Below are positions 1 through 64,000 of a stretch of 64,000 nucleotides of DNA, in pieces. Source of the DNA: Microcystis wesenbergii NRERC-220 (lineage in GTDB: Bacteria > Cyanobacteriota > Cyanobacteriia > Cyanobacteriales > Microcystaceae); NCBI RefSeq assembly GCF_032027425.1, contig NZ_JAVSJA010000001.1, positions 2,865,501 to 2,929,500 of the forward strand, given 5' to 3'. Position numbers and translations under genes: made by a program. The notes beneath the pieces were generated by a model. It was given only the letters and a program-made list of their open reading frames with translations, was not told the origin of the DNA and did no database searches. Positions within the stretch are counted from its first letter, which is position 1. Each line of letters begins with the position of its first letter.

Positions 1-510
1 CGCTTTGGCAATCACTTAATCTTGATGATCGATATGATGTAGTGGACTGTTTCAGCTAATTTGGTGCAATAGATTCTCCCGATTCCTCCTCCTCAAACAC
101 AGGATAAAGATGTTTCAGCTTGACCCTAGTAGAGCATCAATTTTGTTTTGAGGGATAAAAAAAGAGCTAATCTGGAAGAAGTTATCCAACTTCAGACAAA
201 AAAATGCCGAAGAAAAAATATATTGTAGATCTAACAGACTCCGAAAGAACTGAACTCGAGCAGCTAACCAAGAAAGGAAAAATAGCAGCTTACAAAATGA
301 ACCATGCCAGAATACTACTTTTAGCAGACGTCAATCAACAGGAAGGTGGTTGGACTGACTCGAAAATTAGTGAAGCCTTAAATGTTGCTCAAGCCACCAT
401 TGAGAGAGTACGAAAAAGATTGGTCGAGTCAGGAATTGAATCATCATTAACTCGAAAAAAGCAAGAACATCGCCGTGCCAAAATTATCGATGGGGAAAAG
501 GAAGCACATC

Positions 511-1689
511 GGGAGCATCCCAGTTTTGCAATGAGTAAAAATACTCAGGCAATATCGCCGTTGAGATAAGCACAACGTAGCTTCAAATACTGAGGAACAT
601 TCTCTGCTTTCCATTGTGCTCCCACAATTTTCATTCTTGCACCTATTTGCTTAATCTTTGACTCTACACTTCCAGAACCGATGCAAATCCCTTGGGATTG
701 ATAGAGTTCGTAATTGGGTATTCTTTCTCGATGTTTATCGACATATTTGGTGAAATTTATAGCCTGTTTCTTTTTGCATCCCTCTAATTCCTCTAAAACT
801 CTTTTCACCTCTCCTTTCCATAAATTCTCTTTGATTCTATTCAGACGCTTGTTTGACCCGCCTATTTTATTCATATTCTCTACTAAATGATACCAATCCA
901 ATATTTCTCTCCTTTTAACACCGATTTTCTCCATCAGATTCCACACCCCATCATGACCATCTCCTAAACAGGTGACTACCTCTGTTAAGGGCTGACGGTT
1001 CACCCATTCCAGTAATTCTTCATTTTGCTGAAAAAATCCCGCACATTCTTGACCATGCAGACTTACTGCTTTGTAATCTCGACCTTGACTCGGTTGTCCT
1101 TTGGGCGTTCTGATTCTGACTTTTCCGACCTCTACACTCAATGCTTCTACCGGACTCTTTGCTTCTGCTTCCTCAAATTTATATCTTTGTACAAGCCTCT
1201 GTTGACTACTGCCTGAAACTGCCATTCCTGTCGCCATTTTGAGATCTTTTTCCGCATCTTCAAAAGAGACTTTAGCCACTGCTCCTAAGCAACATTTCTC
1301 CAGCATGGGACTTAATCGATTATTCTTGCTTAATCCTAGTTTATCGGCTTGTTTCTCGCTTATCTTGACTTTCCCTATGATACTGCTTACGCTTTTGGTT
1401 CGCCCTGCTTGGGTTCCTGTTGCTGATTCAAAAAAAAATTGCCTATGGCAGGACCCAATGTAGTCAGCCAATGGTCTCGCAGGGCGGTTTCAATGCCCTC
1501 AAAGCTACGTAGTTGTTCTTCTGGGGTATTATCGACTAGAATTTGAGCAATGGCTTTTAAATGTTGATCTAGTTGTTCTTTTTGGTCTGTATTCATGATT
1601 CTACCGTTTAATTGTTTCTCTTTATTTTGCCTTAGCTAACGTTTTTAGTCTCTAAGCATTTATACTTATGGCAAAATTGGGATGCTCCC
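511..1689 (-). mobile_element. ISKra4-family element
   Basis: Inserted in the type A IS630. The termini are inverted repeats starting GGGAGCATCCCA, flanked by an 8-bp duplication AGCACATC (503-510 and 1690-1697). Its length is 1179 bp. The transposase reads leftward in two overlapping frames. Confidence 0.85.
545..1596 (-). CDS. ISKra4-family transposase (two frames)
   Basis: A 69-residue leading frame (1596-1387) overlaps the main frame (1471-545, about 300 residues). The frames meet at a run of nine T/A at about 1430-1440, a likely programmed frameshift as is common in ISKra4 elements. The main frame has TCLGDGHDGVWNLM and ILDWYHLVENM, then IGSGSVESKIKQIGARMK near the C terminus, which match the acidic residues and SGxVE signature of this family. 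No stop codons interrupt the fused reading, so the element may still be functional. Confidence 0.75.
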
Positions 1690-1976
1690 AGCACATCTGA
1701 TTGCCATCGCTTGTAGTGAAACACCAACGGGACGAGCAAAATGGACACTTCAAATGCTGGCAGATAAAATGGTCGAACTTGAATATGTGGAAAAAATATC
1801 ACGAGAAACCATCAGAAAAACCTTAAAAAAAATGAATTGAAACCATGGCTGAATCAATCATGGGTCATTCCCCCAAAAGAATCAGCGGAGTTTGTCTGTG
1901 CCATGGAAGATGTCTTGGATATTTATCATAGTGAGTATGACCAGCAAAATCCCTGGCTGTGTTTTGATGAGAGTTG

Positions 1977-3250
1977 CTGACAGGGGGACAAGCAAGCTGA
2001 AAAGCTTATGTAGCATAAAATACAGACACAGACTCCCAAAAAAGATCAGTCATATTTACCATATATGACCTAAATAACGAAAATGATAAGTGAACTATAC
2101 CAGAAAGTGTGAGAAAATGAACTGGGACGAGCCAGATATCTACTGTTGTTAATGATAGTTGGAACCTGGCAAATACTAAAGCAAGCTAAGTTAGAGATAT
2201 TAGCTGAAGCCTTACCAATACCAATCCTGTTTGAGAGTCGGAGAAAAAAACTAAAAAGATTTTTAAAGCTGGAAATTCTGAATATTGAAAAAATCTGGTC
2301 TCTCTGCCTAAAAGAGATGTTAAAACAGCAGCAGAGATTCACAACAAAAGGATTAGCGTATATTGCTATAGACCGGACAAGTTGGGGAGCAATAAATATC
2401 TTGATGGTGAGTCTAATTTATGACAAGAGAGCCATCCCAATCTATGGGGAGATATTAGATAAAAAAGGAAGTAGTAATCTCGAAGAACAGCAGCGAGTAT
2501 TAGAAAAAACATTGACCGTGCTATCAGGTCATAAAATCGTGGTGTTAGGAGATAGAGAATTTTGCTCGGTCAGTCTTGGAAAGTGGCTTCAGAAGCAGAG
2601 TTTATACTTTTGCTTAAGACAAAAAAAAAGTACAAATGTCAAGACAAAAGAAGGAATTTATCAAGAAATGAGAGCCTTAGGTTTAAGTCCAGGAACTCAA
2701 CTATTTTTAAATGATGTTAATCTTACAAAAGAGAAGGGATTTGGCGAGTTTAACTTAGCGGGTAAGTGGAAAAAACTTATCGGGGTTTTCCAACAAAAGA
2801 GCCTTGGTATATTCTGACTAACTTTGGAGATTTAGAGACGGCAATAATGGCCTATCAAAAAAGATTTGATATTGAGGAGATGTTCCGAGATTTTAAGTCG
2901 GGAGGCTATAGCTTAGAAGGTTCTCAATTAGCACCGAAATACCTATCAAAGCTGATAATTGTTATAGCTATCGCCTATACAAGTGCCACACTACAAGGTA
3001 AAAAAATTAAGGATATGGGAATCCAAAAATATGTTACAAGACCTGAAAAAAGATATAAAGGTCAACGCAGACACAGCAGTTTTTATGTGGGTCAACATCT
3101 CTATCATTGGCTCCAGCTACATCAAATGTTCCCAAAAAATATAGAAGAGCTAATGCAAATTAGCCGCTATCGGTTGAAGGATTACATCAAAGGACAAAGA
3201 GCGATATCGCTTGCCCTATCTACCTTCTAGCTCGCTTGTCCCCCTCTCAG
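1977..3250 (+). mobile_element. IS4-type element
   Basis: Inserted in the type A IS630. The ends are CTGACAGGGGGACAAGC and, read inward, CTGAGAGGGGGACAAGC. A perfect 9-bp duplication TGAGAGTTG flanks it (1968-1976, 3251-3259). It is 1274 bp long. A truncated copy of its left end recurs at 23573-23739. Confidence 0.85.
2146..3230 (+). CDS. IS4-type transposase, frame-shifted
   Basis: Two overlapping frames (2146-2817, 2766-3230) together encode about 350 residues. The first has IAIDRTSWG and KIVVLGDREFCS, which fit the first and second DDE aspartates. The second has QKRFDIEEMFRDFKSGG, the Y-(2)-R-(3)-E-(6)-K type signature of IS4 transposases. The shift lies at an A6 run in GGAAAAAACTTATCGG (about 2766-2780). 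It could be programmed or an inactivating deletion; I cannot tell from sequence alone. Confidence 0.72.
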
Positions 3251-3987
3251 TGAGAGTTGTAAACAATTAGTCAAAGAAACAAAAGAGAAAATACCAGCCG
3301 AACCGAGAGAACCAGAAAGGTATGACTATCAATATGAGCGTAATGGTGTAGCCAATATGTTTATGTTTTTTGAACCATTACAAGGTTGGCGACATGTAGA
3401 AGTTACACAACAAAGGACGGCGAGCGATTATGCACACCAAATGAAATATTTGGTTGATGAGCGTTATCCGGATGCCCAGAAAATTAGAGTAATTCAAGAC
3501 AACTTAAATACTCATGTAAAAGCCTCATTATATAAAGCCTTTGAACCGGAAGAGGCCAAGAGAATTTTAGATAAACTCGAATTTCATTACACTCCCAAAC
3601 ATGGCAGCTGGTTAAATATGGCAGAAATTGAGTTGAGCGTTTTGAATCGTCAATGTCTCGATCGTCGTATCCCAGACATGGATAGTTTAAAACAAGAAAT
3701 TAAGGCATGGGAAGAAAATCGAAATGAAAAGTCAAATTCAGTTGACTGGAGATTTACTACTGCTGATGCTCGTATTAAATTAAAAAAACTCTATCCCTCA
3801 ATTCAAACTTGACAGACTACTAGCATCGCTGGTCGTAAACGTCCATATTACTGTAGATGCAGTCTGATTACGTTCTTTTTGCCATGTTTCTATCTCCCTT
3901 TTCAGTTCTTCCTTGCTAGAAATCCTTCTATCTAAACATTGCCTCGATAAGACGCTTAGTTCAGTTTCGGCTACATTTAACCAGCTA

Positions 3988-4112
3988 AGCTAAGACGCAT
4001 TTAAAGCGCTTATTCTTAAGATTAGCCGAATCTCCCCCAATCCCTTTACTGTTGCCTCTTGCCTCTTGCCTCTTGCCTCGTCTCAACAAGCAATTTAAAT
4101 GCGCGGGCAGCT
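3988..4112. repeat. MITE copy 1, 125 bp
   Basis: Short non-coding element with ends AGCTAAGACGCATTTAAA and, read inward, AGCTGCCCGCGCATTTAAA. It is flanked by TA (3986-3987, 4113-4114). The uninterrupted target is visible in the other IS630-B copy near 9340 (reverse complement CCAGCTACCATTACG), which proves insertion and fixes the ends. The middle contains copies of the heptamer TGCCTCT. Confidence 0.9.
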
Positions 4113-5179
4113 TACCATTACGAGGTGTGTAATAAATTTCCAGTCTTCTAGCTAAACGATGAGCAACGGGTGCTGGAAATGCTTCATCAAGCGAGGCTAT
4201 GTTATGAGTGTTCAGATTATCACAGACGAGCTTGACTTTTCGAGCCTTTGGATAGTCCACATCCAATAATTGACGAATTTCTTCTGCCCAATCTATTCGG
4301 GTTCGACTATCTCGGTTACTCACCCGTCTCCATCCTCGATGGGGGTCAAAAAACATGAACAAGGCTTGAACCCCTTCACGACTATAGTGATAGTCTTCTT
4401 TTTTATCTTGTCCAGGTTGCATGGGTATCGGGGGGTAAACTTCTCCAAGTAGTTGCTTTGATGCCTCATCCATGGCGATTAACGGTTCTTCTTCCGATGG
4501 CTGAGTGCCATACAGGTCAAGGACAACTTCCATCTGGGCAACAAATCGGGCTAAATCCTGTTCCGGAATACAGTATCTTTGGGTTTTCCAAGGGCGTAAT
4601 TGGTTTTTTTTAGAGTACGCCACACCGTTGGACTGGAAATCTCGGTGATAATTTGTCTTTGTTTGAGTTCCGAGGTTAATAGTCGGATTGTCCACTCGGC
4701 TCGGCCAGATGGTGGCTCCGAACAGCACAGGGCAATGATTTGGGCGGCGGCGGCTCCATCAACTTTTGCCGGAGTGGGGGGAGTTTTTCTCAATTTCCGT
4801 TCTAATGCTGGTTTTTCGCCTTTTTGAAGAAATCTTTGACGAATACGTCCCACTGTGTTTCTATGGACCTCTAAAGCTTCGGCTATTTCTTCATCTGTCC
4901 ATTTTCTTTTCGCCTGTTCTCCCTCGTCACACATCAGCAAAATCCGAGCGTGGAGAATTTTTTTAGCCGGTGCATAGCCATTACGACTGATTTGTTCGAG
5001 GTTTTCTCTTTGTTCCCCTGTTAGATTGACTTTATCTCGCCGACCTCTTCCCATGATTGATGTCCTCTGCTTGTTCGAGCTATTGCCCTATTTTAGCTGA
5101 AACAGTCCACTACAAGATCGGCTACAAGATCGGCGATCGCACTTAATCTTCAAGATCGATATGATGTAGGGTGTGTTAG

Positions 5180-6536
5180 TGGGACTTAAACAAATTTCAA
5201 GCCCAAATGTAGCCCAAAGCCGCTTTGTGAGCGGAAAAGACATCAATATTCTGCGTTAGCCAAGGGAAAAAACGAAAAGACATCGCTGTACGAAAAGCCT
5301 CCAAAGCATCAGTAAATGTCTCCAAAGGTTTATTCGCCCATCGCCTTTGTAGTCCCCCGGTTAAGTGATGCCAGAGAATAAAAGTGTAGGCACAAAACAC
5401 CAGGATAAAATGGCGAAGAAGGCTTTCTTTCTCGCGAACCTGATATTCTCTTAGCCCTAACCATCCTTTCGCCTCTCGATAGAAAACTTCTACCCAATTT
5501 CTTGGCGAGTAAGTTTCTACTACCCACTGCGGGGTTACTTTTTCCGCCTGGACATTCGTGATAAAATAATCGATGTCCGTCGCTTCTTCCCAAGAACTCG
5601 CGTTCATGACGATGGCAAAAGTTCTCTCTTCTTCTAAAGAAGCGATGCGAGCAGAAACAATAAATACGTACAGGGTTTTCGGTTTTTCAACTGAGAGAAT
5701 TACTGGGGTAAAACTCTCTGGCTTCAAGCTTTTTGCTAATTTCTCCAGACTGATTTCTTCCTCGATTCCTGATTCCGTTTTTCGGATAATTTTTCGATTT
5801 TTAGCCCCTCCTCCTAAATACTTTAGTTTTCTCTTTTCTAACTCTTTCAGAAACGGCGTGTTGTTTCCATACCCCGCCTCTATCAAGACAATTTTCGGTC
5901 GGTATTTTCGCTTTAAACTTCGGTCGATTAATTCGAGTCCGAGTTCGGGTTTCTTTTTCAACTCTTCGTCTTCTTTTCCCGATAGTAGAGAAGATGCCGG
6001 TTGATAGCTCTCGATGTCTAAGGGTAAGCTTTTTTTCCCGTCGTAGAGATGGGTGGTTACTACCACTACTCCGTTGTCTGTCTTGCCGATCTCACCGAGG
6101 TATTGTCTTCCGACTCCCTCGGTAAAATTGCCACTTTTTCGATGTCCCGAATCATCCAGAATCATCGTGAAGCCCACGCCGATCCTAGTCTGCGAGCATT
6201 TGTTCATCACTTCCAGACGACGTTGGTTAATTTGCGTCGCCGACCAAGGAGCCTCGGTTAAAAAGTGATGTAATCGGTGATAAACCACCCCCACCGAGTT
6301 ATCCGCCATCTGGGTTAGGTTTTTTCGCTCGCTTTCTCCTAATAATCCGCCTAAATAGTGTCGGAAGCCATCTTTTTGCGACTGGTTTTTGAAACAGTCA
6401 TCGAATCTAGCGCACCATCTCTCGAAGCAGGGCGGCATAGCGGATGGGGTCGTTTCTCCCATGGGCGTATTTTGACGTGAAAGCCTACTATGACTTGATT
6501 ATAGCTAAAAAAATTCGGTTCTGTGTTTAAGTCCCA
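5180..6536 (-). mobile_element. IS701-type element
   Basis: The ends begin TGGGACTTAAACA on both sides in inverted orientation. TTAG is duplicated at 5176-5179 and 6537-6540; a 4-bp duplication of this kind fits IS701. It sits in a palindromic host repeat (GTGTGTTAGCGTCAGCGTAACGCAC when restored). Confidence 0.8.
5197..6462 (-). CDS. IS701-type transposase
   Basis: A complete 421-residue transposase starting at ATG 6462. It has MILDDSGHRKSG (first aspartate, residues about 100-111), VLIEAGYGNNTPFLKEL (about 195-211) and VEVFYREAKGWLGLREYQ (glutamate region, about 327-344). This order matches the IS701/IS4 DDE superfamily. No frameshift or stop is seen, so this is probably one of the few intact transposases in the window. 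It fills almost the entire element. Confidence 0.82.
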   Translation of the reverse strand: MGETTPSAMPPCFERWCARFDDCFKNQSQKDGFRHYLGGLLGESERKNLTQMADNSVGVVYHRLHHFLTEAPWSATQINQRRLEVMNKCSQTRIGVGFTMILDDSGHRKSGNFTEGVGRQYLGEIGKTDNGVVVVTTHLYDGKKSLPLDIESYQPASSLLSGKEDEELKKKPELGLELIDRSLKRKYRPKIVLIEAGYGNNTPFLKELEKRKLKYLGGGAKNRKIIRKTESGIEEEISLEKLAKSLKPESFTPVILSVEKPKTLYVFIVSARIASLEEERTFAIVMNASSWEEATDIDYFITNVQAEKVTPQWVVETYSPRNWVEVFYREAKGWLGLREYQVREKESLLRHFILVFCAYTFILWHHLTGGLQRRWANKPLETFTDALEAFRTAMSFRFFPWLTQNIDVFSAHKAALGYIWA

Positions 6537-7763
6537 TTAGCGTCAGCGTAACGCACGAATTTGTTGATTATCATTCAAGTTGTACATTTCATAATACACT
6601 CTACTGGACTGTTTCAGCTAAAATAGGGCAATAGCTCGAACAAGCAGAGGACATCAATCATGGGAAGAGGTCGGCGAGATAAAGTCAATCTAACAGGGGA
6701 ACAAAGAGAAAACCTCGAACAAATCAGTCGTAATGGCTATGCACCGGCTAAAAAAATTCTCCACGCTCGGATTTTGCTGATGTGTGACGAGGGAGAACAG
6801 GCGAAAAGAAAATGGACAGATGAAGAAATAGCCGAAGCTTTAGAGGTCCATAGAAACACAGTGGGACGTATTCGTCAAAGATTTCTTCAAAAAGGCGAAA
6901 AACCAGCATTAGAACGGAAATTGAGAAAAACTCCCCCCACTCCGGCAAAAGTTGATGGAGCCGCCGCCGCCCAAATCATTGCCCTGTGCTGTTCGGAGCC
7001 ACCATCTGGCCGAGCCGAGTGGACAATCCGACTATTAACCTCGGAACTCAAACAAAGACAAATTATCACCGAGATTTCCAGTCCAACGGTGTGGCGTACT
7101 CTAAAAAAAACCAATTACGCCCTTGGAAAACCCAAAGATACTGTATTCCGGAACAGGATTTAGCCCGATTTGTTGCCCAGATGGAAGTTGTCCTTGACCT
7201 GTATGGCACTCAGCCATCGGAAGAAGAACCGTTAATCGCCATGGATGAGGCATCAAAGCAACTACTTGGAGAAGTTTACCCCCCGATACCCATGCAACCT
7301 GGACAAGATAAAAAAGAAGACTATCACTATAGTCGTGAAGGGGTTCAAGCCTTGTTCATGTTTTTTGACCCCCATCGAGGATGGAGACGGGTGAGTAACC
7401 GAGATAGTCGAACCCGAATAGATTGGGCAGAAGAAATTCGTCAATTATTGGATGTGGACTATCCAAAGGCTCGAAAAGTCAAGCTCGTCTGTGATAATCT
7501 GAACACTCATAACATAGCCTCGCTTGATGAAGCATTTCCAGCACCCGTTGCTCATCGTTTAGCTAGCCTGCATTATTCATGAGAGTAGGGTAAAAAACCC
7601 TGAAACCACTACCAGATATAAGTTACAGCGACTTGATCTCAACAACAGTCTGTTTTGTCTCTCCGTCACTGGGCTTTCAGGAGAGAAAATAATGGTTAAA
7701 AAAGCAGAAAAAAGGGGACAAAAAACTCTATAATGTTAGGGACAGTAAGAGTTAAAATTTTCG

Positions 7764-9119
7764 TTGATCATGACTGAGTTTTCTTCTCAAATTTCGCTAA
7801 ACTTCTTTACCAAAAAACCTTTAGAAGCCAAGTTCTCTAGCCTTGATTTGAGTTCAGATGCGGGGGTACTTCTGGTTAGACAAGCAGAAGAACAACTGAA
7901 AATTTGTGAAGGATTAGCAGATTGTTTGGAGGATAATCGAGAGCCAGGTAAAGTAAAACATTCTCTACATCAGTTAATTAGTCAACGAGTCTATCAAATA
8001 GCATCGGGCTATGAAGATAGCAACGACAGTAACTATTTGCGTGATGATCCTATTTTTAAGATTGCTTGCGATAAAGTTCCGCTTCCAGGAGAAGAATTAT
8101 TAGCTAGTCAGCCAACGATGAGTCGATGGGAGAATCAGGTAACAAACAGAGAAATCAAAGGAATGCGTCGCTTTTTTGTTGACCAATTCCTCAAAAGTTA
8201 TTCACAACAACCAGAAGAAATATTGCTAGATATAGATGGCTGGGATGCTTTGACTCATGGGCATCAGCAACTAAGCTTATTTCATGGTTATTATGGACAC
8301 TATATTTACTTTCCCGTATTAATTAATGAAGCTGCGAGCGGTTACCCGTTAGTTCTACAACTTCGAGCGGGAAATTCTCCCCCAGGTAAAGGGGTAGCGG
8401 GGATACTAAGATGGCTATTTTGGCGGTTAAGAAAAGCGATGCCAGGAGTAAGAATTATTTTACGAGGAGATGCGGGCTTCTCCTTGCCTGAAATCTTGAA
8501 AGTTTGCGAACGCAGTGAAGTTAAATATGCGTTTGGTTATAGTAGTAATGCAGTCTTGAAACAAAAAATTAGTTATCTTCTGGATCAAGCAAGATTACAA
8601 TATCATCGCACGGGAGAAAAAGCCCGATTATTTGATGATGTTTATTATGCGGCGGGGACTTGGAAAGAGCCACGACGAGTAGTAATGAAGGCAGAATGGC
8701 TAGAAAAAGGGGCTAACCCCAGATTTATCGTTACCAATTTACTCACAGATGCCCAAGAACTCTAGGATGATTTTTATGTCCAAAGAGGAGCTAGTTCGGA
8801 GCATAGAATTAAAGAATTAAAACTAGGAATCAAAGCTGACAGACTCAGTTGTCAAAAATTTATTGTCAATCAGTTTCGTCTGTTTTTATCTCAAGCTGCT
8901 TATATTTTGCTGCTGGGGATTCGGCAAGCAGCACAGGGGACAAGATTGGCAAAGGCGACAGTTTCTCGTTTAAAAGAAACTCTTATTAAAACTGCGGCAA
9001 AAGTTAGTGTTTCGGTCAGAAAAGTATTAGTTGAGTTAGCAGCTCATTGTCCATTTGCTTATGAAATTAGTCTAATTTCACAGCGACTTTCTAGTGGAGT
9101 TCAATTAATTTTTTTTTAA
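7764..9119 (+). pseudogene. IS1380 transposase with an in-frame amber codon
   Basis: The ATG at 7764 (or 7770) opens a 451-codon reading with one TAG at 8763-8765; the frame continues unchanged to 9119. Visible motifs are ILLDIDGWDALTHGHQ (DDE aspartate 1), VRIILRGDAGFSLPEIL (aspartate 2) and, after the stop, SSEHRIKELKLGIKADRLS (glutamate region), which fit IS1380. The amber codon falls just before the glutamate region, where Tyr would be expected (DAQEL-stop-DDFYVQRG), so a full-length protein is not made unless the codon is read through. Confidence 0.82.
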
Positions 9120-9234
9120 AGCCAAGCCTTCCTAGTATTATTGTATCTAAATGACAGTTTTAGTCGCTTTTTCAGGCTTTAATTGTTAATTTTGTGCGGT
9201 TGATTAAGGATTTTTACTTACTTATTTAAACCCC

Positions 9235-9262
9235 AAAAAAACTGGATGTAAATCCAGTTTTT
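9235..9262 (+). terminator. Rho-independent-type hairpin at the IS1380 end
   Basis: The stem AAAACTGGAT / ATCCAGTTTT with a short loop is followed by TTCGGG. It lies after the transposase stop and before the right inverted repeat of the IS1380 element. Confidence 0.5.
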
Positions 9263-9587
9263 CGGGTTCCTTGTTTTTTGGTTCATGAATAATGCAGGCT
9301 AGAAGACTGGAAATTTATTACACACCTCGTAATGGTAGCTGGTTAAATGTAGCCGAAACTGAACTAAGCGTCTTATCGAGGCAATGTTTAGATAGAAGGA
9401 TTTCTAGCAAGGAAGAACTGAAAAGGGAGATAGAAACATGGCAAAAAGAACGTAATCAGACTGCATCTACAGTAATATGGACGTTTACGACCAGCGATGC
9501 CAGGGTCAAGCTGAAACATCTTTATCCTGTGTTTGAGGAGGAGGAATCGGGAGAATCTATTGCACCAAATTAGCTGAAACAGTCCAC

Positions 9588-9771
9588 TACGCTCCAAATG
9601 TCTAATTATCGAAGACCTCATGTATTTGGAGGGACTTTCTTTATTACTCAAGTCATACTAAATCCGGTTATTAAAGACTGATTATCTATTCCTCCTTTTG
9701 CATGAGTGCCTCTTGCCTCTTGCCTATCCTGATATGTAGCCTATACTCAACGGATTTGGTATCATGCCCTT
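9588..9771. other. Host spacer between IS630-B and the mscS 3' end
   Basis: No gene seen. It holds three TGCCTCT-type heptamers (about 9707-9725) and AT-rich sequence with the ATCCGGTTATTAAAGACTG string common in Microcystis spacers. Confidence 0.5.
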
Positions 9772-10263
9772 TTAAGTCGCAAAAAAGCTCTTTAACCGTT
9801 GTCGCAGCCAAGAGACGGGATTTTTCAGGTCTTCGGAGTCTAAAATCCCCATTTCTCGCAATTTCTGCTGACATTCGCCCAATTCCTCTTGACGTTGGGC
9901 GAGTGCCTGAGTGAATTCCTCCGCTAGAGCCGGATAAGTAGTGATAGGATGCTGAAACCCCTGACGATCGAGCAAAAATAACAAGGTTTCCCCCACTGCT
10001 TGCATAGTGGTGGGAGAGGGAATCTCTAATATTAACGGTAATTCCCCAAAATATTGACCTTTATTAAAAGCAAAAATTTTACGACTGATTTTATCGTTTT
10101 CATAAAAAGCATCCACTTGTCCCTGCAAAACAATACAGAAATAATTAGTTCTTTCTCCCTGTCTAATTAAAATCTCCCCGTCCTGGAGATGTTTACGACA
10201 ACCCATTTCAATTAATACACGCAATTGCAGCTCGTTAAAATGTTTAAAGTAACTCACCTCCAA
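9772..10263 (-). pseudogene. 3' part of mscS: cyclic-nucleotide-binding domain
   Basis: Encodes the last 163-164 residues of a mechanosensitive-channel protein whose first part is at 48217-49143. The fragment is a Crp-type cyclic-nucleotide-binding domain: HFNELQLRVLIEMG, ILIRQGERTNYFCIVLQGQV, then FNKGQYFGELPLILEIPSPT, where GE-L-LI plus a PSPTT tail fits a phosphate-binding cassette, although the usual Arg is missing. It then has a short helical tail. The apparent GTG or ATG starts here are false. Upstream sequence belongs to the island, and joining it to the other half through the shared codon TTG gives a continuous SLKEMLLEVSYFKHF. Confidence 0.88.
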
Positions 10264-11769
10264 GGTGATTTCTGCTCAAGAAGATACCTGATAGATTAAA
10301 ATAGGGAAAATGGCGAGTAGGAAAGAAAAAAATGGTGTCTATGCCAGAAGATACAGCCTTAACCCCCTCTCAAATCGAAGACTTACGTTTTGCAGCTAAA
10401 AAGATGACGGGAGCTTCTCGGCGAGCCTTTCAAGGGAGGATTTGTCAAAAGTATTTTGAAGGGAATGCCAGAAAAACGGAAAAAATCTTGGGTTGGGGGC
10501 TCCCGAGCAGTCCAATGGGGATTAGAAGAACAAAGAAGCGGAATAATATGTGTTGGGCGACAGTCAACTCATAGTGGAGCGAAAAAATGGGAAGAGAAAC
10601 AACCCGAAGCTGCCGAGTCTTTAAGAAAAATAGCCGAGTCATACGCACAACAAAATCCAACATTTAATAACCCCATTGCTGATACTCGAATGACGGCTTC
10701 TGAGGCGAGAAAACAATTAAAATTATTGGGATATAAAGAGAGTCAAATTCCTTGTCTAAGCACAAGGGCAGTGGTGTTAAATAGAATGGGCTATCGGTTA
10801 AGAAAAGTAGTAAAAGCTCAACCTAAAAAAAATGCCAGAAACCGATGCTATCTTCTTAAACTTAAAGAAAAGAGATGAAGAAAATTCGGAAAAAGTGAAG
10901 CGGATTAGCATGAACTGTAAAGCGACAGTAGAACTGGGAGAATATTCCCGTGGCGGCAAAACCAGAGGAAATAATCAGGTCCTTGGTTATGATTTAGGAG
11001 AAAAAGAAAAATTTATTCCCTGTGGCATTGTTGATGAGGATAAGGGACAACTTTATCTTAACTTTGGAGGTTCTTAAAAAACGAGTGACTTTATGGTAGA
11101 TAGTCTATATCAATGGTGGGAAAACCTGAGGGAAACCGAAAAACAAGCAACAAAAATTATTCAAATAAAAATGGATAATGGCCCAGAGAATAGTGGTGTG
11201 AGAACTCAATTTTTGAAGAGGATGGTAGAGTTAGCCGCTCAGATTAAAAAATTATTTCATCTTCTTTATTTTCCGCCTTATCACAGCAAGTATAATCCGA
11301 GAGAACGTTGTTGGGGAATTTTAGAACAACCTTGGAATGGAACTCTATTAAAGGATGTTGACACTCTGTTAGGTTGGGCAAAAAGCATGACAGGGAAAGG
11401 ATTACATCCGATTATTAGCCTGAGTCAAAAAGTTGCTCAAAAAGGAATTACCTTAACGAAAAAAGAGATGAAAGAGGTTGAAAGACATTTAGAACGTGAT
11501 TCTAAGTTGCCGAAGTGGGATATTTTTATTCGACCCAATATGGCCTAATTAATAGTTTTGTCCTCATGAGTGGAACAGGTCAATAAAGTTGAAGTTAGTC
11601 AAGTTTAATTAGCGGAATTAATCTGCTAATATTTGTCTTTTATTTACTTGTCAAAAAAACGTCATTAGAACTTGAAAATCAAGTTAGGTTAGCGGAAGGT
11701 GTTCGCTAACTATTTTCCCCTTATTTTTTAAGTTGATTAGATTAGGTAAACTCTTTGTCAGAAATCACC
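10264..11769 (+). mobile_element. ISAzo13-like element, copy 1
   Basis: A 1506-bp element with imperfect inverted ends GGTGATTTCTGCTCAAGAAG and, read inward, GGTGATTTCTGACAAAGAGT. Copy 2 at 46583-48216 is also 1506 bp after removing a MITE. The outer flank is CAA. The inner flank is a 78-bp stub of the left end of the same element. Confidence 0.82.
10332..11548 (+). pseudogene. ISAzo13-type transposase, dead
   Basis: Pieces in three readings. There is a frameshift at GGGTTGGGGGCTCCC (about 10490), another at an A8 run (about 10825-10833), and an in-frame TAA at 11075-11077 inside GGS-stop-KTSDFMVDSL. The C-terminal part has IKMDNGPEN and YFPPYHSKYNPRERCWGILE, typical of the ISAzo13/Rhodopirellula-type DDE transposase. 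The A8 shift might be programmed; the other two lesions are not explained that way. All three recur in copy 2. Confidence 0.78.
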
Positions 11770-11847
11770 TAGACACCATTTTTTTCTTTCCTACTCGCCA
11801 TTTCCCCTATTTTAATCTATCAGGTATCTTCTTGAGCAGAAATCACC
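11770..11847 (-). repeat. 78-bp stub of the ISAzo13-like left end
   Basis: Reverse complement of the first 78 bp of the element at 10264, directly abutting the right end of copy 1 and ending GAGCAGAAATCACC. It is followed by TTA, the same trinucleotide that precedes the inner end of copy 2 at 46580-46582. It matches copy 2 (AATAGGGGAAATGG) better than copy 1 at one position. Confidence 0.85.
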
Positions 11848-11849
11848 TT

Positions 11850-13101
11850 ATCGCTCAGTTATCTCTCCCGTCGGTCGGTTTGCCGGTCGTTTGGGTCAGT
11901 TGGTACGCTTCCGTCCCAGTTCCCGAACGACCCAACAGGTTAAAGGACGAGCCGTTCTTGCACGATTTGAAGGTTGGTGACACCGTTACCATAAATGGGA
12001 ACCATCCCGAAGCCGCCGGCAAAACCTTCGAGGTCAGGGAGTTTAAGGGGAACGGCTGGATTCTCACCACCGACAACCGGCTATTTCACTGCGAGTTTTT
12101 TCTGCCCCGCGATCCGACCCCCGAACCTCACTTAACGAAATCCGGTCGGGAAGACCCCGCGCCCGAATACTTGGCCATCGCCCTGATCCGTACCGACGGC
12201 GGTACACAACCGAGGGCGATGATCGATCGACTCACCGTCGCCGAATATGCCGAGGATATGCGTTCCGGTGATCATTTTCCCCCCGTGTTGGTGTTCTGGG
12301 ATGGCGGCGATTACTGGTTGGCCGATGGGTTTCACCGGCTGCTGGCCCCCCAGTCGCTGGAATTACCCACAATCGCCGTCGATATCCGTCGGGGAACCAG
12401 ACGGGATGCGATCCTCTACTCGGTCGGGGCGAATGCCCACCACGGTCTCAGACGCAGTAATGCCGATAAACGACGGGCGGTGTTGATGCTCTTGCAGGAC
12501 GGGGAATGGTCGCGGTACAGTAACAACCGTATCGCCAAATTATGTTTTGTTTCCAGATTCGTTAAGTGAGAGACAGAGAATTTATCAGACTAAACACGGA
12601 ACCATCTCGATCATGGACACCACTAACATCGGTCGGCATCGAAAATCGTTAAGTGAAAGAGAAGATGGGACGTTAACGGAAAATTCGTTAAGTGAGGATG
12701 AAACCCTAACGGAAAAATCGTTAGGTGAGGATGGGTCGGTTAAATCTACTCGGTTGACCGTGGGAAATTCCGTCACCGTTACCGGTGAGCATCCCAGAAA
12801 AGGACAGACGGGGGAGATAACCGCATTGCCCAATCCTTACGCGGCCATCATCCTTTTCGACGATGGCAACAGGGAAATATTAAGTTCGGACTTCCTTTCC
12901 CCAAAAACCGTCGATGTGGCCGCTAAATTTCAGGTCAAGGAAGGGCTGAATTACAGGGCGGGTAACGGCTGTGAGTGGTATGTCAGGGTAGAACAGGCTA
13001 CTTGGGAGCGGCTGCTACGATATCGAAATCGCATCGGTACGGCAACCCTCGATGGGGCCATCAAACGAATGTTAGAAAGTATCGAGAACGACCAACCTTA
13101 A
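11850..13101 (+). pseudogene. ParB-like plasmid protein gene, frameshifted
   Basis: The first reading (to 12569) has a KOW/SH3-like stretch LKVGDTVTINGNHPEAAGK, then a ParB/sulfiredoxin-type domain: LIRTDGGTQPRAMIDRLTVA, PPVLVFWDGGDYWLADGFHR, then ANAHHGLRRSNADKRRAV and NNRIAKLC, which enters a helix-turn-helix. The frame then breaks near 12545 and continues in the next frame (12547-13101), which holds short Ser-Leu-Ser-Glu repeats, a second KOW-like stretch (LTVGNSVTVTGEHPRKGQ) and a C-terminal part. Such proteins bind partition or regulatory sites. The 5' end is lost or altered at the island edge, so the start is uncertain. A single-base loss at 12540-12550 is the simplest explanation. Confidence 0.65.
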
Positions 13102-13176
13102 CGAGCAGTCAACTCGGTTTGATTTGCTCACTTAACGAATTTTTCGAGTCTCTCACTTAACGAATCTTTAAGTGAG
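12127..13176. repeat. Iteron-like repeats CTCACTTAACGAA (8 copies)
   Basis: Copies of CTCACTTAACGAA or its complement lie at 12127-12139, 12558-12570, 12645-12657 (one change), 12684-12696, 12717-12729 (one or two changes), 13127-13139, 13152-13164 and a half copy at 13166-13176. The last two face each other (CTCACTTAA, 7-bp gap, TTAAGTGAG). Five are inside the ParB-like gene and three lie just after it. Arrays like this serve as plasmid origins or centromeres; which applies here is inference. Confidence 0.7.
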
Positions 13177-13311
13177 GGGAGAATTGATCGGACTGACCAT
13201 AGATAAGGCCGATATCGGTTGGAATCTTTATTAACAAAAAAGTAAAAAACTTAAAAAAAGAGCAAATAATTGATAGGTATAGTTTTGAAAGAAGGAATCG
13301 AGGTCGGGGTC

Positions 13312-14010
13312 ATGAAAGACATCCAAAGCCAAAACTATAAGGTGGTCTTCCTGGATTTTCGGGGAGTGTCCGATGAGGTACAGAGGCGGGTGAGTCGGGA
13401 GGCGCGAGAGTACAAGTTAATGCCAGTGGTCTGGGTTCAGTCGCCTCTGTATCGTTCCCTGACCGTCGCCGGACTGATCCACGAGGCTCGCCCTGGGGAT
13501 GGGATTCAGGTCGATGACCATTTTTTTGCCCATTATTCGGAGAGGGAGTTCCAATCTCTAGATTTTCAGTACCGGAAACCGATTTTTTGCAGCATTCAGC
13601 CATTTCAGGCGGATTTAGTGAAGCGCGGTCGGTGCAATCAGCTTGACGTTCAATGTTATGCCACCGAAAATTTTCGCAACTGTATCGCCCTGGCCGAAAG
13701 ACTCGATGCGGTGGTGAGTTTGTCGGAGCAAGATACTTTTAGATATAGAGAGCAACTGGGAGCGCGGCCTTTCAACGTTTTTTTATGGCCTTATAACTAT
13801 CTTCCGCCCACACCGCGGGCGAAAGCCGTCCCGAAGCGCGGCAACCTCAAATCGAAAATCTCAACCTTCTGGATAGGGGTGAAAGTACGATCCCGTCCGC
13901 AACCCCGTTTTCCGACAACGTCCCGTTGTCGGGATGCCGAACGTGATAATCTAGGTATCGTAAAGCAGGATTTGCGTTCCCCTAACTATCTCAAGCTACT
14001 CCAGACGTAA
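13312..14010 (+). CDS. Unknown protein, 232 aa
   Basis: Not recognised. The ATG at 13312 is preferred over an upstream TTG because AGGAATCGAGG precedes it. The first 170 residues look folded (YKVVFLDFRGVSDEV, then alternating beta/alpha segments such as GLIHEARPGDGIQVDDHFF and KPIFCSIQPFQADL), suggestive of a TIM-barrel-like or Rossmann-like domain. After about residue 180 the sequence becomes basic and low in hydrophobics (RSRPQPRFPTTSRC), so the C terminus may be a frameshifted tail. It lies between the plasmid-like end and the metabolic cluster and is GC-rich like the former. Confidence 0.45.
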   Translation: MKDIQSQNYKVVFLDFRGVSDEVQRRVSREAREYKLMPVVWVQSPLYRSLTVAGLIHEARPGDGIQVDDHFFAHYSEREFQSLDFQYRKPIFCSIQPFQADLVKRGRCNQLDVQCYATENFRNCIALAERLDAVVSLSEQDTFRYREQLGARPFNVFLWPYNYLPPTPRAKAVPKRGNLKSKISTFWIGVKVRSRPQPRFPTTSRCRDAERDNLGIVKQDLRSPNYLKLLQT

Positions 14011-14055
14011 TATGATCAAATTGATGGTCTATAGGCGAGTCATAGGAGTTTGCCA

Positions 14056-14517
14056 ATGATTATTGATCCCAAAAACGTACCGGGTGATACCAAGACCTAT
14101 TATCCCGCTCCGTTTCAATATCTCGTAGCTGGTCGGATTAAGCAAGCATTAGGAAAAGCTGTCGGAATGAAAACTTTGGGGGTGACTCTAATTACATTGC
14201 CCTCCGGAGGCTGCTCGACCCTCAGACACTGGCATTTACAACAAGACGAATTTGTTTACATTATTGAGGGGGAAGTGACCTTGATCGACACTGCTGGAGA
14301 ACACCTCCTAAAGCCCGGTATGAGGGCAGGTTTCCCAGCTGGGCAAGAAGATGGACACCAGTTAATCAATAAATCGAATTCCAACGCTGTCTTACTTCAG
14401 ATCAACCATAAAACTCCTAATCAGGAAATATACTATCCTGACGACGATATATTTTTCAAAGAAGTTTCTGATGGTTGGATTGTCACTCACAAAGATGGCA
14501 CATTATGGGAAAGCTAA
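14056..14517 (+). CDS. Cupin-domain protein
   Basis: A 153-residue single-domain cupin. Motif 1 reads LRHWHLQQDEFVYIIEGEV (metal-binding His-x-His and Glu). Motif 2 is GMRAGFPAGQEDGHQLIN. The ATG at 14056 is chosen because AGGAG lies 8 bases upstream. Proteins of this size usually bind a divalent metal or a sugar/amino-acid-like ligand; the substrate cannot be read from sequence. It is the first gene of the metabolic cluster, 57 bp before a glutamine amidotransferase. Some cupins in natural-product clusters are cysteine dioxygenase-like, but no evidence picks that role. Confidence 0.75.
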   Translation: MIIDPKNVPGDTKTYYPAPFQYLVAGRIKQALGKAVGMKTLGVTLITLPSGGCSTLRHWHLQQDEFVYIIEGEVTLIDTAGEHLLKPGMRAGFPAGQEDGHQLINKSNSNAVLLQINHKTPNQEIYYPDDDIFFKEVSDGWIVTHKDGTLWES

Positions 14518-14573
14518 GATAACAGTCAAAGTTTAGAAATCTGGTTTCTATCATCCTATCCCTCTCAACAAAC

Positions 14574-15260
14574 ATGAAAAAAATTCTGTTTATCCTGCAT
14601 AAAGCAACCACAAATCCTGGACCAATTGCCGAGATTTTATCCGAGAGAGGTTATCAGATTGAGAAGCGAACTCCCAGAGAAGGAGAGCAACTTCCGTTGA
14701 CGCTGGATGACTATGAAGCCGCTATTAGTTTTGGGGGAGCCATGAGTGCTAATGATTACGAAAAATCCCCCTTTATTCGTGCTGAATTGGACTGGATTTC
14801 CACAACTGTTCTTAGTTCAAATAAGCCCTTTTTAGGCATTTGTTTGGGCGCTCAATTGTTAGCACGGGTTTTAGGAGCCACTGTAGCAAAACATCCTCAA
14901 GGTGAAGTTGAAATTGGCTATCATCTTCTGACTCCTACCCTAGCAGGACATCAATATTTTAATTCTGCGTGCTACTTCTATCATTGGAATTCGGAAGGTT
15001 TTGACATCCCATCCAGTGCAGTCAGACTTGCATCGGGCAGTATTTTTGAAAACCAAGCATTTCGCTATGGGGAAAATGCTTTTGGTGTACAATTTCATCC
15101 AGAAATGGTTCAAAGCACATTAGAACGATGGCAACGGACAGAAACCGAAGTAAAATTACCGAATGGTCATTCCTGGTCTGAGCAAATTCAAGACCATATT
15201 AAGTATGCTCCATTCGTCAAAAATTGGCTGAATGATTTTTTTTCGGGTTGGTTAGGATAA
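14574..15260 (+). CDS. Class I glutamine amidotransferase (GMP-synthase-like)
   Basis: 228 residues. The triad is visible: Cys90 in FLGICLGAQLLARVLG, His175 and Glu177 in FGVQFHPEM. A conserved ISFGGAMSAN loop (residues 51-60) matches the oxyanion region. There is no synthetase domain, so it is a stand-alone glutaminase or a gamma-glutamyl hydrolase of the type used in catabolism of gamma-glutamylated amines. It is downstream of the cupin and upstream of the amidase pair, so it may release or supply ammonia in the same pathway. Confidence 0.85.
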   Translation: MKKILFILHKATTNPGPIAEILSERGYQIEKRTPREGEQLPLTLDDYEAAISFGGAMSANDYEKSPFIRAELDWISTTVLSSNKPFLGICLGAQLLARVLGATVAKHPQGEVEIGYHLLTPTLAGHQYFNSACYFYHWNSEGFDIPSSAVRLASGSIFENQAFRYGENAFGVQFHPEMVQSTLERWQRTETEVKLPNGHSWSEQIQDHIKYAPFVKNWLNDFFSGWLG

Positions 15261-15395
15261 AGAGAGCTATCAACATTCATAAGTAGTCGTGCAAAATAAA
15301 TTTCCTAGTGAAGAAAGGCACTCATGCACTCATGCAAGAGGCAAGGGGGGGTTAGATATGTGTAATTAATTTTGCTTAGGTACTTAATTTATAAA

Positions 15396-15575
15396 ATGAA
15401 CGACATGACACCCGAAACCTTGCAACTCCTCGCTCAACGTAGTGGCGTGCAGCTTAAGCCTGAAGAAATCGAGCCATTATGTCGCGTCTATGTCAAATTA
15501 GAACAGATGAAACTCCTAATCCGCAAACCTCGCGATTACAGTAACCAATTCGCCCATAAATTTCAAGTACATTAG
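15396..15575 (+). CDS. AtzG-like small amidase subunit
   Basis: 59 residues from ATG 15396 (15405 is also possible). LLAQRSGVQLKPEEIEPLCRVY resembles the short helical AtzG/DUF4089 proteins that pair with AtzE-type amidases, as GatC pairs with GatA. It stands 77 bp before such an amidase, which supports the call. The protein would wrap the amidase and has no catalytic role of its own. Confidence 0.6.
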   Translation: MNDMTPETLQLLAQRSGVQLKPEEIEPLCRVYVKLEQMKLLIRKPRDYSNQFAHKFQVH

Positions 15576-15608
15576 ACCTAACGAGAAATCCCTGTACTCC
15601 TTGCTCAA

Positions 15609-15651
15609 TCTAAAATCTAAAATCTAAAATCTAAAATCTAAAATCCAAAAT
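15609..15651. repeat. Heptamer repeat TCTAAAA, about 6 copies
   Basis: Tandem copies of TCTAAAA, the last one degenerate (TCCAAAA), fill the space directly upstream of the amidase ATG at 15653. No Shine-Dalgarno sequence is seen between the repeat and the start. Confidence 0.8.
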
Positions 15652-15652
15652 T

Positions 15653-17050
15653 ATGAGCCAGTTGTACTACTTGAGCATTTCCGAAGCGGCTCACCTCATC
15701 TCCACCAAGCAACTGTCCCCAGTCGAGTTAACCTGCACCTTTTTGACTCGGATTGAAGCCCTCAATAATCACCTCCACGCCTTTCTTCTCGTCACCCCTG
15801 AACTAGCAATTACTGCTGCACAAAAAGCTGAAGCCGAAATTATGCGAGGGGACTACCGGGGGGCACTACACGGGATTCCCGTCGGGGTTAAAGATGTGTT
15901 TGATACAGCGGGAATTCCCACCACTGCTCAATCGCGACTGCTGCAAACTCGCATTCCTAGCCAAGATGCCACCGTTGTCCGTCGTTTGTCCGAAGCGGGA
16001 GCGATTTTGCTGGGAAAATTAGCCACGAAAGAATTTGCTGGAGGCGGGCCTTCCTTCGACCTATTTTATCCACCAGCGCGAAATCCCTGGAATTTGCATC
16101 ACGTCACGGGCGATTCCAGCACTGGTTCAGGCGCTGGGGTCGCCGCCGGATTGTGTATGGCCGCCTTGGGGAGCGATACCAGCGGCTCGATTCGAGAACC
16201 TTCTGCTTTCTGCGGTCTGGTAGGTCTCAAACCTACATACGGCCGCGTCAGTTGTGCGGGAATGATTCCCCAGTCTCCCTCCCTCGATCATGCGGGGCCG
16301 ATGACCTGGACGGTGCGGGATAATGCCTTACTGCTTCAAGCGATTGCTGGTTACGATGCCAATGATCCGGCGAGTGTCGCCGTTGCTGTCCCTGACTTCA
16401 CTGGCGATTTAGAAACCGGGTTGAAGGATCGTCGGATTGGCATTGTTCGTCATTTTTATGAGCGCGACGAACTAGCAGATATCGAGGTTTGTGCCGCCCT
16501 TGAGCAAGCTTATATTATCTTGGAAGAGTTGGGCGCAGAATTAGTAGAAATCGAATTGCCAGCTTTAGCAGAATTTATCGCTTGCTGTCAAATTATTATG
16601 CTCTCTGAAGCATTTACTATTCACGAACAAGACTTACGACAGCGACCCCATTTGTACGGGGAAGGATTACGCGGTCTTTTGTTGATGGGAGCTTTTATCA
16701 GCGCTGCTGATTATTTGCAAGCCGTCCGTCGTCGCCAGGAACTATGTTTCGCGGTAGAACAAGTAATGCAAAATGTAGATGTCTTGGTAACAGCAACAGA
16801 ATTTCGAGCCGCACCTCTTATTGTTAAAACGCGAAACCTTGATGAGGCAATTAGTGCCGATCCCTTGATGCCATTTAGTGTGACGGGTTTGCCAGCACTA
16901 GCGGTTTGTTGTGGATTTAATCAGAAGGGTTTGCCGTTGTCAATGCAAATTATTGGTAAGCCTTTTGAAGAAGCGACAGTGTTAGCAATCGGAAATGCTT
17001 ACGAACAAGCTACCCCTTGGCGCAAATTGCGTCCAGAGTTGAACATTTAA
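15653..17050 (+). CDS. AtzE-like amidase (amidase signature family)
   Basis: 465 residues, full length for the family. The Ser-cisSer-Lys triad is visible: Lys80 in PVGVKDVFDTAG, the cis-Ser region GDSSTGSGAGVAAG (residues 153-166) and Ser179 in LGSDTSGSIREPS. AtzE-type enzymes cleave carboxybiuret or related carbonyl-N bonds with a small AtzG partner, which is present just upstream. The natural substrate here is unknown. Its neighbours (glutamine amidotransferase, amino-acid importer) point to nitrogen-rich small molecules. It converges with the ABC transporter genes. Confidence 0.82.
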   Translation: MSQLYYLSISEAAHLISTKQLSPVELTCTFLTRIEALNNHLHAFLLVTPELAITAAQKAEAEIMRGDYRGALHGIPVGVKDVFDTAGIPTTAQSRLLQTRIPSQDATVVRRLSEAGAILLGKLATKEFAGGGPSFDLFYPPARNPWNLHHVTGDSSTGSGAGVAAGLCMAALGSDTSGSIREPSAFCGLVGLKPTYGRVSCAGMIPQSPSLDHAGPMTWTVRDNALLLQAIAGYDANDPASVAVAVPDFTGDLETGLKDRRIGIVRHFYERDELADIEVCAALEQAYIILEELGAELVEIELPALAEFIACCQIIMLSEAFTIHEQDLRQRPHLYGEGLRGLLLMGAFISAADYLQAVRRRQELCFAVEQVMQNVDVLVTATEFRAAPLIVKTRNLDEAISADPLMPFSVTGLPALAVCCGFNQKGLPLSMQIIGKPFEEATVLAIGNAYEQATPWRKLRPELNI

Positions 17051-17803
17051 TCATAATATTTTTTCCAAGAACTGTCGAGCGCGTTCCTGCTTGGGTTGAA
17101 TAAAAAACTCTCTTGGGGGCGAATCTTCAATCACTTTTCCCTCATCCAAAAATAAAATGCGATCAGCAACTTCCCGCGCAAAGCCCATTTCATGGGTGAC
17201 AATGATCATCGTCATTCCCGTGTGAGTCAGGGCTTTAATCACGTCTAAGACTTCTTTAATCATCTCTGGATCAAGAGCCGATGTTGGTTCGTCAAATAAC
17301 ATGATTTCCGGGTTCATGGCTAAAGAGCGGGCGATCGCAACTCGCTGCTTTTGTCCACCGGATAACTGAGCGGGATAAACCTCTATCTTATCTGCTAATC
17401 CTACTTTTTGAAGCTGATGAATGGCTTCTTGTCGCGCCACTTCCGGCGAAAGTTTTTTGACTTTCACTAAAGCATACATGACATTTTTTAAAGCGGTCAT
17501 CTGGGGGAATAAGTTAAACTGTTGAAATACCATGCCAATATTTTGGCGGATCTTGGCAATATTAATTTTTGGATCGGTAATTTCCACTCCCTTAAAATAA
17601 ATCTTTCCCGCACTGGGCATTTCCAAGAGATTTAGGCATCGTAAAAAAGTTGATTTTCCCGATCCTGAAGGTCCAATAATTGCCACGACTTCCCCAGATA
17701 AAATTTCTGTAGAAATACCTTTGATAACCTTAAGGTTTTGAAAAGATTTACAAAGATTTTCAACTTTAATAATCACACTGCGATCATGGTATAGCATTTT
17801 CAC
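17051..17803 (-). CDS. Amino-acid ABC transporter ATPase (GlnQ type)
   Basis: 250 residues. Walker A GPSGSGKST, Q-loop VFQQFNLFPQ, signature LSGGQKQRVAIARS, Walker B MLFDEPTSALDPE and switch histidine VTHEMGFARE are all intact. The order and the GlnQ-like NLFPQ segment place it with polar amino-acid importers. It lies one base after the fused binding-protein/permease gene on the same strand, so the two form a single transporter operon. Confidence 0.93.
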   Translation of the reverse strand: MKMLYHDRSVIIKVENLCKSFQNLKVIKGISTEILSGEVVAIIGPSGSGKSTFLRCLNLLEMPSAGKIYFKGVEITDPKINIAKIRQNIGMVFQQFNLFPQMTALKNVMYALVKVKKLSPEVARQEAIHQLQKVGLADKIEVYPAQLSGGQKQRVAIARSLAMNPEIMLFDEPTSALDPEMIKEVLDVIKALTHTGMTMIIVTHEMGFAREVADRILFLDEGKVIEDSPPREFFIQPKQERARQFLEKIL

Positions 17804-17804
17804 C

Positions 17805-19283
17805 CTAGTTACTCCGTTGAAGTCGCTTTTCTAAAATGTGACCGCTCCAGGTTAAGAGCATCACCATCAAATAATAAATCGCCCCAGCAAATAGAAGCGG
17901 TTCAAAGTAAAGATATTTTTCAGCCCCAACAATCTGAGCGCGACGAAACAAATCAGTAACCCCAATGGTAGAGACTAAAGCTGAATTTTTTAGTAATGCG
18001 ATCGCCTCGTTAACCAGGGCGGGCAAAATATTCTTTAAAGCTTGGGGTAAAATAATATCTACCATCATCTGCGGGTAAAGCACACCTAAAGATAAAGCGG
18101 CTTCTCGTTGTCCAACATCTACAGATAAAATTCCCGCCCGAATTGTTTCTGAAATGTAAGCGCCGGAATTGAGGGTAAAAGTTGCTACTCCGGCGAATAA
18201 GGCAGAAATATTGTATCCTGTTAATTGTGGTGTTGCATAATAAATAATCGCGATTTGCAGCAGCATTGGAGTCCCGCGAAAGATCGAAGTATAAATTCGA
18301 GCAAACCAAATCAGAGGGGCTATCCGAGAAATCTTAAATAGCGCCAGGATCGTTCCCCAAATCAAGCCAAATATTGCTGATAGAGCAGTAAATTGTAAGG
18401 TTACGCCAATACCTTTAACAATAAAAGGTAGACTGGGAATAATTTGAGCAAATGAAAAAATCCCAGAAAGCTGATTTTTCTTCGGCTTTGGTGGTGGTTG
18501 ATTGAGCCATGTTTTCGCTAATTGGTCAATTTCTCCCCTTTGTTTCATTTGCTTTAAAACCGAGTTAAAGCGATCACGCAGTGGCGAGCCTTTCGGAAAA
18601 GCGATGGCATATCCCAAAGGTTCTAAATTAGGAATAATGTGATATTCTAATTGGGGATTTTGTGCGATAAACCCTGGCGCAACTGTACTTTCTACTAAAG
18701 CGGCATCTAAACGTCCTATCTTTATTTCTTCGATAAGATCGCTCATTTTTGTGCGGCTTTCAAGAATTACACCAGGAATTTTTTTTGCTCTCTTTTCTTG
18801 GACAGAAGCTAAAGCAACCCCCACTTTCTTACCATGCAAATCTTGGTCAGTTTTGAGGCCACTTCCCTTGCGAGAAACAATCGTACTTTTGGTTTCGTAA
18901 TACAAATCAGAAAAATCTACATTTTGCTTGCGTTGTTCAGTGGGAACCATACTAGCGACGGAAAAATCAGCCCGACGAGACTGCAAAGCCGGAATAATCC
19001 CATTAAAATCTGTATCGAGAATTTCAATTTTATAACCGAGATAATTGGTAATTCTCTTGGCTAGATCGATATTAAAACCAATAATTTCGTCGCTTCCTGT
19101 TGCTGTATCTCGATAATTAAAGGGAGGATACTCTGATGAAGTAGCCAGGATTAATGCCGGGCGAACCTCTGTTTTAGCTATCACAATTCCTGGCTGATTC
19201 TGTCCATTTCTTAACAGTAATATGAGCGTCAATATGACACAAAAAAAAAGAAAAAATACTCTTTTATGTTGGTTTTTATACAA
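17805..19283 (-). CDS. Fused amino-acid binding protein and permease
   Basis: 492 residues. An N-terminal membrane anchor or signal (VFFLFFCVILTLILLL) leads to a family 3 solute-binding domain (about 45-265: EYPPFNYRD, FNIDLAKRI, DFSVASMVP). A linker then leads to a HisM/GlnP-type permease (about 280-490) with FRGTPMLLQ and the EAA loop EAALSLGVLYPQMMVDIILP. Such fusions are known for GlnH-GlnP-like importers. The gene abuts the ATPase downstream and the epimerase-like gene upstream (no gap). Confidence 0.92.
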   Translation of the reverse strand: MYKNQHKRVFFLFFCVILTLILLLRNGQNQPGIVIAKTEVRPALILATSSEYPPFNYRDTATGSDEIIGFNIDLAKRITNYLGYKIEILDTDFNGIIPALQSRRADFSVASMVPTEQRKQNVDFSDLYYETKSTIVSRKGSGLKTDQDLHGKKVGVALASVQEKRAKKIPGVILESRTKMSDLIEEIKIGRLDAALVESTVAPGFIAQNPQLEYHIIPNLEPLGYAIAFPKGSPLRDRFNSVLKQMKQRGEIDQLAKTWLNQPPPKPKKNQLSGIFSFAQIIPSLPFIVKGIGVTLQFTALSAIFGLIWGTILALFKISRIAPLIWFARIYTSIFRGTPMLLQIAIIYYATPQLTGYNISALFAGVATFTLNSGAYISETIRAGILSVDVGQREAALSLGVLYPQMMVDIILPQALKNILPALVNEAIALLKNSALVSTIGVTDLFRRAQIVGAEKYLYFEPLLFAGAIYYLMVMLLTWSGHILEKRLQRSN

Positions 19284-20168
19284 TTAGATATACTCCACCT
19301 TTAATTCTAATTCTTCTAACAGTGACCGAGCAATTGGTTGCCAATTCAAAATTTGTCGGACATGAGTATTAGAAAGCTGTTGATCAAGTACCAGCCCATC
19401 TGCTAAGAGTCCAATTTGCTGGCGTGCTGCTTCCAGAGATTGTCCTTGAATTCGACCAGAAATACCGGCTGCTTGACTGGCTAAACGAGCAATTTCTCGT
19501 AAAGACAAAGAACATTCATCTACAACATTAAAAACCATTCCCCCTGGCGATTGTTCAATCACTTTAACATAACAACGCGCCAAATCTTCAACATGAACCA
19601 AAGCCCAGTGATTGTCTCCTGTCCCGACAAACTGCACTACCCCATTGCTTCTACCGCCGGCCACCAGTTGTCCCACCAGCCCTCCACCACGACCATAGAC
19701 CATCCCGGGACGCAAAACAACCGACCGCACCTGACGCTCTTTCGCCGCCAAAACCTGCTGTTCAATCTCTGAACGCCAAGCCATCAAAGGAATAGGATTA
19801 AGCGGCGGTTGTTCGTTAACATCTGAGTTAATATTGCCCAAAATCCAGGTTCCACTGGTGTAGATAAATGCCTTTCCTGTTCCACTCAAAGCTGACAACA
19901 TTTCCGTAACAGCGATGCGATCGCAATTCGGCATTTTCTCATCTTTCGTCGCTGCTGTATGAATCACTCCATCCACCTGACACAGCGCCTCTATCCACTT
20001 CAGCGGTTGGTGTAAATCTCCCCGCACTACTTCAATCCCAACAGCCTCTAAACTTTGAGCCGCTTGCTCTGAGCGAGCTAAACCGATAACCTGATGTCCG
20101 ACTGTTTGTAGGGACTCAGCTACGGTACTACCAATGTATCCGGTTGCTCCGGTGAGAAAAACTTTCAT
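19284..20168 (-). CDS. NAD-dependent epimerase-like SDR protein
   Basis: 294 residues. The nucleotide loop GATGYIG (residues 7-13) and GLARS follow the extended/atypical SDR pattern. DGVIHTAATKDEK and FIYTSGTWILG occupy the active-site strand. The usual catalytic Tyr-x-x-x-Lys is not at the standard place (Trp follows TSGT), as in atypical SDR groups, so true epimerase activity is doubtful. It is the first gene of a leftward operon with the ABC transporter. Its start is 40 bp from the divergent dehydrogenase at 20209, so the short gap must hold both promoters. Confidence 0.8.
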   Translation of the reverse strand: MKVFLTGATGYIGSTVAESLQTVGHQVIGLARSEQAAQSLEAVGIEVVRGDLHQPLKWIEALCQVDGVIHTAATKDEKMPNCDRIAVTEMLSALSGTGKAFIYTSGTWILGNINSDVNEQPPLNPIPLMAWRSEIEQQVLAAKERQVRSVVLRPGMVYGRGGGLVGQLVAGGRSNGVVQFVGTGDNHWALVHVEDLARCYVKVIEQSPGGMVFNVVDECSLSLREIARLASQAAGISGRIQGQSLEAARQQIGLLADGLVLDQQLSNTHVRQILNWQPIARSLLEELELKVEYI

Positions 20169-20208
20169 ATATTAGTAAATAATTTAACTTTTAACGGGAG
20201 ATCAACTC

Positions 20209-21324
20209 TTGGCAACGATCGCAATTTTTGGAGTAGGGGATATCGGTCAGTCGATTCTACGGGGTCTGGTGACCTATCCAGAAGTGAGCCGGATTTGGGC
20301 TTTCAGTCTGAATGTTCAGCGTCTTGAGTCTATAGTAGCCGATATCGCCACAATAGCCTATTATCGCGATCGCCACCTAGACATCCAGTTTCAATCCCTC
20401 GATTTACGCAATCTCCCTCTGCTCTCGGAAACTTTAGCCAAGAGCCGACCTGATGTAATCGTCAATACTACTACCCTACGAGCCTGGTGGGTGCCAATGC
20501 CATTTCCACCGGAAATCCAGCGTCAGTTACAACTAGAAGCACGCCAGGGTCCTTGGCTACCGCTTCATCTCACCTTGACCCTCAACCTGATGAAAGCGAG
20601 ACAGCAAGTACTCCCCAATACCCCGGTAGTGAATCTTGCTCTTCCCGATCTCGTCAATCCCGTTTTAAATCAACTCAATTTAGCTCCTACCTGTGGCGCA
20701 GGAAACTCTGAGTTTCTGCACGCAGCGATCGCCAATATCGTCTCTCGTCGTTTGGGAATTCCGCCCAAAGAAATCATCGTAGAAATGGTCGCCCATCATT
20801 TTCACTGTAATTATTTTTGGGGGAATTTAGCAGCGGTTGAATCTTTAGAAAATCGACCCTATTGGCTCAGGGTTTTTCATGGCGGAACCGATATTACGCC
20901 CGAACTAAATCCCCATACCTTGTTACAGTTGGCGGGACAACAACTTCCCCGCGGCCGAGTGATGGCGGTTCGGACAGGAGAATCGGCGGTGAAAAATATT
21001 ATGCGTTTAGTGAGGAATGATCCGACCCGAACTCATGTTTGCAGTCCCCTGGGTCATAGTGGGGGGTATGATGTTCGCTTGAGGTGCGCTTACCCTGAAG
21101 TTCTTTACCCACGCCATTTGTCTCTAGAAGCAGCCCAACAGATTGAAGCGCAAGGACTGATTGGCGATGGGATTGAATCGATTGAAGCGGACGGTGAAGT
21201 GATTTTTACTGACCAAGCAAGTGCTGCGATGAACCGAATTTTGGGATACGATTGTCCCAGACTTAATCCGGCGGATGCTCCGGCGCGGGCTGTTGAGTTG
21301 ATCGAACGTTTAGAAGCTGTTTGA
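20209..21324 (+). CDS. Rossmann-fold NAD(P) oxidoreductase, saccharopine-DH-like
   Basis: 371 residues starting with TTG after a GGGAG ribosome site. The N terminus has FGVGDIGQSILRGLV (GxGxxG loop) and PDVIVNTTTLRAW, as in saccharopine- and opine-dehydrogenase-like proteins. The C-terminal half is large (AHHFHCNYFWGN, HVCSPLGHSGGYDVRL) and not familiar to me. It could reduce an imine or carbonyl on an amino-acid-like substrate, but this is inference. Divergent from the transporter operon, it ends just before an IS5 remnant. Confidence 0.6.
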   Translation: MATIAIFGVGDIGQSILRGLVTYPEVSRIWAFSLNVQRLESIVADIATIAYYRDRHLDIQFQSLDLRNLPLLSETLAKSRPDVIVNTTTLRAWWVPMPFPPEIQRQLQLEARQGPWLPLHLTLTLNLMKARQQVLPNTPVVNLALPDLVNPVLNQLNLAPTCGAGNSEFLHAAIANIVSRRLGIPPKEIIVEMVAHHFHCNYFWGNLAAVESLENRPYWLRVFHGGTDITPELNPHTLLQLAGQQLPRGRVMAVRTGESAVKNIMRLVRNDPTRTHVCSPLGHSGGYDVRLRCAYPEVLYPRHLSLEAAQQIEAQGLIGDGIESIEADGEVIFTDQASAAMNRILGYDCPRLNPADAPARAVELIERLEAV

Positions 21325-21451
21325 AAAGTTAAAGGAATGCCTAACCAGCTTGAGATTTAGGCTTTAATCGTCGAACCATTAAATGTACCATAGCAGCAAA
21401 AATCATCATTTCGCTAGTCGTGGGCAAAAATTCATAATCTTTACCTAAAAT

Positions 21452-21517
21452 GTCGGATGAATGCCCCCGCTACATTTTTCGACAAGATACTCACCTTTGC
21501 GGGGGATGAAATCCGAC
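21452..21517. repeat. Hairpin with 19-bp arms
   Basis: GTCGGATGAATGCCCCCGC (21452-21470) pairs with GCGGGGGATGAAATCCGAC (21499-21517) apart from a few mismatches, around a 28-base loop. It lies inside the IS5 remnant where coding sequence is missing, so it may be a separate small insertion or a transposon-end hairpin. Confidence 0.7.
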
Positions 21518-21524
21518 CAGAATA

Positions 21525-21650
21525 AGCTGTTCGTAATTTAAATTGCTTGTTGAGACGAGGCACTCTTGCACTCTTGCACTCTTGCAACAGTAAAGGGATT
21601 GGGGGAGGTTCGGCTAATCTAAGAATAAGCGGTTTAAATGCGTCTTAGCT
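21525..21650. repeat. MITE copy 2, 126 bp
   Basis: Ends AGCTGTTCGTAATTTAAATT and, read inward, AGCTAAGACGCATTTAAACC, flanked by TA (21523-21524, 21651-21652). It is in the opposite orientation to copy 1. The middle holds a CACTCTTG repeat in place of TGCCTCT. It interrupts the IS5 remnant. Confidence 0.87.
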
Positions 21651-22037
21651 TATCAATCCCATCGTATCGACTAAAATCGTTCGCTTGCGTCCTTTGACCT
21701 TCTTGCCGCCATCAAAACTGATGTCTTCTCCACCACTTGCCGTTTTCACTGATTGACTATCGACACGAACCGCGCTCGGTTGGGCATTTCTTCCTGCTTG
21801 TAGCCGCACCATCACTCGCAATTCATCGTTTAGTCTCTGCCAAGTGCCATCTGCTTCCCAATCCCGAAAATAGGTGTAAACACTCTGCCATTTTGGCAGG
21901 TCATGGGGTTCTAAAATTTGCCACTGGTCAACTGTGAGGTCTGTGTCGTATGATAGTCCTATCATTTTTGGGGTCTCCTTTTAGACCCTTCTACTCTACA
22001 ACCATCTTTTCAAATAGGTTCTTGGAAAAATATCACG

Positions 22038-23159
22038 ATGAGTGCTGAGGTAAATTTATTTTCGCCCGTCAAGCTCGGTACATACACCCTGCGAAACCGA
22101 ATTGTGATGGCTCCTTTAACGCGCAATCGAGCCGGACTGGGAAACACTTGTGGACCCCTCAATGCTCTCTACTACGCGCAACGGTCTTCCGCTGGCTTGA
22201 TTATTGCTGAGGCTTCCCAAATTTCTCCTCAAGGAGTGGGATTTCCCCATACCCCAGGAATCCATTCAGTCGAACAAGTCGAGGGATGGAAACTGGTAAC
22301 GCAAGCTGTCCATGAGCGAGGAGGGTTAATTTTTCTTCAACTATGGCACGTTGGGCGCATTTCCCATCCTGACTTGCAACCTCACGGTCATCTACCTGTT
22401 GCTCCGAGTGCGATTGCCGCAACTATTGGTATGGCTTCTACAGAGGACGGAGAGCGCCCGTTTGTTACCCCTCGCGCCCTGGAAATTGAAGAGATTCCTG
22501 GGATTATTCAAGATTATCGTCATGCGGCTAAGAATGCTATTGAGGCTGGATTTGACGGTGTGGAAATTCATAGCGCTAATGGCTATTTGCTGGATCAGTT
22601 TCTGCAAGATGGTTCAAATCAACGGACAGATTGCTATGGCGGTTCCTTGGAGAATCGCGCTCGCTTACTCATGGAAGTAACGGAAGCAGTTGTCGAGATC
22701 TGGGGTAGCGATCGGGTGGGAGTTCGCCTTTCCCCAAGTAATCATTATTACAGTATGTTTGATTCCAACCCTCAAGCCTTGTTTAGTTATGTGGTCAAGA
22801 CTCTCAATAATTTTGATCTTGCTTATCTACATTTGATTGAACCCCGATCAAATACGGATGCTTTTAATCGCTGGGTTCAACGAGATATCGACCCCAACGA
22901 ACCGGAAGTGGGGTTGCCCTGTCGCTACTTCCGTCCTCTTTTTAAGGGGACGATTATTTCAGCAGGAGGTTACGATAAGGATCTCGGAAACACTGTTTTA
23001 GCCGCCGGATATGCCGATCTCATTGCTTACGGTAGGCTCTTTATTTCTAACCCAGACTTACCTGAAAAATTTGCTCTAAATGTCCACTTAAATTCTTATA
23101 ATCGAGCAACATTTTTTGGTGGAGATGCTACAGGCTATACTGACTATCCATTCAGCTAA
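22038..23159 (+). CDS. Old Yellow Enzyme-type NADH:flavin oxidoreductase
   Basis: 373 residues. RNRIVMAPLTRNRAG (FMN site), LQLWHVGRISHPD, GFDGVEIHSANGYLLDQFL (substrate-anion His and Asn), TDCYGGSLENRARLLMEV and ISAGGYDKDLGN (phosphate site) give a typical NemA/OYE enzyme. It reduces activated C=C bonds in an FMN-dependent way with NAD(P)H. Ser-Ala replaces the usual Gly-Ala in the HxAN segment, which is tolerated. It is flanked by IS remnants on both sides, so its link to the rest of the cluster rests on position alone. Confidence 0.9.
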   Translation: MSAEVNLFSPVKLGTYTLRNRIVMAPLTRNRAGLGNTCGPLNALYYAQRSSAGLIIAEASQISPQGVGFPHTPGIHSVEQVEGWKLVTQAVHERGGLIFLQLWHVGRISHPDLQPHGHLPVAPSAIAATIGMASTEDGERPFVTPRALEIEEIPGIIQDYRHAAKNAIEAGFDGVEIHSANGYLLDQFLQDGSNQRTDCYGGSLENRARLLMEVTEAVVEIWGSDRVGVRLSPSNHYYSMFDSNPQALFSYVVKTLNNFDLAYLHLIEPRSNTDAFNRWVQRDIDPNEPEVGLPCRYFRPLFKGTIISAGGYDKDLGNTVLAAGYADLIAYGRLFISNPDLPEKFALNVHLNSYNRATFFGGDATGYTDYPFS

Positions 23160-23331
23160 TAATCGGGAAAAATCAAAAACCAGGGCGAAGGTAGAACACG
23201 TCTTTGGAACATGGGTAATGAGTATGGGGGGAAAATTGATGGACATCTCCAAAAAATGGCCAGATCAGACAGTGATGCAATTCAGACTTGAATTGGCCTT
23301 TTATTTGTATGAAAGCTTGGTTTTTAAGTGA
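23160..23331 (+). pseudogene. C-terminal fragment of an IS5-family transposase
   Basis: The reading through NREKSKTRAKVEHVFGTW and MGGKLMDISKKW up to a stop at 23331 matches the last 50 residues of IS5-type transposases (R-x-x-V-E-x-x-F-G). It begins right after the OYE stop codon, so the rest of the element is gone. Confidence 0.7.
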
Positions 23332-23572
23332 ATCAAGTCGAGTTAATAAAACACGCATATCAATATCACCTAGTTCGGATAGTTCTAAAGATTCTATTTT
23401 TAAATCTTCAACTTGAGGGAAAATATTTAAAAACTTTCTCTTTATTATCTCGAACGTATCGGGATATTTGTGATAAGTAGAGTTCTTGCATAATTAGGGT
23501 TTGCTGGAAAAGTTTGTTGGTGGGGTTAGGAGTCAGTAGCCGGTCGTCAGGCTTCGGCCGAAGCCTGGCTCC
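23332..23572. other. Degenerate spacer
   Basis: No intact gene. Read leftward, two short frame-disrupted stretches look like a decayed coding sequence (ISRYVRDNKEKVFKYFP, then LELSELGDIDMRVLLTRL). At about 23480 there is GAGTTCTTGCATAATT, similar to the ends of the neighbouring IS5 element. A GGCTTCGGCCGAAGCC palindrome lies at about 23550. Confidence 0.45.
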
Positions 23573-23739
23573 CTGACAGGGGGACAAGCAAGCTGAAAAG
23601 CTTATGTAGCATGGAATACAGACACAGACTCCCAAAAAAGATCAGTCATATTTACCATATATGACCTAAATAACGAAAATGATAAGTGAACTATACCAGA
23701 AAGTGTGAGAAAATGAACTGGGACGAGCCAGATATCTAC
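23573..23739 (+). mobile_element. Truncated IS4-type left end
   Basis: Matches the first 165 or so bases of the IS4-type element at 1977, from CTGACAGGGGGACAAGC to GCCAGATATCTAC. It is cut by the IS5 insertion at 23742; no transposase gene remains. Confidence 0.85.
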
Positions 23740-23741
23740 TA

Positions 23742-24957
23742 GAACTCTTGCAAATTAATTATATGTTATAATGATGGTTTAACTAATTTTTTTGGGAAAA
23801 TTAGTTAACCAGTACATTCGTCCTGAATGAAAACTTGAAGTTTAACTTTTAACTCAAAACTCTTTAGATATGCTTTAATTTGGTTATCAAAACCTCTTTA
23901 TTTAAGCGGCACAAACTATCTCAATTTTTATAATTGAGAATAAATTCTCCTTGACTTGATTAATCTTTAGGCAACTTTTAAGAAGCTGCTATACCTATCC
24001 CTAACTCACAGTTATAAATAGCCGCCAACAAGTTAACTCTTAAACTATATCTTCGACGACGATTCCGATATTTACAGGATAAGATTTTAAAGATTTTGAG
24101 TTTCCTATTTATAGGTTCAATGATAATCCTTTCTTTGGCTAAAGCCTTGTTATACTCTTTTTCTAACTCTGTTAATTTTCTATTTTTCGATTTCTTTTTC
24201 GGTGTATAACTATTACTATGGTATGCAGCTATTCCCTGATAACCACTGTCTTCTATGCTGGTAGTTAAAGGATGAAAACGAACTCGACTTTTTTTAAATA
24301 AACTAAAATCATGACCGCTGCCTTTCCCACAAAAGACACAGATAATTTCCTCTGTATTTTGATCAGCTACTAATTGGGATTTTAAAGTATGATAACCTCT
24401 TTTACCCCCCAAAAAATCTTTCTGTTTCTTTTGGGGGCGTTCAATGGGAGTTTCCGTTACATCCATTACCGTTACGACCGGTATCTCTGCTTGATTGAGT
24501 AAAGCTTTTTTTCCTTTTAAACGGAAGTTTCCCGATTGTAAAAGCATTTTTTCCGTCTTATTTACAATCCGACCTATAGTTGATTCTGATAGTTCCCAGC
24601 TTGTACCAATGTGAAAATATGTTCTATATTCTCGCCAATATTCTAACGTTACTAAAACTTGTTCTTCTATAGATAGTTTAGGTTTCGGTCCCCTTTTAGA
24701 TGGTGAATTAGAGTCGGCTTCAACACTTTTTACTGATTCTACCATCTTTCTATAGGTTTGTTTATACACACCGAAACGGCGTTTGAACTGTTCAGCTGAT
24801 AAGTTTTGATAATCCATATTTTTGCTAATAAATATAGCAAAAGTATAGATGATTTCCTGACCTAAGATCACATTTTATTCTTTTTTCAACTTCAATCTAA
24901 AAATCGAGAAAAAAGCAAAACCTTATATTATACCATAAAAAAATTATGCAAGAGGTC
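23742..24957 (-). mobile_element. IS5-family element (ISL2/IS1031-like)
   Basis: The ends read GAACTCTTGCAAATTAATT and, inward, GACCTCTTGCATAATTTTT. It is flanked by TA (23740-23741, 24958-24959). It is 1216 bp with one transposase gene. Confidence 0.75.
23978..24817 (-). CDS. IS5-family (DDE_4 type) transposase
   Basis: The ATG at 24817 gives about 279 residues (an upstream start at 24871 would add 18). An N-terminal helix-turn-helix (EQVLVTLEYWREYRTYFHIG, ELSESTIGRIVNKTE) precedes the catalytic region PVVTVMDVTETPIERP, GGKRGYHTLKSQLVAD, TSIEDSGYQGI and AKERIIIEPINRKLKIFKIL. The three acidic positions are present and no frameshift is seen, so the transposase looks intact. Confidence 0.8.
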   Translation of the reverse strand: MDYQNLSAEQFKRRFGVYKQTYRKMVESVKSVEADSNSPSKRGPKPKLSIEEQVLVTLEYWREYRTYFHIGTSWELSESTIGRIVNKTEKMLLQSGNFRLKGKKALLNQAEIPVVTVMDVTETPIERPQKKQKDFLGGKRGYHTLKSQLVADQNTEEIICVFCGKGSGHDFSLFKKSRVRFHPLTTSIEDSGYQGIAAYHSNSYTPKKKSKNRKLTELEKEYNKALAKERIIIEPINRKLKIFKILSCKYRNRRRRYSLRVNLLAAIYNCELGIGIAAS

Positions 24958-24959
24958 TA

Positions 24960-25303
24960 TTAAGCTTCTCGAATGGCAAGCCCAACTTGCTGCCCAACAT
25001 TTTGAAAAGACGGGGGAGATTACCGTCATCGTTCAAGATAATCATCCCATTCATACAAGTAAGCAAGTCAGAGAATATTGGGATAAGTGGCAGCAGCAGG
25101 GATTATTTTTCTTTCAACTGCCCAAATATTCCTCTGAAATGAATCTTATTGCAACTGAATGGCATCAATTGAAAACTCACGAACTGGCAGGTCAAATTTT
25201 TCCCGATGAGGACGATTTAGCGATCGCTGTTAAACAAGGGATCGAAGCTCGCGCTCAAAAAGGAGGATACGAAACTCACTGTTTTAAGTTTAATTCTGCC
25301 TAG
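24960..25303 (+). pseudogene. C-terminal fragment of an IS630-type transposase (third type)
   Basis: The frame without a start codon runs to a stop at 25301-25303. It encodes ITVIVQDNHPIHTSKQVREY and PKYSSEMNLIATEWHQLK, the second aspartate and the glutamate region of an IS630 DDE domain. It differs from types A and B. The 5' part was lost before the IS5 element landed next to it. Confidence 0.75.
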
Positions 25304-25362
25304 CTACTTAAGTCGTCCACACAACAAAAGACGGAGATGATAAAATCTTCAATAGAAATCAT
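25300..25362 (-). pseudogene. N-terminal fragment of an IS982-type transposase
   Basis: The ATG at 25362 opens MISIEDFIISVFCCVDDL, the typical start of IS982 transposases. The reading is cut after 20 codons where it meets the IS630 fragment. Upstream sequence (to about 25450) could be the IS982 terminal region. Confidence 0.55.
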
Positions 25363-25698
25363 AGGTTTCACTAGGGCTAGAGGGTTGATACTTCTAGGAT
25401 GACTGAGTGAGACCTTTCTTTGCCACTTTTTTTCTTTGTTGCACACGGGATTATATAGACAATTCTCAAAAACCGATGCTACTATGAACATATCTTGACC
25501 ACTATTCCTTAAGCGATAACCAAGCTCAACGGGTCGTGTTGCCAGAAAAAGTATGGGCTTCGGCCGTGAGATCAGGCTTCGACGGTGAGATCAGCGTTCG
25601 ACCGAGCGTTCGACAAAAGCTCACGCGGCTCGACTGAGCTCGCCGAACGTCCGAAGTCTCACGCCGAAGTCCGAACCGCCGAACGGTCTTAGGAACTA

Positions 25699-25800
25699 GG
25701 ACGGATGCCGGTGGAGGGAAGGTAAGACTGGCTATCTTTCGGGGTAGAAAGCGCATCCCATTGAAGCAGGAAGCTCTCAACGACCTTGAGAGTAGTTCAC
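25699..25800 (+). other. Orphan right end of an IS200/IS605-type (TnpB) element
   Basis: GAAAGCGCATCCCATTGAAG, then GCAGGAAGCTC and a small hairpin CTCAACGACCTTGAGAG, then TAGTTCAC, is the pattern that follows tnpB genes in cyanobacterial IS605/IS1341 elements. In active elements this region gives the guide-like RNA of TnpB. No tnpB remains here. The 150 bases before it are GC-rich palindromic repeats built on GCTTCGGC and GTTCGAC units. Confidence 0.55.
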
Positions 25801-25885
25801 AATGAGGTTCTACTTCTTAGTTCAAGCAAAATAACGATCACCTTGTACTCGAACAAAACCGTTACCAAGAAGATGTATGACCTAA

Positions 25886-26668
25886 ATGCCATGTCCTGAG
25901 TATAAATCTACCCATATTCGTAAAATTGGTTACCTAGTTCCTAACTTGTATGTGGCCACTCGACCTAATTATCCAGAGGCTCTATTTCAAGAGATAATAA
26001 ACCGCGTTCCTCTTCCTCGCGATCGAGCTTTAGATTTGGGAGCGGGAACGGGTTTATCAACTTTACCTTTGTGTCCTTGGTTTAACCAAGTTCTAGCTGT
26101 CGAACCGAATGAAGGAATGGCTGCTAAGTTGCGGAATTTGTCCCCCAAAATAGAAGTTCGACAATGCAGCATTGAAGAATTCAGTGAAAGACCTGAAAGT
26201 ATTGACCTGATTACGCTGGGAAATGTACTCTATTGGGTTGATCGCTCTGTGGTGGAAAAAAAAGTCCTAAACTGGCTTCGCCAAGAAGGCATCTTTGCTG
26301 CTTATCGTTATGGAGTCCCTCGTCCTCCTGAAACGATACGAGGCATTTTAGAAACTGAGTTAACCGAACGTTGGCATTCATTTCGACATCCTCGACTTTT
26401 AGATGAGGATTATTCTCGTCGGTTTATTGCTGAGCAATCTGAACTTAAAGCAATTCAGGTTTTGACGGTTCCTCATGTGATTTTCTGGGATACTCAACAA
26501 CTGATCGGTTATTTTTGTAGCACATCCTATTGCTCAGCTTACGTAAAAACGCTGGCCAATCCCGAACAATACGTTACCGACTTAGAAAGCAAGATTAGTG
26601 ATACTATAGGTTATAGTTCTTTTCCAGTAGATTTCAGTCTGGAACTGATAATTGCTCAGAAGAAGTAA
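25886..26668 (+). CDS. Class I SAM-dependent methyltransferase
   Basis: 260 residues. Motif I DLGAGTGLSTLPL (about 49-61), acidic AVEPNEGM (about 74-81), and DLITLGNVLYWVD (motif II/III) mark a Rossmann-type methyltransferase. The C-terminal half resembles the small-molecule/UbiE-like group. The target atom cannot be read. It is 32 bp upstream of the TauD-type oxygenase on the same strand, so the two are probably co-transcribed. GTG or ATG starts closer to 25886 fit; the given ATG is the most upstream. Confidence 0.83.
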   Translation: MPCPEYKSTHIRKIGYLVPNLYVATRPNYPEALFQEIINRVPLPRDRALDLGAGTGLSTLPLCPWFNQVLAVEPNEGMAAKLRNLSPKIEVRQCSIEEFSERPESIDLITLGNVLYWVDRSVVEKKVLNWLRQEGIFAAYRYGVPRPPETIRGILETELTERWHSFRHPRLLDEDYSRRFIAEQSELKAIQVLTVPHVIFWDTQQLIGYFCSTSYCSAYVKTLANPEQYVTDLESKISDTIGYSSFPVDFSLELIIAQKK

Positions 26669-26700
26669 AACTTTTTTCTTTGATTTAGCAAGGTTTATTT

Positions 26701-27714
26701 ATGTATATTGACCCTGTTTATTTGACGAAAGAACAGCTTGTTGTTTCCCTCACTGATAGTTCTGAAGTTGATCGAGTTGATATTGTTGAAGAGATCGCCA
26801 CAAAATTAACAACTTATCAAGTTGCAGTCCTTCGCTCGTCTTCAGAAAATAAATTTAATTTAGCCTCTCTCAAAAATGTATTAGGAGAAGAATTTCCCTA
26901 TGATTCTCCTTCCTCGGAAAAAGTCTATCTGCAAGCAGAAACAGATAAAAATCACTTTTTGTTAACCTACGATCCCAGGGCTATTTCCTATCAGGTTGCA
27001 CTCAATTCTCGTGGTTCGCTCTCTCTCCATACAGATGGAACAACTTCTTCCTCTATTACGCCAGTATTTATCGTATTTTGTCATCTTTCTCACCCTCAAT
27101 CTGGAGGATTAACCCGTGTGGCTGGGGGAGCTAGACTTGTACATTTTTTGGCTCGGTATTATCCCGAAGAGTTTTTAGCATTATGTCAACCCAATTGCGT
27201 CATTTCCCAAATCGCAGATGGTAGCCGCAGCAAAGAACATACGGTTTTTGAAATTCAAGATAATCAAATCTTCATTTATTATCGAAACGACCAGACCAGA
27301 CAAATGCTTCCTCAAGCAGGAAAAAATTACCATCGAGTTCAAAAAGGTTTAGAAATTATCGCTCATTATCTGCAACAAGAAAGTAATTATATCCGACTTA
27401 ATGCCTACGCCAATGAAGTTATTATTATTCCCAATCAATCAACTCTGCACGGACGAGATGAGTATGTCGATGGGGAGGGTCAAGTCAGACAGGTTCAAGG
27501 GGTGATGTATTCAGGAAAACAGGCGAACAAGCGACTTCCTCAAGGGATTAAACCCGTACCCGGAACTCATCTTGATCGTCTAGTTGAACGCCTATCGACC
27601 TTGAGGAGGGAAGAACATTCAGCCTTAAAACTCGAACCCAAAGATTTTGCTGAAATTCTCGACTGGGAATCTTGGGCAAATTTAGTTTGTCGCATCCCTT
27701 ATACTTATCAGTGA
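26701..27714 (+). CDS. TauD/clavaminate-synthase-like Fe(II)/2-OG oxygenase
   Basis: 337 residues. SLSLHTDGTTSSSITPVF gives the first His and Asp of the iron triad. NQSTLHGRDEYVD gives the distal His, with Arg following for 2-oxoglutarate. SGGLTRVAGGARLVHFLARY is typical of this family. The enzyme should hydroxylate, desaturate or cyclise a small amide or amino-acid-like substrate in the cytoplasm. It is paired with the upstream methyltransferase. A second oxygenase of a different family is at 33951. Confidence 0.83.
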   Translation: MYIDPVYLTKEQLVVSLTDSSEVDRVDIVEEIATKLTTYQVAVLRSSSENKFNLASLKNVLGEEFPYDSPSSEKVYLQAETDKNHFLLTYDPRAISYQVALNSRGSLSLHTDGTTSSSITPVFIVFCHLSHPQSGGLTRVAGGARLVHFLARYYPEEFLALCQPNCVISQIADGSRSKEHTVFEIQDNQIFIYYRNDQTRQMLPQAGKNYHRVQKGLEIIAHYLQQESNYIRLNAYANEVIIIPNQSTLHGRDEYVDGEGQVRQVQGVMYSGKQANKRLPQGIKPVPGTHLDRLVERLSTLRREEHSALKLEPKDFAEILDWESWANLVCRIPYTYQ

Positions 27715-28096
27715 TAAGCTGTAAGTAACTCATTGCAATTAAATATAAAACACAGGCTAGAATCCTGTTCCACTTAAATGCTTATGAGCTTATAATCAGG
27801 GACAACTGAAGTCGCTACTAAGCTGTTAAGCATCTAAATTGGTCTATGGGGATAAGGGAACAGGGAACAGGGAACGGTGAACAGTACGGGTTATCTGCTT
27901 TTTTAGCTAACTTAACAATACCCAGTTTAAATGCGTCTTAGCTTACTAACTAGGAAATTTGTCAACTGGATTTTCTCAGGTAGATTTAGCATAAGATATT
28001 AGATATTTGATGCTAATATTCTACTTGGACTGGGTTGACAATTCCCTTTAAGTTGCTATAATCAATCTTGGCATTTTTCATTTTCTTCTACTTGTA
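27715..28096. other. Spacer with MITE remnant
   Basis: Non-coding. It holds AACAGGGAACAGGGAACGG heptamer-type repeats (about 27863-27885) and the right end of the MITE family (AGTTTAAATGCGTCTTAGCT, 27923-27942, followed by TA). The left part of that MITE is missing. A promoter for the NADAR-containing operon presumably lies in the last 100 bases; no clear boxes are seen. Confidence 0.55.
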
Positions 28097-28549
28097 ATGA
28101 CCATTTATTTTTTCAAAGAAACCGATCCAATCTATGGGTGCTTTTCCAATTTCTCGGATTACGGATTTGAACTAGATGGTGTCTGGTGGCCGACATCAGA
28201 ACATTATTTTCAAGCTCAAAAGTTCGCCGGAACTGACCATGTTGAAGCCATCAGACAAGCTGTCACTCCAACTGAGGCCACCAAAATGGGACGCGATCGC
28301 AATCGTCCGTTGCGTTCCGATTGGGAAGACGTGAAAGATTCGATCATGCAGCGTGGAGTTCTGCATAAATTTCAAACTAATAAAGAAATTCGCCAAGTTC
28401 TTTTAAGTACAGGAGACGAACAGATTATAGAAGAAGCACCCCATGAGGAATATTGGGGTTCGGGTAAGGATGGAAACGGAAAAAACCGGATGGGACAAAT
28501 TTTAATGGCTGTACGACAGGAATTACGTCAATCTCAAGAAATATTGTAA
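28097..28549 (+). CDS. NADAR-family N-glycosidase (YbiA-like)
   Basis: 150 residues. FSNFSDYGFELDGVWWPTSE, HYFQAQKFAGTDH, TKMGRDRNRPLRSDWEDVK, EEYWGSGKDGNGKNRMGQIL cover the whole family fold. Known members cleave N-glycosidic bonds: YbiA acts on riboflavin-pathway intermediates and others remove ADP-ribose from guanine. It begins a tight rightward gene series (2-bp gap to the next gene), so its role is likely in the pathway, not in housekeeping. Confidence 0.88.
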   Translation: MTIYFFKETDPIYGCFSNFSDYGFELDGVWWPTSEHYFQAQKFAGTDHVEAIRQAVTPTEATKMGRDRNRPLRSDWEDVKDSIMQRGVLHKFQTNKEIRQVLLSTGDEQIIEEAPHEEYWGSGKDGNGKNRMGQILMAVRQELRQSQEIL

Positions 28550-28551
28550 TA

Positions 28552-29205
28552 ATGACACAGCTTACTCTGGTAATTGGTAATAAAAACTACTGCTCTTGGC
28601 CCCTACGACCTTGGTTAGCAATGAAGCAGTTTGGCATTGAATTTAACGAAATTCGGATTCCGATTTATACTCCTGAATCCGAACAACAAATTCGACAATA
28701 TTCACCAACTGGGAAAAGGCCAGTTCTCGTAGAAGATCAACTTAAGATTTGGGATTCTCTAGCAATTTTTGAATATTTAGCGGAACGGTTTCCTAACTTT
28801 CACTGGTGGCCTTTAGAACGAACAGAACGAGCAGTAGCACGCTCTATTTGTGCAGAGATGCACTCAGGCTTTTCTCATCTGCGCCAAAAAATGCCATTCA
28901 ATTGTCGAGCAAAATTGCCCGGTAAAGGAATGACACCTGAAGTCGCCAAAGATATTGATCGCATCACGACAATTTGGCAAGATTGTCGGCAAAGATTCGG
29001 TGGTAGCGGTCAAATGTTATTTGGTGAATTCACAATCATTGATGCAATGTTCGCTTCGGAAGTCTTGCGTTTTCACACTTACGAGGTCAAAGTTAATTCT
29101 GAGTCTAAAGACTATATGGAAGCGATTTTAGCACTTCCATCTGTCCAAGAATGGCTTCAAGATGCCAATTCCGAAGTAGAGGTCGTACCTCAATTTGAGC
29201 TTTAG
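28552..29205 (+). CDS. Glutathione S-transferase-like protein
   Basis: 217 residues. A thioredoxin-like N-terminal domain (LVIGNKNYCSWPLRPWLAMK, then SPTGKRPVLVEDQLKIWDSL with the conserved cis-Pro and Asp-Ser) precedes an all-helical C-terminal domain (EMHSGFSHLRQKMPFN, FTIIDAMFASEVLRF). The Cys-Ser-Trp segment sits at the usual active-site Ser/Cys position. Family members conjugate glutathione or act as cis-trans isomerases. It follows the NADAR gene by 2 bp and is 41 bp before the asparagine-synthetase paralogue. Confidence 0.85.
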   Translation: MTQLTLVIGNKNYCSWPLRPWLAMKQFGIEFNEIRIPIYTPESEQQIRQYSPTGKRPVLVEDQLKIWDSLAIFEYLAERFPNFHWWPLERTERAVARSICAEMHSGFSHLRQKMPFNCRAKLPGKGMTPEVAKDIDRITTIWQDCRQRFGGSGQMLFGEFTIIDAMFASEVLRFHTYEVKVNSESKDYMEAILALPSVQEWLQDANSEVEVVPQFEL

Positions 29206-29246
29206 CTAAATTTTGGAGATTTATTAACTAAAAAAGGAGAAATTGA

Positions 29247-31166
29247 ATGAGTGGTATTGTGATTTTTCGCTCTCAAGACGAGCCGATATCTCAGACGAAT
29301 TTCAAGCGCTCCCTAGATGCTTTAAGCCATCAAGGTTTGCATCGCCAAAATATTTGGATATCGGAAAATGAAAAAGTGGGTTTGGGTCATACCAAACTGA
29401 GTATCATCGATGATCTGAGTGGGGATCAACCCCTCTCAGATGGGGAGCGAACCCGCTACATTGTCGCCAACGGTGAGTTTTATGACTTGGGTTCGGTTAA
29501 ACAACAATTGAAACAACAAGGCTATTCATTTCAAACTGATAGCAGCAGTGAAATTGTCCTCCACCTCTACGATAGACTGGGAACTCAATGCTTGGATAAA
29601 CTTCGAGGTGAATTTGCTTTTGCGATTTGGGATGAACGTAACCAGTTATTATTTGCTGCTCGCGATCGCTTTGGCGTTAAACCCTTATACTATACTGTTT
29701 ATAATCGAACAGTGTATTTAGCCTCAGAAGTTAAAGCCTTATTTGCTGCTGGTGTTCCTGCTCACTGGGATCAGGAATCTTTTTTCTTGACTGACAGTGG
29801 TGTTTTACCGCCAAATAATACGCTATTTGCTAATATCTATCAAGTTCCAGGTGGATGTTTTTTAATTGCTTCTGATTCAGGTATCCAAATTCATCGATAT
29901 TGGGATTTTAATTATCCTTTAATCGGCGATTCTTCCACTCAACTAACTCAAGAAGATTATATTGAAAAACTCCGCCATACCTTAGATGAAGCGATCAAAA
30001 TTCGCTTAAGAAGTGACATTTCCATCGGTTGCTATCTCAGCGGAGGAATCGACTCCTCGACAGTTCTGGGGATGGCATCAACTCATACTAGCAAACCGAT
30101 TCAAGCCTTCACTATTAGTTTTGATCATGCAACTTATAACGAAGAAGCAATTGCTCGCGAAACCGCCCAGCAGATCGGGGCTGATTTTCACGTCGTTTCT
30201 CTCAGTAATGTAGAGCTAGCAGAACATTTTGCTGATGCGGTTTGCCAAGGAGAAATGCTCACTTATAATGCTCATACTCCCGCTAAATATCTATTGAGTC
30301 GAGCAACGCAAAATGCAGGATGTAACCTAGTTTTGATCGGAGAAGGTTCCGACGAAACTTTTGGAGGATATGCTCACTTTTGCCAAGATATGTTACGACA
30401 AATTACGGCGGGACAAGATGAAAAGACAACCAGAAAGCTACTAGAAGAGTTGAAGCAAAATAGTAAACAAATCTCTCCTGCTTTATTTGTAGAAGGAGGC
30501 GCAGAAGCCTTAGAAAGTGTTCGTCAAAGTCTGGGATTTATTCCTGCTTGGATGGAACGGCGGGTTCGGCTCAAAATTGATGGGATTTATTCAGATGAAT
30601 TTATGGCTCAATTTTCTCAGCGAGATGCCTATCGTATCTTTTTAAATCACATTGATGTTATCGGACAACTAAAAGGACGAGAATCGGTCAATCAATCGAT
30701 GTATTTATGGTGTAAAACTCACTTACCTGTCTATGTGTTGCGGGTGATGGGAGAGAGTGTAATTCGATACCACGGGATTGAAGGACGCTTACCATTTTTA
30801 GACCGCAAAGTGGTCGAATTAGCAACTCAGATTCCTGGAGAACTAAAAATTCACAAATTTACTGGGAAATATATCTTGCGAGAAGCAGCACGACCGTTTC
30901 TCACTGATACAGTTTATGCTGGCAAAAAACATTCTTTACTCGCACCGCCTTCTACGTTTGATCCTCAAGGAGCCTTTTTTCAATTGGTTCAAGATACACT
31001 GCGAGGATCGGTAATGGCAGCCGTTCCCTTTTATAATCAAACAAAGGCGATTCAACTACTTGATCGAATTCCCGAGATGGATGATATTGAAAAAACAGCG
31101 CTCGAAGTTCCTTTGATGAAAATGTTGAGTGCTTGTTTTCTGCAAGAACGGTTTGGCTTGGCCTAA
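29247..31166 (+). CDS. Asparagine-synthetase-like ligase with dead glutaminase domain
   Basis: 639 residues, typical length. The N-terminal glutaminase fold is present but starts MSGIV where AsnB has the catalytic Cys. HTKLSIID has Lys for the usual Arg, DSSSEIV lacks the conserved Asp, and HRGPD has become HQGLH. The synthetase half is intact: PP-loop SGGIDSS (residues 265-271), GEGSDETFGGY, and KKHSLLAPPS near the end. So it should adenylate a carboxylate but cannot take ammonia from glutamine. The beta-lactam synthetase family lost its glutaminase in the same way. The upstream GGAG-type site (AAAAAGGAGAAATTG) supports ATG 29247. Confidence 0.9.
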   Translation: MSGIVIFRSQDEPISQTNFKRSLDALSHQGLHRQNIWISENEKVGLGHTKLSIIDDLSGDQPLSDGERTRYIVANGEFYDLGSVKQQLKQQGYSFQTDSSSEIVLHLYDRLGTQCLDKLRGEFAFAIWDERNQLLFAARDRFGVKPLYYTVYNRTVYLASEVKALFAAGVPAHWDQESFFLTDSGVLPPNNTLFANIYQVPGGCFLIASDSGIQIHRYWDFNYPLIGDSSTQLTQEDYIEKLRHTLDEAIKIRLRSDISIGCYLSGGIDSSTVLGMASTHTSKPIQAFTISFDHATYNEEAIARETAQQIGADFHVVSLSNVELAEHFADAVCQGEMLTYNAHTPAKYLLSRATQNAGCNLVLIGEGSDETFGGYAHFCQDMLRQITAGQDEKTTRKLLEELKQNSKQISPALFVEGGAEALESVRQSLGFIPAWMERRVRLKIDGIYSDEFMAQFSQRDAYRIFLNHIDVIGQLKGRESVNQSMYLWCKTHLPVYVLRVMGESVIRYHGIEGRLPFLDRKVVELATQIPGELKIHKFTGKYILREAARPFLTDTVYAGKKHSLLAPPSTFDPQGAFFQLVQDTLRGSVMAAVPFYNQTKAIQLLDRIPEMDDIEKTALEVPLMKMLSACFLQERFGLA

Positions 31167-31179
31167 AAATCTAAATAAT

Positions 31180-31184
31180 GGAAG
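31180..31184 (+). promoter_or_regulatory. Shine-Dalgarno site deciding the nitrile-hydratase start
   Basis: GGAAG lies 8 bases before ATG 31193, which begins MRGHHDIGG, the usual start of nitrile hydratase beta subunits. The upstream ATG at 31178 overlaps this site and is less likely. Confidence 0.6.
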
Positions 31185-31192
31185 AGTTTACC

Positions 31193-31513
31193 ATGAGAGG
31201 TCATCATGATATCGGAGGTTTACCCTCTGGAACTATTGAAAGTTCGGAACACGATATTGCTTTGTGGGAAAAGCAGGTTGATGCTATCGAAGCACTTCTT
31301 AGCAAAATGAATCCCCCTTTAGTCCGCGATGATGAATTGCGACGAGGGATTGAAAACTTAGATGCTGATGATTACGAAAAACTGGACTACTATGAACGTT
31401 GGATTGTTGTTATTCGTCACATTTTGCTTGAGAAAAATCTATTTACTGTTGATGACTTAGAACAGAAAATCAGGGAAATCTCATCTCGATTTGATCCCAA
31501 ATCTTACCTTTAA
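31193..31513 (+). CDS. Nitrile-hydratase beta subunit, N-terminal half
   Basis: 106 residues. MRGHHDIGGLPSGTIESSEH matches the start of nitrile hydratase beta (M-x-G-x-H-D-x-G-G), and DDYEKLDYYERWIVVIRHIL matches its helical middle (Y-Y-E-x-W). It stops where the SH3-like C-terminal half would begin; that half is a separate gene at 31648. Thiocyanate hydrolase and toyocamycin nitrile hydratase have beta subunits split this way. It is 26 bp after the asparagine-synthetase-like gene. Confidence 0.82.
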   Translation: MRGHHDIGGLPSGTIESSEHDIALWEKQVDAIEALLSKMNPPLVRDDELRRGIENLDADDYEKLDYYERWIVVIRHILLEKNLFTVDDLEQKIREISSRFDPKSYL

Positions 31514-31647
31514 AACGCCTGAAAACACTATAGTGACATCAATCCCCCCCCCGTTCCCTGTTCCCTGTTCCCTCCTCTTAAAGTGTTAGTTTTGCATGAC
31601 AGATTCGGTAGAACCTTTTAGCTTGAGCAAGATGATACTATTGCTAT
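31514..31647. other. Spacer with heptamer repeats inside the nitrile-hydratase set
   Basis: Contains GTTCCCTGTTCCCTGTTCCC (about 31552-31573). No gene or separate activator protein is encoded here. Confidence 0.6.
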
Positions 31648-31932
31648 ATGAGCCAATACTTTAATCTGGGAGAGCAAGTGATTGTCCGTGCGTTGTATCC
31701 TCTTGGTCATACTCGCACACCTTTTTATATTCGTGGTAAAATTGGTGTAATTGTGCGCGTTTTGGGAAAATTTCCCAATCCAGAAGCCCTCGCTTACGGA
31801 AAAGATGATCCGGAATTACACTGGCTTTATTGCGTACAATTTCAGCAAAGTCATGTGTGGGATAATTATACAGGCTCTCCTCAAGATACAATTACTGTTG
31901 ATATTTATGAACACTGGCTAGAACCAGTCTGA
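31648..31932 (+). CDS. Nitrile-hydratase beta subunit, C-terminal half
   Basis: 94 residues forming the SH3-like barrel of nitrile hydratase beta: FNLGEQVIVRALYPLGHTRT (cf. G-H-T-R), YIRGKIGVIVRVLGKFPNPE, DPELHWLYCVQF and IYEHWLEPV at the C terminus. Proteins of this fold also serve as metallochaperone-like activators, so it may do both jobs, since no separate activator gene is seen. It is 4 bp before the alpha subunit. Confidence 0.85.
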   Translation: MSQYFNLGEQVIVRALYPLGHTRTPFYIRGKIGVIVRVLGKFPNPEALAYGKDDPELHWLYCVQFQQSHVWDNYTGSPQDTITVDIYEHWLEPV

Positions 31933-31936
31933 AATA

Positions 31937-32569
31937 ATGCAAAATCCATTCTCCCACGACCATCACGAACACGAAATTATCGTTGATAATGAGCAGCCAT
32001 TAACGGACTATCAACTTCTCACACTGGCGATTCAAGAACTACTAATTGAAAAAGGAATTGTCACTGCTACTCAGATTAGAGAAACAATTGAAGCAATGGA
32101 TGCTCGTAGTCCAGCTTTGGGGGCGAAAATGGTAGTACGAGCCTGGTTAGATTCAAACTACAAAGCGCGTTTGCTAAAGGATTGTAAAGCCGCAGCTTGG
32201 GAATTAGGGATTGATATTGGTAGCAGTCGCGTGGTGGTTGTCGAGAACACTCCACAAGTTCATAATGTAATTGTTTGTACTCTATGTTCTTGCTACCCAC
32301 GCATGATTTTAGGATTGCCTCCAGATTGGTACAAAAATAAAGCCTATCGCTCACGAGTAGTCCGAGAACCCCGTGCTGTACTAGCAGAATTTGGCACAAT
32401 CATACCAGATAATGTAGAAATCCGTGTTCATGATAGCACGGCTGAAATGCGGTATTTAGTTTTGCCGCAGCGACCAGAAGGAACAGAGAAACTAGATTTA
32501 GAAGCACTAGAAACTCTAGTGATGCGAGATGCTATGATTGGAGTTGCACTGCTCAAGCAAGCTAATTAA
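31937..32569 (+). CDS. Nitrile-hydratase-type alpha (catalytic) subunit
   Basis: 210 residues. The metal site V113-C-T-L-C-S-C119 (Cys114, Cys117, Cys119) is intact. Thr in CTLC favours the cobalt over the iron type. It continues YPRMILGLPPDWYKNKAYRS, with Arg where ordinary nitrile hydratases usually have Trp; Arg there resembles thiocyanate hydrolase gamma. VHDSTAEMRYLVLPQRPEGT and a C-terminal LVMRDAMIGVALLK complete the fold. The N terminus has a His-rich stretch (HDHHEHE, 7-13). It should hydrate a nitrile to an amide or act on a related small nitrile-like substrate in the cytoplasm. Confidence 0.9.
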   Translation: MQNPFSHDHHEHEIIVDNEQPLTDYQLLTLAIQELLIEKGIVTATQIRETIEAMDARSPALGAKMVVRAWLDSNYKARLLKDCKAAAWELGIDIGSSRVVVVENTPQVHNVIVCTLCSCYPRMILGLPPDWYKNKAYRSRVVREPRAVLAEFGTIIPDNVEIRVHDSTAEMRYLVLPQRPEGTEKLDLEALETLVMRDAMIGVALLKQAN

Positions 32570-32580
32570 ACCTGACACTT

Positions 32581-33720
32581 ATGGAACCCAAAAACCAAAA
32601 TTCTAAGACTTATAAACCTTTGCCCATTACTGGCATATCATTAATCCACTGGATCAAATTGATTTTGAGAAATGGGGGCATCGATCTAAAATATTTACCC
32701 AAAGCCTTGTATGTTTCGGCTCAAAGTATTAAAAATACCCCTTTAATTCTAAAAGAACGAGTTGAGTTTGACAAAGAAGTTGAGAACGTTCAACTTGAAA
32801 ACTCTCCTGTTTTTATTATTGGTCATTGTCGCAGTGGTACAAGCTATTTACATCATTTAATCGGTCAAGATCCCAATTGGGGATATATTACCAAAGCTCA
32901 AGTCTTAGTGGGTGGCTCAGAATTTTTTCTGGGAAGTCCTCAAAAAGTTGAAAATTGGGCAAGTCGGGTTTACCCAACTCCGAGAAAAACCGATTCTTTA
33001 GTCTTGCACGCTGATGACCCAGCCGAGGAAGAAATTGCGCTGGTTAATAGTAGTCTATCCTCATTTTATGAAGGGTTTTATTTTCCTAAAAAGATTAAGT
33101 TTATTTTTCAAAAATGCGTTTTGTTTCAAGGTGATGAATCAGAGAAAACAGCTTGGAAAAATGACTATAAGCGAATGTTGTCAAGGATTCATCTAAGTGT
33201 AGGTGGTAAAAGACTTCTCATCAAAAATCCTCTCAACGGCGGTCGCATAAAGTTACTGTTAGATTTATTCCCAGATGCAAAATTTATTCATATTTTAAGA
33301 AATCCCTATGACGTTTATGCTTCGACGGTGAAACTGTATCAAATCATTGTTCCCGAATGGACATTTCAAACAATTAATGAAGCGGAAATGAAGGAAAATA
33401 TTTTGTTCTTTTATCAAGAACTAATGAATCGATATTTCCTTGACAAAAATCTAATTCCTCCAGAAAACTTAGTAGAAATTAAGTATGAAAATTTCATTGG
33501 CAATGAAATAGAAACTTTAAGCCAGATCTATCAACAGTTTAACCTACCCGGATTTGCAGAAGCAAAACCCAGATTTGCTCATTTCATTGAAGAAGAAACC
33601 AAAAGACACAAGGAATATAAAGAGCGAGACAATAGAAGTAAAAAAAAGCTGGATCAAGAAACAATGGTTAAGCTAGAAAAAGCCTGGAAGCCCATTATTG
33701 ACAAATGGAACCAAATGTAG
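32581..33720 (+). CDS. PAPS-dependent sulfotransferase
   Basis: 379 residues. The 5'-phosphosulfate loop FIIGHCRSGTSYLHHLI (about 79-95) and the 3'-phosphate motif ILRNPYDVYASTVKLYQ (about 239-255) are clear. LIKNPLNGGRIKLLLDLFPD lies between. The size and pattern fit the Sulfotransfer_3 family acting on small molecules or lipids. It starts 11 bp after the alpha subunit, so it is in the same operon. The substrate is unknown; sulfation would fit a soluble secreted metabolite. Confidence 0.88.
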   Translation: MEPKNQNSKTYKPLPITGISLIHWIKLILRNGGIDLKYLPKALYVSAQSIKNTPLILKERVEFDKEVENVQLENSPVFIIGHCRSGTSYLHHLIGQDPNWGYITKAQVLVGGSEFFLGSPQKVENWASRVYPTPRKTDSLVLHADDPAEEEIALVNSSLSSFYEGFYFPKKIKFIFQKCVLFQGDESEKTAWKNDYKRMLSRIHLSVGGKRLLIKNPLNGGRIKLLLDLFPDAKFIHILRNPYDVYASTVKLYQIIVPEWTFQTINEAEMKENILFFYQELMNRYFLDKNLIPPENLVEIKYENFIGNEIETLSQIYQQFNLPGFAEAKPRFAHFIEEETKRHKEYKERDNRSKKKLDQETMVKLEKAWKPIIDKWNQM

Positions 33721-33950
33721 TAGATTAGTGAAGTTATATAGCGGTAAGCGCTTGAGTGAGATACAGACCAAGCTTTGCCTAGCATGGTTTATAGCTTGTG
33801 ACACTGTACCTAATACGACTGCACACCGCTATAAGCTAGTGAGGTACACATATTTTTCTTCCCTTTTGACTTTTGCCTCTTGCCTTTTGCCTAAAACCCA
33901 TAACTTTTGTACCTCAGCAGACTGAAAAACGCTATAAAAATATAACAAAC
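33721..33950. other. Spacer with dispersed repeat
   Basis: No gene. It contains TTATATAGCGGT (about 33734) and ACCGCTATAA (about 33826) as distant inverted arms. GACTGCACACCGCTATA resembles ACTGCATACCGCTATA at about 34970-34987. Heptamers of the TTGCCTC type are at 33870-33895. Confidence 0.5.
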
Positions 33951-34883
33951 ATGGAAATTTGTGAAAAAAATCCTCGAATTTGGGAACTAAACTCAGAGCA
34001 ACGTCAACTTCTTCCATCTGATTTAGATATCGAATTCTATCGACAACATGGTTGGTATATCTCGAAACCGCTATTTTCAGAATCAGAAATTGATCGAGCT
34101 AAGGAAGGAATTGAACGCTTTTATCAAGGTCATCGCGATAGTCAATTACCCGTCGCGTTGCCAGATTTTGAGGATTGGACACCGAATCAGGGAGACGGGC
34201 TAAGAATTAATGAATTTCTGGTTCAGCGAAACCGACAAATTCATCAATTATCCCAGAATTATCTAATTGGAGCCATTGCTGCTTTACTAACAGGTAGCCC
34301 CCAAATTCGCTTATTCAGCAGTAGCCTGTATTATAAACCACCGAAGACTCAATCGGTGGAAACTACCATCGGTTGGCATCATGATCGTGGGTATTGGAAA
34401 ACTTGCAGGTCAGATAATATGATTAGTGCGTGGATTCCTCTACACGATTGTGATGAAAGTATGGGAACTTTGACGATGATTGATGGTAGTCATTTGTGGA
34501 CTGAACCTAATGGAATCTCACAAGGGTTTTCCCATTTTGCTAAATCTGATCGAAACGAACAAGAGAATATTTTGCTGGTTCATGCTCAAGGAAGACCAAT
34601 TGATAAAGTCCCCATGAATCTCAAAAAGGGACAAGTCAGTTTTCATCATTGTTTGACTTTTCATGGCAGTCCTTCTAATACTAGCAGTCAGCCGAGAATT
34701 GCGATTGCTTTCCATCTACAAGATAAAGACAATCAATATCGTCTTCACCGCCAAGAAAACGGTAATATTCACGTTCACAATAATGATCGTCTCTGTCGTA
34801 AATTAGCAGACGGAACACCTGATTACACTGATCCAGTTTTTTGTCCTATTTTATGGGAAGGTAATCCCCGAATATTTAAATAG
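33951..34883 (+). CDS. Phytanoyl-CoA dioxygenase-family oxygenase
   Basis: 310 residues from ATG 33951 (upstream codons fall in repeat sequence). FYRQHGWYISKPLFSESEID is the usual N terminus. WHHDRGYW holds His and Asp of the iron site. LTFHGSPSNTSSQPRIAIAF holds the distal His and the 2-oxoglutarate Arg. IPLHDCDESMGTLTMIDGSH is the family core. It is an Fe(II)/2-oxoglutarate enzyme acting on a small molecule. It is the second oxygenase of the cluster. Confidence 0.87.
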   Translation: MEICEKNPRIWELNSEQRQLLPSDLDIEFYRQHGWYISKPLFSESEIDRAKEGIERFYQGHRDSQLPVALPDFEDWTPNQGDGLRINEFLVQRNRQIHQLSQNYLIGAIAALLTGSPQIRLFSSSLYYKPPKTQSVETTIGWHHDRGYWKTCRSDNMISAWIPLHDCDESMGTLTMIDGSHLWTEPNGISQGFSHFAKSDRNEQENILLVHAQGRPIDKVPMNLKKGQVSFHHCLTFHGSPSNTSSQPRIAIAFHLQDKDNQYRLHRQENGNIHVHNNDRLCRKLADGTPDYTDPVFCPILWEGNPRIFK

Positions 34884-35081
34884 GGTTTGCTGAAAAATTC
34901 AATTGGCTGGTGATGGGGTGGGAGAAGGATTTTAACAAGTGGCTTAAGCCACTTGTCCCTGTACCTCATACAACTGCATACCGCTATATTTTGAGATTTC
35001 CTATCCCCCCCCTACTTGCTAGTCATTGTGATAAATGATACAATTGCCATTGAAATTTCTTCAATAGAAAGATTAAAATTA

Positions 35082-36728
35082 ATGAATCATCCCATTTTAG
35101 CCATCGAAATTGGTGCTGGCGATCTCAATTTAATCAATAACTGGGTTTCTCAAGGAAACCTGAAAAATTTAGCCAAGTTGTTAGAAGGAGGAGCGTCAGG
35201 AACACTAGAAAATATCGACTACTATACAACCGAAACAAAATGGACAATCTTTTTAACTGGTTGTATGCCGAAAACTACTGGATATTGGGGTCCTTTAAAG
35301 TTTCATGACGGTACATACGAAATGCAACGTCAGCAGCAGTCATATAACTTTACTCAATATCCACCATTCTACAGTTTAGCCAAAGAATCTCAAATCGCTG
35401 TTTTTGATATACCACAAACGATTGTATCGGATCAAGTTCAAGGCGTACAGGTTTTGGGGTGGGGGTGTCATGCTCCTTATGTAGTCAATCAATCCCAACC
35501 ACCTCAATTATTAGAAGACTTAGTGAGCAAATTCGGTGAGCATCCGACTTTCCGGCGGGATTTTATCAATAACTGGTGGGACCCAAAAATAGTTACCAAG
35601 TTTTGTAACGATCTTAAAACGGGAATTTCTCGTCGAACCGATATTTGTAAATTTTTACTAAAACAACAAAATTGGGACTTATTTTTAACTGGATTTAGTG
35701 AACCTCATCCTGCTGGTCATCACTATTATCATCTCAGTCAACCCGATCATCCTTTATACCCGTATAAAGATCAAAATGGAGCGGTTGACGATTTGATGCT
35801 CGAACTCTACGAAGCGACCGATTCTGCGATTGGAGAACTAATCGAAGCTGCACCTAAAGATGCTCATATTCTGATTTATTCCCTACAAGGAATGACAAAT
35901 AACTCCACTGATTTACCCAGTATGGTGTTTTTACCAGAGTTATTGTATCGGTTTAGTTTTCCTGGGAAAGTCGCCCTCGCAGCGGGGGAAAAAGATCAGC
36001 TTTCTCCACCTATATTCCCTCATTTGGATCGCAAAACTTGGGCGAGTGAAGTTTGGAAATTGAAGTGGGATCGTAATCCAATTCAAAGGTTTTTAAGAGG
36101 GCGAGTATCTGACGAATTTCAAGAGGCAATCGATCAATGGTTGAGCGCAAAAAATTCACCCGACTTAGATTCTCCTTTTCAATTATACAAAGAAAAGTCT
36201 TTGTACGCTTGGCAACCTACCATGTGGTATAAACCTTTTTGGTCAAAAATGAAAGCATTTGCGCTCCCGACATTTGCGGTAGAAGGATTTATTCGGATTA
36301 ATTTAAAAGATCGAGAACCTAACGGTATTGTTGAACCTGAAAATTATGATAAACTGTGTGAAGAATTAACTCAGCATCTCTATGATCTTAAAGATGCTCG
36401 AACGGGAAAATCAGTGATTAAAAAAGTTGTTCGGACTCGAGAAAATATTCTCAATCAAGACCCAGATTTGCCTAATGCTGATCTCGTAGTGGTAATGGCA
36501 GATTGTCCCAGTGATGTAGTTGACAGTCCCCAATTTGGGCGCATTGGTCCAGTTCCCTATCATCGGACTGGTGGTCATCCACCGGAAGGATTTTTGATTG
36601 CGAAAGGGTTAGGAATTGCGCCAAATTCTCAACTTCCAAAGGGTCATGTCCTAGATTTACCACCAACAATTTTAAAGCTGATGGGAGTACCATCTCCTGA
36701 ATATTTTGAAGGTAAGTCACTCTTGTGA
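35082..36728 (+). CDS. Type I phosphodiesterase/nucleotide-pyrophosphatase-like protein
   Basis: 548 residues from ATG 35082. The alkaline-phosphatase-superfamily core is visible: ILAIEIGAGDLNL (Asp14 as first metal ligand), TKWTIFLTGCMPKTTGYWG (Thr55 as nucleophile), GFSEPHPAGHHYYHL, and HRTGGHPPEGFLIAKGLGI near the C terminus. Where most relatives have Ser-Asp-His-Gly this protein has YSLQGM, so two metal ligands seem replaced; either the site is altered or this is a subfamily with other ligands. If active it would hydrolyse a phospho- or pyrophosphate diester. It lies between the oxygenase and the PLP enzyme on the same strand. Confidence 0.75.
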   Translation: MNHPILAIEIGAGDLNLINNWVSQGNLKNLAKLLEGGASGTLENIDYYTTETKWTIFLTGCMPKTTGYWGPLKFHDGTYEMQRQQQSYNFTQYPPFYSLAKESQIAVFDIPQTIVSDQVQGVQVLGWGCHAPYVVNQSQPPQLLEDLVSKFGEHPTFRRDFINNWWDPKIVTKFCNDLKTGISRRTDICKFLLKQQNWDLFLTGFSEPHPAGHHYYHLSQPDHPLYPYKDQNGAVDDLMLELYEATDSAIGELIEAAPKDAHILIYSLQGMTNNSTDLPSMVFLPELLYRFSFPGKVALAAGEKDQLSPPIFPHLDRKTWASEVWKLKWDRNPIQRFLRGRVSDEFQEAIDQWLSAKNSPDLDSPFQLYKEKSLYAWQPTMWYKPFWSKMKAFALPTFAVEGFIRINLKDREPNGIVEPENYDKLCEELTQHLYDLKDARTGKSVIKKVVRTRENILNQDPDLPNADLVVVMADCPSDVVDSPQFGRIGPVPYHRTGGHPPEGFLIAKGLGIAPNSQLPKGHVLDLPPTILKLMGVPSPEYFEGKSLL

Positions 36729-36800
36729 TTAGACTTTGGGAAAAAAATTGCCTCGCAGTTTTATTGTGTCAAACTATTGCAATTAATAACTTTAAAAAGC

Positions 36801-38141
36801 ATGAAAATCTCGAAAAATTTACCCAATCTTGGTGGTAGTATCTCCCCCAATTTGCTTGAAGGAGAAAAGATAGGTCAAATCGAAAGAGTGCATTTAGTCG
36901 CCAATCGAATTATGCGATTAAATGCCATTGAAAAAGGAATTGAATTGATTGACATGGGAACTGACTACTATTACCCATTTTATCATGAATACGAACCAAC
37001 CAAACAAGCTTTACAAGCGTTAGGAAGCTACGCTGATGAAGTATTACACTATCCATCTTCTTACGGTTTAATTTCCCTGCGTAGTTCTTTTCAAGACTTT
37101 ATGTCAACTCAGTTCAATGTCGAGCTAGATTTGCATCAAGAAATTATGATTACCACTGGAGCATCTCAAGTTTTTGATGCTCTATCTCGGTCTTTTGCTG
37201 GAACTTATGTGCTGATTCCAGAGTTTACGTTATCCACAGTAGCAATTATTGCTGGTGGTAATGGGGCAAAATTAATCCGTTTACCAGTCGGAGAATGTGG
37301 ATTTTTCGATTTGATTGAAGCAGAAAAGATCGTCAATAATTTGCCTGAAAAATCTATCCGTTTTCTGTATTTAAATTCTCCCTGTAATCCCAACGGAAAA
37401 GTAGCTAAATGGGAGTATCTAAATGAGTTAGTACAATTTGCCTTAAGACAGGAAATTCTAATTTTACACGACATGGATTCGTGGTACACTACTCACAATA
37501 ATGAAACGGATTTGGTTAATATTTTAGAAATTCCCCAAGCAAAACGATGTAGCCTCACAGTATTATCCCTGAGTAAAGAGTTTGGATTACCCGGACTACG
37601 AATTGGTTTGGTGGCCGGAAATGATTATGCAATCAATGTAATTCGGATGCACAATTCAACTTTTTCTGTGATGATTCCAGAGGTTTGTCAGTATGCAGCA
37701 AAAGCAGCCTTAGACAGTTTTAATGCGGAACACCAAAAACCAGAAATCAATGAATATGTCGGCTATTTAATTAAAAAATCTATCGCCGGATGGCAAAGCA
37801 TGGGATGGCCGCCAGAAGCGATTCACTCTCCAGATGGAGGATTTAAATATTTACTCTCAGTCCCACCGCATCTACAATCTCAAGGGGAATTTACCGCAGT
37901 TGAATTATTTGATTATTACGTCCTCAGTCGCGCTTATGTTAAATTATCAACTATTCGCTCTTTTAATCCAGAAAGACAACAATATATCCGGCTAATAGTC
38001 ATGCAAAATGAAGCACTATTAGAAGAAGCTTTCAGAAGAATGAAAGAGATTGGTGTAGATTACCATTCGATGCAATTACCAGATTCTCTTGGTCAAGAAT
38101 ATGCTACTCTAATTAAAGAAAATATCGGCGGAGATTTTTAG
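36801..38141 (+). CDS. Fold-type I PLP enzyme, class I/II aminotransferase-like
   Basis: 446 residues from ATG 36801. MITTGASQVFDALSRSF (phosphate cup), YLNSPCNPNGKV, LHDMDSW (pyridine-binding Asp about 224) and SLSKEFGLPGLRIG (Schiff-base Lys about 259) give the class I/II fold. The Tyr that usually follows the Asp by three residues is not there. It may be an ordinary aminotransferase, or a SAM- or amino-acid-using lyase/annulase: ACC synthase and SbzP of altemicidin biosynthesis share this fold. It is the last gene of the rightward series and faces the asparagine synthetase gene. Confidence 0.78.
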   Translation: MKISKNLPNLGGSISPNLLEGEKIGQIERVHLVANRIMRLNAIEKGIELIDMGTDYYYPFYHEYEPTKQALQALGSYADEVLHYPSSYGLISLRSSFQDFMSTQFNVELDLHQEIMITTGASQVFDALSRSFAGTYVLIPEFTLSTVAIIAGGNGAKLIRLPVGECGFFDLIEAEKIVNNLPEKSIRFLYLNSPCNPNGKVAKWEYLNELVQFALRQEILILHDMDSWYTTHNNETDLVNILEIPQAKRCSLTVLSLSKEFGLPGLRIGLVAGNDYAINVIRMHNSTFSVMIPEVCQYAAKAALDSFNAEHQKPEINEYVGYLIKKSIAGWQSMGWPPEAIHSPDGGFKYLLSVPPHLQSQGEFTAVELFDYYVLSRAYVKLSTIRSFNPERQQYIRLIVMQNEALLEEAFRRMKEIGVDYHSMQLPDSLGQEYATLIKENIGGDF

Positions 38142-38187
38142 ATTTTAGATTTTGGCTCTCTTGTTCACAATCAAATTAGACTATCAA

Positions 38188-40104
38188 TTAAGTTAGTCCA
38201 AAACGTTCTTGAAGACAACAAGCACTGAGCATTTTCATCAATGTAACATCTATTGACGCTTGCTGGCTTTCGCTCATTTCTGGTAGTTGATCAAGTAATT
38301 CAATCACCGCTTTATGATTATAAAAAGGAACAGCAGCCATTGCCGAACTACGAAGAGTATCTTGCATAAATTGATGCAAGGGTTGCTGGGGTTGAAAACT
38401 TGAAGGTGGAACCAGAAAAGGATGCTTCTGTCGAGAATAAATGGTTTCTGTAATAAAAGGACGGGTAGCTTCTCGCAAGATATATTTTTCGGTCAACCCA
38501 TTAATTTTTAAAGTAATTGGTAGCCGACCAATAAATTCTACAACTTGATGATCCAAAAAAGGTAAGCGTCCTTCCAAAGAATGAGCCATCTCTACTCCAT
38601 CCCCAAGCATTCTCAAAATATAATTAGGTAAGTGAGTTTTTGACCATAAATACAAAGATTGATTAACTGGTTCTCGTTGTTGAAGTTGTCCGACAAAATC
38701 GATATTATTTAAAAATAAACGATAAGCATCTCGCTGCCTAAAGCGATTACGAAACGCGGCGGAATAAACTGGAACAGATTTGAGTCGGACTCTTCTTTCC
38801 ATCCAAGCTGGGGTGAATCCTAAACTATTAGAAATACTTGCCAGATATTGAGTTTCTACCGCGCCAAATTGACCAGGAGAAATTTTATTTTTTTGTTGTA
38901 ATTCTTCTAAAAGGTTTTGTCTTCTCGACTCTGCTAACCCTTGAGTTACATGACGCAACATATCTACACAAAAATGAATATAGCCACCGAAAATTTCGTC
39001 TGCACCTTCTCCAGTCAGTACAACTTTATATCCGGCATTTCTGGCGGCACGACTCAAAATATACTTGGCGGTTGTGTGCGCGTTATAACAAAGCATTTCA
39101 CCCTGACAAACGGCATCAGCAAAATTCTCGGCTAAGTCAGATTGAGTAATAGGAACAACTTGGAGATTCGCTCCTGCGTATTGAGCAGTTTCAGCAGCAA
39201 TGGCTTGTTCATTATATTCAGTGCGCTCAAAACTAAGGGTAAATGCCTGAATCGATTGAGTAGTATAACGAGATGCCATGCCTAATATAGCTGATGAATC
39301 TAAACCACCACTGAGATAACAGCCAACCGGAACATCTGCTCTTAAACGAAGTCGAATTGCTTCATCAAGAATTTCTCGCAGTTCTTCCACATATTCTTGT
39401 GCTGAAATTTGCGGTTTTTTGGTCTCAATTTGGGGATAATCAAAATCCCAGTAACGATGTAGTTGGATGCCTGCGTCTGAAGCAAGCATAAAATAGCCTG
39501 GTGGCACTTGATAAATATTAGAAAATAGGGTATTGTGCGGTGGTAAAACACCACTGTCAAGCAAATGAAATGATTCCCAATCCCAAGCAGCAGGGACTCC
39601 GGCTGCTAGGATTGCTTTGATTTCAGAGGCGAGGTAAAGAGTGTCTTGATATATGGTATAATATAGGGGTTTGATGCCAAATCGATCGCGGGCAGCAAAT
39701 ACAAGTTGGTTGCGTTCGTCCCACAAAACAAAGGCAAATTCACCCCGCAAATAAGATAAACACTGGGTGCCAAAACGATCATAAAGATGCAAAGCAATTT
39801 CACTATCAGACTTGGTTTGTAGCGAATATCCCCATTGCTTTAATTGTCGCTGAATTCGTTCAAAATCATAAAATTCTCCATTGGCAATAATTCGTAAACT
39901 ACCATCGCGATTAGCAATCGGTTGATTGCCAGAATTAAGATCAATAATGCTGAGCCGAGTATGTCCCAAGCCAATCCGAAAATTGTCAGCAATCCAGATA
40001 CTTTGTTGATCGGGTCCGCGATGTTTTAGTGACAATACTGATCGCCTAAGCTGAGATTCTGCAATTATCCCTTTGAAACCAAATAAGGCAACAATACCAC
40101 ACAT
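38188..40104 (-). CDS. asnB: Asparagine synthetase B, glutamine-hydrolysing
   Basis: 638 residues when started at ATG 40104 so that Cys is residue 2 (MCGIVALFG), as the N-terminal nucleophile requires; the upstream in-frame ATG at 40143 would bury it. HTRLSIID, NGEFYD and KSDSEIA keep the glutaminase Arg, Asn/Glu and Asp. The PP-loop SGGLDSS, GEGADEIFGGY and KQHPFLVPPS give a complete synthetase half. It should convert a carboxylate to an amide using glutamine and ATP. It is closely related to the glutaminase-dead paralogue at 29247 and lies 5 bp after nadB on the same strand. Confidence 0.92.
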   Translation of the reverse strand: MCGIVALFGFKGIIAESQLRRSVLSLKHRGPDQQSIWIADNFRIGLGHTRLSIIDLNSGNQPIANRDGSLRIIANGEFYDFERIQRQLKQWGYSLQTKSDSEIALHLYDRFGTQCLSYLRGEFAFVLWDERNQLVFAARDRFGIKPLYYTIYQDTLYLASEIKAILAAGVPAAWDWESFHLLDSGVLPPHNTLFSNIYQVPPGYFMLASDAGIQLHRYWDFDYPQIETKKPQISAQEYVEELREILDEAIRLRLRADVPVGCYLSGGLDSSAILGMASRYTTQSIQAFTLSFERTEYNEQAIAAETAQYAGANLQVVPITQSDLAENFADAVCQGEMLCYNAHTTAKYILSRAARNAGYKVVLTGEGADEIFGGYIHFCVDMLRHVTQGLAESRRQNLLEELQQKNKISPGQFGAVETQYLASISNSLGFTPAWMERRVRLKSVPVYSAAFRNRFRQRDAYRLFLNNIDFVGQLQQREPVNQSLYLWSKTHLPNYILRMLGDGVEMAHSLEGRLPFLDHQVVEFIGRLPITLKINGLTEKYILREATRPFITETIYSRQKHPFLVPPSSFQPQQPLHQFMQDTLRSSAMAAVPFYNHKAVIELLDQLPEMSESQQASIDVTLMKMLSACCLQERFGLT

Positions 40105-40109
40105 AAATT

Positions 40110-41825
40110 TTAATCTTTTTTGGTAGGAACTGAAGTACAGCAATCACCTTTGATGACAGTATGAACTTGCCACTCAGAGTTATTTTCTGGATAGTCTAAG
40201 CGGTAATGTCCACCCCGGCTTTCGGTGCGAAATGTAGCACTTTGGAGAAGCAAATAGGCGACATCTAATAAGTTCAAGATTGCCGCTAAAGACTTTAAGT
40301 ATTCGGCAACTTCTCGGGAGGTAAATTGAACACATTGTTGAGGCTTTAGGTTTAGCAAATATTGACTAATTTTCCAGTTTTTTAACTCATATTGCCAAGT
40401 TTTGACAGTTGCCATCGCAGATTCCATAACGGTTTGGGTACGACAAATCCCAGCACTATTCCACATTAAAGCCGCTAAATCCTGTCGGTAGGTAGCAAGG
40501 CGATCAGCAGATGGAGCAACCCGATCGTTAATTTCAATTTGCTCTAGGAATACTGGTTCTGGGGATGAGGGGAAATTTTGATTTATTTCCTCAGACAAAT
40601 CGTCTTCAATTTTAGCTAATTGGGAAGCAAAAACCAAGCATTCTAACAAGGAATTACTCGCCAACCGATTAGCGCCGTGAACGCCCGTACTTGCCGTTTC
40701 CCCAATGGCATATAACCCAGAAATTGAGGTACGATTCATCACATCACAGGCAATGCCTCCCATCCAATAATGGGCAGCGGGGGCAATCGGTATCAACTCG
40801 TTAAAAACATCAATTCCCCATTGCTGACACACTTGAATAATATTGGGAAACCGATGGCGAATTTTGTTAGGTTCTATCGGTCGCATATCTAAATAAACAT
40901 GGGCATTGGCAGGATTTTCGGCAGTTTTTTGCAAGTGAAAATATATCGCCCGACTAACCACATCTCGATGCGCTAATTCTCCAGAAGGGTGATAATCAAA
41001 GGCAAAGCGTCGCCCCTCCTGATCGACTAAATGAGCCCCCTCTCCCCGTACTGCTTCACTAATTAAGAAGTGAGGTGCCCCCGGTTTCATTAATGCAGTG
41101 GGATGGAATTGGAAAAACTCCAGATCTCGAACTATTGCCCCGGCCCGCCAAGCGATCGCTATTCCATCTCCGGTACTCCCGACTGGGTTGGTGGTTTTGG
41201 CAAAAATCTGACCACCGCCACCCGTCGCCAACACCACCGCTTTTGCTTGAATCCAAGAAATTTGGTTTTGGGAGAGAATACTTATTCCCTGACAGTGGCG
41301 GGTTTGGGCGTTCAACCACAAACTCAGGGTAACGGCTTGGGAGAGAACTTGAATGTTGGGGCGTTCCAACACCGCCGCAACCAATACGTCCACAATTGCC
41401 CGCCCAGTAGTATCACGAGAGTGCAAAACTCGAGGATGAGAATGGGCCGCTTCCAAGGTGGTGGCTAAATTTTCCCCCTGGCGGTCAAAATTAACCCCCA
41501 GGTTCAGCAAAAAGGCGATCGCTTCAGTAGCATGATTCACCAAAAACTCTACCGCTTCGGGATCGCATAATCCCACTCCCGCTTTTAATGTATCTTCCAA
41601 ATGTTGGTTGGGCGTATCTGGAGGATAGATAGCGGCAGCAATTCCCCCCTGCGCCCACGGACTAGAACCACTTTTAAGGTCATCTTTTGTTACCAATCCC
41701 ACCCGTAAATGAGAGGGAATGCAAAGGCTAGCATAAAGTCCGGCAGCGCCACTACCGACCACCAAAACATCAAATTGATTCGGTACTTCTTTGATGGAGC
41801 TTGGGGAGTTGGGGGTTTGTTTCAT
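40110..41825 (-). CDS. nadB: L-aspartate oxidase
   Basis: 571 residues from ATG 41825; a longer frame to 41909 lacks support. FAD loop VVGSGAAGLYASL, GLCDPEAVEFLVNHA, VLATGGGGQIFAKTTNPVGS, AHYWMGGIACD and GANRLASNSLLECLVFA are the NadB/SdhA-type signatures. NadB oxidises L-aspartate to iminoaspartate, the first step of quinolinate and NAD synthesis. It is co-directional with asnB (5-bp gap). It is in the island, so it may be an extra copy serving the cluster or the cell's only copy; the window cannot decide. Confidence 0.9.
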   Translation of the reverse strand: MKQTPNSPSSIKEVPNQFDVLVVGSGAAGLYASLCIPSHLRVGLVTKDDLKSGSSPWAQGGIAAAIYPPDTPNQHLEDTLKAGVGLCDPEAVEFLVNHATEAIAFLLNLGVNFDRQGENLATTLEAAHSHPRVLHSRDTTGRAIVDVLVAAVLERPNIQVLSQAVTLSLWLNAQTRHCQGISILSQNQISWIQAKAVVLATGGGGQIFAKTTNPVGSTGDGIAIAWRAGAIVRDLEFFQFHPTALMKPGAPHFLISEAVRGEGAHLVDQEGRRFAFDYHPSGELAHRDVVSRAIYFHLQKTAENPANAHVYLDMRPIEPNKIRHRFPNIIQVCQQWGIDVFNELIPIAPAAHYWMGGIACDVMNRTSISGLYAIGETASTGVHGANRLASNSLLECLVFASQLAKIEDDLSEEINQNFPSSPEPVFLEQIEINDRVAPSADRLATYRQDLAALMWNSAGICRTQTVMESAMATVKTWQYELKNWKISQYLLNLKPQQCVQFTSREVAEYLKSLAAILNLLDVAYLLLQSATFRTESRGGHYRLDYPENNSEWQVHTVIKGDCCTSVPTKKD

Positions 41826-42177
41826 GTTGTATTTAGCTTCAGATTTATATATATAGCGGTTTTCACAGAAGTGAGTCCCGATTGAAACTCTGAAACGCCT
41901 ATCTATCAAGGGATTTACTATACCTTATTAGACTGAAACCCGCTATAGTATAATTTACAGTATATCACCAAATAAACTCTTAAGCAATAGCAATGGGGCT
42001 CTTCTCGTTTCTGTGTGGAAGGAAGAAGAATAGGGATAATTTTCCAGAAGTATAATCTTCAAAGCCTTGCCTAGCAAGACCCCTACGAATTGTGCGCACT
42101 GATTATAATAGAAAGTCGAGAAGACCGGCAATGTTTGTGAGTCGGGTGTTACTGAATTAACTCAACGATTTAAGTTT
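41826..42177. other. Upstream region of nadB with inverted repeat
   Basis: Contains TATAGCGGTTTTCAC (about 41855) and GACTGAAACCCGCTATA (about 41931) as distant inverted arms, and AT-rich TATAGTATAATTTACAGTAT (about 41944), a possible promoter region. No gene seen. Confidence 0.45.
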
Positions 42178-42465
42178 ATGCGCGAAAGTGTAACATCCTA
42201 TCGACAGCAATTTCTCGGTTTGGAGAAAAAAGCTTACTTTAATTATGGGGGACAAGGACTGCTTCCCCGAACTGCTCTAGATGCTATCTATTGCTGCTAT
42301 CAAAAGTTACAGGAAGATGATCCTTTTTCTCGTCGAATCAATAATGATAAAACAGGTTTTTTGACGGAATTATCTCAGGCAACCCGTACTATTATTGCTT
42401 CCGAATTAGGGGTGACACCGGAGACGATTACTTTAACGGAAAATGTAACCGTTGGTTGTAATATT
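42178..42465 (+). pseudogene. Class V aminotransferase N-terminal fragment
   Basis: Opens at ATG 42178 with KKAYFNYGGQGLLPRTALDA, then ATRTIIASELGVTPETITLT and ENVTVGCNI, the usual start of cysteine-desulfurase-like class V PLP enzymes. After 96 codons it runs into the outer IS5 element (GACTTGTTG), which cuts it off before the active-site Lys. The rest of the gene is not found on the far side at 44648, so it was lost. Confidence 0.83.
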
Positions 42466-42725
42466 AGACTTGTTGTGTAATAGTGGCATAATGGGGAAGA
42501 AACAATGATTGGATATCCCCTTGAATGCTGAACATTGGCCGAATATTGCATCAAGATAGACTCTTGAGAGCGACCACAGGACTCAATAGAAGAGCGTTTG
42601 AGACCTTGTTAGAGAAATTTGAACAGGTGTATTTGGCGGAAGCAGACAACAGGGAAAAGCCAAGAAAAAGAAAAATCGGAGCTGGCAGGAAAGCTAGATT
42701 GCAAAGCATCAAAGAGAAATTATTA

Positions 42726-43869
42726 GACATCTCCAAAAATTTATAAGTCAGTCACAGCAAGGAAGACAGGCAGATTAGACCAAGAGTCAAAATTAGCTCT
42801 AAAAACCGATTAATCAGGGTTTAAAGAGACAAAATCGAATTTTGACGGAAAACTATGGCTAATTATAACGTCAATTACTTCCCCTGATTGCTCCCATTCT
42901 ATTACTTCTAAAATTAGCGCACTAATTCTCAATCTTACTAAGCCACAAACGGTCAGTAAAACCGATTTATATCGACTTTTATTTAATCTAAATCTTTCTT
43001 GAACCACTTTAAATACTTTGATAACTCGAATTAAATGCTCAACAAAAATTCGCCGAGATGATAAAACTTTATTTTCTTTAATTTGATTCTCGGTTAATTC
43101 TACGTTCTTAGGTTTTTTATCAGAAGTTCTGATTTGATTTTCTTCCAGGTAAGCTTTATCTCCAATAAAAGTTTGTTGAGAATCGAATTTGCTTAAAGTT
43201 TGCCCACAGATTTTTATATCGCTCGTCGGACCAGGTTGACCAATAACTACATCAACAATATCTTCAGCTTTTGGCAAGACAATAAATTGACTTTTTCAAG
43301 TATGTCTTCTTTGCTTTCCCGAATAATATATTTTTTGTTCTTGATAATCGGTCGGCCTCTCCAGGAACTGTTCTGCGCTATCGACAATCAACTCATAATT
43401 CCTTAATTGTTCAATTATTATTTCCTCTTCTTGGCACTTCTTTATTTGTTCTAACAAACTTGGCGGTAACTCTCCTTCAAAAAGTTTTTGCCAATAGGTA
43501 AAGATATTATGAGCCGTTGATTCACTCACTTGAAACATTAGTCCTAAGATTTGAAAGCTTAGATGATGTCTTAAATAAACCAACATTAGAACAATTTGTT
43601 CCTCTTCTGACAATTTAGGAGGTGTTCCGCTTCCTGGTTGATTAATCCTAATTTTGGTTTTTTCGATTTCTGATTGGTTTTTCCGATGTATAAGTTTTCC
43701 AAGGGCCATCAGTTGTTCTAGTTGTTGGTAGTCAATCCCTAATAGTCTTTTAGTTTGTTTCGGATATTTTTTAATGTATTGCCAAGGGTAGTTTTTCAAG
43801 GCTTTTTTTGAGTTAATATTTGTTTTATTATATCCTATTATTGTGATTTAATTAAATTAGGTCGAGGTC
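42726..43869 (-). mobile_element. IS5-family element, inner
   Basis: Lies in the outer transposase gene; TA flanks both ends (42724-42725, 43870-43871). The ends are weak inverted repeats (GACATCTCC against GACCTCGACC). Removing it with one TA restores KEKLLFYILFYFKCYP in the outer gene. Confidence 0.72.
42810..43799 (-). pseudogene. Transposase of the inner IS5 element, frameshifted
   Basis: The N-terminal frame 43799-43296 has GTPPKLSEEEQIVLMLVYLR and FQVSESTAHNIFTYWQKLFE (helix-turn-helix), then YELIVDSAEQFLERP (first aspartate). The reading breaks near 43290 (CATACTTGAAAAAGTC) and continues in another frame 43277-42810 with VVIGQPGPTSDIKI, FIGDKAYLEE and SRRIFVEHLIRVIKVFKVV. One lost or gained base explains the break. 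Confidence 0.75.
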
Positions 43870-44650
43870 TATTCTATATCCTGTTTTACTTCAAGTGCTA
43901 TCCAACCTTTGACTTGGCGGCAGTATGGTTCGATTTTGACCGCTCACAAGCGAATAGATGGGTACATCGCCTACAACCAATTTTAGAAAAGGTTTTAGGA
44001 GAAAAAAAGGTACTGCCCCTTAGAAAAATCGAGAGGCTCGAGGAATTTATCCAACATTTTCCAGAGGTGAAAGAAGTGATAGTCCCTCGGACCTTCATAC
44101 CGATAGCTCGTCCCAAAGACGCGGAAAAACAGAAAGAGAACTACTCAGGAAAGAAAAAGCGATGCACCCGAAAAAACCTAGCAGCTAGTGCAGAAGACAA
44201 GAGGATTTTGCTGTTAACCCCTAGGAAAGCGCGGAAAAACCCATGATAAAAAGATACAAGAACAAGAAGACTTAATTGGCGGCATCCCTGCTCAAATCCC
44301 AGTCTTGGTTGATTCAGGATTTCAGGGAGTGCAAAAACAGTATGTAAATATCCGTTTGCCCCACAAAAAACCGAAGGGAGGAGAGTTAACAGCAGAACAA
44401 AAACAAGAAAATCGAGAACTAGCCAAAGAAAGAGTTGTGGGTGAAAATGCTTTTTCTGGGGTGAAAAGATACCGTGCAGTTTCCGATATTTATAGGAATC
44501 GTGTAGCTAATTTTGATGCTCAATTAATCTTAACGGCTTATGGAATTTTTATGGGTGCGGCAGCATAAGCATTAATTAAAAGGAGAAGCCAGCTGAACTT
44601 CTCACAAAACAATTCATTCGGCTTTTTCTTATGGGAGCAACAAGTCTATT

Positions 44651-44870
44651 ATTTACCCCTACCCCCCGCCTCTATCGCTGCCATTCTCCGCTATTCTCTG
44701 ACTCAAAGACACGGTCTCCACGGTCTGGGCTGATTATCGACGTACCGATTGGTTTCGGAGATCATCAGACCTCTACCTAATATTATCTCAAGACTAAAAG
44801 GTTTTCTAGTGGAGAAATCGACCCAATTGACACTCCCATCGCTAAAAGAACGGACTTCTACTGACACTAG
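44651..44870. other. Spacer between IS5 and the partition genes
   Basis: No gene recognised. It is GC-richer than the IS and resembles the par side of the island. Confidence 0.4.
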
Positions 44871-44880
44871 GACAAAAAAG

Positions 44881-44936
44881 TGTCTTAATATCAAGACATT
44901 AAAACACCTTGACGCTAAAGTATCTTGACATCAAGA
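44881..44936. repeat. Palindromic partition or operator sites downstream of the par genes
   Basis: TGTCTTAATATCAAGACA (44881-44898; arms TGTCTT/AAGACA) and TCTTGACATCAAGA (44923-44936) with a partial TTGACGCTAAAG between. The second is repeated upstream of parA. They overlap the 3' end of the small par gene. Confidence 0.65.
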
Positions 44937-45377
44937 CTTTAAGAATCTCTCCTGCATCGTTTTGGCTCGTTTATAGTCGGCGATCTCCTTGCGTCGTTGT
45001 AGCCGTTGCCGTGCCGTCCTTACCACCTCCTCTAACTCGGTGGGATGAGCATCTAGGTAAAGATAAGCTGCCTCCAGCAGTGTTTCTTTGGTAATTCTCT
45101 CGTCCTGACACAACTGACGCAAGGAATCATCGATCGCCCGATCGAGACGGATAGTATTGCGAACTGTCTCGAAATCATCCAGATCTGTTTCGGTATTAGT
45201 ATCTTGACTCAAAGATGTCTTGCTGTCTTGACTTAAATTTTTTATAGCATCTTGAGTTAATTCAGCAATTTCTTCTTTTGGTTGTGAAGGAATTGGCAGG
45301 ATTTCTTCGACCACATCGATGCGGGGGGGAACCGAAGGTTTTTTCTTGTTGACCAATCGATCGAGGGCGTTGCTCAT
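44931..45377 (-). CDS. Small partition protein, ribbon-helix-helix-like
   Basis: 148 residues, ATG overlapping the parA stop by four bases (ATGA). It has a disordered N-terminal half with repeated Leu-Ser-Gln-Asp (NLSQDSKTSLSQDTNT), then TIRLDRAIDDSLRQLCQDER and ITKETLLEAAYLYLDA, which fit a CopG/ParG-type ribbon-helix-helix, and a basic C-terminal helix. It is likely the DNA-binding partner of ParA and the autorepressor of the pair. The DNA that codes the repeats contains the TTAAGTCAAGAC motif related to the operator. Confidence 0.65.
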   Translation of the reverse strand: MSNALDRLVNKKKPSVPPRIDVVEEILPIPSQPKEEIAELTQDAIKNLSQDSKTSLSQDTNTETDLDDFETVRNTIRLDRAIDDSLRQLCQDERITKETLLEAAYLYLDAHPTELEEVVRTARQRLQRRKEIADYKRAKTMQERFLKS

Positions 45378-46147
45378 CTTTTCTCCTTGGTTTGAGTACC
45401 CAGTAATTCGATCACGGCTCGAAAAGAAGTTTCCATGTCTTCGTGGCCGATCTCGCTCAATAGTTTGCCTTGGTTGAGTGCCTGTTTATAGCGTTCGCTC
45501 TCCAAGATTGATGGGAAAATTTTCACCCCGGGGGCAACCTCGGCCATGGCGGCAATCGCCGCCGTGCTATCCTTTGAGTGAGAACGACCGAACCAGCGAT
45601 CTCGAAAAGGAATGACACCGAGTAGCGTTCCGGTGAAAGCCCCTAATTTTGAGAGACTGTCCGCTAGTTCCAGGGTGCGAACCAGAGAATTGACTCCTTT
45701 AGTAGAAGCTTCGGCGGGGATCAGCAAATAGTCGGCCGCACCGATGGTGGCAATAGATATCTGTGTCCTGGCCGGGGGGGAGTCGATGATGCAGTAATCA
45801 AAATAGTCCGCCGGGAGTTTGAGCCGCGTCCGGAGAATTAGCGCGCCCATCCCACTAGAAGCCAAATACTCTTGGGCATTGCTCAAACCGTCATCTGCGG
45901 GGATAAGAAACCTAGAATCGTTGAGGGCATAAACTGCATCCGTCGCCGCTACCGTCCCCTTGATTACCTCCAAAAGCGTCGGCGCATTCGGTTCCACCTC
46001 ATGACCCGAAAAAAAAGTCAGGTTCGCCTGCGGGTCGGCATCGACCGATAAAACCCTCGCCGTTCGGCCCAGCATTTTACCCAAAAAGAAAGCCGTGGTG
46101 GTTTTGCCCTGCCCTCCCGATAAGGATGAGATTACGATGGTTTTCAT
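45374..46147 (-). CDS. parA: ParA-type partition ATPase
   Basis: 257 residues from ATG 46147. Deviant Walker A LSGGQGKTTTAFFLG with SVDADPQANLT, then IIDSPPARTQISIATIGAAD and LIPAEASTKGVNSL define a ParA/MinD-type ATPase of plasmids. No DNA-binding N-terminal extension, so it is the short (type Ib) form, usually paired with a small DNA-binding protein such as the one overlapping downstream. It segregates plasmid copies. Presence inside a chromosomal island points to plasmid origin of the cargo. Confidence 0.9.
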   Translation of the reverse strand: MKTIVISSLSGGQGKTTTAFFLGKMLGRTARVLSVDADPQANLTFFSGHEVEPNAPTLLEVIKGTVAATDAVYALNDSRFLIPADDGLSNAQEYLASSGMGALILRTRLKLPADYFDYCIIDSPPARTQISIATIGAADYLLIPAEASTKGVNSLVRTLELADSLSKLGAFTGTLLGVIPFRDRWFGRSHSKDSTAAIAAMAEVAPGVKIFPSILESERYKQALNQGKLLSEIGHEDMETSFRAVIELLGTQTKEKR

Positions 46148-46168
46148 ATTAAGTTCTGACACTATTAA

Positions 46169-46184
46169 GTCTTGACATCAAGAC
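46169..46184. promoter_or_regulatory. Palindromic operator upstream of parA
   Basis: GTCTTGACATCAAGAC is a perfect 16-bp palindrome 22 bp before the parA ATG. The same core occurs at 44923-44936 after the operon. Binding by the small par protein is inference. Confidence 0.65.
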
Positions 46185-46290
46185 ATATAGGTGAAATAGC
46201 ATAAGTTAGTCATTTAATCTATACCAACAATAAAAATCTTGAAAAAAGCCGTCAGTCCATCAAAATAGTACACGCTTATTATCTAGCGAT

Positions 46291-46566
46291 TTAGCCATTA
46301 ACCAGAACCGGCTCGATCCAGATCAGCTTGCGATCGGGTCGTTCTCTGGGGCCGTAGGGTTGCCAACGATAGAAACCCCTACGCCAATGGGTGCGGTACT
46401 GACGGTCGGTGCGGACATCGGGATCGGACTCGCTTCTGATGCGATAATCTCGACCGATGATATGGGGGGTCAGCTTGCGGTTGTTGCCGGAGTTTTTGAC
46501 TAGGGATCGGCTCGACGAGACCGAGAAATCGGACTTTTGCTGTAGGTAAAGAAGAGTTTGAACCAA
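46291..46566 (-). CDS. Small plasmid-type protein, C-terminal THWRRG domain
   Basis: 91 residues from TTG 46566, 17 bp inside the ISAzo13 end. The C-terminal half YRTHWRRGFYRWQPYGPRER and KLIWIEPVLVNG is a pattern I have seen at the C terminus of plasmid- and phage-borne proteins of unknown role. The N terminus may have been changed by the IS insertion. It is divergent from the ParB-like gene if the cargo is imagined as a circle. Confidence 0.45.
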   Translation of the reverse strand: MVQTLLYLQQKSDFSVSSSRSLVKNSGNNRKLTPHIIGRDYRIRSESDPDVRTDRQYRTHWRRGFYRWQPYGPRERPDRKLIWIEPVLVNG

Positions 46567-46803
46567 TAAATCCGTGACCTTAGGTGATTTCTGACAAAGA
46601 GTTTACCTAATCTAATCAACTTAAAAAATAAGGGGAAAATAGTTAGCGAACACCTTCCGCTAACCTAACTTGATTTTCAAGTTCTAATGACGGTTTTTTG
46701 ACAAGTAAATAAAAGACAAATATTAGCAGATTAATTCCGCTAATTAAACTTGACTAACTTCAACTTTATTGACCTGTTCCACTCATGAGGACAAAACTAT
46801 TAA

Positions 46804-48020
46804 TTAGGCCATATTGGGTCGAATAAAAATATCCCACTTCGGCAACTTAGAATCACGTTCTAAATGTCTTTCAACCTCTTTCATCTCTTTTTTCGTTAAG
46901 GTAATTCCTTTTTGAGCAACTTTTTGACTCAGGCTAATAATCGGATGTAATCCTTTCCCTGTCATGCTTTTTGCCCAACCTAACAGAGTGTCAACATCCT
47001 TTAATAGAGTTCCATTCCAAGGTTGTTCTAAAATTCCCCAACAACGTTCTCTCGGATTATACTTGCTGTGATAAGGCGGAAAATAAAGAAGATGAAATGA
47101 TTTTTTAATCTGAGCGGCTAACTCTACCATCCTCTTCAAAAATTGAGTTCTCACACCACTATTCTCTAGGCCATTATCCATTTTTATTTGAATAATTTCT
47201 GTTGCTTGTTTTTCGGTTTCCCTCAGGGTTTCCCACCATTGATATAGACTATCTACCATAAAGTCACTCGTTTTTTAAGAACCTCCAAAGTTAAGATAAA
47301 GTTGTCCCTTATCCTCATCAACAATGCCACAGGGAATAAATTTTTCTTTTTCTCCTAAATCATAACCAAGGACCTGATTATTTCCTCTGGTTTTGCCGCC
47401 ACGGGAATATTCTCCCAGTTCTACTGTCGCTTTACAGTTCATGCTAATCCGCTTCACTTTTTCCGAATTTTCTTCATCTCTTTTCTTTAAGTTTAAGAAG
47501 ATAGCATCGGTTTCTGGCATTTTTTTTAGGTTGAGCTTTTACTACTTTTCTTAACCGATAGCCCATTCTATTTAACACCACTGCCCTTGTGCTTAGACAA
47601 GGAATTTGACTCTCTTTATATCCCAATAATTTTAATTGTTTTCTCGCCTCAGAAGCCGTCATTCGAGTATCAGCAATGGGGTTATTAAATGTTGGATTTT
47701 GTTGTGCGTATGACTCGGCTATTTTTCTTAAAGACTCGGCAGCTTCGGGTTGTTTCTCTTCCCATTTTTTCGCTCCACTATGAGTTGACTGTCGCCCAAC
47801 ACATATTATTCCGCTTCTTTGTTCTTCTAATCCCCATTGGACTGATCGGGAGCCCCCAACCCAAGATTTTTTCCGTTTTTCTGGCATTCCCTTCAAAATA
47901 CTTTTGACAAATCCTCCCTTGAAAGGCTCGCCGAGAAGCTCCCGTCATCTTTTTAGCTGCAAAACGTAAGTCTTCGATTTGAGAGGGGGTTAAGGCTGTA
48001 TCTTCTGGCATAGACACCAT
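46804..48020 (-). pseudogene. ISAzo13-type transposase, copy 2, dead
   Basis: Same pieces as at 10332-11548 with the same two frameshifts and the same in-frame TAA before KTSDFMVDSL. Only a few residues differ (for example ENLRETEKQATKI against ETLRETEKQATEI; MDNGPEN against MDNGLEN). Shared lesions mean that both copies descend from one already broken gene. Confidence 0.82.
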
Positions 48021-48067
48021 TTTTTTCTTTCCTACTCGCCATTTCCCCTATTTTAATCTATCAGGTA

Positions 48068-48193
48068 AGCTAAGACGCATTTAAAGCGCTTATTCTTAAG
48101 ATTAGCCGAATCTCCCCCAATCCCTTTACTGTTGCCTCTTGCAAGAGTGCCTCTTGCCTCGTCTCAACAAGCAATTTAAATGCGCGGGCAGCT
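48068..48193. repeat. MITE copy 3, 126 bp
   Basis: Same ends as copy 1, flanked by TA (48066-48067, 48194-48195). The empty site is visible in copy 1 of the ISAzo13-like element (CAGGTATCTTCTTGAG near 11821). It contains TGCCTCT heptamers in both directions. Confidence 0.9.
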
Positions 48194-48216
48194 TATCTTC
48201 TTGAGCAGAAATCACC

Positions 48217-49143
48217 CAATAACATTTCTTTTAACGATAGCGGTTTTGAAGGTTTAACTATCTCCTGATCCTGTTCCTTAACTGCCTCAAAACTGTCGGT
48301 ATTATGCAACCATAACTCTCCCTGGGGAAAAGGAATCGTTATGGCCCGATGACGCAGATTATGCTCGATAATGAAGTGTAGGGAACTTCTCAGAAAAACG
48401 GCCTGTTCGACTTTTTCCACCCATACCCACAACTCAAAATTTAAAGCACTATCACCAAAACCGTTAAAAATCACCTTGGGAAGCGGATTAAAGGCAATTT
48501 CTCCCGACATATAGGCTGATTGCATCAGAATTTCCGTTACTATCAAAGCATCTGTACCGTAGGCAACTCCCACCGGCACAATGACTCGAATGCGCGAGTC
48601 GGTATAATGCCAATTCTGGACGCGATTGCTAGTTAAGATTGTGTTAGGAACGATTAACTCTGCACCATCAACAGTGCGAATGGTGGTAGAACGAATCGAT
48701 ATTTCCCAGATATAACCCTTTGTTTGCTCAAATTCGATAAAATCGCCCACTTTTAACTTGCGTTCCACCAACAAAGTTAAACCACTGGTGAGATTTTTGG
48801 TTAACTCCTGCAAACCGAAACCGATACCCACCCCCAAACCACCGGCTAAAACAGTGATCGAAGCGAGATTGAATCCAGTCAATTGTAGGGGGATAATATA
48901 ACCAAAAGCCCCAAAAGCGAAACTAGCCAGAGTCGCGATCGCTTCTCGATTACCCTCATCAAAACCGATACTTTTCAGCAGACGATTTTTTAGTCAACTT
49001 TTAAAAGCGATCGTCAGACAGGTGACAAGAACAAACAGCACAAAAATACTAACAATCCAACCAAGAGTGATGGACACACCCCCAGCGCGCCAAAGGGGAG
49101 TGTTAAAAAAGGGCGTTAACCAAGCTGAGGGAGAGAAAATCAT
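48217..49143 (-). pseudogene. 5' part of mscS (mechanosensitive channel)
   Basis: ATG 49143 opens a channel protein with two or three membrane spans (WIVSIFVLFVLVTCLTIAF and ATLASFAFGAFGYIIPLQL), then ASITVLAGGLGVGIGFGLQE, the pore helix, and GDFIEFEQTKGYIWEISIRS, TIRTVDGAELIVPN, the MscS beta domain. Codon 50 is TGA (48996-48994) inside IAFKS-stop-LKNRLL, so the gene was already broken or is read through. It ends at MLL(TTG), where the island enters; the rest is at 9772-10263. The whole protein would be about 471 residues. The start is 9 bp after the nitroreductase stop. Confidence 0.87.
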
Positions 49144-49152
49144 CGCTAGAGT

Positions 49153-49803
49153 TTAGATTTGATAGGGATTACCCAAGCGATCCACAAAAACATTGTAATC
49201 TAAGGGTAAACGACCCGGATTAAGCCGCGGTTCCGCCGCGTAACCGATGGGAACGACAACAGCGATCGCCAGATGGGGATGATCGGCAGCACCAATCACA
49301 GCTTTTACCTTGTCCTCGATCCAACCGTTGAGAAAACAACTAGATAAACCGAGACTTTCGGCAGCTAAAACCAGATGAGTAGCGGCGATCATGGCATCTT
49401 TAATCGCGTATTCCCGGGTTTTTTCGCCTAAATTCTTTTGAAATACCGGGATTGCCTGTTGAAAATATTTTACCGTGCCTTCGTTCCAGGCACCTGTACT
49501 GAGAGCCTGTTCATAGATAGGAGTTAGCTCTCCTCCTCCTGCGGCAGCATCGGCAGCGAAAACAAAAGTAACCGGCGCTTGGATAATTTGCTTTTGTCCC
49601 CAAGCGGCCTCGGCTAAAGCGGCCTTTTGTGCCTCATCTTGTACTAAAATAATTCGCCAATCTTGGATGTTGAAACTACTAGGTGCGGCAACGGTTAATT
49701 CTACTAGGGTTTTCAGCAGTTCTGGGGCGATCGGATCGGTGGTAAAAGTTTTAATGGAACGACGTTGATTAATCGCCGTGGGAACATCGAGAGGCAAGGT
49801 CAT
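49153..49803 (-). CDS. Nitroreductase-family protein
   Basis: 216 residues. INQRRSIKTFTTDPI (FMN phosphate site), AAPSSFNIQDWRIILVQD, IKDAMIAATHLVLAAESLGL and VVVPIGYAAEPRLNPGRLP are the nitroreductase core. It uses FMN and NAD(P)H to reduce nitro, quinone or related groups; the natural substrate is unknown. It is the upstream gene of a probable operon with mscS. Confidence 0.9.
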   Translation of the reverse strand: MTLPLDVPTAINQRRSIKTFTTDPIAPELLKTLVELTVAAPSSFNIQDWRIILVQDEAQKAALAEAAWGQKQIIQAPVTFVFAADAAAGGGELTPIYEQALSTGAWNEGTVKYFQQAIPVFQKNLGEKTREYAIKDAMIAATHLVLAAESLGLSSCFLNGWIEDKVKAVIGAADHPHLAIAVVVPIGYAAEPRLNPGRLPLDYNVFVDRLGNPYQI

Positions 49804-49977
49804 AAAGTCAGTTGATTGAGTTACATATTCCTAATTATTATAGGGTCAAGCTATCAGCCTCAGTCTTAGGTGTGAAAAAACAGAAATAGTAAAACATCAG
49901 GGTTAAATTGTGGCGGTCAGGAAAAGATCGACTATACTGTTAAACTTAAACAGGTCATAACCCAATGACCATCTAGC

Positions 49978-49983
49978 TATAAT
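49978..49983 (+). promoter_or_regulatory. Possible -10 box for the phosphatase gene
   Basis: TATAAT 26 bases before ATG 50010. No good -35 box 17 bases upstream. The 206-bp gap also must hold the promoter of the leftward nitroreductase gene. Confidence 0.35.
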
Positions 49984-50009
49984 CATGTCACCGCCACAAA
50001 AATCATTTT

Positions 50010-51434
50010 ATGCTTTCTGAGCCGGAACCGAGGGACACCCTCACCACTGCCACCGTCAATATGGGCGATCACAGTACCGATATCAAGCCAATTTTAGCCT
50101 TAAAAGAGTTGGTCGCCAGTTTATATCGCGAACAAAACAAAGTTCAAAATCTCTTAAGTTCCCTCGGGTTTGCCCTGCGGAGTTTCAATAATTTAAACCA
50201 ATTCCTCGATCTTACCCCCTTGATGGCCGCACGAGTGGCAGACGCGGAGGGAGGGGCGTTGATTTTGAGCAAAAATAACGGTCAAGTGGCGCTTGATCAG
50301 CTGCATTGCCAAGATAATCAAATTAATGGGGAACTACGCCGACAATTAGAGGCAATTATCCGACAATTAAACCAAGAAGCGGCACTTGAGAATAAAAATA
50401 ATCGATCGCTTCTCGATAGTCTCGACCATAAAATCCGGCAAACTCTCGGACAGGGTACGCAGGTTTATAGTACACCTGTTTTGATAAAAAACAGTGAGCG
50501 GGGGCGTTTATACGTTTTCAGTCGCGATCCCGATTATGGTTGGACACCCACCCGTCGTAAACTGTTGCAGCTAGTGGCCGATCAAACGGCGGTGGCTATA
50601 GCTAATAATGAATTAACGGTCGAATTACGGGCCAAGGAACGTCAGGATCGAGAGTTAGAAATCGCTTCCGAAATCCAAAATCGTCTTTTACCCCGGCAAT
50701 GTCCGAAAATTCAGGGGGTAGAATTGGCAGCCCACTGCAAAACGGCTAATCGCGTTGGTGGCGATTATTATGATTTTATCCCCTGCAACTACGATCAATT
50801 TAAACCGGCAAGGGAGGCGGAAATGGAAGCTAGTACCGCTCCTTGGAGTATAGTGATCGGTGATGTCATGGGTAAAGGTGTCCCAGCAGGATTATTGATG
50901 ACCATGACCCGGGGAATGTTGCGAGCGGAAGTGTTAAATCGTCACTCCCCGGCCCAGATTTTGCGTCATCTCAATCGGGTTATGTATGCCGATCTCGATA
51001 ATTCTCATCGTTTCGTGACATTATTTTATTCCGAGTATGATCCCCTGACGCGTCGTCTTGGCTACAGTAATGCTGCCCATTATCCCACCCTCCGGTGGCG
51101 GGCCAAAACGGGAGAGTTAGAGTCTCTCGACACGGAAGGGACATTAGTTGGTTTAGAGGCCGATTCTATCTATGATGATGCCCAAGTGCAATTAGAAGCG
51201 GGAGATACACTGATTTATTATACCGATGGCTTTACCGATGCAGTTAACTCGAAAGGGGAAAGATTTGATCAGAAAAATTGGCTATCGGCAGTTAAGGAAG
51301 CCTGTCAACAGTACACCGATCCCGAACAGATTCTCGAATATTTATTTGGGAAAGTTGCCGCTTTTACCGGGTTGGAAAATGACGGTAGCGACGATATGAC
51401 TTTAGTAGTTATGCGAGTGAAATCGGAGGAATAA
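50010..51434 (+). CDS. GAF-PP2C (RsbU/SpoIIE-type) serine phosphatase
   Basis: 474 residues. A GAF-like sensory domain (about 30-205: LTPLMAARVADAEGGALIL, VYSTPVLIKNSERGRLYVF) leads through a helical linker (IASEIQNRLLPRQCPKIQG) to a PP2C-type phosphatase (about 245-470: NRVGGDYYDFIP, VIGDVMGKGVPAGLLMTMTR, IYYTDGFTDAVN, NDGSDDMTLVVM). These enzymes dephosphorylate anti-sigma-antagonist-type proteins. All metal-binding Asp residues are present. Confidence 0.9.
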   Translation: MLSEPEPRDTLTTATVNMGDHSTDIKPILALKELVASLYREQNKVQNLLSSLGFALRSFNNLNQFLDLTPLMAARVADAEGGALILSKNNGQVALDQLHCQDNQINGELRRQLEAIIRQLNQEAALENKNNRSLLDSLDHKIRQTLGQGTQVYSTPVLIKNSERGRLYVFSRDPDYGWTPTRRKLLQLVADQTAVAIANNELTVELRAKERQDRELEIASEIQNRLLPRQCPKIQGVELAAHCKTANRVGGDYYDFIPCNYDQFKPAREAEMEASTAPWSIVIGDVMGKGVPAGLLMTMTRGMLRAEVLNRHSPAQILRHLNRVMYADLDNSHRFVTLFYSEYDPLTRRLGYSNAAHYPTLRWRAKTGELESLDTEGTLVGLEADSIYDDAQVQLEAGDTLIYYTDGFTDAVNSKGERFDQKNWLSAVKEACQQYTDPEQILEYLFGKVAAFTGLENDGSDDMTLVVMRVKSEE

Positions 51435-51447
51435 ATCATCAATTAGC

Positions 51448-52689
51448 TCAATTCTCCTCTTGCCAAGGGGCAAATAAAGGCAATAAAGCTAACCCAGGTA
51501 AAGCGGCAATTACCGTGATTAAAAAGAACCACTGCCAACCGATCACCTCGGCTACAACTCCGGCGGGAGCCACCAAAATATCGCGACTAAAAGCCATTAA
51601 ACTTGATAAGAGGGCGTACTGAGTAGCGGTAAAACGAGCATTACAAAGACTCATTAAAAAAGCCACAAAAGCGGCAGTGCCTAAGCCGCCGCAGAAATTT
51701 TCAATATTAATAGCTAAGACCATAAAAGGATAGTTTTGCCCTAAATTTGCTAAAATAAAATAGGCTAAATTACTAAGAGCTTGCAAGACACCAAAAATCC
51801 AGAGCGATCGATTAATTCCCCAACGACTTAACAGGGAACCACCTAATAAAACTCCCACCATAGTTGCTATCATGCCCAGGCCGCCTTGGATCGCCCCGAT
51901 AGCGGTTTGACTGAAACCAGTTTTTAAGAGAAAAGGAGTCACCATATTATTAACTAAAGCATCCCCTAAACGATAGAGAACAATAAAGGCGAGAATGCCG
52001 ATTCCTTGACCGAATCGATAGCGTTGAAAAAACTCTTGGAAAGGCAACCAAACCGCCTCTAAAAGGGTTTGGGGATGATCATCTCTAGGGGTAGTAGCTG
52101 GGGCGAAAAAAGACCAAATAATCGTTAAAGCCATTAATCCCGCTAGGAAAAGATAGACGAGGGGCCAGGGAAAGTGATCGGCTAAAATTAAAGCGATCGA
52201 ACCAGTTAAAATTAAAGCCAAACGATAACCTAAAACCCCGATCGCCACCCCAGCACCCATCTCCCATTTTTCTAAAATATCTGTGCGATAGGCATCGTAG
52301 GCAATATCTTGGCTGGCACTAAAAAAAGCAATCAGTAAAGCATTAATTGCCAATAATTCTAAAGATTGTTTTGGTTGTTGAAAAGCCATAAAACCAATCG
52401 CTAAAGTTAAACAAATTTGAGCGATTAAAATCCAACCGCGACGACGACCAAGCAGCGGGGGAAGATAGCGATCGAGTAAGGGAGACCAAAGAAATTTGAG
52501 AGAGTAGGGGAGGGTGACTAAACTAAATAAACCGATCGATTTCAGATCAACTCCTTCGGTGGTCATCCAAGCTTGCAGGGTGCGACTGGTGAGCAACAAG
52601 GGCAATCCGGAAGCAAAACCTAAGAATAACAAAGCCGCCATTTTTTGACTGCGGAACACTTGCAAATAAGCGGAAATTTCTTTGATCAT
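51448..52689 (-). CDS. AmpG-like muropeptide MFS permease
   Basis: 413 residues with about 12 hydrophobic spans. FLGFASGLPLLLTSRTLQAW, LVTLPYSLKFLWSPLLDRY, ASQDIAYDAYRTDIL are the AmpG signature segments in the usual order. It would import cell-wall muropeptides across the inner membrane. It converges with the phosphatase gene with a 13-bp gap. Confidence 0.88.
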   Translation of the reverse strand: MIKEISAYLQVFRSQKMAALLFLGFASGLPLLLTSRTLQAWMTTEGVDLKSIGLFSLVTLPYSLKFLWSPLLDRYLPPLLGRRRGWILIAQICLTLAIGFMAFQQPKQSLELLAINALLIAFFSASQDIAYDAYRTDILEKWEMGAGVAIGVLGYRLALILTGSIALILADHFPWPLVYLFLAGLMALTIIWSFFAPATTPRDDHPQTLLEAVWLPFQEFFQRYRFGQGIGILAFIVLYRLGDALVNNMVTPFLLKTGFSQTAIGAIQGGLGMIATMVGVLLGGSLLSRWGINRSLWIFGVLQALSNLAYFILANLGQNYPFMVLAINIENFCGGLGTAAFVAFLMSLCNARFTATQYALLSSLMAFSRDILVAPAGVVAEVIGWQWFFLITVIAALPGLALLPLFAPWQEEN

Positions 52690-52997
52690 GGAGGGGGGAT
52701 AGGAGGATAGATTAGATTAAAGAATATAGTTAATTGACCCAAAAAGAAAGAGATTAGTTCTGACCAGCATCATCCCCTCTTAACCATTGCCCGGCGATCA
52801 AAAAAAATTACCGAAAAATAGCGGTCTTTCCCCCAACTGGGGCTATAGGCAGTAGAATGGATGAGATTTTGATTCAGTAGTCTTGAAAAATTGCGGTATT
52901 CTCCCTAAGATAGATGCTTGATTCTCCCAACTAGCTCCCACCCCTATTTACCTTTCCCGGATAAGGACTGCCATCCCCACCTTCCCCGCCGACTCCT
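52690..52997. other. Spacer, no feature recognised
   Basis: Separates divergent ampG-like and acetyltransferase genes, so it should hold both promoters. ATAGCGGTCTTTCCCCCAACTG and GGGGCTATAGGCAGTAGAAT suggest a weak inverted repeat; no clear boxes. Confidence 0.4.
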
Positions 52998-53618
52998 GTG
53001 ATTAAAGTGGACTCCTGTTTTATCTCATACCTATTGTCTAACCCCTCTGACTCGGAAGCGACCGGTGACACTGCCACCATTACCGTCGAGGTGCGTTTGG
53101 CCCAAAGCCAAGATCTCAAAAGCTTGGCGGAGATTCTCACCGATAGTTTTTTCCCCACGGCCAATTATTGGTCTTTTCTGCGTCCCATCTTTAAATTAGG
53201 CATTTACGAGGACTTACGGGGACGATTGCGCGGCGATACTCCTCACTATCACTGTCTGGTAGTCAGTCAAACCAGTGTCACCGCCACGGGTTCTCAGGAA
53301 GTTATTGTCGCTACGGCGGAAATCAGCTTAAAATCCAGTTCTTTTTTGGCTGTTCCCATTCCTTATATTTCTAATTTAGCCGTTAGTCCCGATCGCCGGC
53401 GTGCTGGTCTGGCCCGGAGATTGCTGCTCAAGTGTGAACAGATCGCTAGAGAATGGGGTTTTGAGGAACTTTCCCTCCATGTTCTCGATAATAACCTAGC
53501 GGCCCAGTCACTCTACTTAAGTAGCGGTTATCGTCTGCAAAAAACCGACGGTTGGTTGAGCAATTGGTTATTTAATCGACCACAAAAGTTATTTCTGCAC
53601 AAGAAAATCAGCCAATGA
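52998..53618 (+). CDS. GNAT-family N-acetyltransferase
   Basis: 206 residues, GTG start. The acetyl-CoA loop reads NLAVSPDRRRAGLARRLL (V-x-P-x-x-R-R-x-G-x-A/G), followed by CEQIAREWGFEELSLHVLDN and AAQSLYLSSGYRLQKTDGW. A 50-residue N-terminal stretch varies and the start could be later. The acceptor is unknown. Confidence 0.85.
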   Translation: MIKVDSCFISYLLSNPSDSEATGDTATITVEVRLAQSQDLKSLAEILTDSFFPTANYWSFLRPIFKLGIYEDLRGRLRGDTPHYHCLVVSQTSVTATGSQEVIVATAEISLKSSSFLAVPIPYISNLAVSPDRRRAGLARRLLLKCEQIAREWGFEELSLHVLDNNLAAQSLYLSSGYRLQKTDGWLSNWLFNRPQKLFLHKKISQ

Positions 53619-53640
53619 GGAGATAGGAGATAGGAGACAG

Positions 53641-53710
53641 GATTCGGTCGTCAGGATTCGGTCGTCAGGATTCGGTCGTCAGGATTCGGTCGTCAGGATT
53701 CGGTCGTCAG
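53641..53710. repeat. 14-bp tandem repeat, 5 copies
   Basis: GATTCGGTCGTCAG repeated five times without change. After it comes a C-rich region with CACACCC repeats and a palindromic GTGAGCTTTTGTCGAACG / GCAAAAGCTCAC segment (about 53779-53808). Confidence 0.9.
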
Positions 53711-54028
53711 GAGATTATTTTTATTTATTCTCCCCATTTCCCCACACCCCACACCCCACACCCGTTCGGACCTCGGCGTGAGCTTTTGTCGAACGCAAAA
53801 GCTCACGGCCGAAGCCCACACCCCACTTCCCCACTCCCCGCTCCCACGAAACAAACCCTAGATATTTGTACAAAATTGAGATGCAGAACGATTATAGGGA
53901 AAAATTCTGCTATATTATCTGCTAACTCTCTAAAAAACCCGATTAGTTTCGTAATATTTTCCGGGTATCTGAGAAAACAAATAGTTTATCTCTTTAAATA
54001 TGGTTTTAGGGAGATATTTAGTGATTGT

Positions 54029-55453
54029 GTGAGGCAATTTGTGGTTAATAAGACAAAATCAAGGCTTAAAAGCGGAAAATCAAGCAAATTAGCGGCTAAA
54101 CCTGTTAAAAAGCGGCGATTGTCCGGTAAATGGTTCCTGACAGCCCTAGGCTTCACCGGCTGCGCCCTAGTTTCCGCTACGGCGGGGGCTATGTTGGCTG
54201 TGTCTCTCTCCTCCACACCTTTGCGACAAACTGCTCTTAGTCCCGAAGAAGCCGCCGCTTTTAACAATCAGCAGGCCATATCCTATCAAAATCTGCAACT
54301 TCCCGCCCTCAACCGTCCCGTTAATATTCTGGTAGTTGGCGCGAAAGTGTTGACATCCGATGTCAAGGAGGCACAAACCCCAGATCTGGGTTATCATGCC
54401 CCGGTTAATTCCTTGGCTGGTTTAACCGATACCATGCTGTTACTGCGTTTTGACCCCCAAAGACAGAAGTTAACCATGCTTTCCATACCCCGGGATACCC
54501 GCACCGATATCGAGGGTTACGGGGAGAAAAAAATCAATGAAGCTAACGCCATCGGGGGACCTGCTTTAACGGCGGAAACGGTTAGTCATCTTTTGGACGG
54601 AGTGGCTATCGATCGCTATGTTCGCATTAATGTGCAGGGTGTGGAAAAATTAATTGATGCTTTGGGGGGGGTGACGGTATATGTTCCCAAAGACATGAAG
54701 TACAAAGATTTTAGTCAACACCTCTACATTGACCTGAAAAAAGGGGAACAACACCTCAACGGCGAGAAATTCCTCCAGTTTGCCCGTTTTCGTTACGATG
54801 CTAACGGCGATATCGGTCGTATCCAACGACAACAGCAATTAATGCGGTCTTTAGTGGAACAAACCCTAAAACCAGCAACTTTATTGAAAATTCCCGATAT
54901 TATCGAGGTTATCCGCAATCATATCGATACTAATCTCAGTTTAGAGGAGTTACTCGCCCTAGCCGGCTTTGCCTCCAAAACTCAGCGCGCTGATGTGCAA
55001 ATGCTACTGCTACCCGGAGACTTTAATGGTGATGGTCGGCAGGGGATCAGTTATTGGTTGCCCAATCAAAGTAAAATTCAAGAGCTAGTGGCTCAACATT
55101 TTAACCACGGCTCTTTTATGGCTGACATTGAGGAAACGACGCAACCGACTCGCATAGCTGTGGAAGACAGCACCGATAATCCAGAAGCGGTGCAAACTCT
55201 AGTCAGATATCTGCGCTCATTGGGTTATGAAAATGTTTTTGTCTCTAAGTCTTCATCGCCAATTCTAGAAACTACCAAAATTATTGCTCAAAAAGGGGAT
55301 AATTCCCTCGCTTCTGACCTGCATAACAGTCTTGGTGTCGGGGAAGTTTTGGTGGAAAGTACGGGGAATCTCGCTTCTGATGTGACGATTAAAACCGGTC
55401 AAGATTGGCAAGAAAAGTCAGCTAATCTTTCTGAGCCATCCCTAGGCAACTAA
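54029..55453 (+). CDS. LytR-CpsA-Psr family protein
   Basis: About 474 residues from GTG 54029 (GTG 54041 also possible; the ATG at 53786 lies in repeat sequence and is rejected). A basic N terminus precedes one membrane span (FLTALGFTGCALVSATAGAM). The LCP domain (TDTMLLLRFDPQRQKLTMLS, SIPRDTRTDIEGYGEKKINE, RFRYDANGDIGRIQRQQQLM) has the Arg and Asp residues that bind polyprenyl pyrophosphate. A LytR_C domain follows (about 390-470: RIAVEDSTDNPEAVQTLVRY). It attaches glycopolymers to the cell wall, outside the membrane. Confidence 0.88.
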   Translation: MRQFVVNKTKSRLKSGKSSKLAAKPVKKRRLSGKWFLTALGFTGCALVSATAGAMLAVSLSSTPLRQTALSPEEAAAFNNQQAISYQNLQLPALNRPVNILVVGAKVLTSDVKEAQTPDLGYHAPVNSLAGLTDTMLLLRFDPQRQKLTMLSIPRDTRTDIEGYGEKKINEANAIGGPALTAETVSHLLDGVAIDRYVRINVQGVEKLIDALGGVTVYVPKDMKYKDFSQHLYIDLKKGEQHLNGEKFLQFARFRYDANGDIGRIQRQQQLMRSLVEQTLKPATLLKIPDIIEVIRNHIDTNLSLEELLALAGFASKTQRADVQMLLLPGDFNGDGRQGISYWLPNQSKIQELVAQHFNHGSFMADIEETTQPTRIAVEDSTDNPEAVQTLVRYLRSLGYENVFVSKSSSPILETTKIIAQKGDNSLASDLHNSLGVGEVLVESTGNLASDVTIKTGQDWQEKSANLSEPSLGN

Positions 55454-55476
55454 GAAAAAAATCAAATTTATCTGGG

Positions 55477-56160
55477 TTATTGATTAGCCAAAGTTTGACA
55501 AAAATCTTGGTGTTCTTGACTAACTATTCCTTGCTTTAACACCTCCAAAACTTCGGCTAAATTACCCGATAATAAAGCATTTTTATCTAGCCATAATCCA
55601 GGGAAAACTTGAGAGCAAAGGATGTTATTTTGAGTTGATTCTAGGGGCAAATATTCCCCATCAGTTAACCGAAACCAATCCAATTGAACATCATAAACTC
55701 GCCAGATAATATACTCTTGTACTCCATGGTGACGATAAACTTTGAGTTTTTCGTGTAAATCGTAGGAAGCGGTAGAAGCGGCAATTTCCACGATTAATTC
55801 CGGTGCGCCTTCTACATAATCATCTTCACTAATGCTTGATTGTCCACCGGTTTCTATTCTTAATAAAGCATCTGGTTGTGGTTGATTATCCCCATCAAGT
55901 CGCACAGTAGTATTATCCAGTGTTTCTACCCCCGGTGTCGCCACTTCGTAGGCAGTTAACCAACCGATAATATTAGCGTGGGGTTTACCGTGGTTTTTGG
56001 CTCTCACTGCGGCTGCCATATAAACAACTCCTGCGATTAATTCAGCTTTTTTTAGCTCTGTCATTGCTTGATAACGGCGCTCGAATTCGGGACGAGTTAA
56101 TCTATCACCATTTTCGAGAGGGGGAATAATATTAGAGGAAACTATGTTAGTCGATAGCAT
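55477..56160 (-). CDS. Uma2-family (DUF820) nuclease-like protein
   Basis: 227 residues. ELKKAELIAGVVYMAAA, QPQPDALLRI, GAPELIVEIAASTASYD and LKVYRHHGVQEYIIWRV carry the PD-(D/E)xK residues of the Uma2 family, very common in cyanobacteria and of unknown function. It starts with several ATG codons close together; the first is used. Confidence 0.88.
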   Translation of the reverse strand: MLSTNIVSSNIIPPLENGDRLTRPEFERRYQAMTELKKAELIAGVVYMAAAVRAKNHGKPHANIIGWLTAYEVATPGVETLDNTTVRLDGDNQPQPDALLRIETGGQSSISEDDYVEGAPELIVEIAASTASYDLHEKLKVYRHHGVQEYIIWRVYDVQLDWFRLTDGEYLPLESTQNNILCSQVFPGLWLDKNALLSGNLAEVLEVLKQGIVSQEHQDFCQTLANQ

Positions 56161-56239
56161 AATTTTTGGCTCATCAAGAAACTACTATCAAGGCTTAAGT
56201 TTTCTTAGCAGACTCAGTTAATTTATCGATTAGGTTAAG

Positions 56240-56511
56240 CTGTGCATCGAGAGCATCGAAGATATCCTATACTTATTTTACAGCGTTTCTCGTTAAGATG
56301 AAGTAAGCTGCCCGCGCATTTAAATTGCTTGTTGAGACGAGGCAAGAGGCACTCTTGCAAGAGGCAACAGTAAAGGGATTGGGGGAGATTCGGCTAATCT
56401 TAAGAATAAGCGCTTTAAATGCGTCTTAGCTTATAACCTAATTTGGTATCGACCACCGACTCCCCAAAAAGGAAAACTTTGCACCTCATCATTAAGATAA
56501 ATGCTATAACC
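56240..56511. repeat. Dispersed repeat (copy 1), split by MITE copy 4
   Basis: Joining the sequences on each side of the MITE gives TAAGATGAAGTATAACCTAA then GGTATCGACCACCGACTCC and TTTTGCACCTCATCATTAAG, which recur in inverted orientation at 61380-61460. The repeat provides the upstream sequence of the hydrogenase protease gene. Confidence 0.75.
56306..56431. repeat. MITE copy 4, 126 bp
   Basis: Same ends as the others, opposite in orientation to copies 1 and 3, flanked by TA (56304-56305, 56432-56433). The empty site GGTTATACTTCATCTT is visible in the repeat copy at about 61435. It lies 80 bp before the hydrogenase protease ATG. Confidence 0.9.
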
Positions 56512-57015
56512 ATGAATAATTTTAAAATACTGCTCATCGGTTACGGTAATACTTTAAGAAATGATGACGGAGTGGGAGTGAGAATAGCCGAAATTATCGC
56601 CGAGGAGAATTGGCCTCATCTGCAAGTCATCGCTACCCATCAATTGACTCCTGAGTTAGCGGCCGATATGGCTGATGCTTCCCTAGTTATTTTTGTTGAT
56701 GCGGTATTATCTAATCAAACCGATATCCGGATAGAAAAATTAGCGGCAGTTACGGAATGGAATAATTTCGGTCATGCAGAAAGTCCCGCTTCTTTATTAG
56801 CATTAACTCAAGCAATTTATCAACAAACTCCCAGGGCCTGGGGAATATTTATTCCTGCTATTAACTGTGAATTTGGTGAAGAATTATCAACAATAACTCA
56901 AAAGGGCTTGACAAAAGCGATTAAAGCTATTAGGAAAATTATTACTTCTGAGGATTTGACTGAATACCAAAAGCCGGACTTTGATAATCTTCCGGCAGAT
57001 AATTTTCAGGAATAG
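56512..57015 (+). CDS. Hydrogenase maturation protease (HyaD/HoxW type)
   Basis: 167 residues from ATG 56512; upstream frame codons belong to repeats. ILLIGYGNTLRNDDGVGVRI holds the conserved Gly-Asn and Asp, and the VIFVDAV motif (V-x-x-x-D-A) holds the second metal ligand Asp. HAESPASLLALTQAIY has the His ligand. It cleaves the C-terminal tail of a NiFe hydrogenase large subunit after metal insertion. In this group HoxW is the likely partner, but a HupW role cannot be excluded. No hydrogenase genes are in the window. Its last 74 bp overlap the convergent mscS-like gene. Confidence 0.87.
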   Translation: MNNFKILLIGYGNTLRNDDGVGVRIAEIIAEENWPHLQVIATHQLTPELAADMADASLVIFVDAVLSNQTDIRIEKLAAVTEWNNFGHAESPASLLALTQAIYQQTPRAWGIFIPAINCEFGEELSTITQKGLTKAIKAIRKIITSEDLTEYQKPDFDNLPADNFQE

Positions 57016-58624
57016 TGCTGTGATTGCCATCCCGGAGAGCCTTGTAGTGAGGAGACATAATTTCGATACCGACTTCGTTACATTTATCCTGAATATTTTG
57101 ATGTAATTCAGAATAAATATACACCATTTTGCTAGGATGATCGGTGTAGGCATTTAGCTGATAGCTGACATAAAAATCATCGAGACTGGTTTGCAAGACA
57201 AAAGGAGCAGGTTCTGAGACAATAAATTTAGTGGCTAAGGCTGCTTCTTTCAGGGTTGCGTGAACCTTACGCCAAGGTAAATCATAACCGAGAGTGACTG
57301 TGGTTTGCAAAATTAAAGGCTGTTTGAATTCCCTTTGAGAGACACTAAAGTTAATCACATTGGTGTTTAACAGCGATGAATTAGGAATCGTGATAATTCT
57401 ATTAGCTGGTGTGCGAATACGGGTGACTAATAATCCTTTTTCAATCACATCTCCAATAACATCACCAATAGAAATTTTATCTCCTAGTTGAAAAGAGCGG
57501 GTATAGATGAGGATAATTCCTCCTACCACGTTAGCGATAGCAGAGGTGGAACCCAAGGAAAATAGCACCCCTAAAAATACCGACACCCCCTGAAAAGCCG
57601 GAGAATTAAATCCGGGTAGATAGGGAAAAGCGATGACTATAGCTAAGGCAATTATCAGCAGTGACAGTAAATTATAGGTTGGTTTTGCCCAATCGGGATA
57701 GAAACCATTAATTACTAAATTTTCTCTTTCCAATCCAGTGAAAAATGGTTTAATTGCTCTCAACAGATAGTGAGTTATAAAAACAATTATCAGTATAATA
57801 AAAATATTGGGTAAATATTTTGCTATCTCTTGGGAAATAACTTCCAAAGCACTAAAAAAGTATTGTAGAAAACCATCACCAAATTTTCTAGTCCAGGGAA
57901 AAAGACGAAGGACAAAAGTTAAATAAAAATAGAGAATAGTTAAAATAATCAGAGTGCGGATAAATTGCAAAACTCTTAGGGAAAAAATTCCTATTGTCTG
58001 GGAACTAATAATCTCAAAATTTTGGAATACGACCCCAGGAACTAGGGAGGTGATTAATCTCTGAATCTGGGGAAAAACCCGCGAAGATATAAAAATTATT
58101 ACCCAGAAAATTAAGACCGTGGCCAAGGTAGCACTTACCGTCAAAACTGCATCTTTGAAGAGGTTATCTGGTTGACGTTCTTGACGATAACGGACAATGG
58201 CTGCTTTCATCTTTGCCAAAGCTCGTTCGGCCAATACTTCTTGACTGACCGCGTGTAATTTGGCATCTCTAGAAGTAATAGTAGCAATAACCGTATCTCC
58301 CAAAATAATCGAAGGGTTTTTGTCTTCAGGATCGATTTTTATAGTTAAATCTTCAGGAGAAAGAGCATCGTCATCGGCAATTTTTTCAATTCTATCTGTA
58401 ATCGATTTCGCTCTTTCTTGCGCTGAAAAAGAACCTATTCCTTGCCGAATCGTAAAAAGTTCTTGATTATCAAGCATGACGGGAAAAACTTCTCCCAAAG
58501 TTTCCAGGGGTGTTTCCTGTCCTTGTTTAGCAGGATTATTCTGGGCTGCTATCATGAAGATGGGGGATAAAGTCAGTAACAAAACTAAACAAAACAGCCC
58601 TAAGTAACGCCAGATTTTTTTCAT
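56942..58624 (-). CDS. Mechanosensitive channel, MscS family, second gene
   Basis: 560 residues. Signal peptide (YLGLFCLVLLLTLSPIFMIAA), a periplasmic helical part (about 30-160), several membrane spans, the pore helix GVSVFLGVLFSLGSTSAIAN, then the beta domain FQLGDKISIGDVIGDVIEKG and TPANRIITIPNSSLLNTNVI. It is complete and could cover for the broken mscS at 49143. It has no cyclic-nucleotide domain. It converges with and overlaps the hydrogenase protease gene. Confidence 0.92.
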   Translation of the reverse strand: MKKIWRYLGLFCLVLLLTLSPIFMIAAQNNPAKQGQETPLETLGEVFPVMLDNQELFTIRQGIGSFSAQERAKSITDRIEKIADDDALSPEDLTIKIDPEDKNPSIILGDTVIATITSRDAKLHAVSQEVLAERALAKMKAAIVRYRQERQPDNLFKDAVLTVSATLATVLIFWVIIFISSRVFPQIQRLITSLVPGVVFQNFEIISSQTIGIFSLRVLQFIRTLIILTILYFYLTFVLRLFPWTRKFGDGFLQYFFSALEVISQEIAKYLPNIFIILIIVFITHYLLRAIKPFFTGLERENLVINGFYPDWAKPTYNLLSLLIIALAIVIAFPYLPGFNSPAFQGVSVFLGVLFSLGSTSAIANVVGGIILIYTRSFQLGDKISIGDVIGDVIEKGLLVTRIRTPANRIITIPNSSLLNTNVINFSVSQREFKQPLILQTTVTLGYDLPWRKVHATLKEAALATKFIVSEPAPFVLQTSLDDFYVSYQLNAYTDHPSKMVYIYSELHQNIQDKCNEVGIEIMSPHYKALRDGNHSTIPENYLPEDYQSPAFGIQSNPQK

Positions 58625-58627
58625 CTT

Positions 58628-59725
58628 CTAAGCCACAATTGCACAGGAGCGATCGAGTTTAATACCTCTTTTTTTCATCGTAGCATGGAATAGTTCTGTG
58701 GATAACACCTGTTCCACCGGATAAATCCCGGCTTTTTGGAGTTTTGCCGCTAAGATTAATTCTGCCACGCTGCCAGTTCCCCAACCCGCTGCTTGGGCAG
58801 TGTTTTCGTGAAGCATAGTTGCTTGATAAACTGCTTTTTGCTGCCCTTGCCATCCGGCGACTTTTGCCAACATTGCCACCCCAATTCCCGAAAATTTATC
58901 GGTTACTTCTGTCATGCGATAACTAACTTGGGAAAAAAACTCGATTCCCCGAGAACTTTCTACCCAAGCATCAGGAAAAATATGGGCAGTAATCCAAGTT
59001 AAATGATTATAAAAATCGGGAATAGAACCAAATTTTGTGATCACATTTTGCACTTGAAAAGATTCAGCAAAAGTATAGGTTTCTGGCATATCAAACCAAT
59101 AAACACCAGTTTTACCCAAAGGAGCGGGAAAGTCAATTACTTCTCTAGCAGTATAGGGTTTAATCTCTTGCCATTGTCCCTCAATCCAAGCTAAAAAAGG
59201 CTTTTTTAAGCCGAGAAAAGTAGTCCGCATCACAGTTAATCCCGCACCTCCTGAACCGGCTACGGCATAATTTAAACGGATCGTTTCTACCCTATCTAAC
59301 TGTTCGACTCCCTCCCGCACTATACTATTAGAAATACCGGGGAAAATTCCCGTATTAACCACGGCAGTTATTCCCGCTTTTATCGCTAATTCTCGATAGG
59401 GGATTAACTTTTGATAAAAAGAACGATGATCACTAACATCAATATAATTGACTTTTTCTTCGATGCAAATTTTTACTACCCTGCCATCGCGATAGTGAAA
59501 GGGACCGGCACAATGAATGACTAAATCACTATTTTTAATTGCCTGTCTAAGCTTGTCTATTTCTTCTAAATCCAAAGCCAAAAACTGCATTCTTGGCAGT
59601 AATTTAATGGCTTTTTCCTTGCGTCCTGTGATAATAATTTTAGCTGCAGTATGATTAATAATATCTAGGGCGACACTTTGACCAATGCGACCAGTGCCAC
59701 CTAAAATTAAAACAGTTTTTTCCAT
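58628..59725 (-). CDS. Saccharopine-dehydrogenase-like NAD(P) oxidoreductase
   Basis: 365 residues from ATG 59725. ILGGTGRIGQSVALDI (nucleotide loop), VIHCAGPFHYRDG and TGIFPGISNSIVREGV are typical of saccharopine-dehydrogenase NADP-binding proteins. FGSIPDFYNHLTW and TGSVAELILAAKLQKAGI lie in the C-terminal half. The substrate is unknown. It lies 3 bp before the second mscS gene on the same strand, so the two are co-transcribed. Confidence 0.83.
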   Translation of the reverse strand: MEKTVLILGGTGRIGQSVALDIINHTAAKIIITGRKEKAIKLLPRMQFLALDLEEIDKLRQAIKNSDLVIHCAGPFHYRDGRVVKICIEEKVNYIDVSDHRSFYQKLIPYRELAIKAGITAVVNTGIFPGISNSIVREGVEQLDRVETIRLNYAVAGSGGAGLTVMRTTFLGLKKPFLAWIEGQWQEIKPYTAREVIDFPAPLGKTGVYWFDMPETYTFAESFQVQNVITKFGSIPDFYNHLTWITAHIFPDAWVESSRGIEFFSQVSYRMTEVTDKFSGIGVAMLAKVAGWQGQQKAVYQATMLHENTAQAAGWGTGSVAELILAAKLQKAGIYPVEQVLSTELFHATMKKRGIKLDRSCAIVA

Positions 59726-59814
59726 GGCAACTATCAATAATATTTGCCCTAGTATAGCATCCTCTTGGCAATTTTGGCTATTTTCCAAGATGAAAATTTT
59801 AGCATAATCCCAAC

Positions 59815-61266
59815 TTATTTAATGCGTCCGAGGGGCAAGAAAATGGTTAAAATCTCACCTTCTTCGGGTTTTTCACGCACAATAAATTTACCTCCCAAAG
59901 CTTGAAAAAGGTTTTTAGTCACCTTCATATTCAGGCTTAAACTACCCGTTTCTGGTTGAAACATTAAGACTTTTCCTAAATCTTTGAAAGTAAGATTAGG
60001 CGATTTTACCTGAGTTTGGAACTGCATTTTTAATTGATTTCCTGCCGTTGATATATGTACTTGTAACAGACCACCACTAGCCATACTGCGAGTACATTTT
60101 TCCACGACTCCATTTAACATTTGATCCAATAAATTCGGGTCGCTAATTACCGAAGGCAATTTTTTCGGTACATTAACTTCTAAATTGACATTGCGCCGTT
60201 TAGCTTGTTTTTGCCACCGGGGAATACTATCTTGAAAGACTTTTTCTAGAGCAATTGGAATTAATTGAATCGGTTTATCTACCAGAGGATTAATACCCAA
60301 TTCTGCGGCTCGGAAAATTAATTCCATGCGCTGAATTTGTTCACTACATTCTAAATCGATTGTTTCTAAATATTTCTGCACATCTTCCGTTACTTTTGCC
60401 CGTTTTAACAATAATCGGGTAATGGTGCGAATGGTGGTTAAAGGGGTGCGAATTTCGTGGGTTAAGGCGCGCAATAACTCCAAATCACAACCCGATTCTA
60501 AATTAGAATTATCTTCCTCTGGGGGAGTGATTTCGGCATTGATAGGCGATTTCGTTTTTTTCAGGTCTAAGTTAGACTGGTCGGGTAAATTTTGCAGTAA
60601 TTGGCGACTAAATTGGCTAACTAGACGATAATCCGGCGAGGGACTGCCATTAGCCTCGATAATTGCCTCTAAAGTCCCGATTTGCGGATAACGCAGATTA
60701 ACTAATCGTTGCCGCAACTGCTGCCAAGCTTGCTGAGTGAGGACGGGATCAAAGGAAAATTGAAAAGAGGACAAACCCCACTGATCCTCGCCTAAAACCA
60801 GCAAAAGAGCGAAACTTTCGCTAAAAACCAGACAAAACCTTTCATTAGCAATCGGATCCGTTGGCAAGAGAGGCAATTCATGAATCTCCGTCGGGGAAAC
60901 ATCGGCGGCGGATTTTTCCTGAGAAGGCAATTGCAAACCCGGCCATTGTAAATGTTTTAAAGCTTTAACGGTGAAAACACCAAATTCAAAACCCGTTAAA
61001 GCCTTGCTTTCTCTAACTAAAGCCGTCGGACCGGAGAGAATTAAACCCCGACCGGCGGCAGCATGATTTTGGTTTTGTAATAAGATATTTTCTAAAGCGG
61101 CGATCGCTGCGAACCACTCACTTTCCGCTTTCAGTTGCGAGCGCTTGAGCCATTCCGATAAATTAGGATAAAAAGCATTGGGGGTGAAAGTTTCCCGGTC
61201 CTGATGGTCAGTCGGCGGGAAAATATCGCTTAATTTCGGTAAAGACCCCTTTAACATCGTCTTCAT
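59815..61266 (-). CDS. Sensor histidine kinase with degenerate ATP-binding domain
   Basis: About 483 residues, ATG 61266 (GTG 61269 adjacent). A sensory N-terminal domain of about 230 residues without membrane spans (GRGLILSGPTALVRESKALT, CLVFSESFALLLVLGEDQ) precedes H-box LLRALTHEIRTPLTTIRTIT. A weak HATPase region follows (DPNLLDQMLNGVVEKCTRSM, LTIFLPLG). The N box lacks the usual Asn pair, so ATP binding may be altered. The sensory domain is not known to me. Confidence 0.82.
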   Translation of the reverse strand: MKTMLKGSLPKLSDIFPPTDHQDRETFTPNAFYPNLSEWLKRSQLKAESEWFAAIAALENILLQNQNHAAAGRGLILSGPTALVRESKALTGFEFGVFTVKALKHLQWPGLQLPSQEKSAADVSPTEIHELPLLPTDPIANERFCLVFSESFALLLVLGEDQWGLSSFQFSFDPVLTQQAWQQLRQRLVNLRYPQIGTLEAIIEANGSPSPDYRLVSQFSRQLLQNLPDQSNLDLKKTKSPINAEITPPEEDNSNLESGCDLELLRALTHEIRTPLTTIRTITRLLLKRAKVTEDVQKYLETIDLECSEQIQRMELIFRAAELGINPLVDKPIQLIPIALEKVFQDSIPRWQKQAKRRNVNLEVNVPKKLPSVISDPNLLDQMLNGVVEKCTRSMASGGLLQVHISTAGNQLKMQFQTQVKSPNLTFKDLGKVLMFQPETGSLSLNMKVTKNLFQALGGKFIVREKPEEGEILTIFLPLGRIK

Positions 61267-61269
61267 CAC

Positions 61270-61875
61270 TGACTAGATACAAATTCCTTACCTAGAATAT
61301 TACCCCTGTTAATGCTCATTCCATAACGGTAAAACCGAACTCTATTGGCAGTGATATCCGCGTTTTGATGGTAGTTATCTTAATGGTGAGGTACAAAGTT
61401 TTCGCTTTGGGGAGTCGGTCGTCGATACCAGGTTAGGTTATACTTCATCTTGATCAGAAAGGCTGTCAATCGGCTTCGCACTTTGTAATATAGGTTAGTC
61501 CAGTTGATCACCTATGCCGGTTGTGGGGTTCGTGTCTCAATTCAACCTCGATAAGTCTGATATTTAATTACACTTCCCCACCTATGTATTTTTTTGTTAC
61601 ATTTAAGTATTTTTTTTGCTTATCTATAGTTATCATTGAATAACTTAAAAGTGTTACCCAATTATTTCCCTAACTAACCAATCTTTGATCCCAAACCCTT
61701 TTGCCTTGACATTACGTCAATGGGAGGAACCATCGGCCCTTGGTTTGCCTGTTTAAGTGCTGCTTTCAAGCTAGGTAAACAGTTGATTAGTGGTAACTGT
61801 CCAGCAATAGTTGGGGTCGGTTATTGACTATATTTTGCCGTGAGCAAATTCTGAGAATTAAGAGGAAAATTAAAT
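61270..61875. other. Spacer containing dispersed repeat copy 2
   Basis: 61380-61460 is an inverted, uninterrupted copy of the repeat at 56240-56511 (GGGGAGTCGGTCGTCGATACC, then GGTTATACTTCATCTTGATC). After it there is AT-rich sequence. AGAATTAAGAGGAAAATTAAAT before ATG 61876 gives a good Shine-Dalgarno site for the lysozyme gene. Confidence 0.65.
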
Positions 61876-63414
61876 ATGGAAATTTCGCAAATCTGTCTTG
61901 ACTTAATTAAAAAATGGGAAGGATTTCGTGCCAATGCTTACTTAGATCCAGTGGGAATACCTACTATTGGTTATGGAACGATTCGTTATCCCAATGGGCA
62001 ACCTGTGGAGTTAGGAGATATTGTCACCGAAGCAGAAGCGGAGGACTTATTAAAATTAGAAGCTGACGATTTTGCTGAGTTAGTTACCAAAAAAGTAACA
62101 GTAGGACTCAATCAGAATCAATTCGATGCTCTAGTTTCTTTTTGCTACAACGTCGGTGGTGGGGCGTTTCAAGGAAGTACCCTACTGAAAAAACTTAATA
62201 GTGGTGATTTTACTGGAGCGGCAGAACAATTTTTAGTTTGGAATAAAGCAACACAAAACGGAGTGAAAATTGTTTTAGAAGGTTTAACTAATCGTCGCCG
62301 TGAGGAAAAGGCTTTATTTGAAAAATCTGGAAGTGAAGGAAAACCTTTAGACAAGCCTGAACCCTCCTTACAAGCTCAAGTTGATTGGTTAGAGGGCTAT
62401 CGAGACAGAAATAATGATGATACGATTATTGTGGCTCGAAAAGGCTCTGATGTTATAGAAATTTTGACTGTAGAAAGCCCAGATAAAGAGGACTTAATTA
62501 CCGTCATACGTCAATATCCTAATGCTAAAAATTTCCTCATTGCCCCCCAGGAAAAACAAGTACCTGCGGGGGAAAGAATCTTAATTCAAAAAAGGGAATT
62601 TGCGACAATCACAAAAGTTGATGCTCCTCCCTCATTGGATAATCAACTTTTAATAATTGGAATGGGAGCAGACGAAGATACTCCCGCCAGTTTAAAGCAA
62701 GATATTGAGGAATTGCAGTTACGTTTGCGAGATTTGGGCTACTATCAAGGGGAAATTGACGGCAACTTTGGTTCAGGAACGGATCAAGCTGTTAAAGCTT
62801 TCCAAGCCAAATTTTTTGGAGCTAATGAAGCAGATGGCAAAGTCGGCCCCCTGACTTGGAAAAAACTGTGGGAAGGAAATCCAGTTCCTGTAACTCCTCC
62901 TGTCGGCGTATCCAGTCCGGGTAAAAATTATCTTAAATTAACCAAAACCAACAAAAAAGATGAATTTGGTTGTTTCATTTTAAAAATGGAATACTTTAAA
63001 GATGGACAACTGAAAGACAGTCTTAATGTCTGTTCTGGTACGCCATCGAGACAGATTTTTAAGACGGCTACCGCTAGTGTACCTAAATCATTTGAGCCGC
63101 TACCAGAAGGGTTATGGCGAATTGAGAATATTAAATGGGCAGGGGGTCCTGCACACAAAGATGATTACTCTGGAAAATTTGTATTTCCTGATCCTGGAGT
63201 TGGTCCAGTGTCAACGCCTTTAACTTATCAAAAGCCCAATTCAACCCGTAGAAGTGCTATTGAAATTCACATCGACTGGAATCGCCGCAAGAAGTCTCCT
63301 GGTACCGCAGGATGTGTGGGAATTTATACGATTGGCGATTATCAACGTTTTGTTCGTTGGCTTCGGGAAACTGACCCACGAGACTGGGAGCATCTCATTT
63401 ATGCAAGTGAGTAA
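61876..63414 (+). CDS. Lysozyme / peptidoglycan-binding / L,D-transpeptidase-like fusion
   Basis: 512 residues in three parts. Residues 1-155: phage-type (GH24) lysozyme with LIKKWEGFRANAYLDPVGIP (catalytic Glu), TIGYGTIRYPNG and NQNQFDALVSFCYNVGGGAF. Residues about 275-335: peptidoglycan-binding domain 1 (ELQLRLRDLGYYQGEIDGNF, GSGTDQAVKAFQAKF). Residues about 350-512: YkuD/L,D-transpeptidase-like region, ending IEIHIDWNRRKKSPGTAGCV with His and Cys. So one protein carries a glycan-cutting, a wall-binding and a putative crosslink-editing module. No signal peptide is visible. It could be a phage- or contractile-system-derived enzyme. Confidence 0.78.
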   Translation: MEISQICLDLIKKWEGFRANAYLDPVGIPTIGYGTIRYPNGQPVELGDIVTEAEAEDLLKLEADDFAELVTKKVTVGLNQNQFDALVSFCYNVGGGAFQGSTLLKKLNSGDFTGAAEQFLVWNKATQNGVKIVLEGLTNRRREEKALFEKSGSEGKPLDKPEPSLQAQVDWLEGYRDRNNDDTIIVARKGSDVIEILTVESPDKEDLITVIRQYPNAKNFLIAPQEKQVPAGERILIQKREFATITKVDAPPSLDNQLLIIGMGADEDTPASLKQDIEELQLRLRDLGYYQGEIDGNFGSGTDQAVKAFQAKFFGANEADGKVGPLTWKKLWEGNPVPVTPPVGVSSPGKNYLKLTKTNKKDEFGCFILKMEYFKDGQLKDSLNVCSGTPSRQIFKTATASVPKSFEPLPEGLWRIENIKWAGGPAHKDDYSGKFVFPDPGVGPVSTPLTYQKPNSTRRSAIEIHIDWNRRKKSPGTAGCVGIYTIGDYQRFVRWLRETDPRDWEHLIYASE

Positions 63415-63646
63415 TTATACTTGTCCCTAAAACTGGTTTCTAGCAAGGCTTTCAAAATATCTTGACATAAAACCTGATTTAGGGGTTACAAAGGTGAGAT
63501 GCTCCCACGAGACTTTTTTGTGGATTGGGGTTTAGGAACTTGTCCCAAACCCTAGCCTATCTTTAATAAGGGGCAATTGAATTGTTTAATGATGATTCAA
63601 TTGTCTCTAGTAATTATTGGTACATTGAAAACTTTTCTAACCATAA
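63415..63646. other. Spacer, no feature recognised
   Basis: Contains GTTACAAAGGTGAGATGCTC and CAACTTG-type repeats, but no gene. Confidence 0.35.
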
Positions 63647-64000
63647 ATGTTAGGCACAATTACCATTTTTTCCTTATCTTTATTGCTAACAGGTAACTCA
63701 ATTGTTAGCGCAGAATCTTGTCAAAAATTTTTTGTTACCGCCCGCGATGGTTATGTGAATATCCGTTCCTATCCTCAAATACAAGGAAATAACGTTATTG
63801 CCACTTTACCTAGCGGCAGTTCTGTACAATTAAGTGAGCGTTATCAAAAATGGCTGAAAATTAAATTACCTCTTGCCGGTTGGTTAGCTGGTAGTCAAAT
63901 TTCTCGAATTTCTTGTGATCAAGGTCGTGATTTACTTATAGAATTGGGACTGCCGACTATAATTAAACTTGGAAAAAAAGCAGCAATTGGCTATCAAAAA
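63647..64000 (+). CDS. SH3b-domain secreted protein (partial at window end)
   Basis: ATG 63647 opens a frame that runs off the window. A signal peptide (ITIFSLSLLLTGNSIVSA) is followed by an SH3b domain (FFVTARDGYVNIRSYPQIQG, WLKIKLPLAGWLAGSQI). Bacterial SH3b domains bind cell wall. The rest is outside the window. Confidence 0.7.
   Translation, partial: MLGTITIFSLSLLLTGNSIVSAESCQKFFVTARDGYVNIRSYPQIQGNNVIATLPSGSSVQLSERYQKWLKIKLPLAGWLAGSQISRISCDQGRDLLIELGLPTIIKLGKKAAIGYQK

Follow-up and report, generated by a model that had tools for sequence, protein, structure and literature searches.

The window analysed here is a stretch of 64,000 nt from Microcystis wesenbergii NRERC-220 (GCF_032027425.1, contig NZ_JAVSJA010000001.1, positions 2,865,501-2,929,500 of the forward strand). 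About 20 enzyme genes are grouped between positions 14056 and 42465 (Table 1). They were found at the coordinates first assigned to them, and Pfam or NCBIfam backs their families, most of them above the curated cut-offs, so that the initial annotation was right in describing varied enzyme genes lying together. Two of its gene names do not hold: the putative AtzE is an amidase-signature protein that scores 289.6 bits, below the NCBIfam AtzE cut-off of 425.75, and the Planktothrix form of the small ORF named AtzG has no Pfam or NCBIfam match. The protein u371 belongs to no Pfam or NCBIfam family. The nine gaps within 28097-38141 measure 2, 41, 11, 134, 4, 11, 152, 132 and 48 bp; the gaps of 2-60 bp originally described therefore apply to six of them, and three (134, 152 and 132 bp) are larger.

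Table 1. Features of the gene set and its flank (window positions; PCC7805 and No.365 denote plasmid p1 of the respective Planktothrix agardhii strain; percentages are identities)
Feature	Position	Strand	Evidence
Cupin protein	14050..14517	+	Pfam Cupin_2; 96% over 97/155 aa in PCC7805
Class-I glutamine amidotransferase-like protein (GATase)	14574..15260	+	Pfam GATase; 89% to PCC7805, dN/dS 0.12
Small ORF preceding amidase ("AtzG")	15372..15575	+	Probable ATG near 15402; 84% over 58 aa PCC7805, 72% No.365
Amidase-signature amidase	15653..17050	+	Pfam Amidase; 86% to each Planktothrix copy
ABC transporter ATPase	17051..17803	-	Pfam ABC_tran
Polar amino-acid ABC transporter, binding protein-permease fusion	17805..19283	-	SBP_bac_3 + BPD_transp_1; 85-86% Planktothrix
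NAD-dependent epimerase/SDR	19284..20168	-	Pfam Epimerase; 83% Planktothrix
u371	20209..21324	+	GxGxxG-like N-terminus by eye; 85% in both Planktothrix plasmids
Old Yellow Enzyme-type alkene reductase (OYE)	22038..23159	+	Oxidored_FMN; 89% Planktothrix
SAM methyltransferase (MT)	25886..26668	+	Methyltransf_11; 75-78% to PCC7805
TauD-type 2-oxoglutarate oxygenase	26701..27714	+	Pfam TauD; 81% to PCC7805
NADAR N-glycosidase-like protein	28097..28549	+	TIGR02464 152.8 bits (cut-off 73.7); 86% PCC7805, 82% No.365
Glutathione S-transferase-like protein (GST)	28552..29205	+	GST_N_2; 86% Planktothrix
AsnB1	29247..31166	+	TIGR01536 370.5 bits (cut-off 267.1); dN/dS 0.075
Nitrile hydratase beta, N-terminal part	31178..31513	+	NHase_beta_N; 83% Planktothrix
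Nitrile hydratase beta, C-terminal part	31648..31932	+	NHase_beta_C; 80% Planktothrix
Nitrile hydratase alpha	31937..32569	+	TIGR01323 255.8 bits (cut-off 249.85); VCTLCSC motif; 89% Planktothrix
Sulfotransferase	32581..33720	+	Sulfotransfer_3; PCC7805 retains merely a 28-aa match
PhyH-type 2-oxoglutarate oxygenase	33873..34883	+	Pfam PhyH; HxD and distal His visible in alignment; 83% in both Planktothrix plasmids
Alkaline-phosphatase-family phosphodiesterase-like protein (PDE)	35016..36728	+	Phosphodiest; probable ATG near 35082; 88% No.365
PLP enzyme, class I/II aminotransferase family	36777..38141	+	Aminotran_1_2; 84% in both Planktothrix plasmids
AsnB2	38188..40143	-	TIGR01536 429.2 bits (cut-off 267.1); probable ATG near 40104; 90% No.365
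Second L-aspartate oxidase (NadB)	40110..41909	-	TIGR00551 621.2 bits (cut-off 452.75); 86% No.365
Truncated class-V PLP gene	42178..42480	+	79% to first 100/392 aa of PCC7805 gene (Aminotran_5)
Flank, plasmid-type ParA gene region	44931..46162	-	AAA_31

We compared 23 window features with plasmids p1 of Planktothrix agardhii No.365 and p1 of PCC7805. For 19 of the 23, an open and near full-length counterpart exists on at least one of the two plasmids, with 75-91% protein identity; the transporter ATPase is unmatched in both stretches compared. This recurrence rules out a chance pile-up and identifies a single inherited set. The initial annotation had named homologues that are scattered and never together as the refuting outcome; instead, the set lies together on the two plasmids. 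Selection has acted on it: dN/dS is 0.075-0.29 in all 20 window-Planktothrix pairs (19 genes, NADAR counted twice), and none of the pairs contains an internal stop. Both plasmids are from a single Planktothrix species and do not count as independent evidence.

The amidase, the ABC substrate-binding/permease protein, the SDR, u371 and OYE (15372-23159) as well as PhyH, the PLP enzyme and NADAR are present in all three copies. The same applies to AsnB2, NadB and PDE, but these three are interrupted in PCC7805. A core operon at 28097-38141, as initially proposed, is therefore not borne out: the genes common to the three copies lie also in 15372-23159 and include AsnB2 and NadB, and several genes of the supposed core are absent from No.365. 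AsnB1, the nitrile hydratase, TauD, MT and GST are all missing from the No.365 stretch read, where PDE, NadB and AsnB2 adjoin one another, and a TauD match at E<=1e-5 occurs in just one of 72,556 plasmid records, that of PCC7805.

This distribution raises the possibility that mobile elements brought together two separate pathways, a module A (amidase, ABC, SDR, u371, OYE, PLP, AsnB2, NadB, PDE, PhyH) and a module B (MT, TauD, NADAR, GST, AsnB1, nitrile hydratase, sulfotransferase). No.365 carries module A together with one NADAR, and the gene blocks are reordered between the window and PCC7805. However, two hosts carry both modules together, with similar identities for the two, and AsnB1 is 61% identical to AsnB2 and slightly less (58.7%) to the next-best plasmid AsnB, which suggests a duplication within the cluster lineage. 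We consider two pathways rather unlikely.

About equally improbable, in our view, is a decaying remnant that has lost its function in every known copy. No copy of the three is intact: the class-V PLP gene is truncated in the window, PCC7805 has broken AsnB2, NadB and PDE genes and a sulfotransferase stub, and most of the second module is gone from No.365. Against this stand the 20 pairs without internal stops and with dN/dS well below 1, although these values mostly reflect selection that predates the recent breaks.

The description as an acquired island is supported, since the PLP enzyme and u371 are absent from the same-species genome G413 and from all 10 other genomes of the genus listed. 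The flank at 44922-46579 is 91.3% identical to plasmid DNA of Microcystis aeruginosa NIES-2481 encoding a ParA family protein, and the DNA similarity to Planktothrix ceases at 42465, inside the truncated class-V PLP gene. NadB, which exceeds the curated cut-offs of TIGR00551 (Table 1) and PRK07395 (923.5 against 723), exists in the genome in addition to a separate chromosomal NadB. The cluster NadB is 86% identical between the hosts (dS 0.35), whereas the chromosomal NadB proteins are only 59-60% identical with saturated dS in all five comparisons. The cluster copy is thus far closer than the chromosomal one, which demonstrates horizontal transfer. The best reading of these data is a mobile cluster, carried by plasmids between bloom-forming cyanobacteria and lodged in the main contig of the Microcystis strain.

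Both AsnB homologues that the genome contains at E<=1e-20 are located in the cluster. AsnB1 starts with MSGIV in the window and in PCC7805 (Cys2 replaced by Ser), in contrast to MCGIV in the five other sequences aligned, and the SD[ST]E motif of these five is SSSE in the window and ASSE in PCC7805. The Asp of this motif is a glutamine-site residue of the glutaminase half. Lacking both the Cys and this Asp, AsnB1 is probably unable to use glutamine, in agreement with the glutaminase-dead AsnB noted at the outset. AsnB2 keeps the Cys (MCGIV start) and the Asp.

PDE is the second altered enzyme. It has EIGAGD in place of GLDxxD and LQGM in place of xHGM, and both losses are also found in No.365; the Asp and His concerned are metal ligands of AlkP-family phosphodiesterases. 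Relatives that align along almost the full length with 43-51% identity occur at 16 places in 11 other genomes and keep GLDxxD in 15 and xHGM in all 16 cases, whereas the cluster copies have neither. Since the Asp preceding the His (DHG) is already gone in 15 of these 16, the metal site of the family was non-canonical from the outset. The relatives, AlkP-family proteins of cyanobacteria, are probably encoded in exopolysaccharide loci. L032 is the single neighbourhood scanned; there the relative lies, unlike the cluster PDE, beside flippase, glycosyltransferase and Poly_export genes, and this glycosyltransferase family was found again in 12 of 15 such loci.

A homologue of the PLP enzyme at E<=1e-40 was found in no other genome among the 386 (phylum) or 388 (order) sampled. 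Genome bin L084 encodes a PhyH oxygenase fused to a PLP domain; the latter is 53% identical to the window PLP enzyme, whereas the PhyH half resembles the window PhyH much less (29% over 171 aa), and no further cluster gene is present in this bin. VioC/VioD and OrfP/OrfR likewise combine a 2-oxoglutarate oxygenase with a class I/II-type PLP enzyme; the oxygenase of the cluster is of the PhyH family. The PLP cyclase GntC is the fourth-best NCBIfam model for the window PLP enzyme (107.6 bits, cut-off 415), which stays far below all NCBIfam cut-offs shown. According to the accessible part of PMC10367076, the PLP arginine cyclases VioD, OrfR and GntC have two consecutive Ser and a Glu at conserved spacing N-terminal to the PLP Lys. 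In the window enzyme the spacing of Lys267 to Asp234 is 33, as in GntC; at the ungapped positions stand Glu-Pro (73-74) and Leu (57), and a Ser-Ser at 94-95 lies 21 residues off.

The nitrile hydratase is a three-part enzyme, with beta-N and beta-C on two short ORFs as Pfam confirms for the split enzyme proposed earlier. For toyocamycin, the accessible parts of PMC8574189 and PMC12648386 describe a nitrile hydratase, ToyJKL, of three short polypeptides (alpha of 21.2 kDa, further subunits of 10 and 11.4 kDa). In both cases a three-part nitrile hydratase is encoded inside a biosynthetic cluster, a probable one in the window; unlike in the toyocamycin cluster, no deazapurine-type genes occur among the ORFs scanned. 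A split beta is also found in genome G014, where the 20 kb read contain no other match to a window gene. Against a biosynthetic role, none of the families found in the cluster could be recognised as a nitrile-making enzyme.

Taken as a whole, we favour, with a probability of roughly 60%, a single mobile biosynthetic cluster that is moved by plasmids and, with neither NRPS nor PKS, would produce a small polar compound derived from an amino acid. Of the small-molecule cluster originally suggested, the one inherited gene set, the selection on it, its transfer, its domain content and a fusion between relatives of two of its enzymes are established, whereas the biosynthetic role is something that we infer. 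The feedstock is probably L-aspartate or asparagine, since the cluster has an aspartate oxidase of its own, and both AsnB-type synthetases detected in the genome are encoded in it. PhyH might hydroxylate an amino-acid intermediate, upon which the PLP enzyme would transaminate, eliminate or replace at the hydroxylated centre; NadB, SDR, u371 and OYE would set the redox state, and AsnB2 could use glutamine to form an amide. The second module (MT, TauD, AsnB1, nitrile hydratase, sulfotransferase) may decorate the scaffold, with AsnB1 coupling a carboxylate to an amine or to free ammonia and the three-part nitrile hydratase converting a nitrile to a carboxamide. This polar, amino-acid-derived compound is most likely an undescribed one and probably comes from aspartate. 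In the literature searched, as far as its accessible parts extend, no described cluster with this gene set turned up, which agrees with the initial annotation.

A more far-reaching version is quite tentative: a new structural class, namely a methylated and sulfated aspartate-derived carboxamide or nitrile amino acid, with AsnB1 as amine-joining or nitrile/amide-forming ligase, a metal-less, non-hydrolytic AlkP-family protein, and plasmid spread between Microcystis and Planktothrix.

The least probable of the readings is a catabolic island for nitrogen scavenging, in which a compound bearing a nitrile or amide enters by the ABC transporter, nitrile hydratase, amidase and GATase free ammonia, and the redox enzymes handle the carbon. 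The company of these three enzymes and the polar amino-acid type of the binding protein-permease fit such a role. The u371 protein is moreover 25-32% identical to five alphaproteobacterial plasmid proteins aligned, and its relatives on rhizobial plasmids have alanine racemase-like, HAD and transporter genes nearby, joined at two of the four rhizobial loci read by FAD oxidoreductases, which gives these neighbourhoods a catabolic look. However, the two AsnB-type synthetases consume ATP and, like the sulfotransferase and the methyltransferase, are building enzymes, and No.365 lacks nitrile hydratase and GATase yet retains AsnB2 and NadB.

Blooms of Microcystis and Planktothrix are monitored for the NRPS/PKS toxins and peptides already known. 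Surveys based on NRPS and PKS genes may overlook a conserved, horizontally transferred enzyme set that has neither, and the cluster offers a defined strain and gene list for a metabolite search. AsnB1 and the AlkP-family protein represent two altered enzyme families whose chemistry is directly assayable.

Planktothrix plasmids also carry the biosynthetic genes of microginin (mic), described from the strain collection that also includes the Planktothrix strains compared here (PMC9366434; also PMC8600333); mic is an NRPS/PKS system, unlike the present cluster. In the accessible part of PMC9366434, mic alone is reported on plasmids. The present gene set is nevertheless located on p1 of both No.365 and PCC7805.

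The genes of this region had been proposed to belong together, and recurrence of the set was the test fixed beforehand. In a tblastn search of plasmids, nitrile hydratase alpha (88.6%) and AsnB1 (90.9%) both matched one plasmid of Planktothrix agardhii, PCC7805 p1, and further cluster genes are present on a second one, No.365 p1. Overall, 19 of the 23 features examined have an open, near full-length counterpart on at least one of these two plasmids, which bears the proposal out; the other four are the cupin, an ABC ATPase (no match), the sulfotransferase and a truncated class-V gene. Compared gene by gene, PCC7805 p1 carries the cupin (97 of 155 aa), the GATase, a small ORF, the amidase, an ABC protein, an SDR, u371, the Old Yellow Enzyme (OYE), the methyltransferase, TauD, NADAR, GST, AsnB1, three nitrile hydratase pieces, PhyH, the PLP enzyme and a 392-aa class-V PLP gene. 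AsnB2, NadB and the phosphodiesterase-like protein (PDE) are also there but split over frames, and the sulfotransferase is reduced to a 28-aa match. The set on No.365 p1 comprises NADAR, the small ORF, the amidase, the ABC protein, the SDR, u371, OYE, the PLP enzyme, AsnB2, NadB, PDE and PhyH. Thus, no copy is whole: besides the interruptions in PCC7805, the class-V PLP gene ends early in the window, and No.365 is without most of the second module (methyltransferase, TauD, AsnB1, nitrile hydratase and sulfotransferase). Gene order is kept within blocks, the blocks being shuffled relative to each other. The features with their positions are collected in the table.

Positions of the features discussed (window coordinates unless a locus is named)
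Feature	Position	Observation
Insertion sequence nest	1-13200	Dense; several multi-copy in other genomes of the genus, among the matches listed
u371	20209-21324	
Transposase-like ORF (by eye)	21645-21965	Separates u371 from OYE; in Planktothrix these two genes adjoin each other
ISMae4 transposase gene	23978-24871	Between or beside cluster blocks where order departs from Planktothrix
AsnB1	29247-31166	
PDE	35016-36728	
PLP enzyme	36777-38141	
AsnB2	38188-40143	
NadB	40110-41909	
Class-V PLP gene	ends 42465	Truncated
Transposase fragments	42810-43799	Resemble Planktothrix and Rippkaea transposases; position relative to blocks as for ISMae4
Chromosomal NadB, window genome	C1:3127379	Host control
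Genes adjoining the cluster on the No.365 plasmid	L078:23894-26727	Annotated as sterol desaturase, SxtJ-family, DUF5989 and SGNH hydrolase
PhyH-PLP fusion, genome bin	L084:9185-11311	
Two nitrile hydratase alpha genes, genome G170	L092:5081-14789	About 7 kb apart

Twenty pairs of window and Planktothrix genes (19 genes, NADAR being counted twice) were analyzed with a custom Nei-Gojobori-type script and gave dN/dS values of 0.075-0.29 at dS values of 0.36-1.04, with no internal stops. The NADAR of No.365 is the outlier with a dS of 1.04 and may represent another copy. The separate chromosomal NadB of the window genome served as host control. For the other host we used five genomes of one genus, which are probably Planktothrix because they contain a Planktothrix plasmid transposase at 92-99%. 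Between the hosts, chromosomal NadB shows 59-60% identity with saturated dS in five of five comparisons, whereas the cluster NadB copies share 86% at a dS of 0.35, which shows that the cluster has moved by horizontal transfer. Compared with the chromosomal copy of either host, the cluster NadB reaches 59% identity (three comparisons), and a DNA search with window positions 35016-41909 (PDE to NadB) against the five genomes gave a single match each, at 67-68% and inside NadB only. We regard a mobile gene cluster, under selection and common to two bloom-forming genera, as real, and our confidence that it is one genetic unit is high.

The window (C1:2865501-2929500) belongs to a genome of 4.68 Mb in two contigs. 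A GC content of about 42% agrees with the 42.5% given for Microcystis in the available text of PMC8600333, and insertion sequences within or beside the cluster match copies on Microcystis aeruginosa plasmids at 97-99% identity, so the host is probably Microcystis. Since a ParA-type region beside the island matches a Microcystis plasmid at 91%, the island looks plasmid-derived in this genome, too. In a DNA comparison of window positions 1-20000 with four genomes of the same genus, none of the matches listed lies within 14000-20000. Scans of the 64-kb window with Rfam (gathering score) and for tRNAs gave no match and no tRNA.

Some of the genes are rare. With a threshold of E ≤ 1e-40, one genome of 386 from the phylum and one of 388 from the order (overlapping samples) has the PLP enzyme, each time the window genome itself, which is also the only one of 50 genomes of the family with u371. 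TauD had a match in one of 72,556 plasmid records, and a scan of viral contigs gave 139 pattern matches but no relatives of the PLP enzyme. In contigs of GTDB, scanned with short exact peptides that can miss relatives, we found one locus for the PLP enzyme (L084) and nothing for the PDE. With matches in 28 of 386 genomes (E ≤ 0.001), the PDE was rejected as a cluster marker. Its relatives with 43-51% identity are spread over 16 places in 11 genomes other than that of the window. In 18 PDE neighborhoods, 15 of which contain these 16 places, the only other cluster genes matched at E ≤ 1e-6 were a generic ABC ATPase in one case (34%) and an SDR in two (27%), and the loci look like exopolysaccharide loci. 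Nitrile hydratase was rejected as well, its alpha matching 12 of 386 genomes at E ≤ 0.001, in seven of them only by short pieces (≤ 70 aa); four of its neighborhoods are without another specific cluster gene and gave generic ABC and amidase matches only. Since the relatives of both are scattered without the remaining genes, these two parts look recruited from widely available stock. In G170, a metal-insertion GTPase-like gene (by eye) and an ABC ATPase lie between the two nitrile hydratase alpha genes.

The enzyme families of the initial annotation agree with Pfam and NCBIfam, and curated NCBIfam cut-offs are passed by NadB, both AsnBs, nitrile hydratase alpha and NADAR (riboflavin-intermediate N-glycosidase type). 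The label AtzE/AtzG is too firm: the amidase scores below the AtzE cut-off, and the small ORF before it, in its Planktothrix form, has no family hit. No Pfam or NCBIfam family was found for u371. NADAR as a defence gene was rejected, since the anti-phage model gives 80.1 bits against a cut-off of 240, and the riboflavin-type model 152.8 against 73.7.

The two AsnB homologues of the window genome (E ≤ 1e-20) both lie within the cluster, which also has an extra NadB; this would point to aspartate or asparagine. AsnB1 has lost the nucleophile Cys and a Gln-site Asp in both hosts, both of which are kept in AsnB2 and in three other cyanobacterial plasmid AsnBs. Its dN/dS of 0.075 suggests that AsnB1 has been repurposed rather than being dead. 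Two metal motifs are lost from the PDE in the window and in No.365, yet its dN/dS is 0.11. However, the Asp of the canonical DHG motif is already absent from 15 of the 16 close relatives and the first Asp is Glu in one, so the family was drifting earlier. The nitrile hydratase is in three pieces, as is ToyJKL in the available description, and such a form also occurs in another genome (G014); this trait alone is therefore not new.

Both aminotransferase models and GntC of NCBIfam match the PLP enzyme, all with scores far below their cut-offs. The serines of arginine cyclases are not at the expected offset, and a cyclase assignment would not be supported by this residue count. L084 (JAQCIJ010000021.1) encodes a 708-aa protein with PhyH (residues 36-247) and Aminotran_1_2 (324-676) domains, of which 437 residues align with the window PLP enzyme at 53% identity, and the PhyH half matches the window PhyH with only 29% identity across 171 aa. 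We take this fusion to indicate that an oxygenase and a PLP enzyme of these kinds act consecutively. The 18 kb available hold no further cluster gene, the neighbors being housekeeping-like by eye; the gene after the fusion is an overlapping HAD hydrolase with a longer C-terminal region.

The most likely role of the cluster is making a small amino-acid-derived compound. Our confidence that it is biosynthetic is moderate, and that in the identity of the predicted product low. In searches of the open-access literature that paired these genes with Microcystis, Planktothrix or biosynthetic clusters, no paper listed describes the set, an absence that is no proof; nor is it described in the available text of PMC6784222, PMC4558948, PMC11356792 and PMC8600333. 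Cyanobacterial plasmids with biosynthetic clusters are already known (PMC8600333, available text), and mic is the sole one reported on plasmids in the available text of PMC9366434, a study of Planktothrix genomes that covers PCC7805 and No365. The novelty looks to lie in the gene set, not in the plasmid location. A binding-protein transporter within the cluster, no exporter and no nitrile-making enzyme being recognized among its genes, and the incomplete copies count against biosynthesis. The same is true for the u371 relatives on proteobacterial plasmids (25-32% identity, five aligned), whose regions look catabolic. On four rhizobial plasmids (L079-L082), the u371-like proteins share a recurring neighborhood: alanine racemase-like and HAD genes lie next to them in all four, three of the loci also have a DMT transporter, and two have FAD oxidoreductases.
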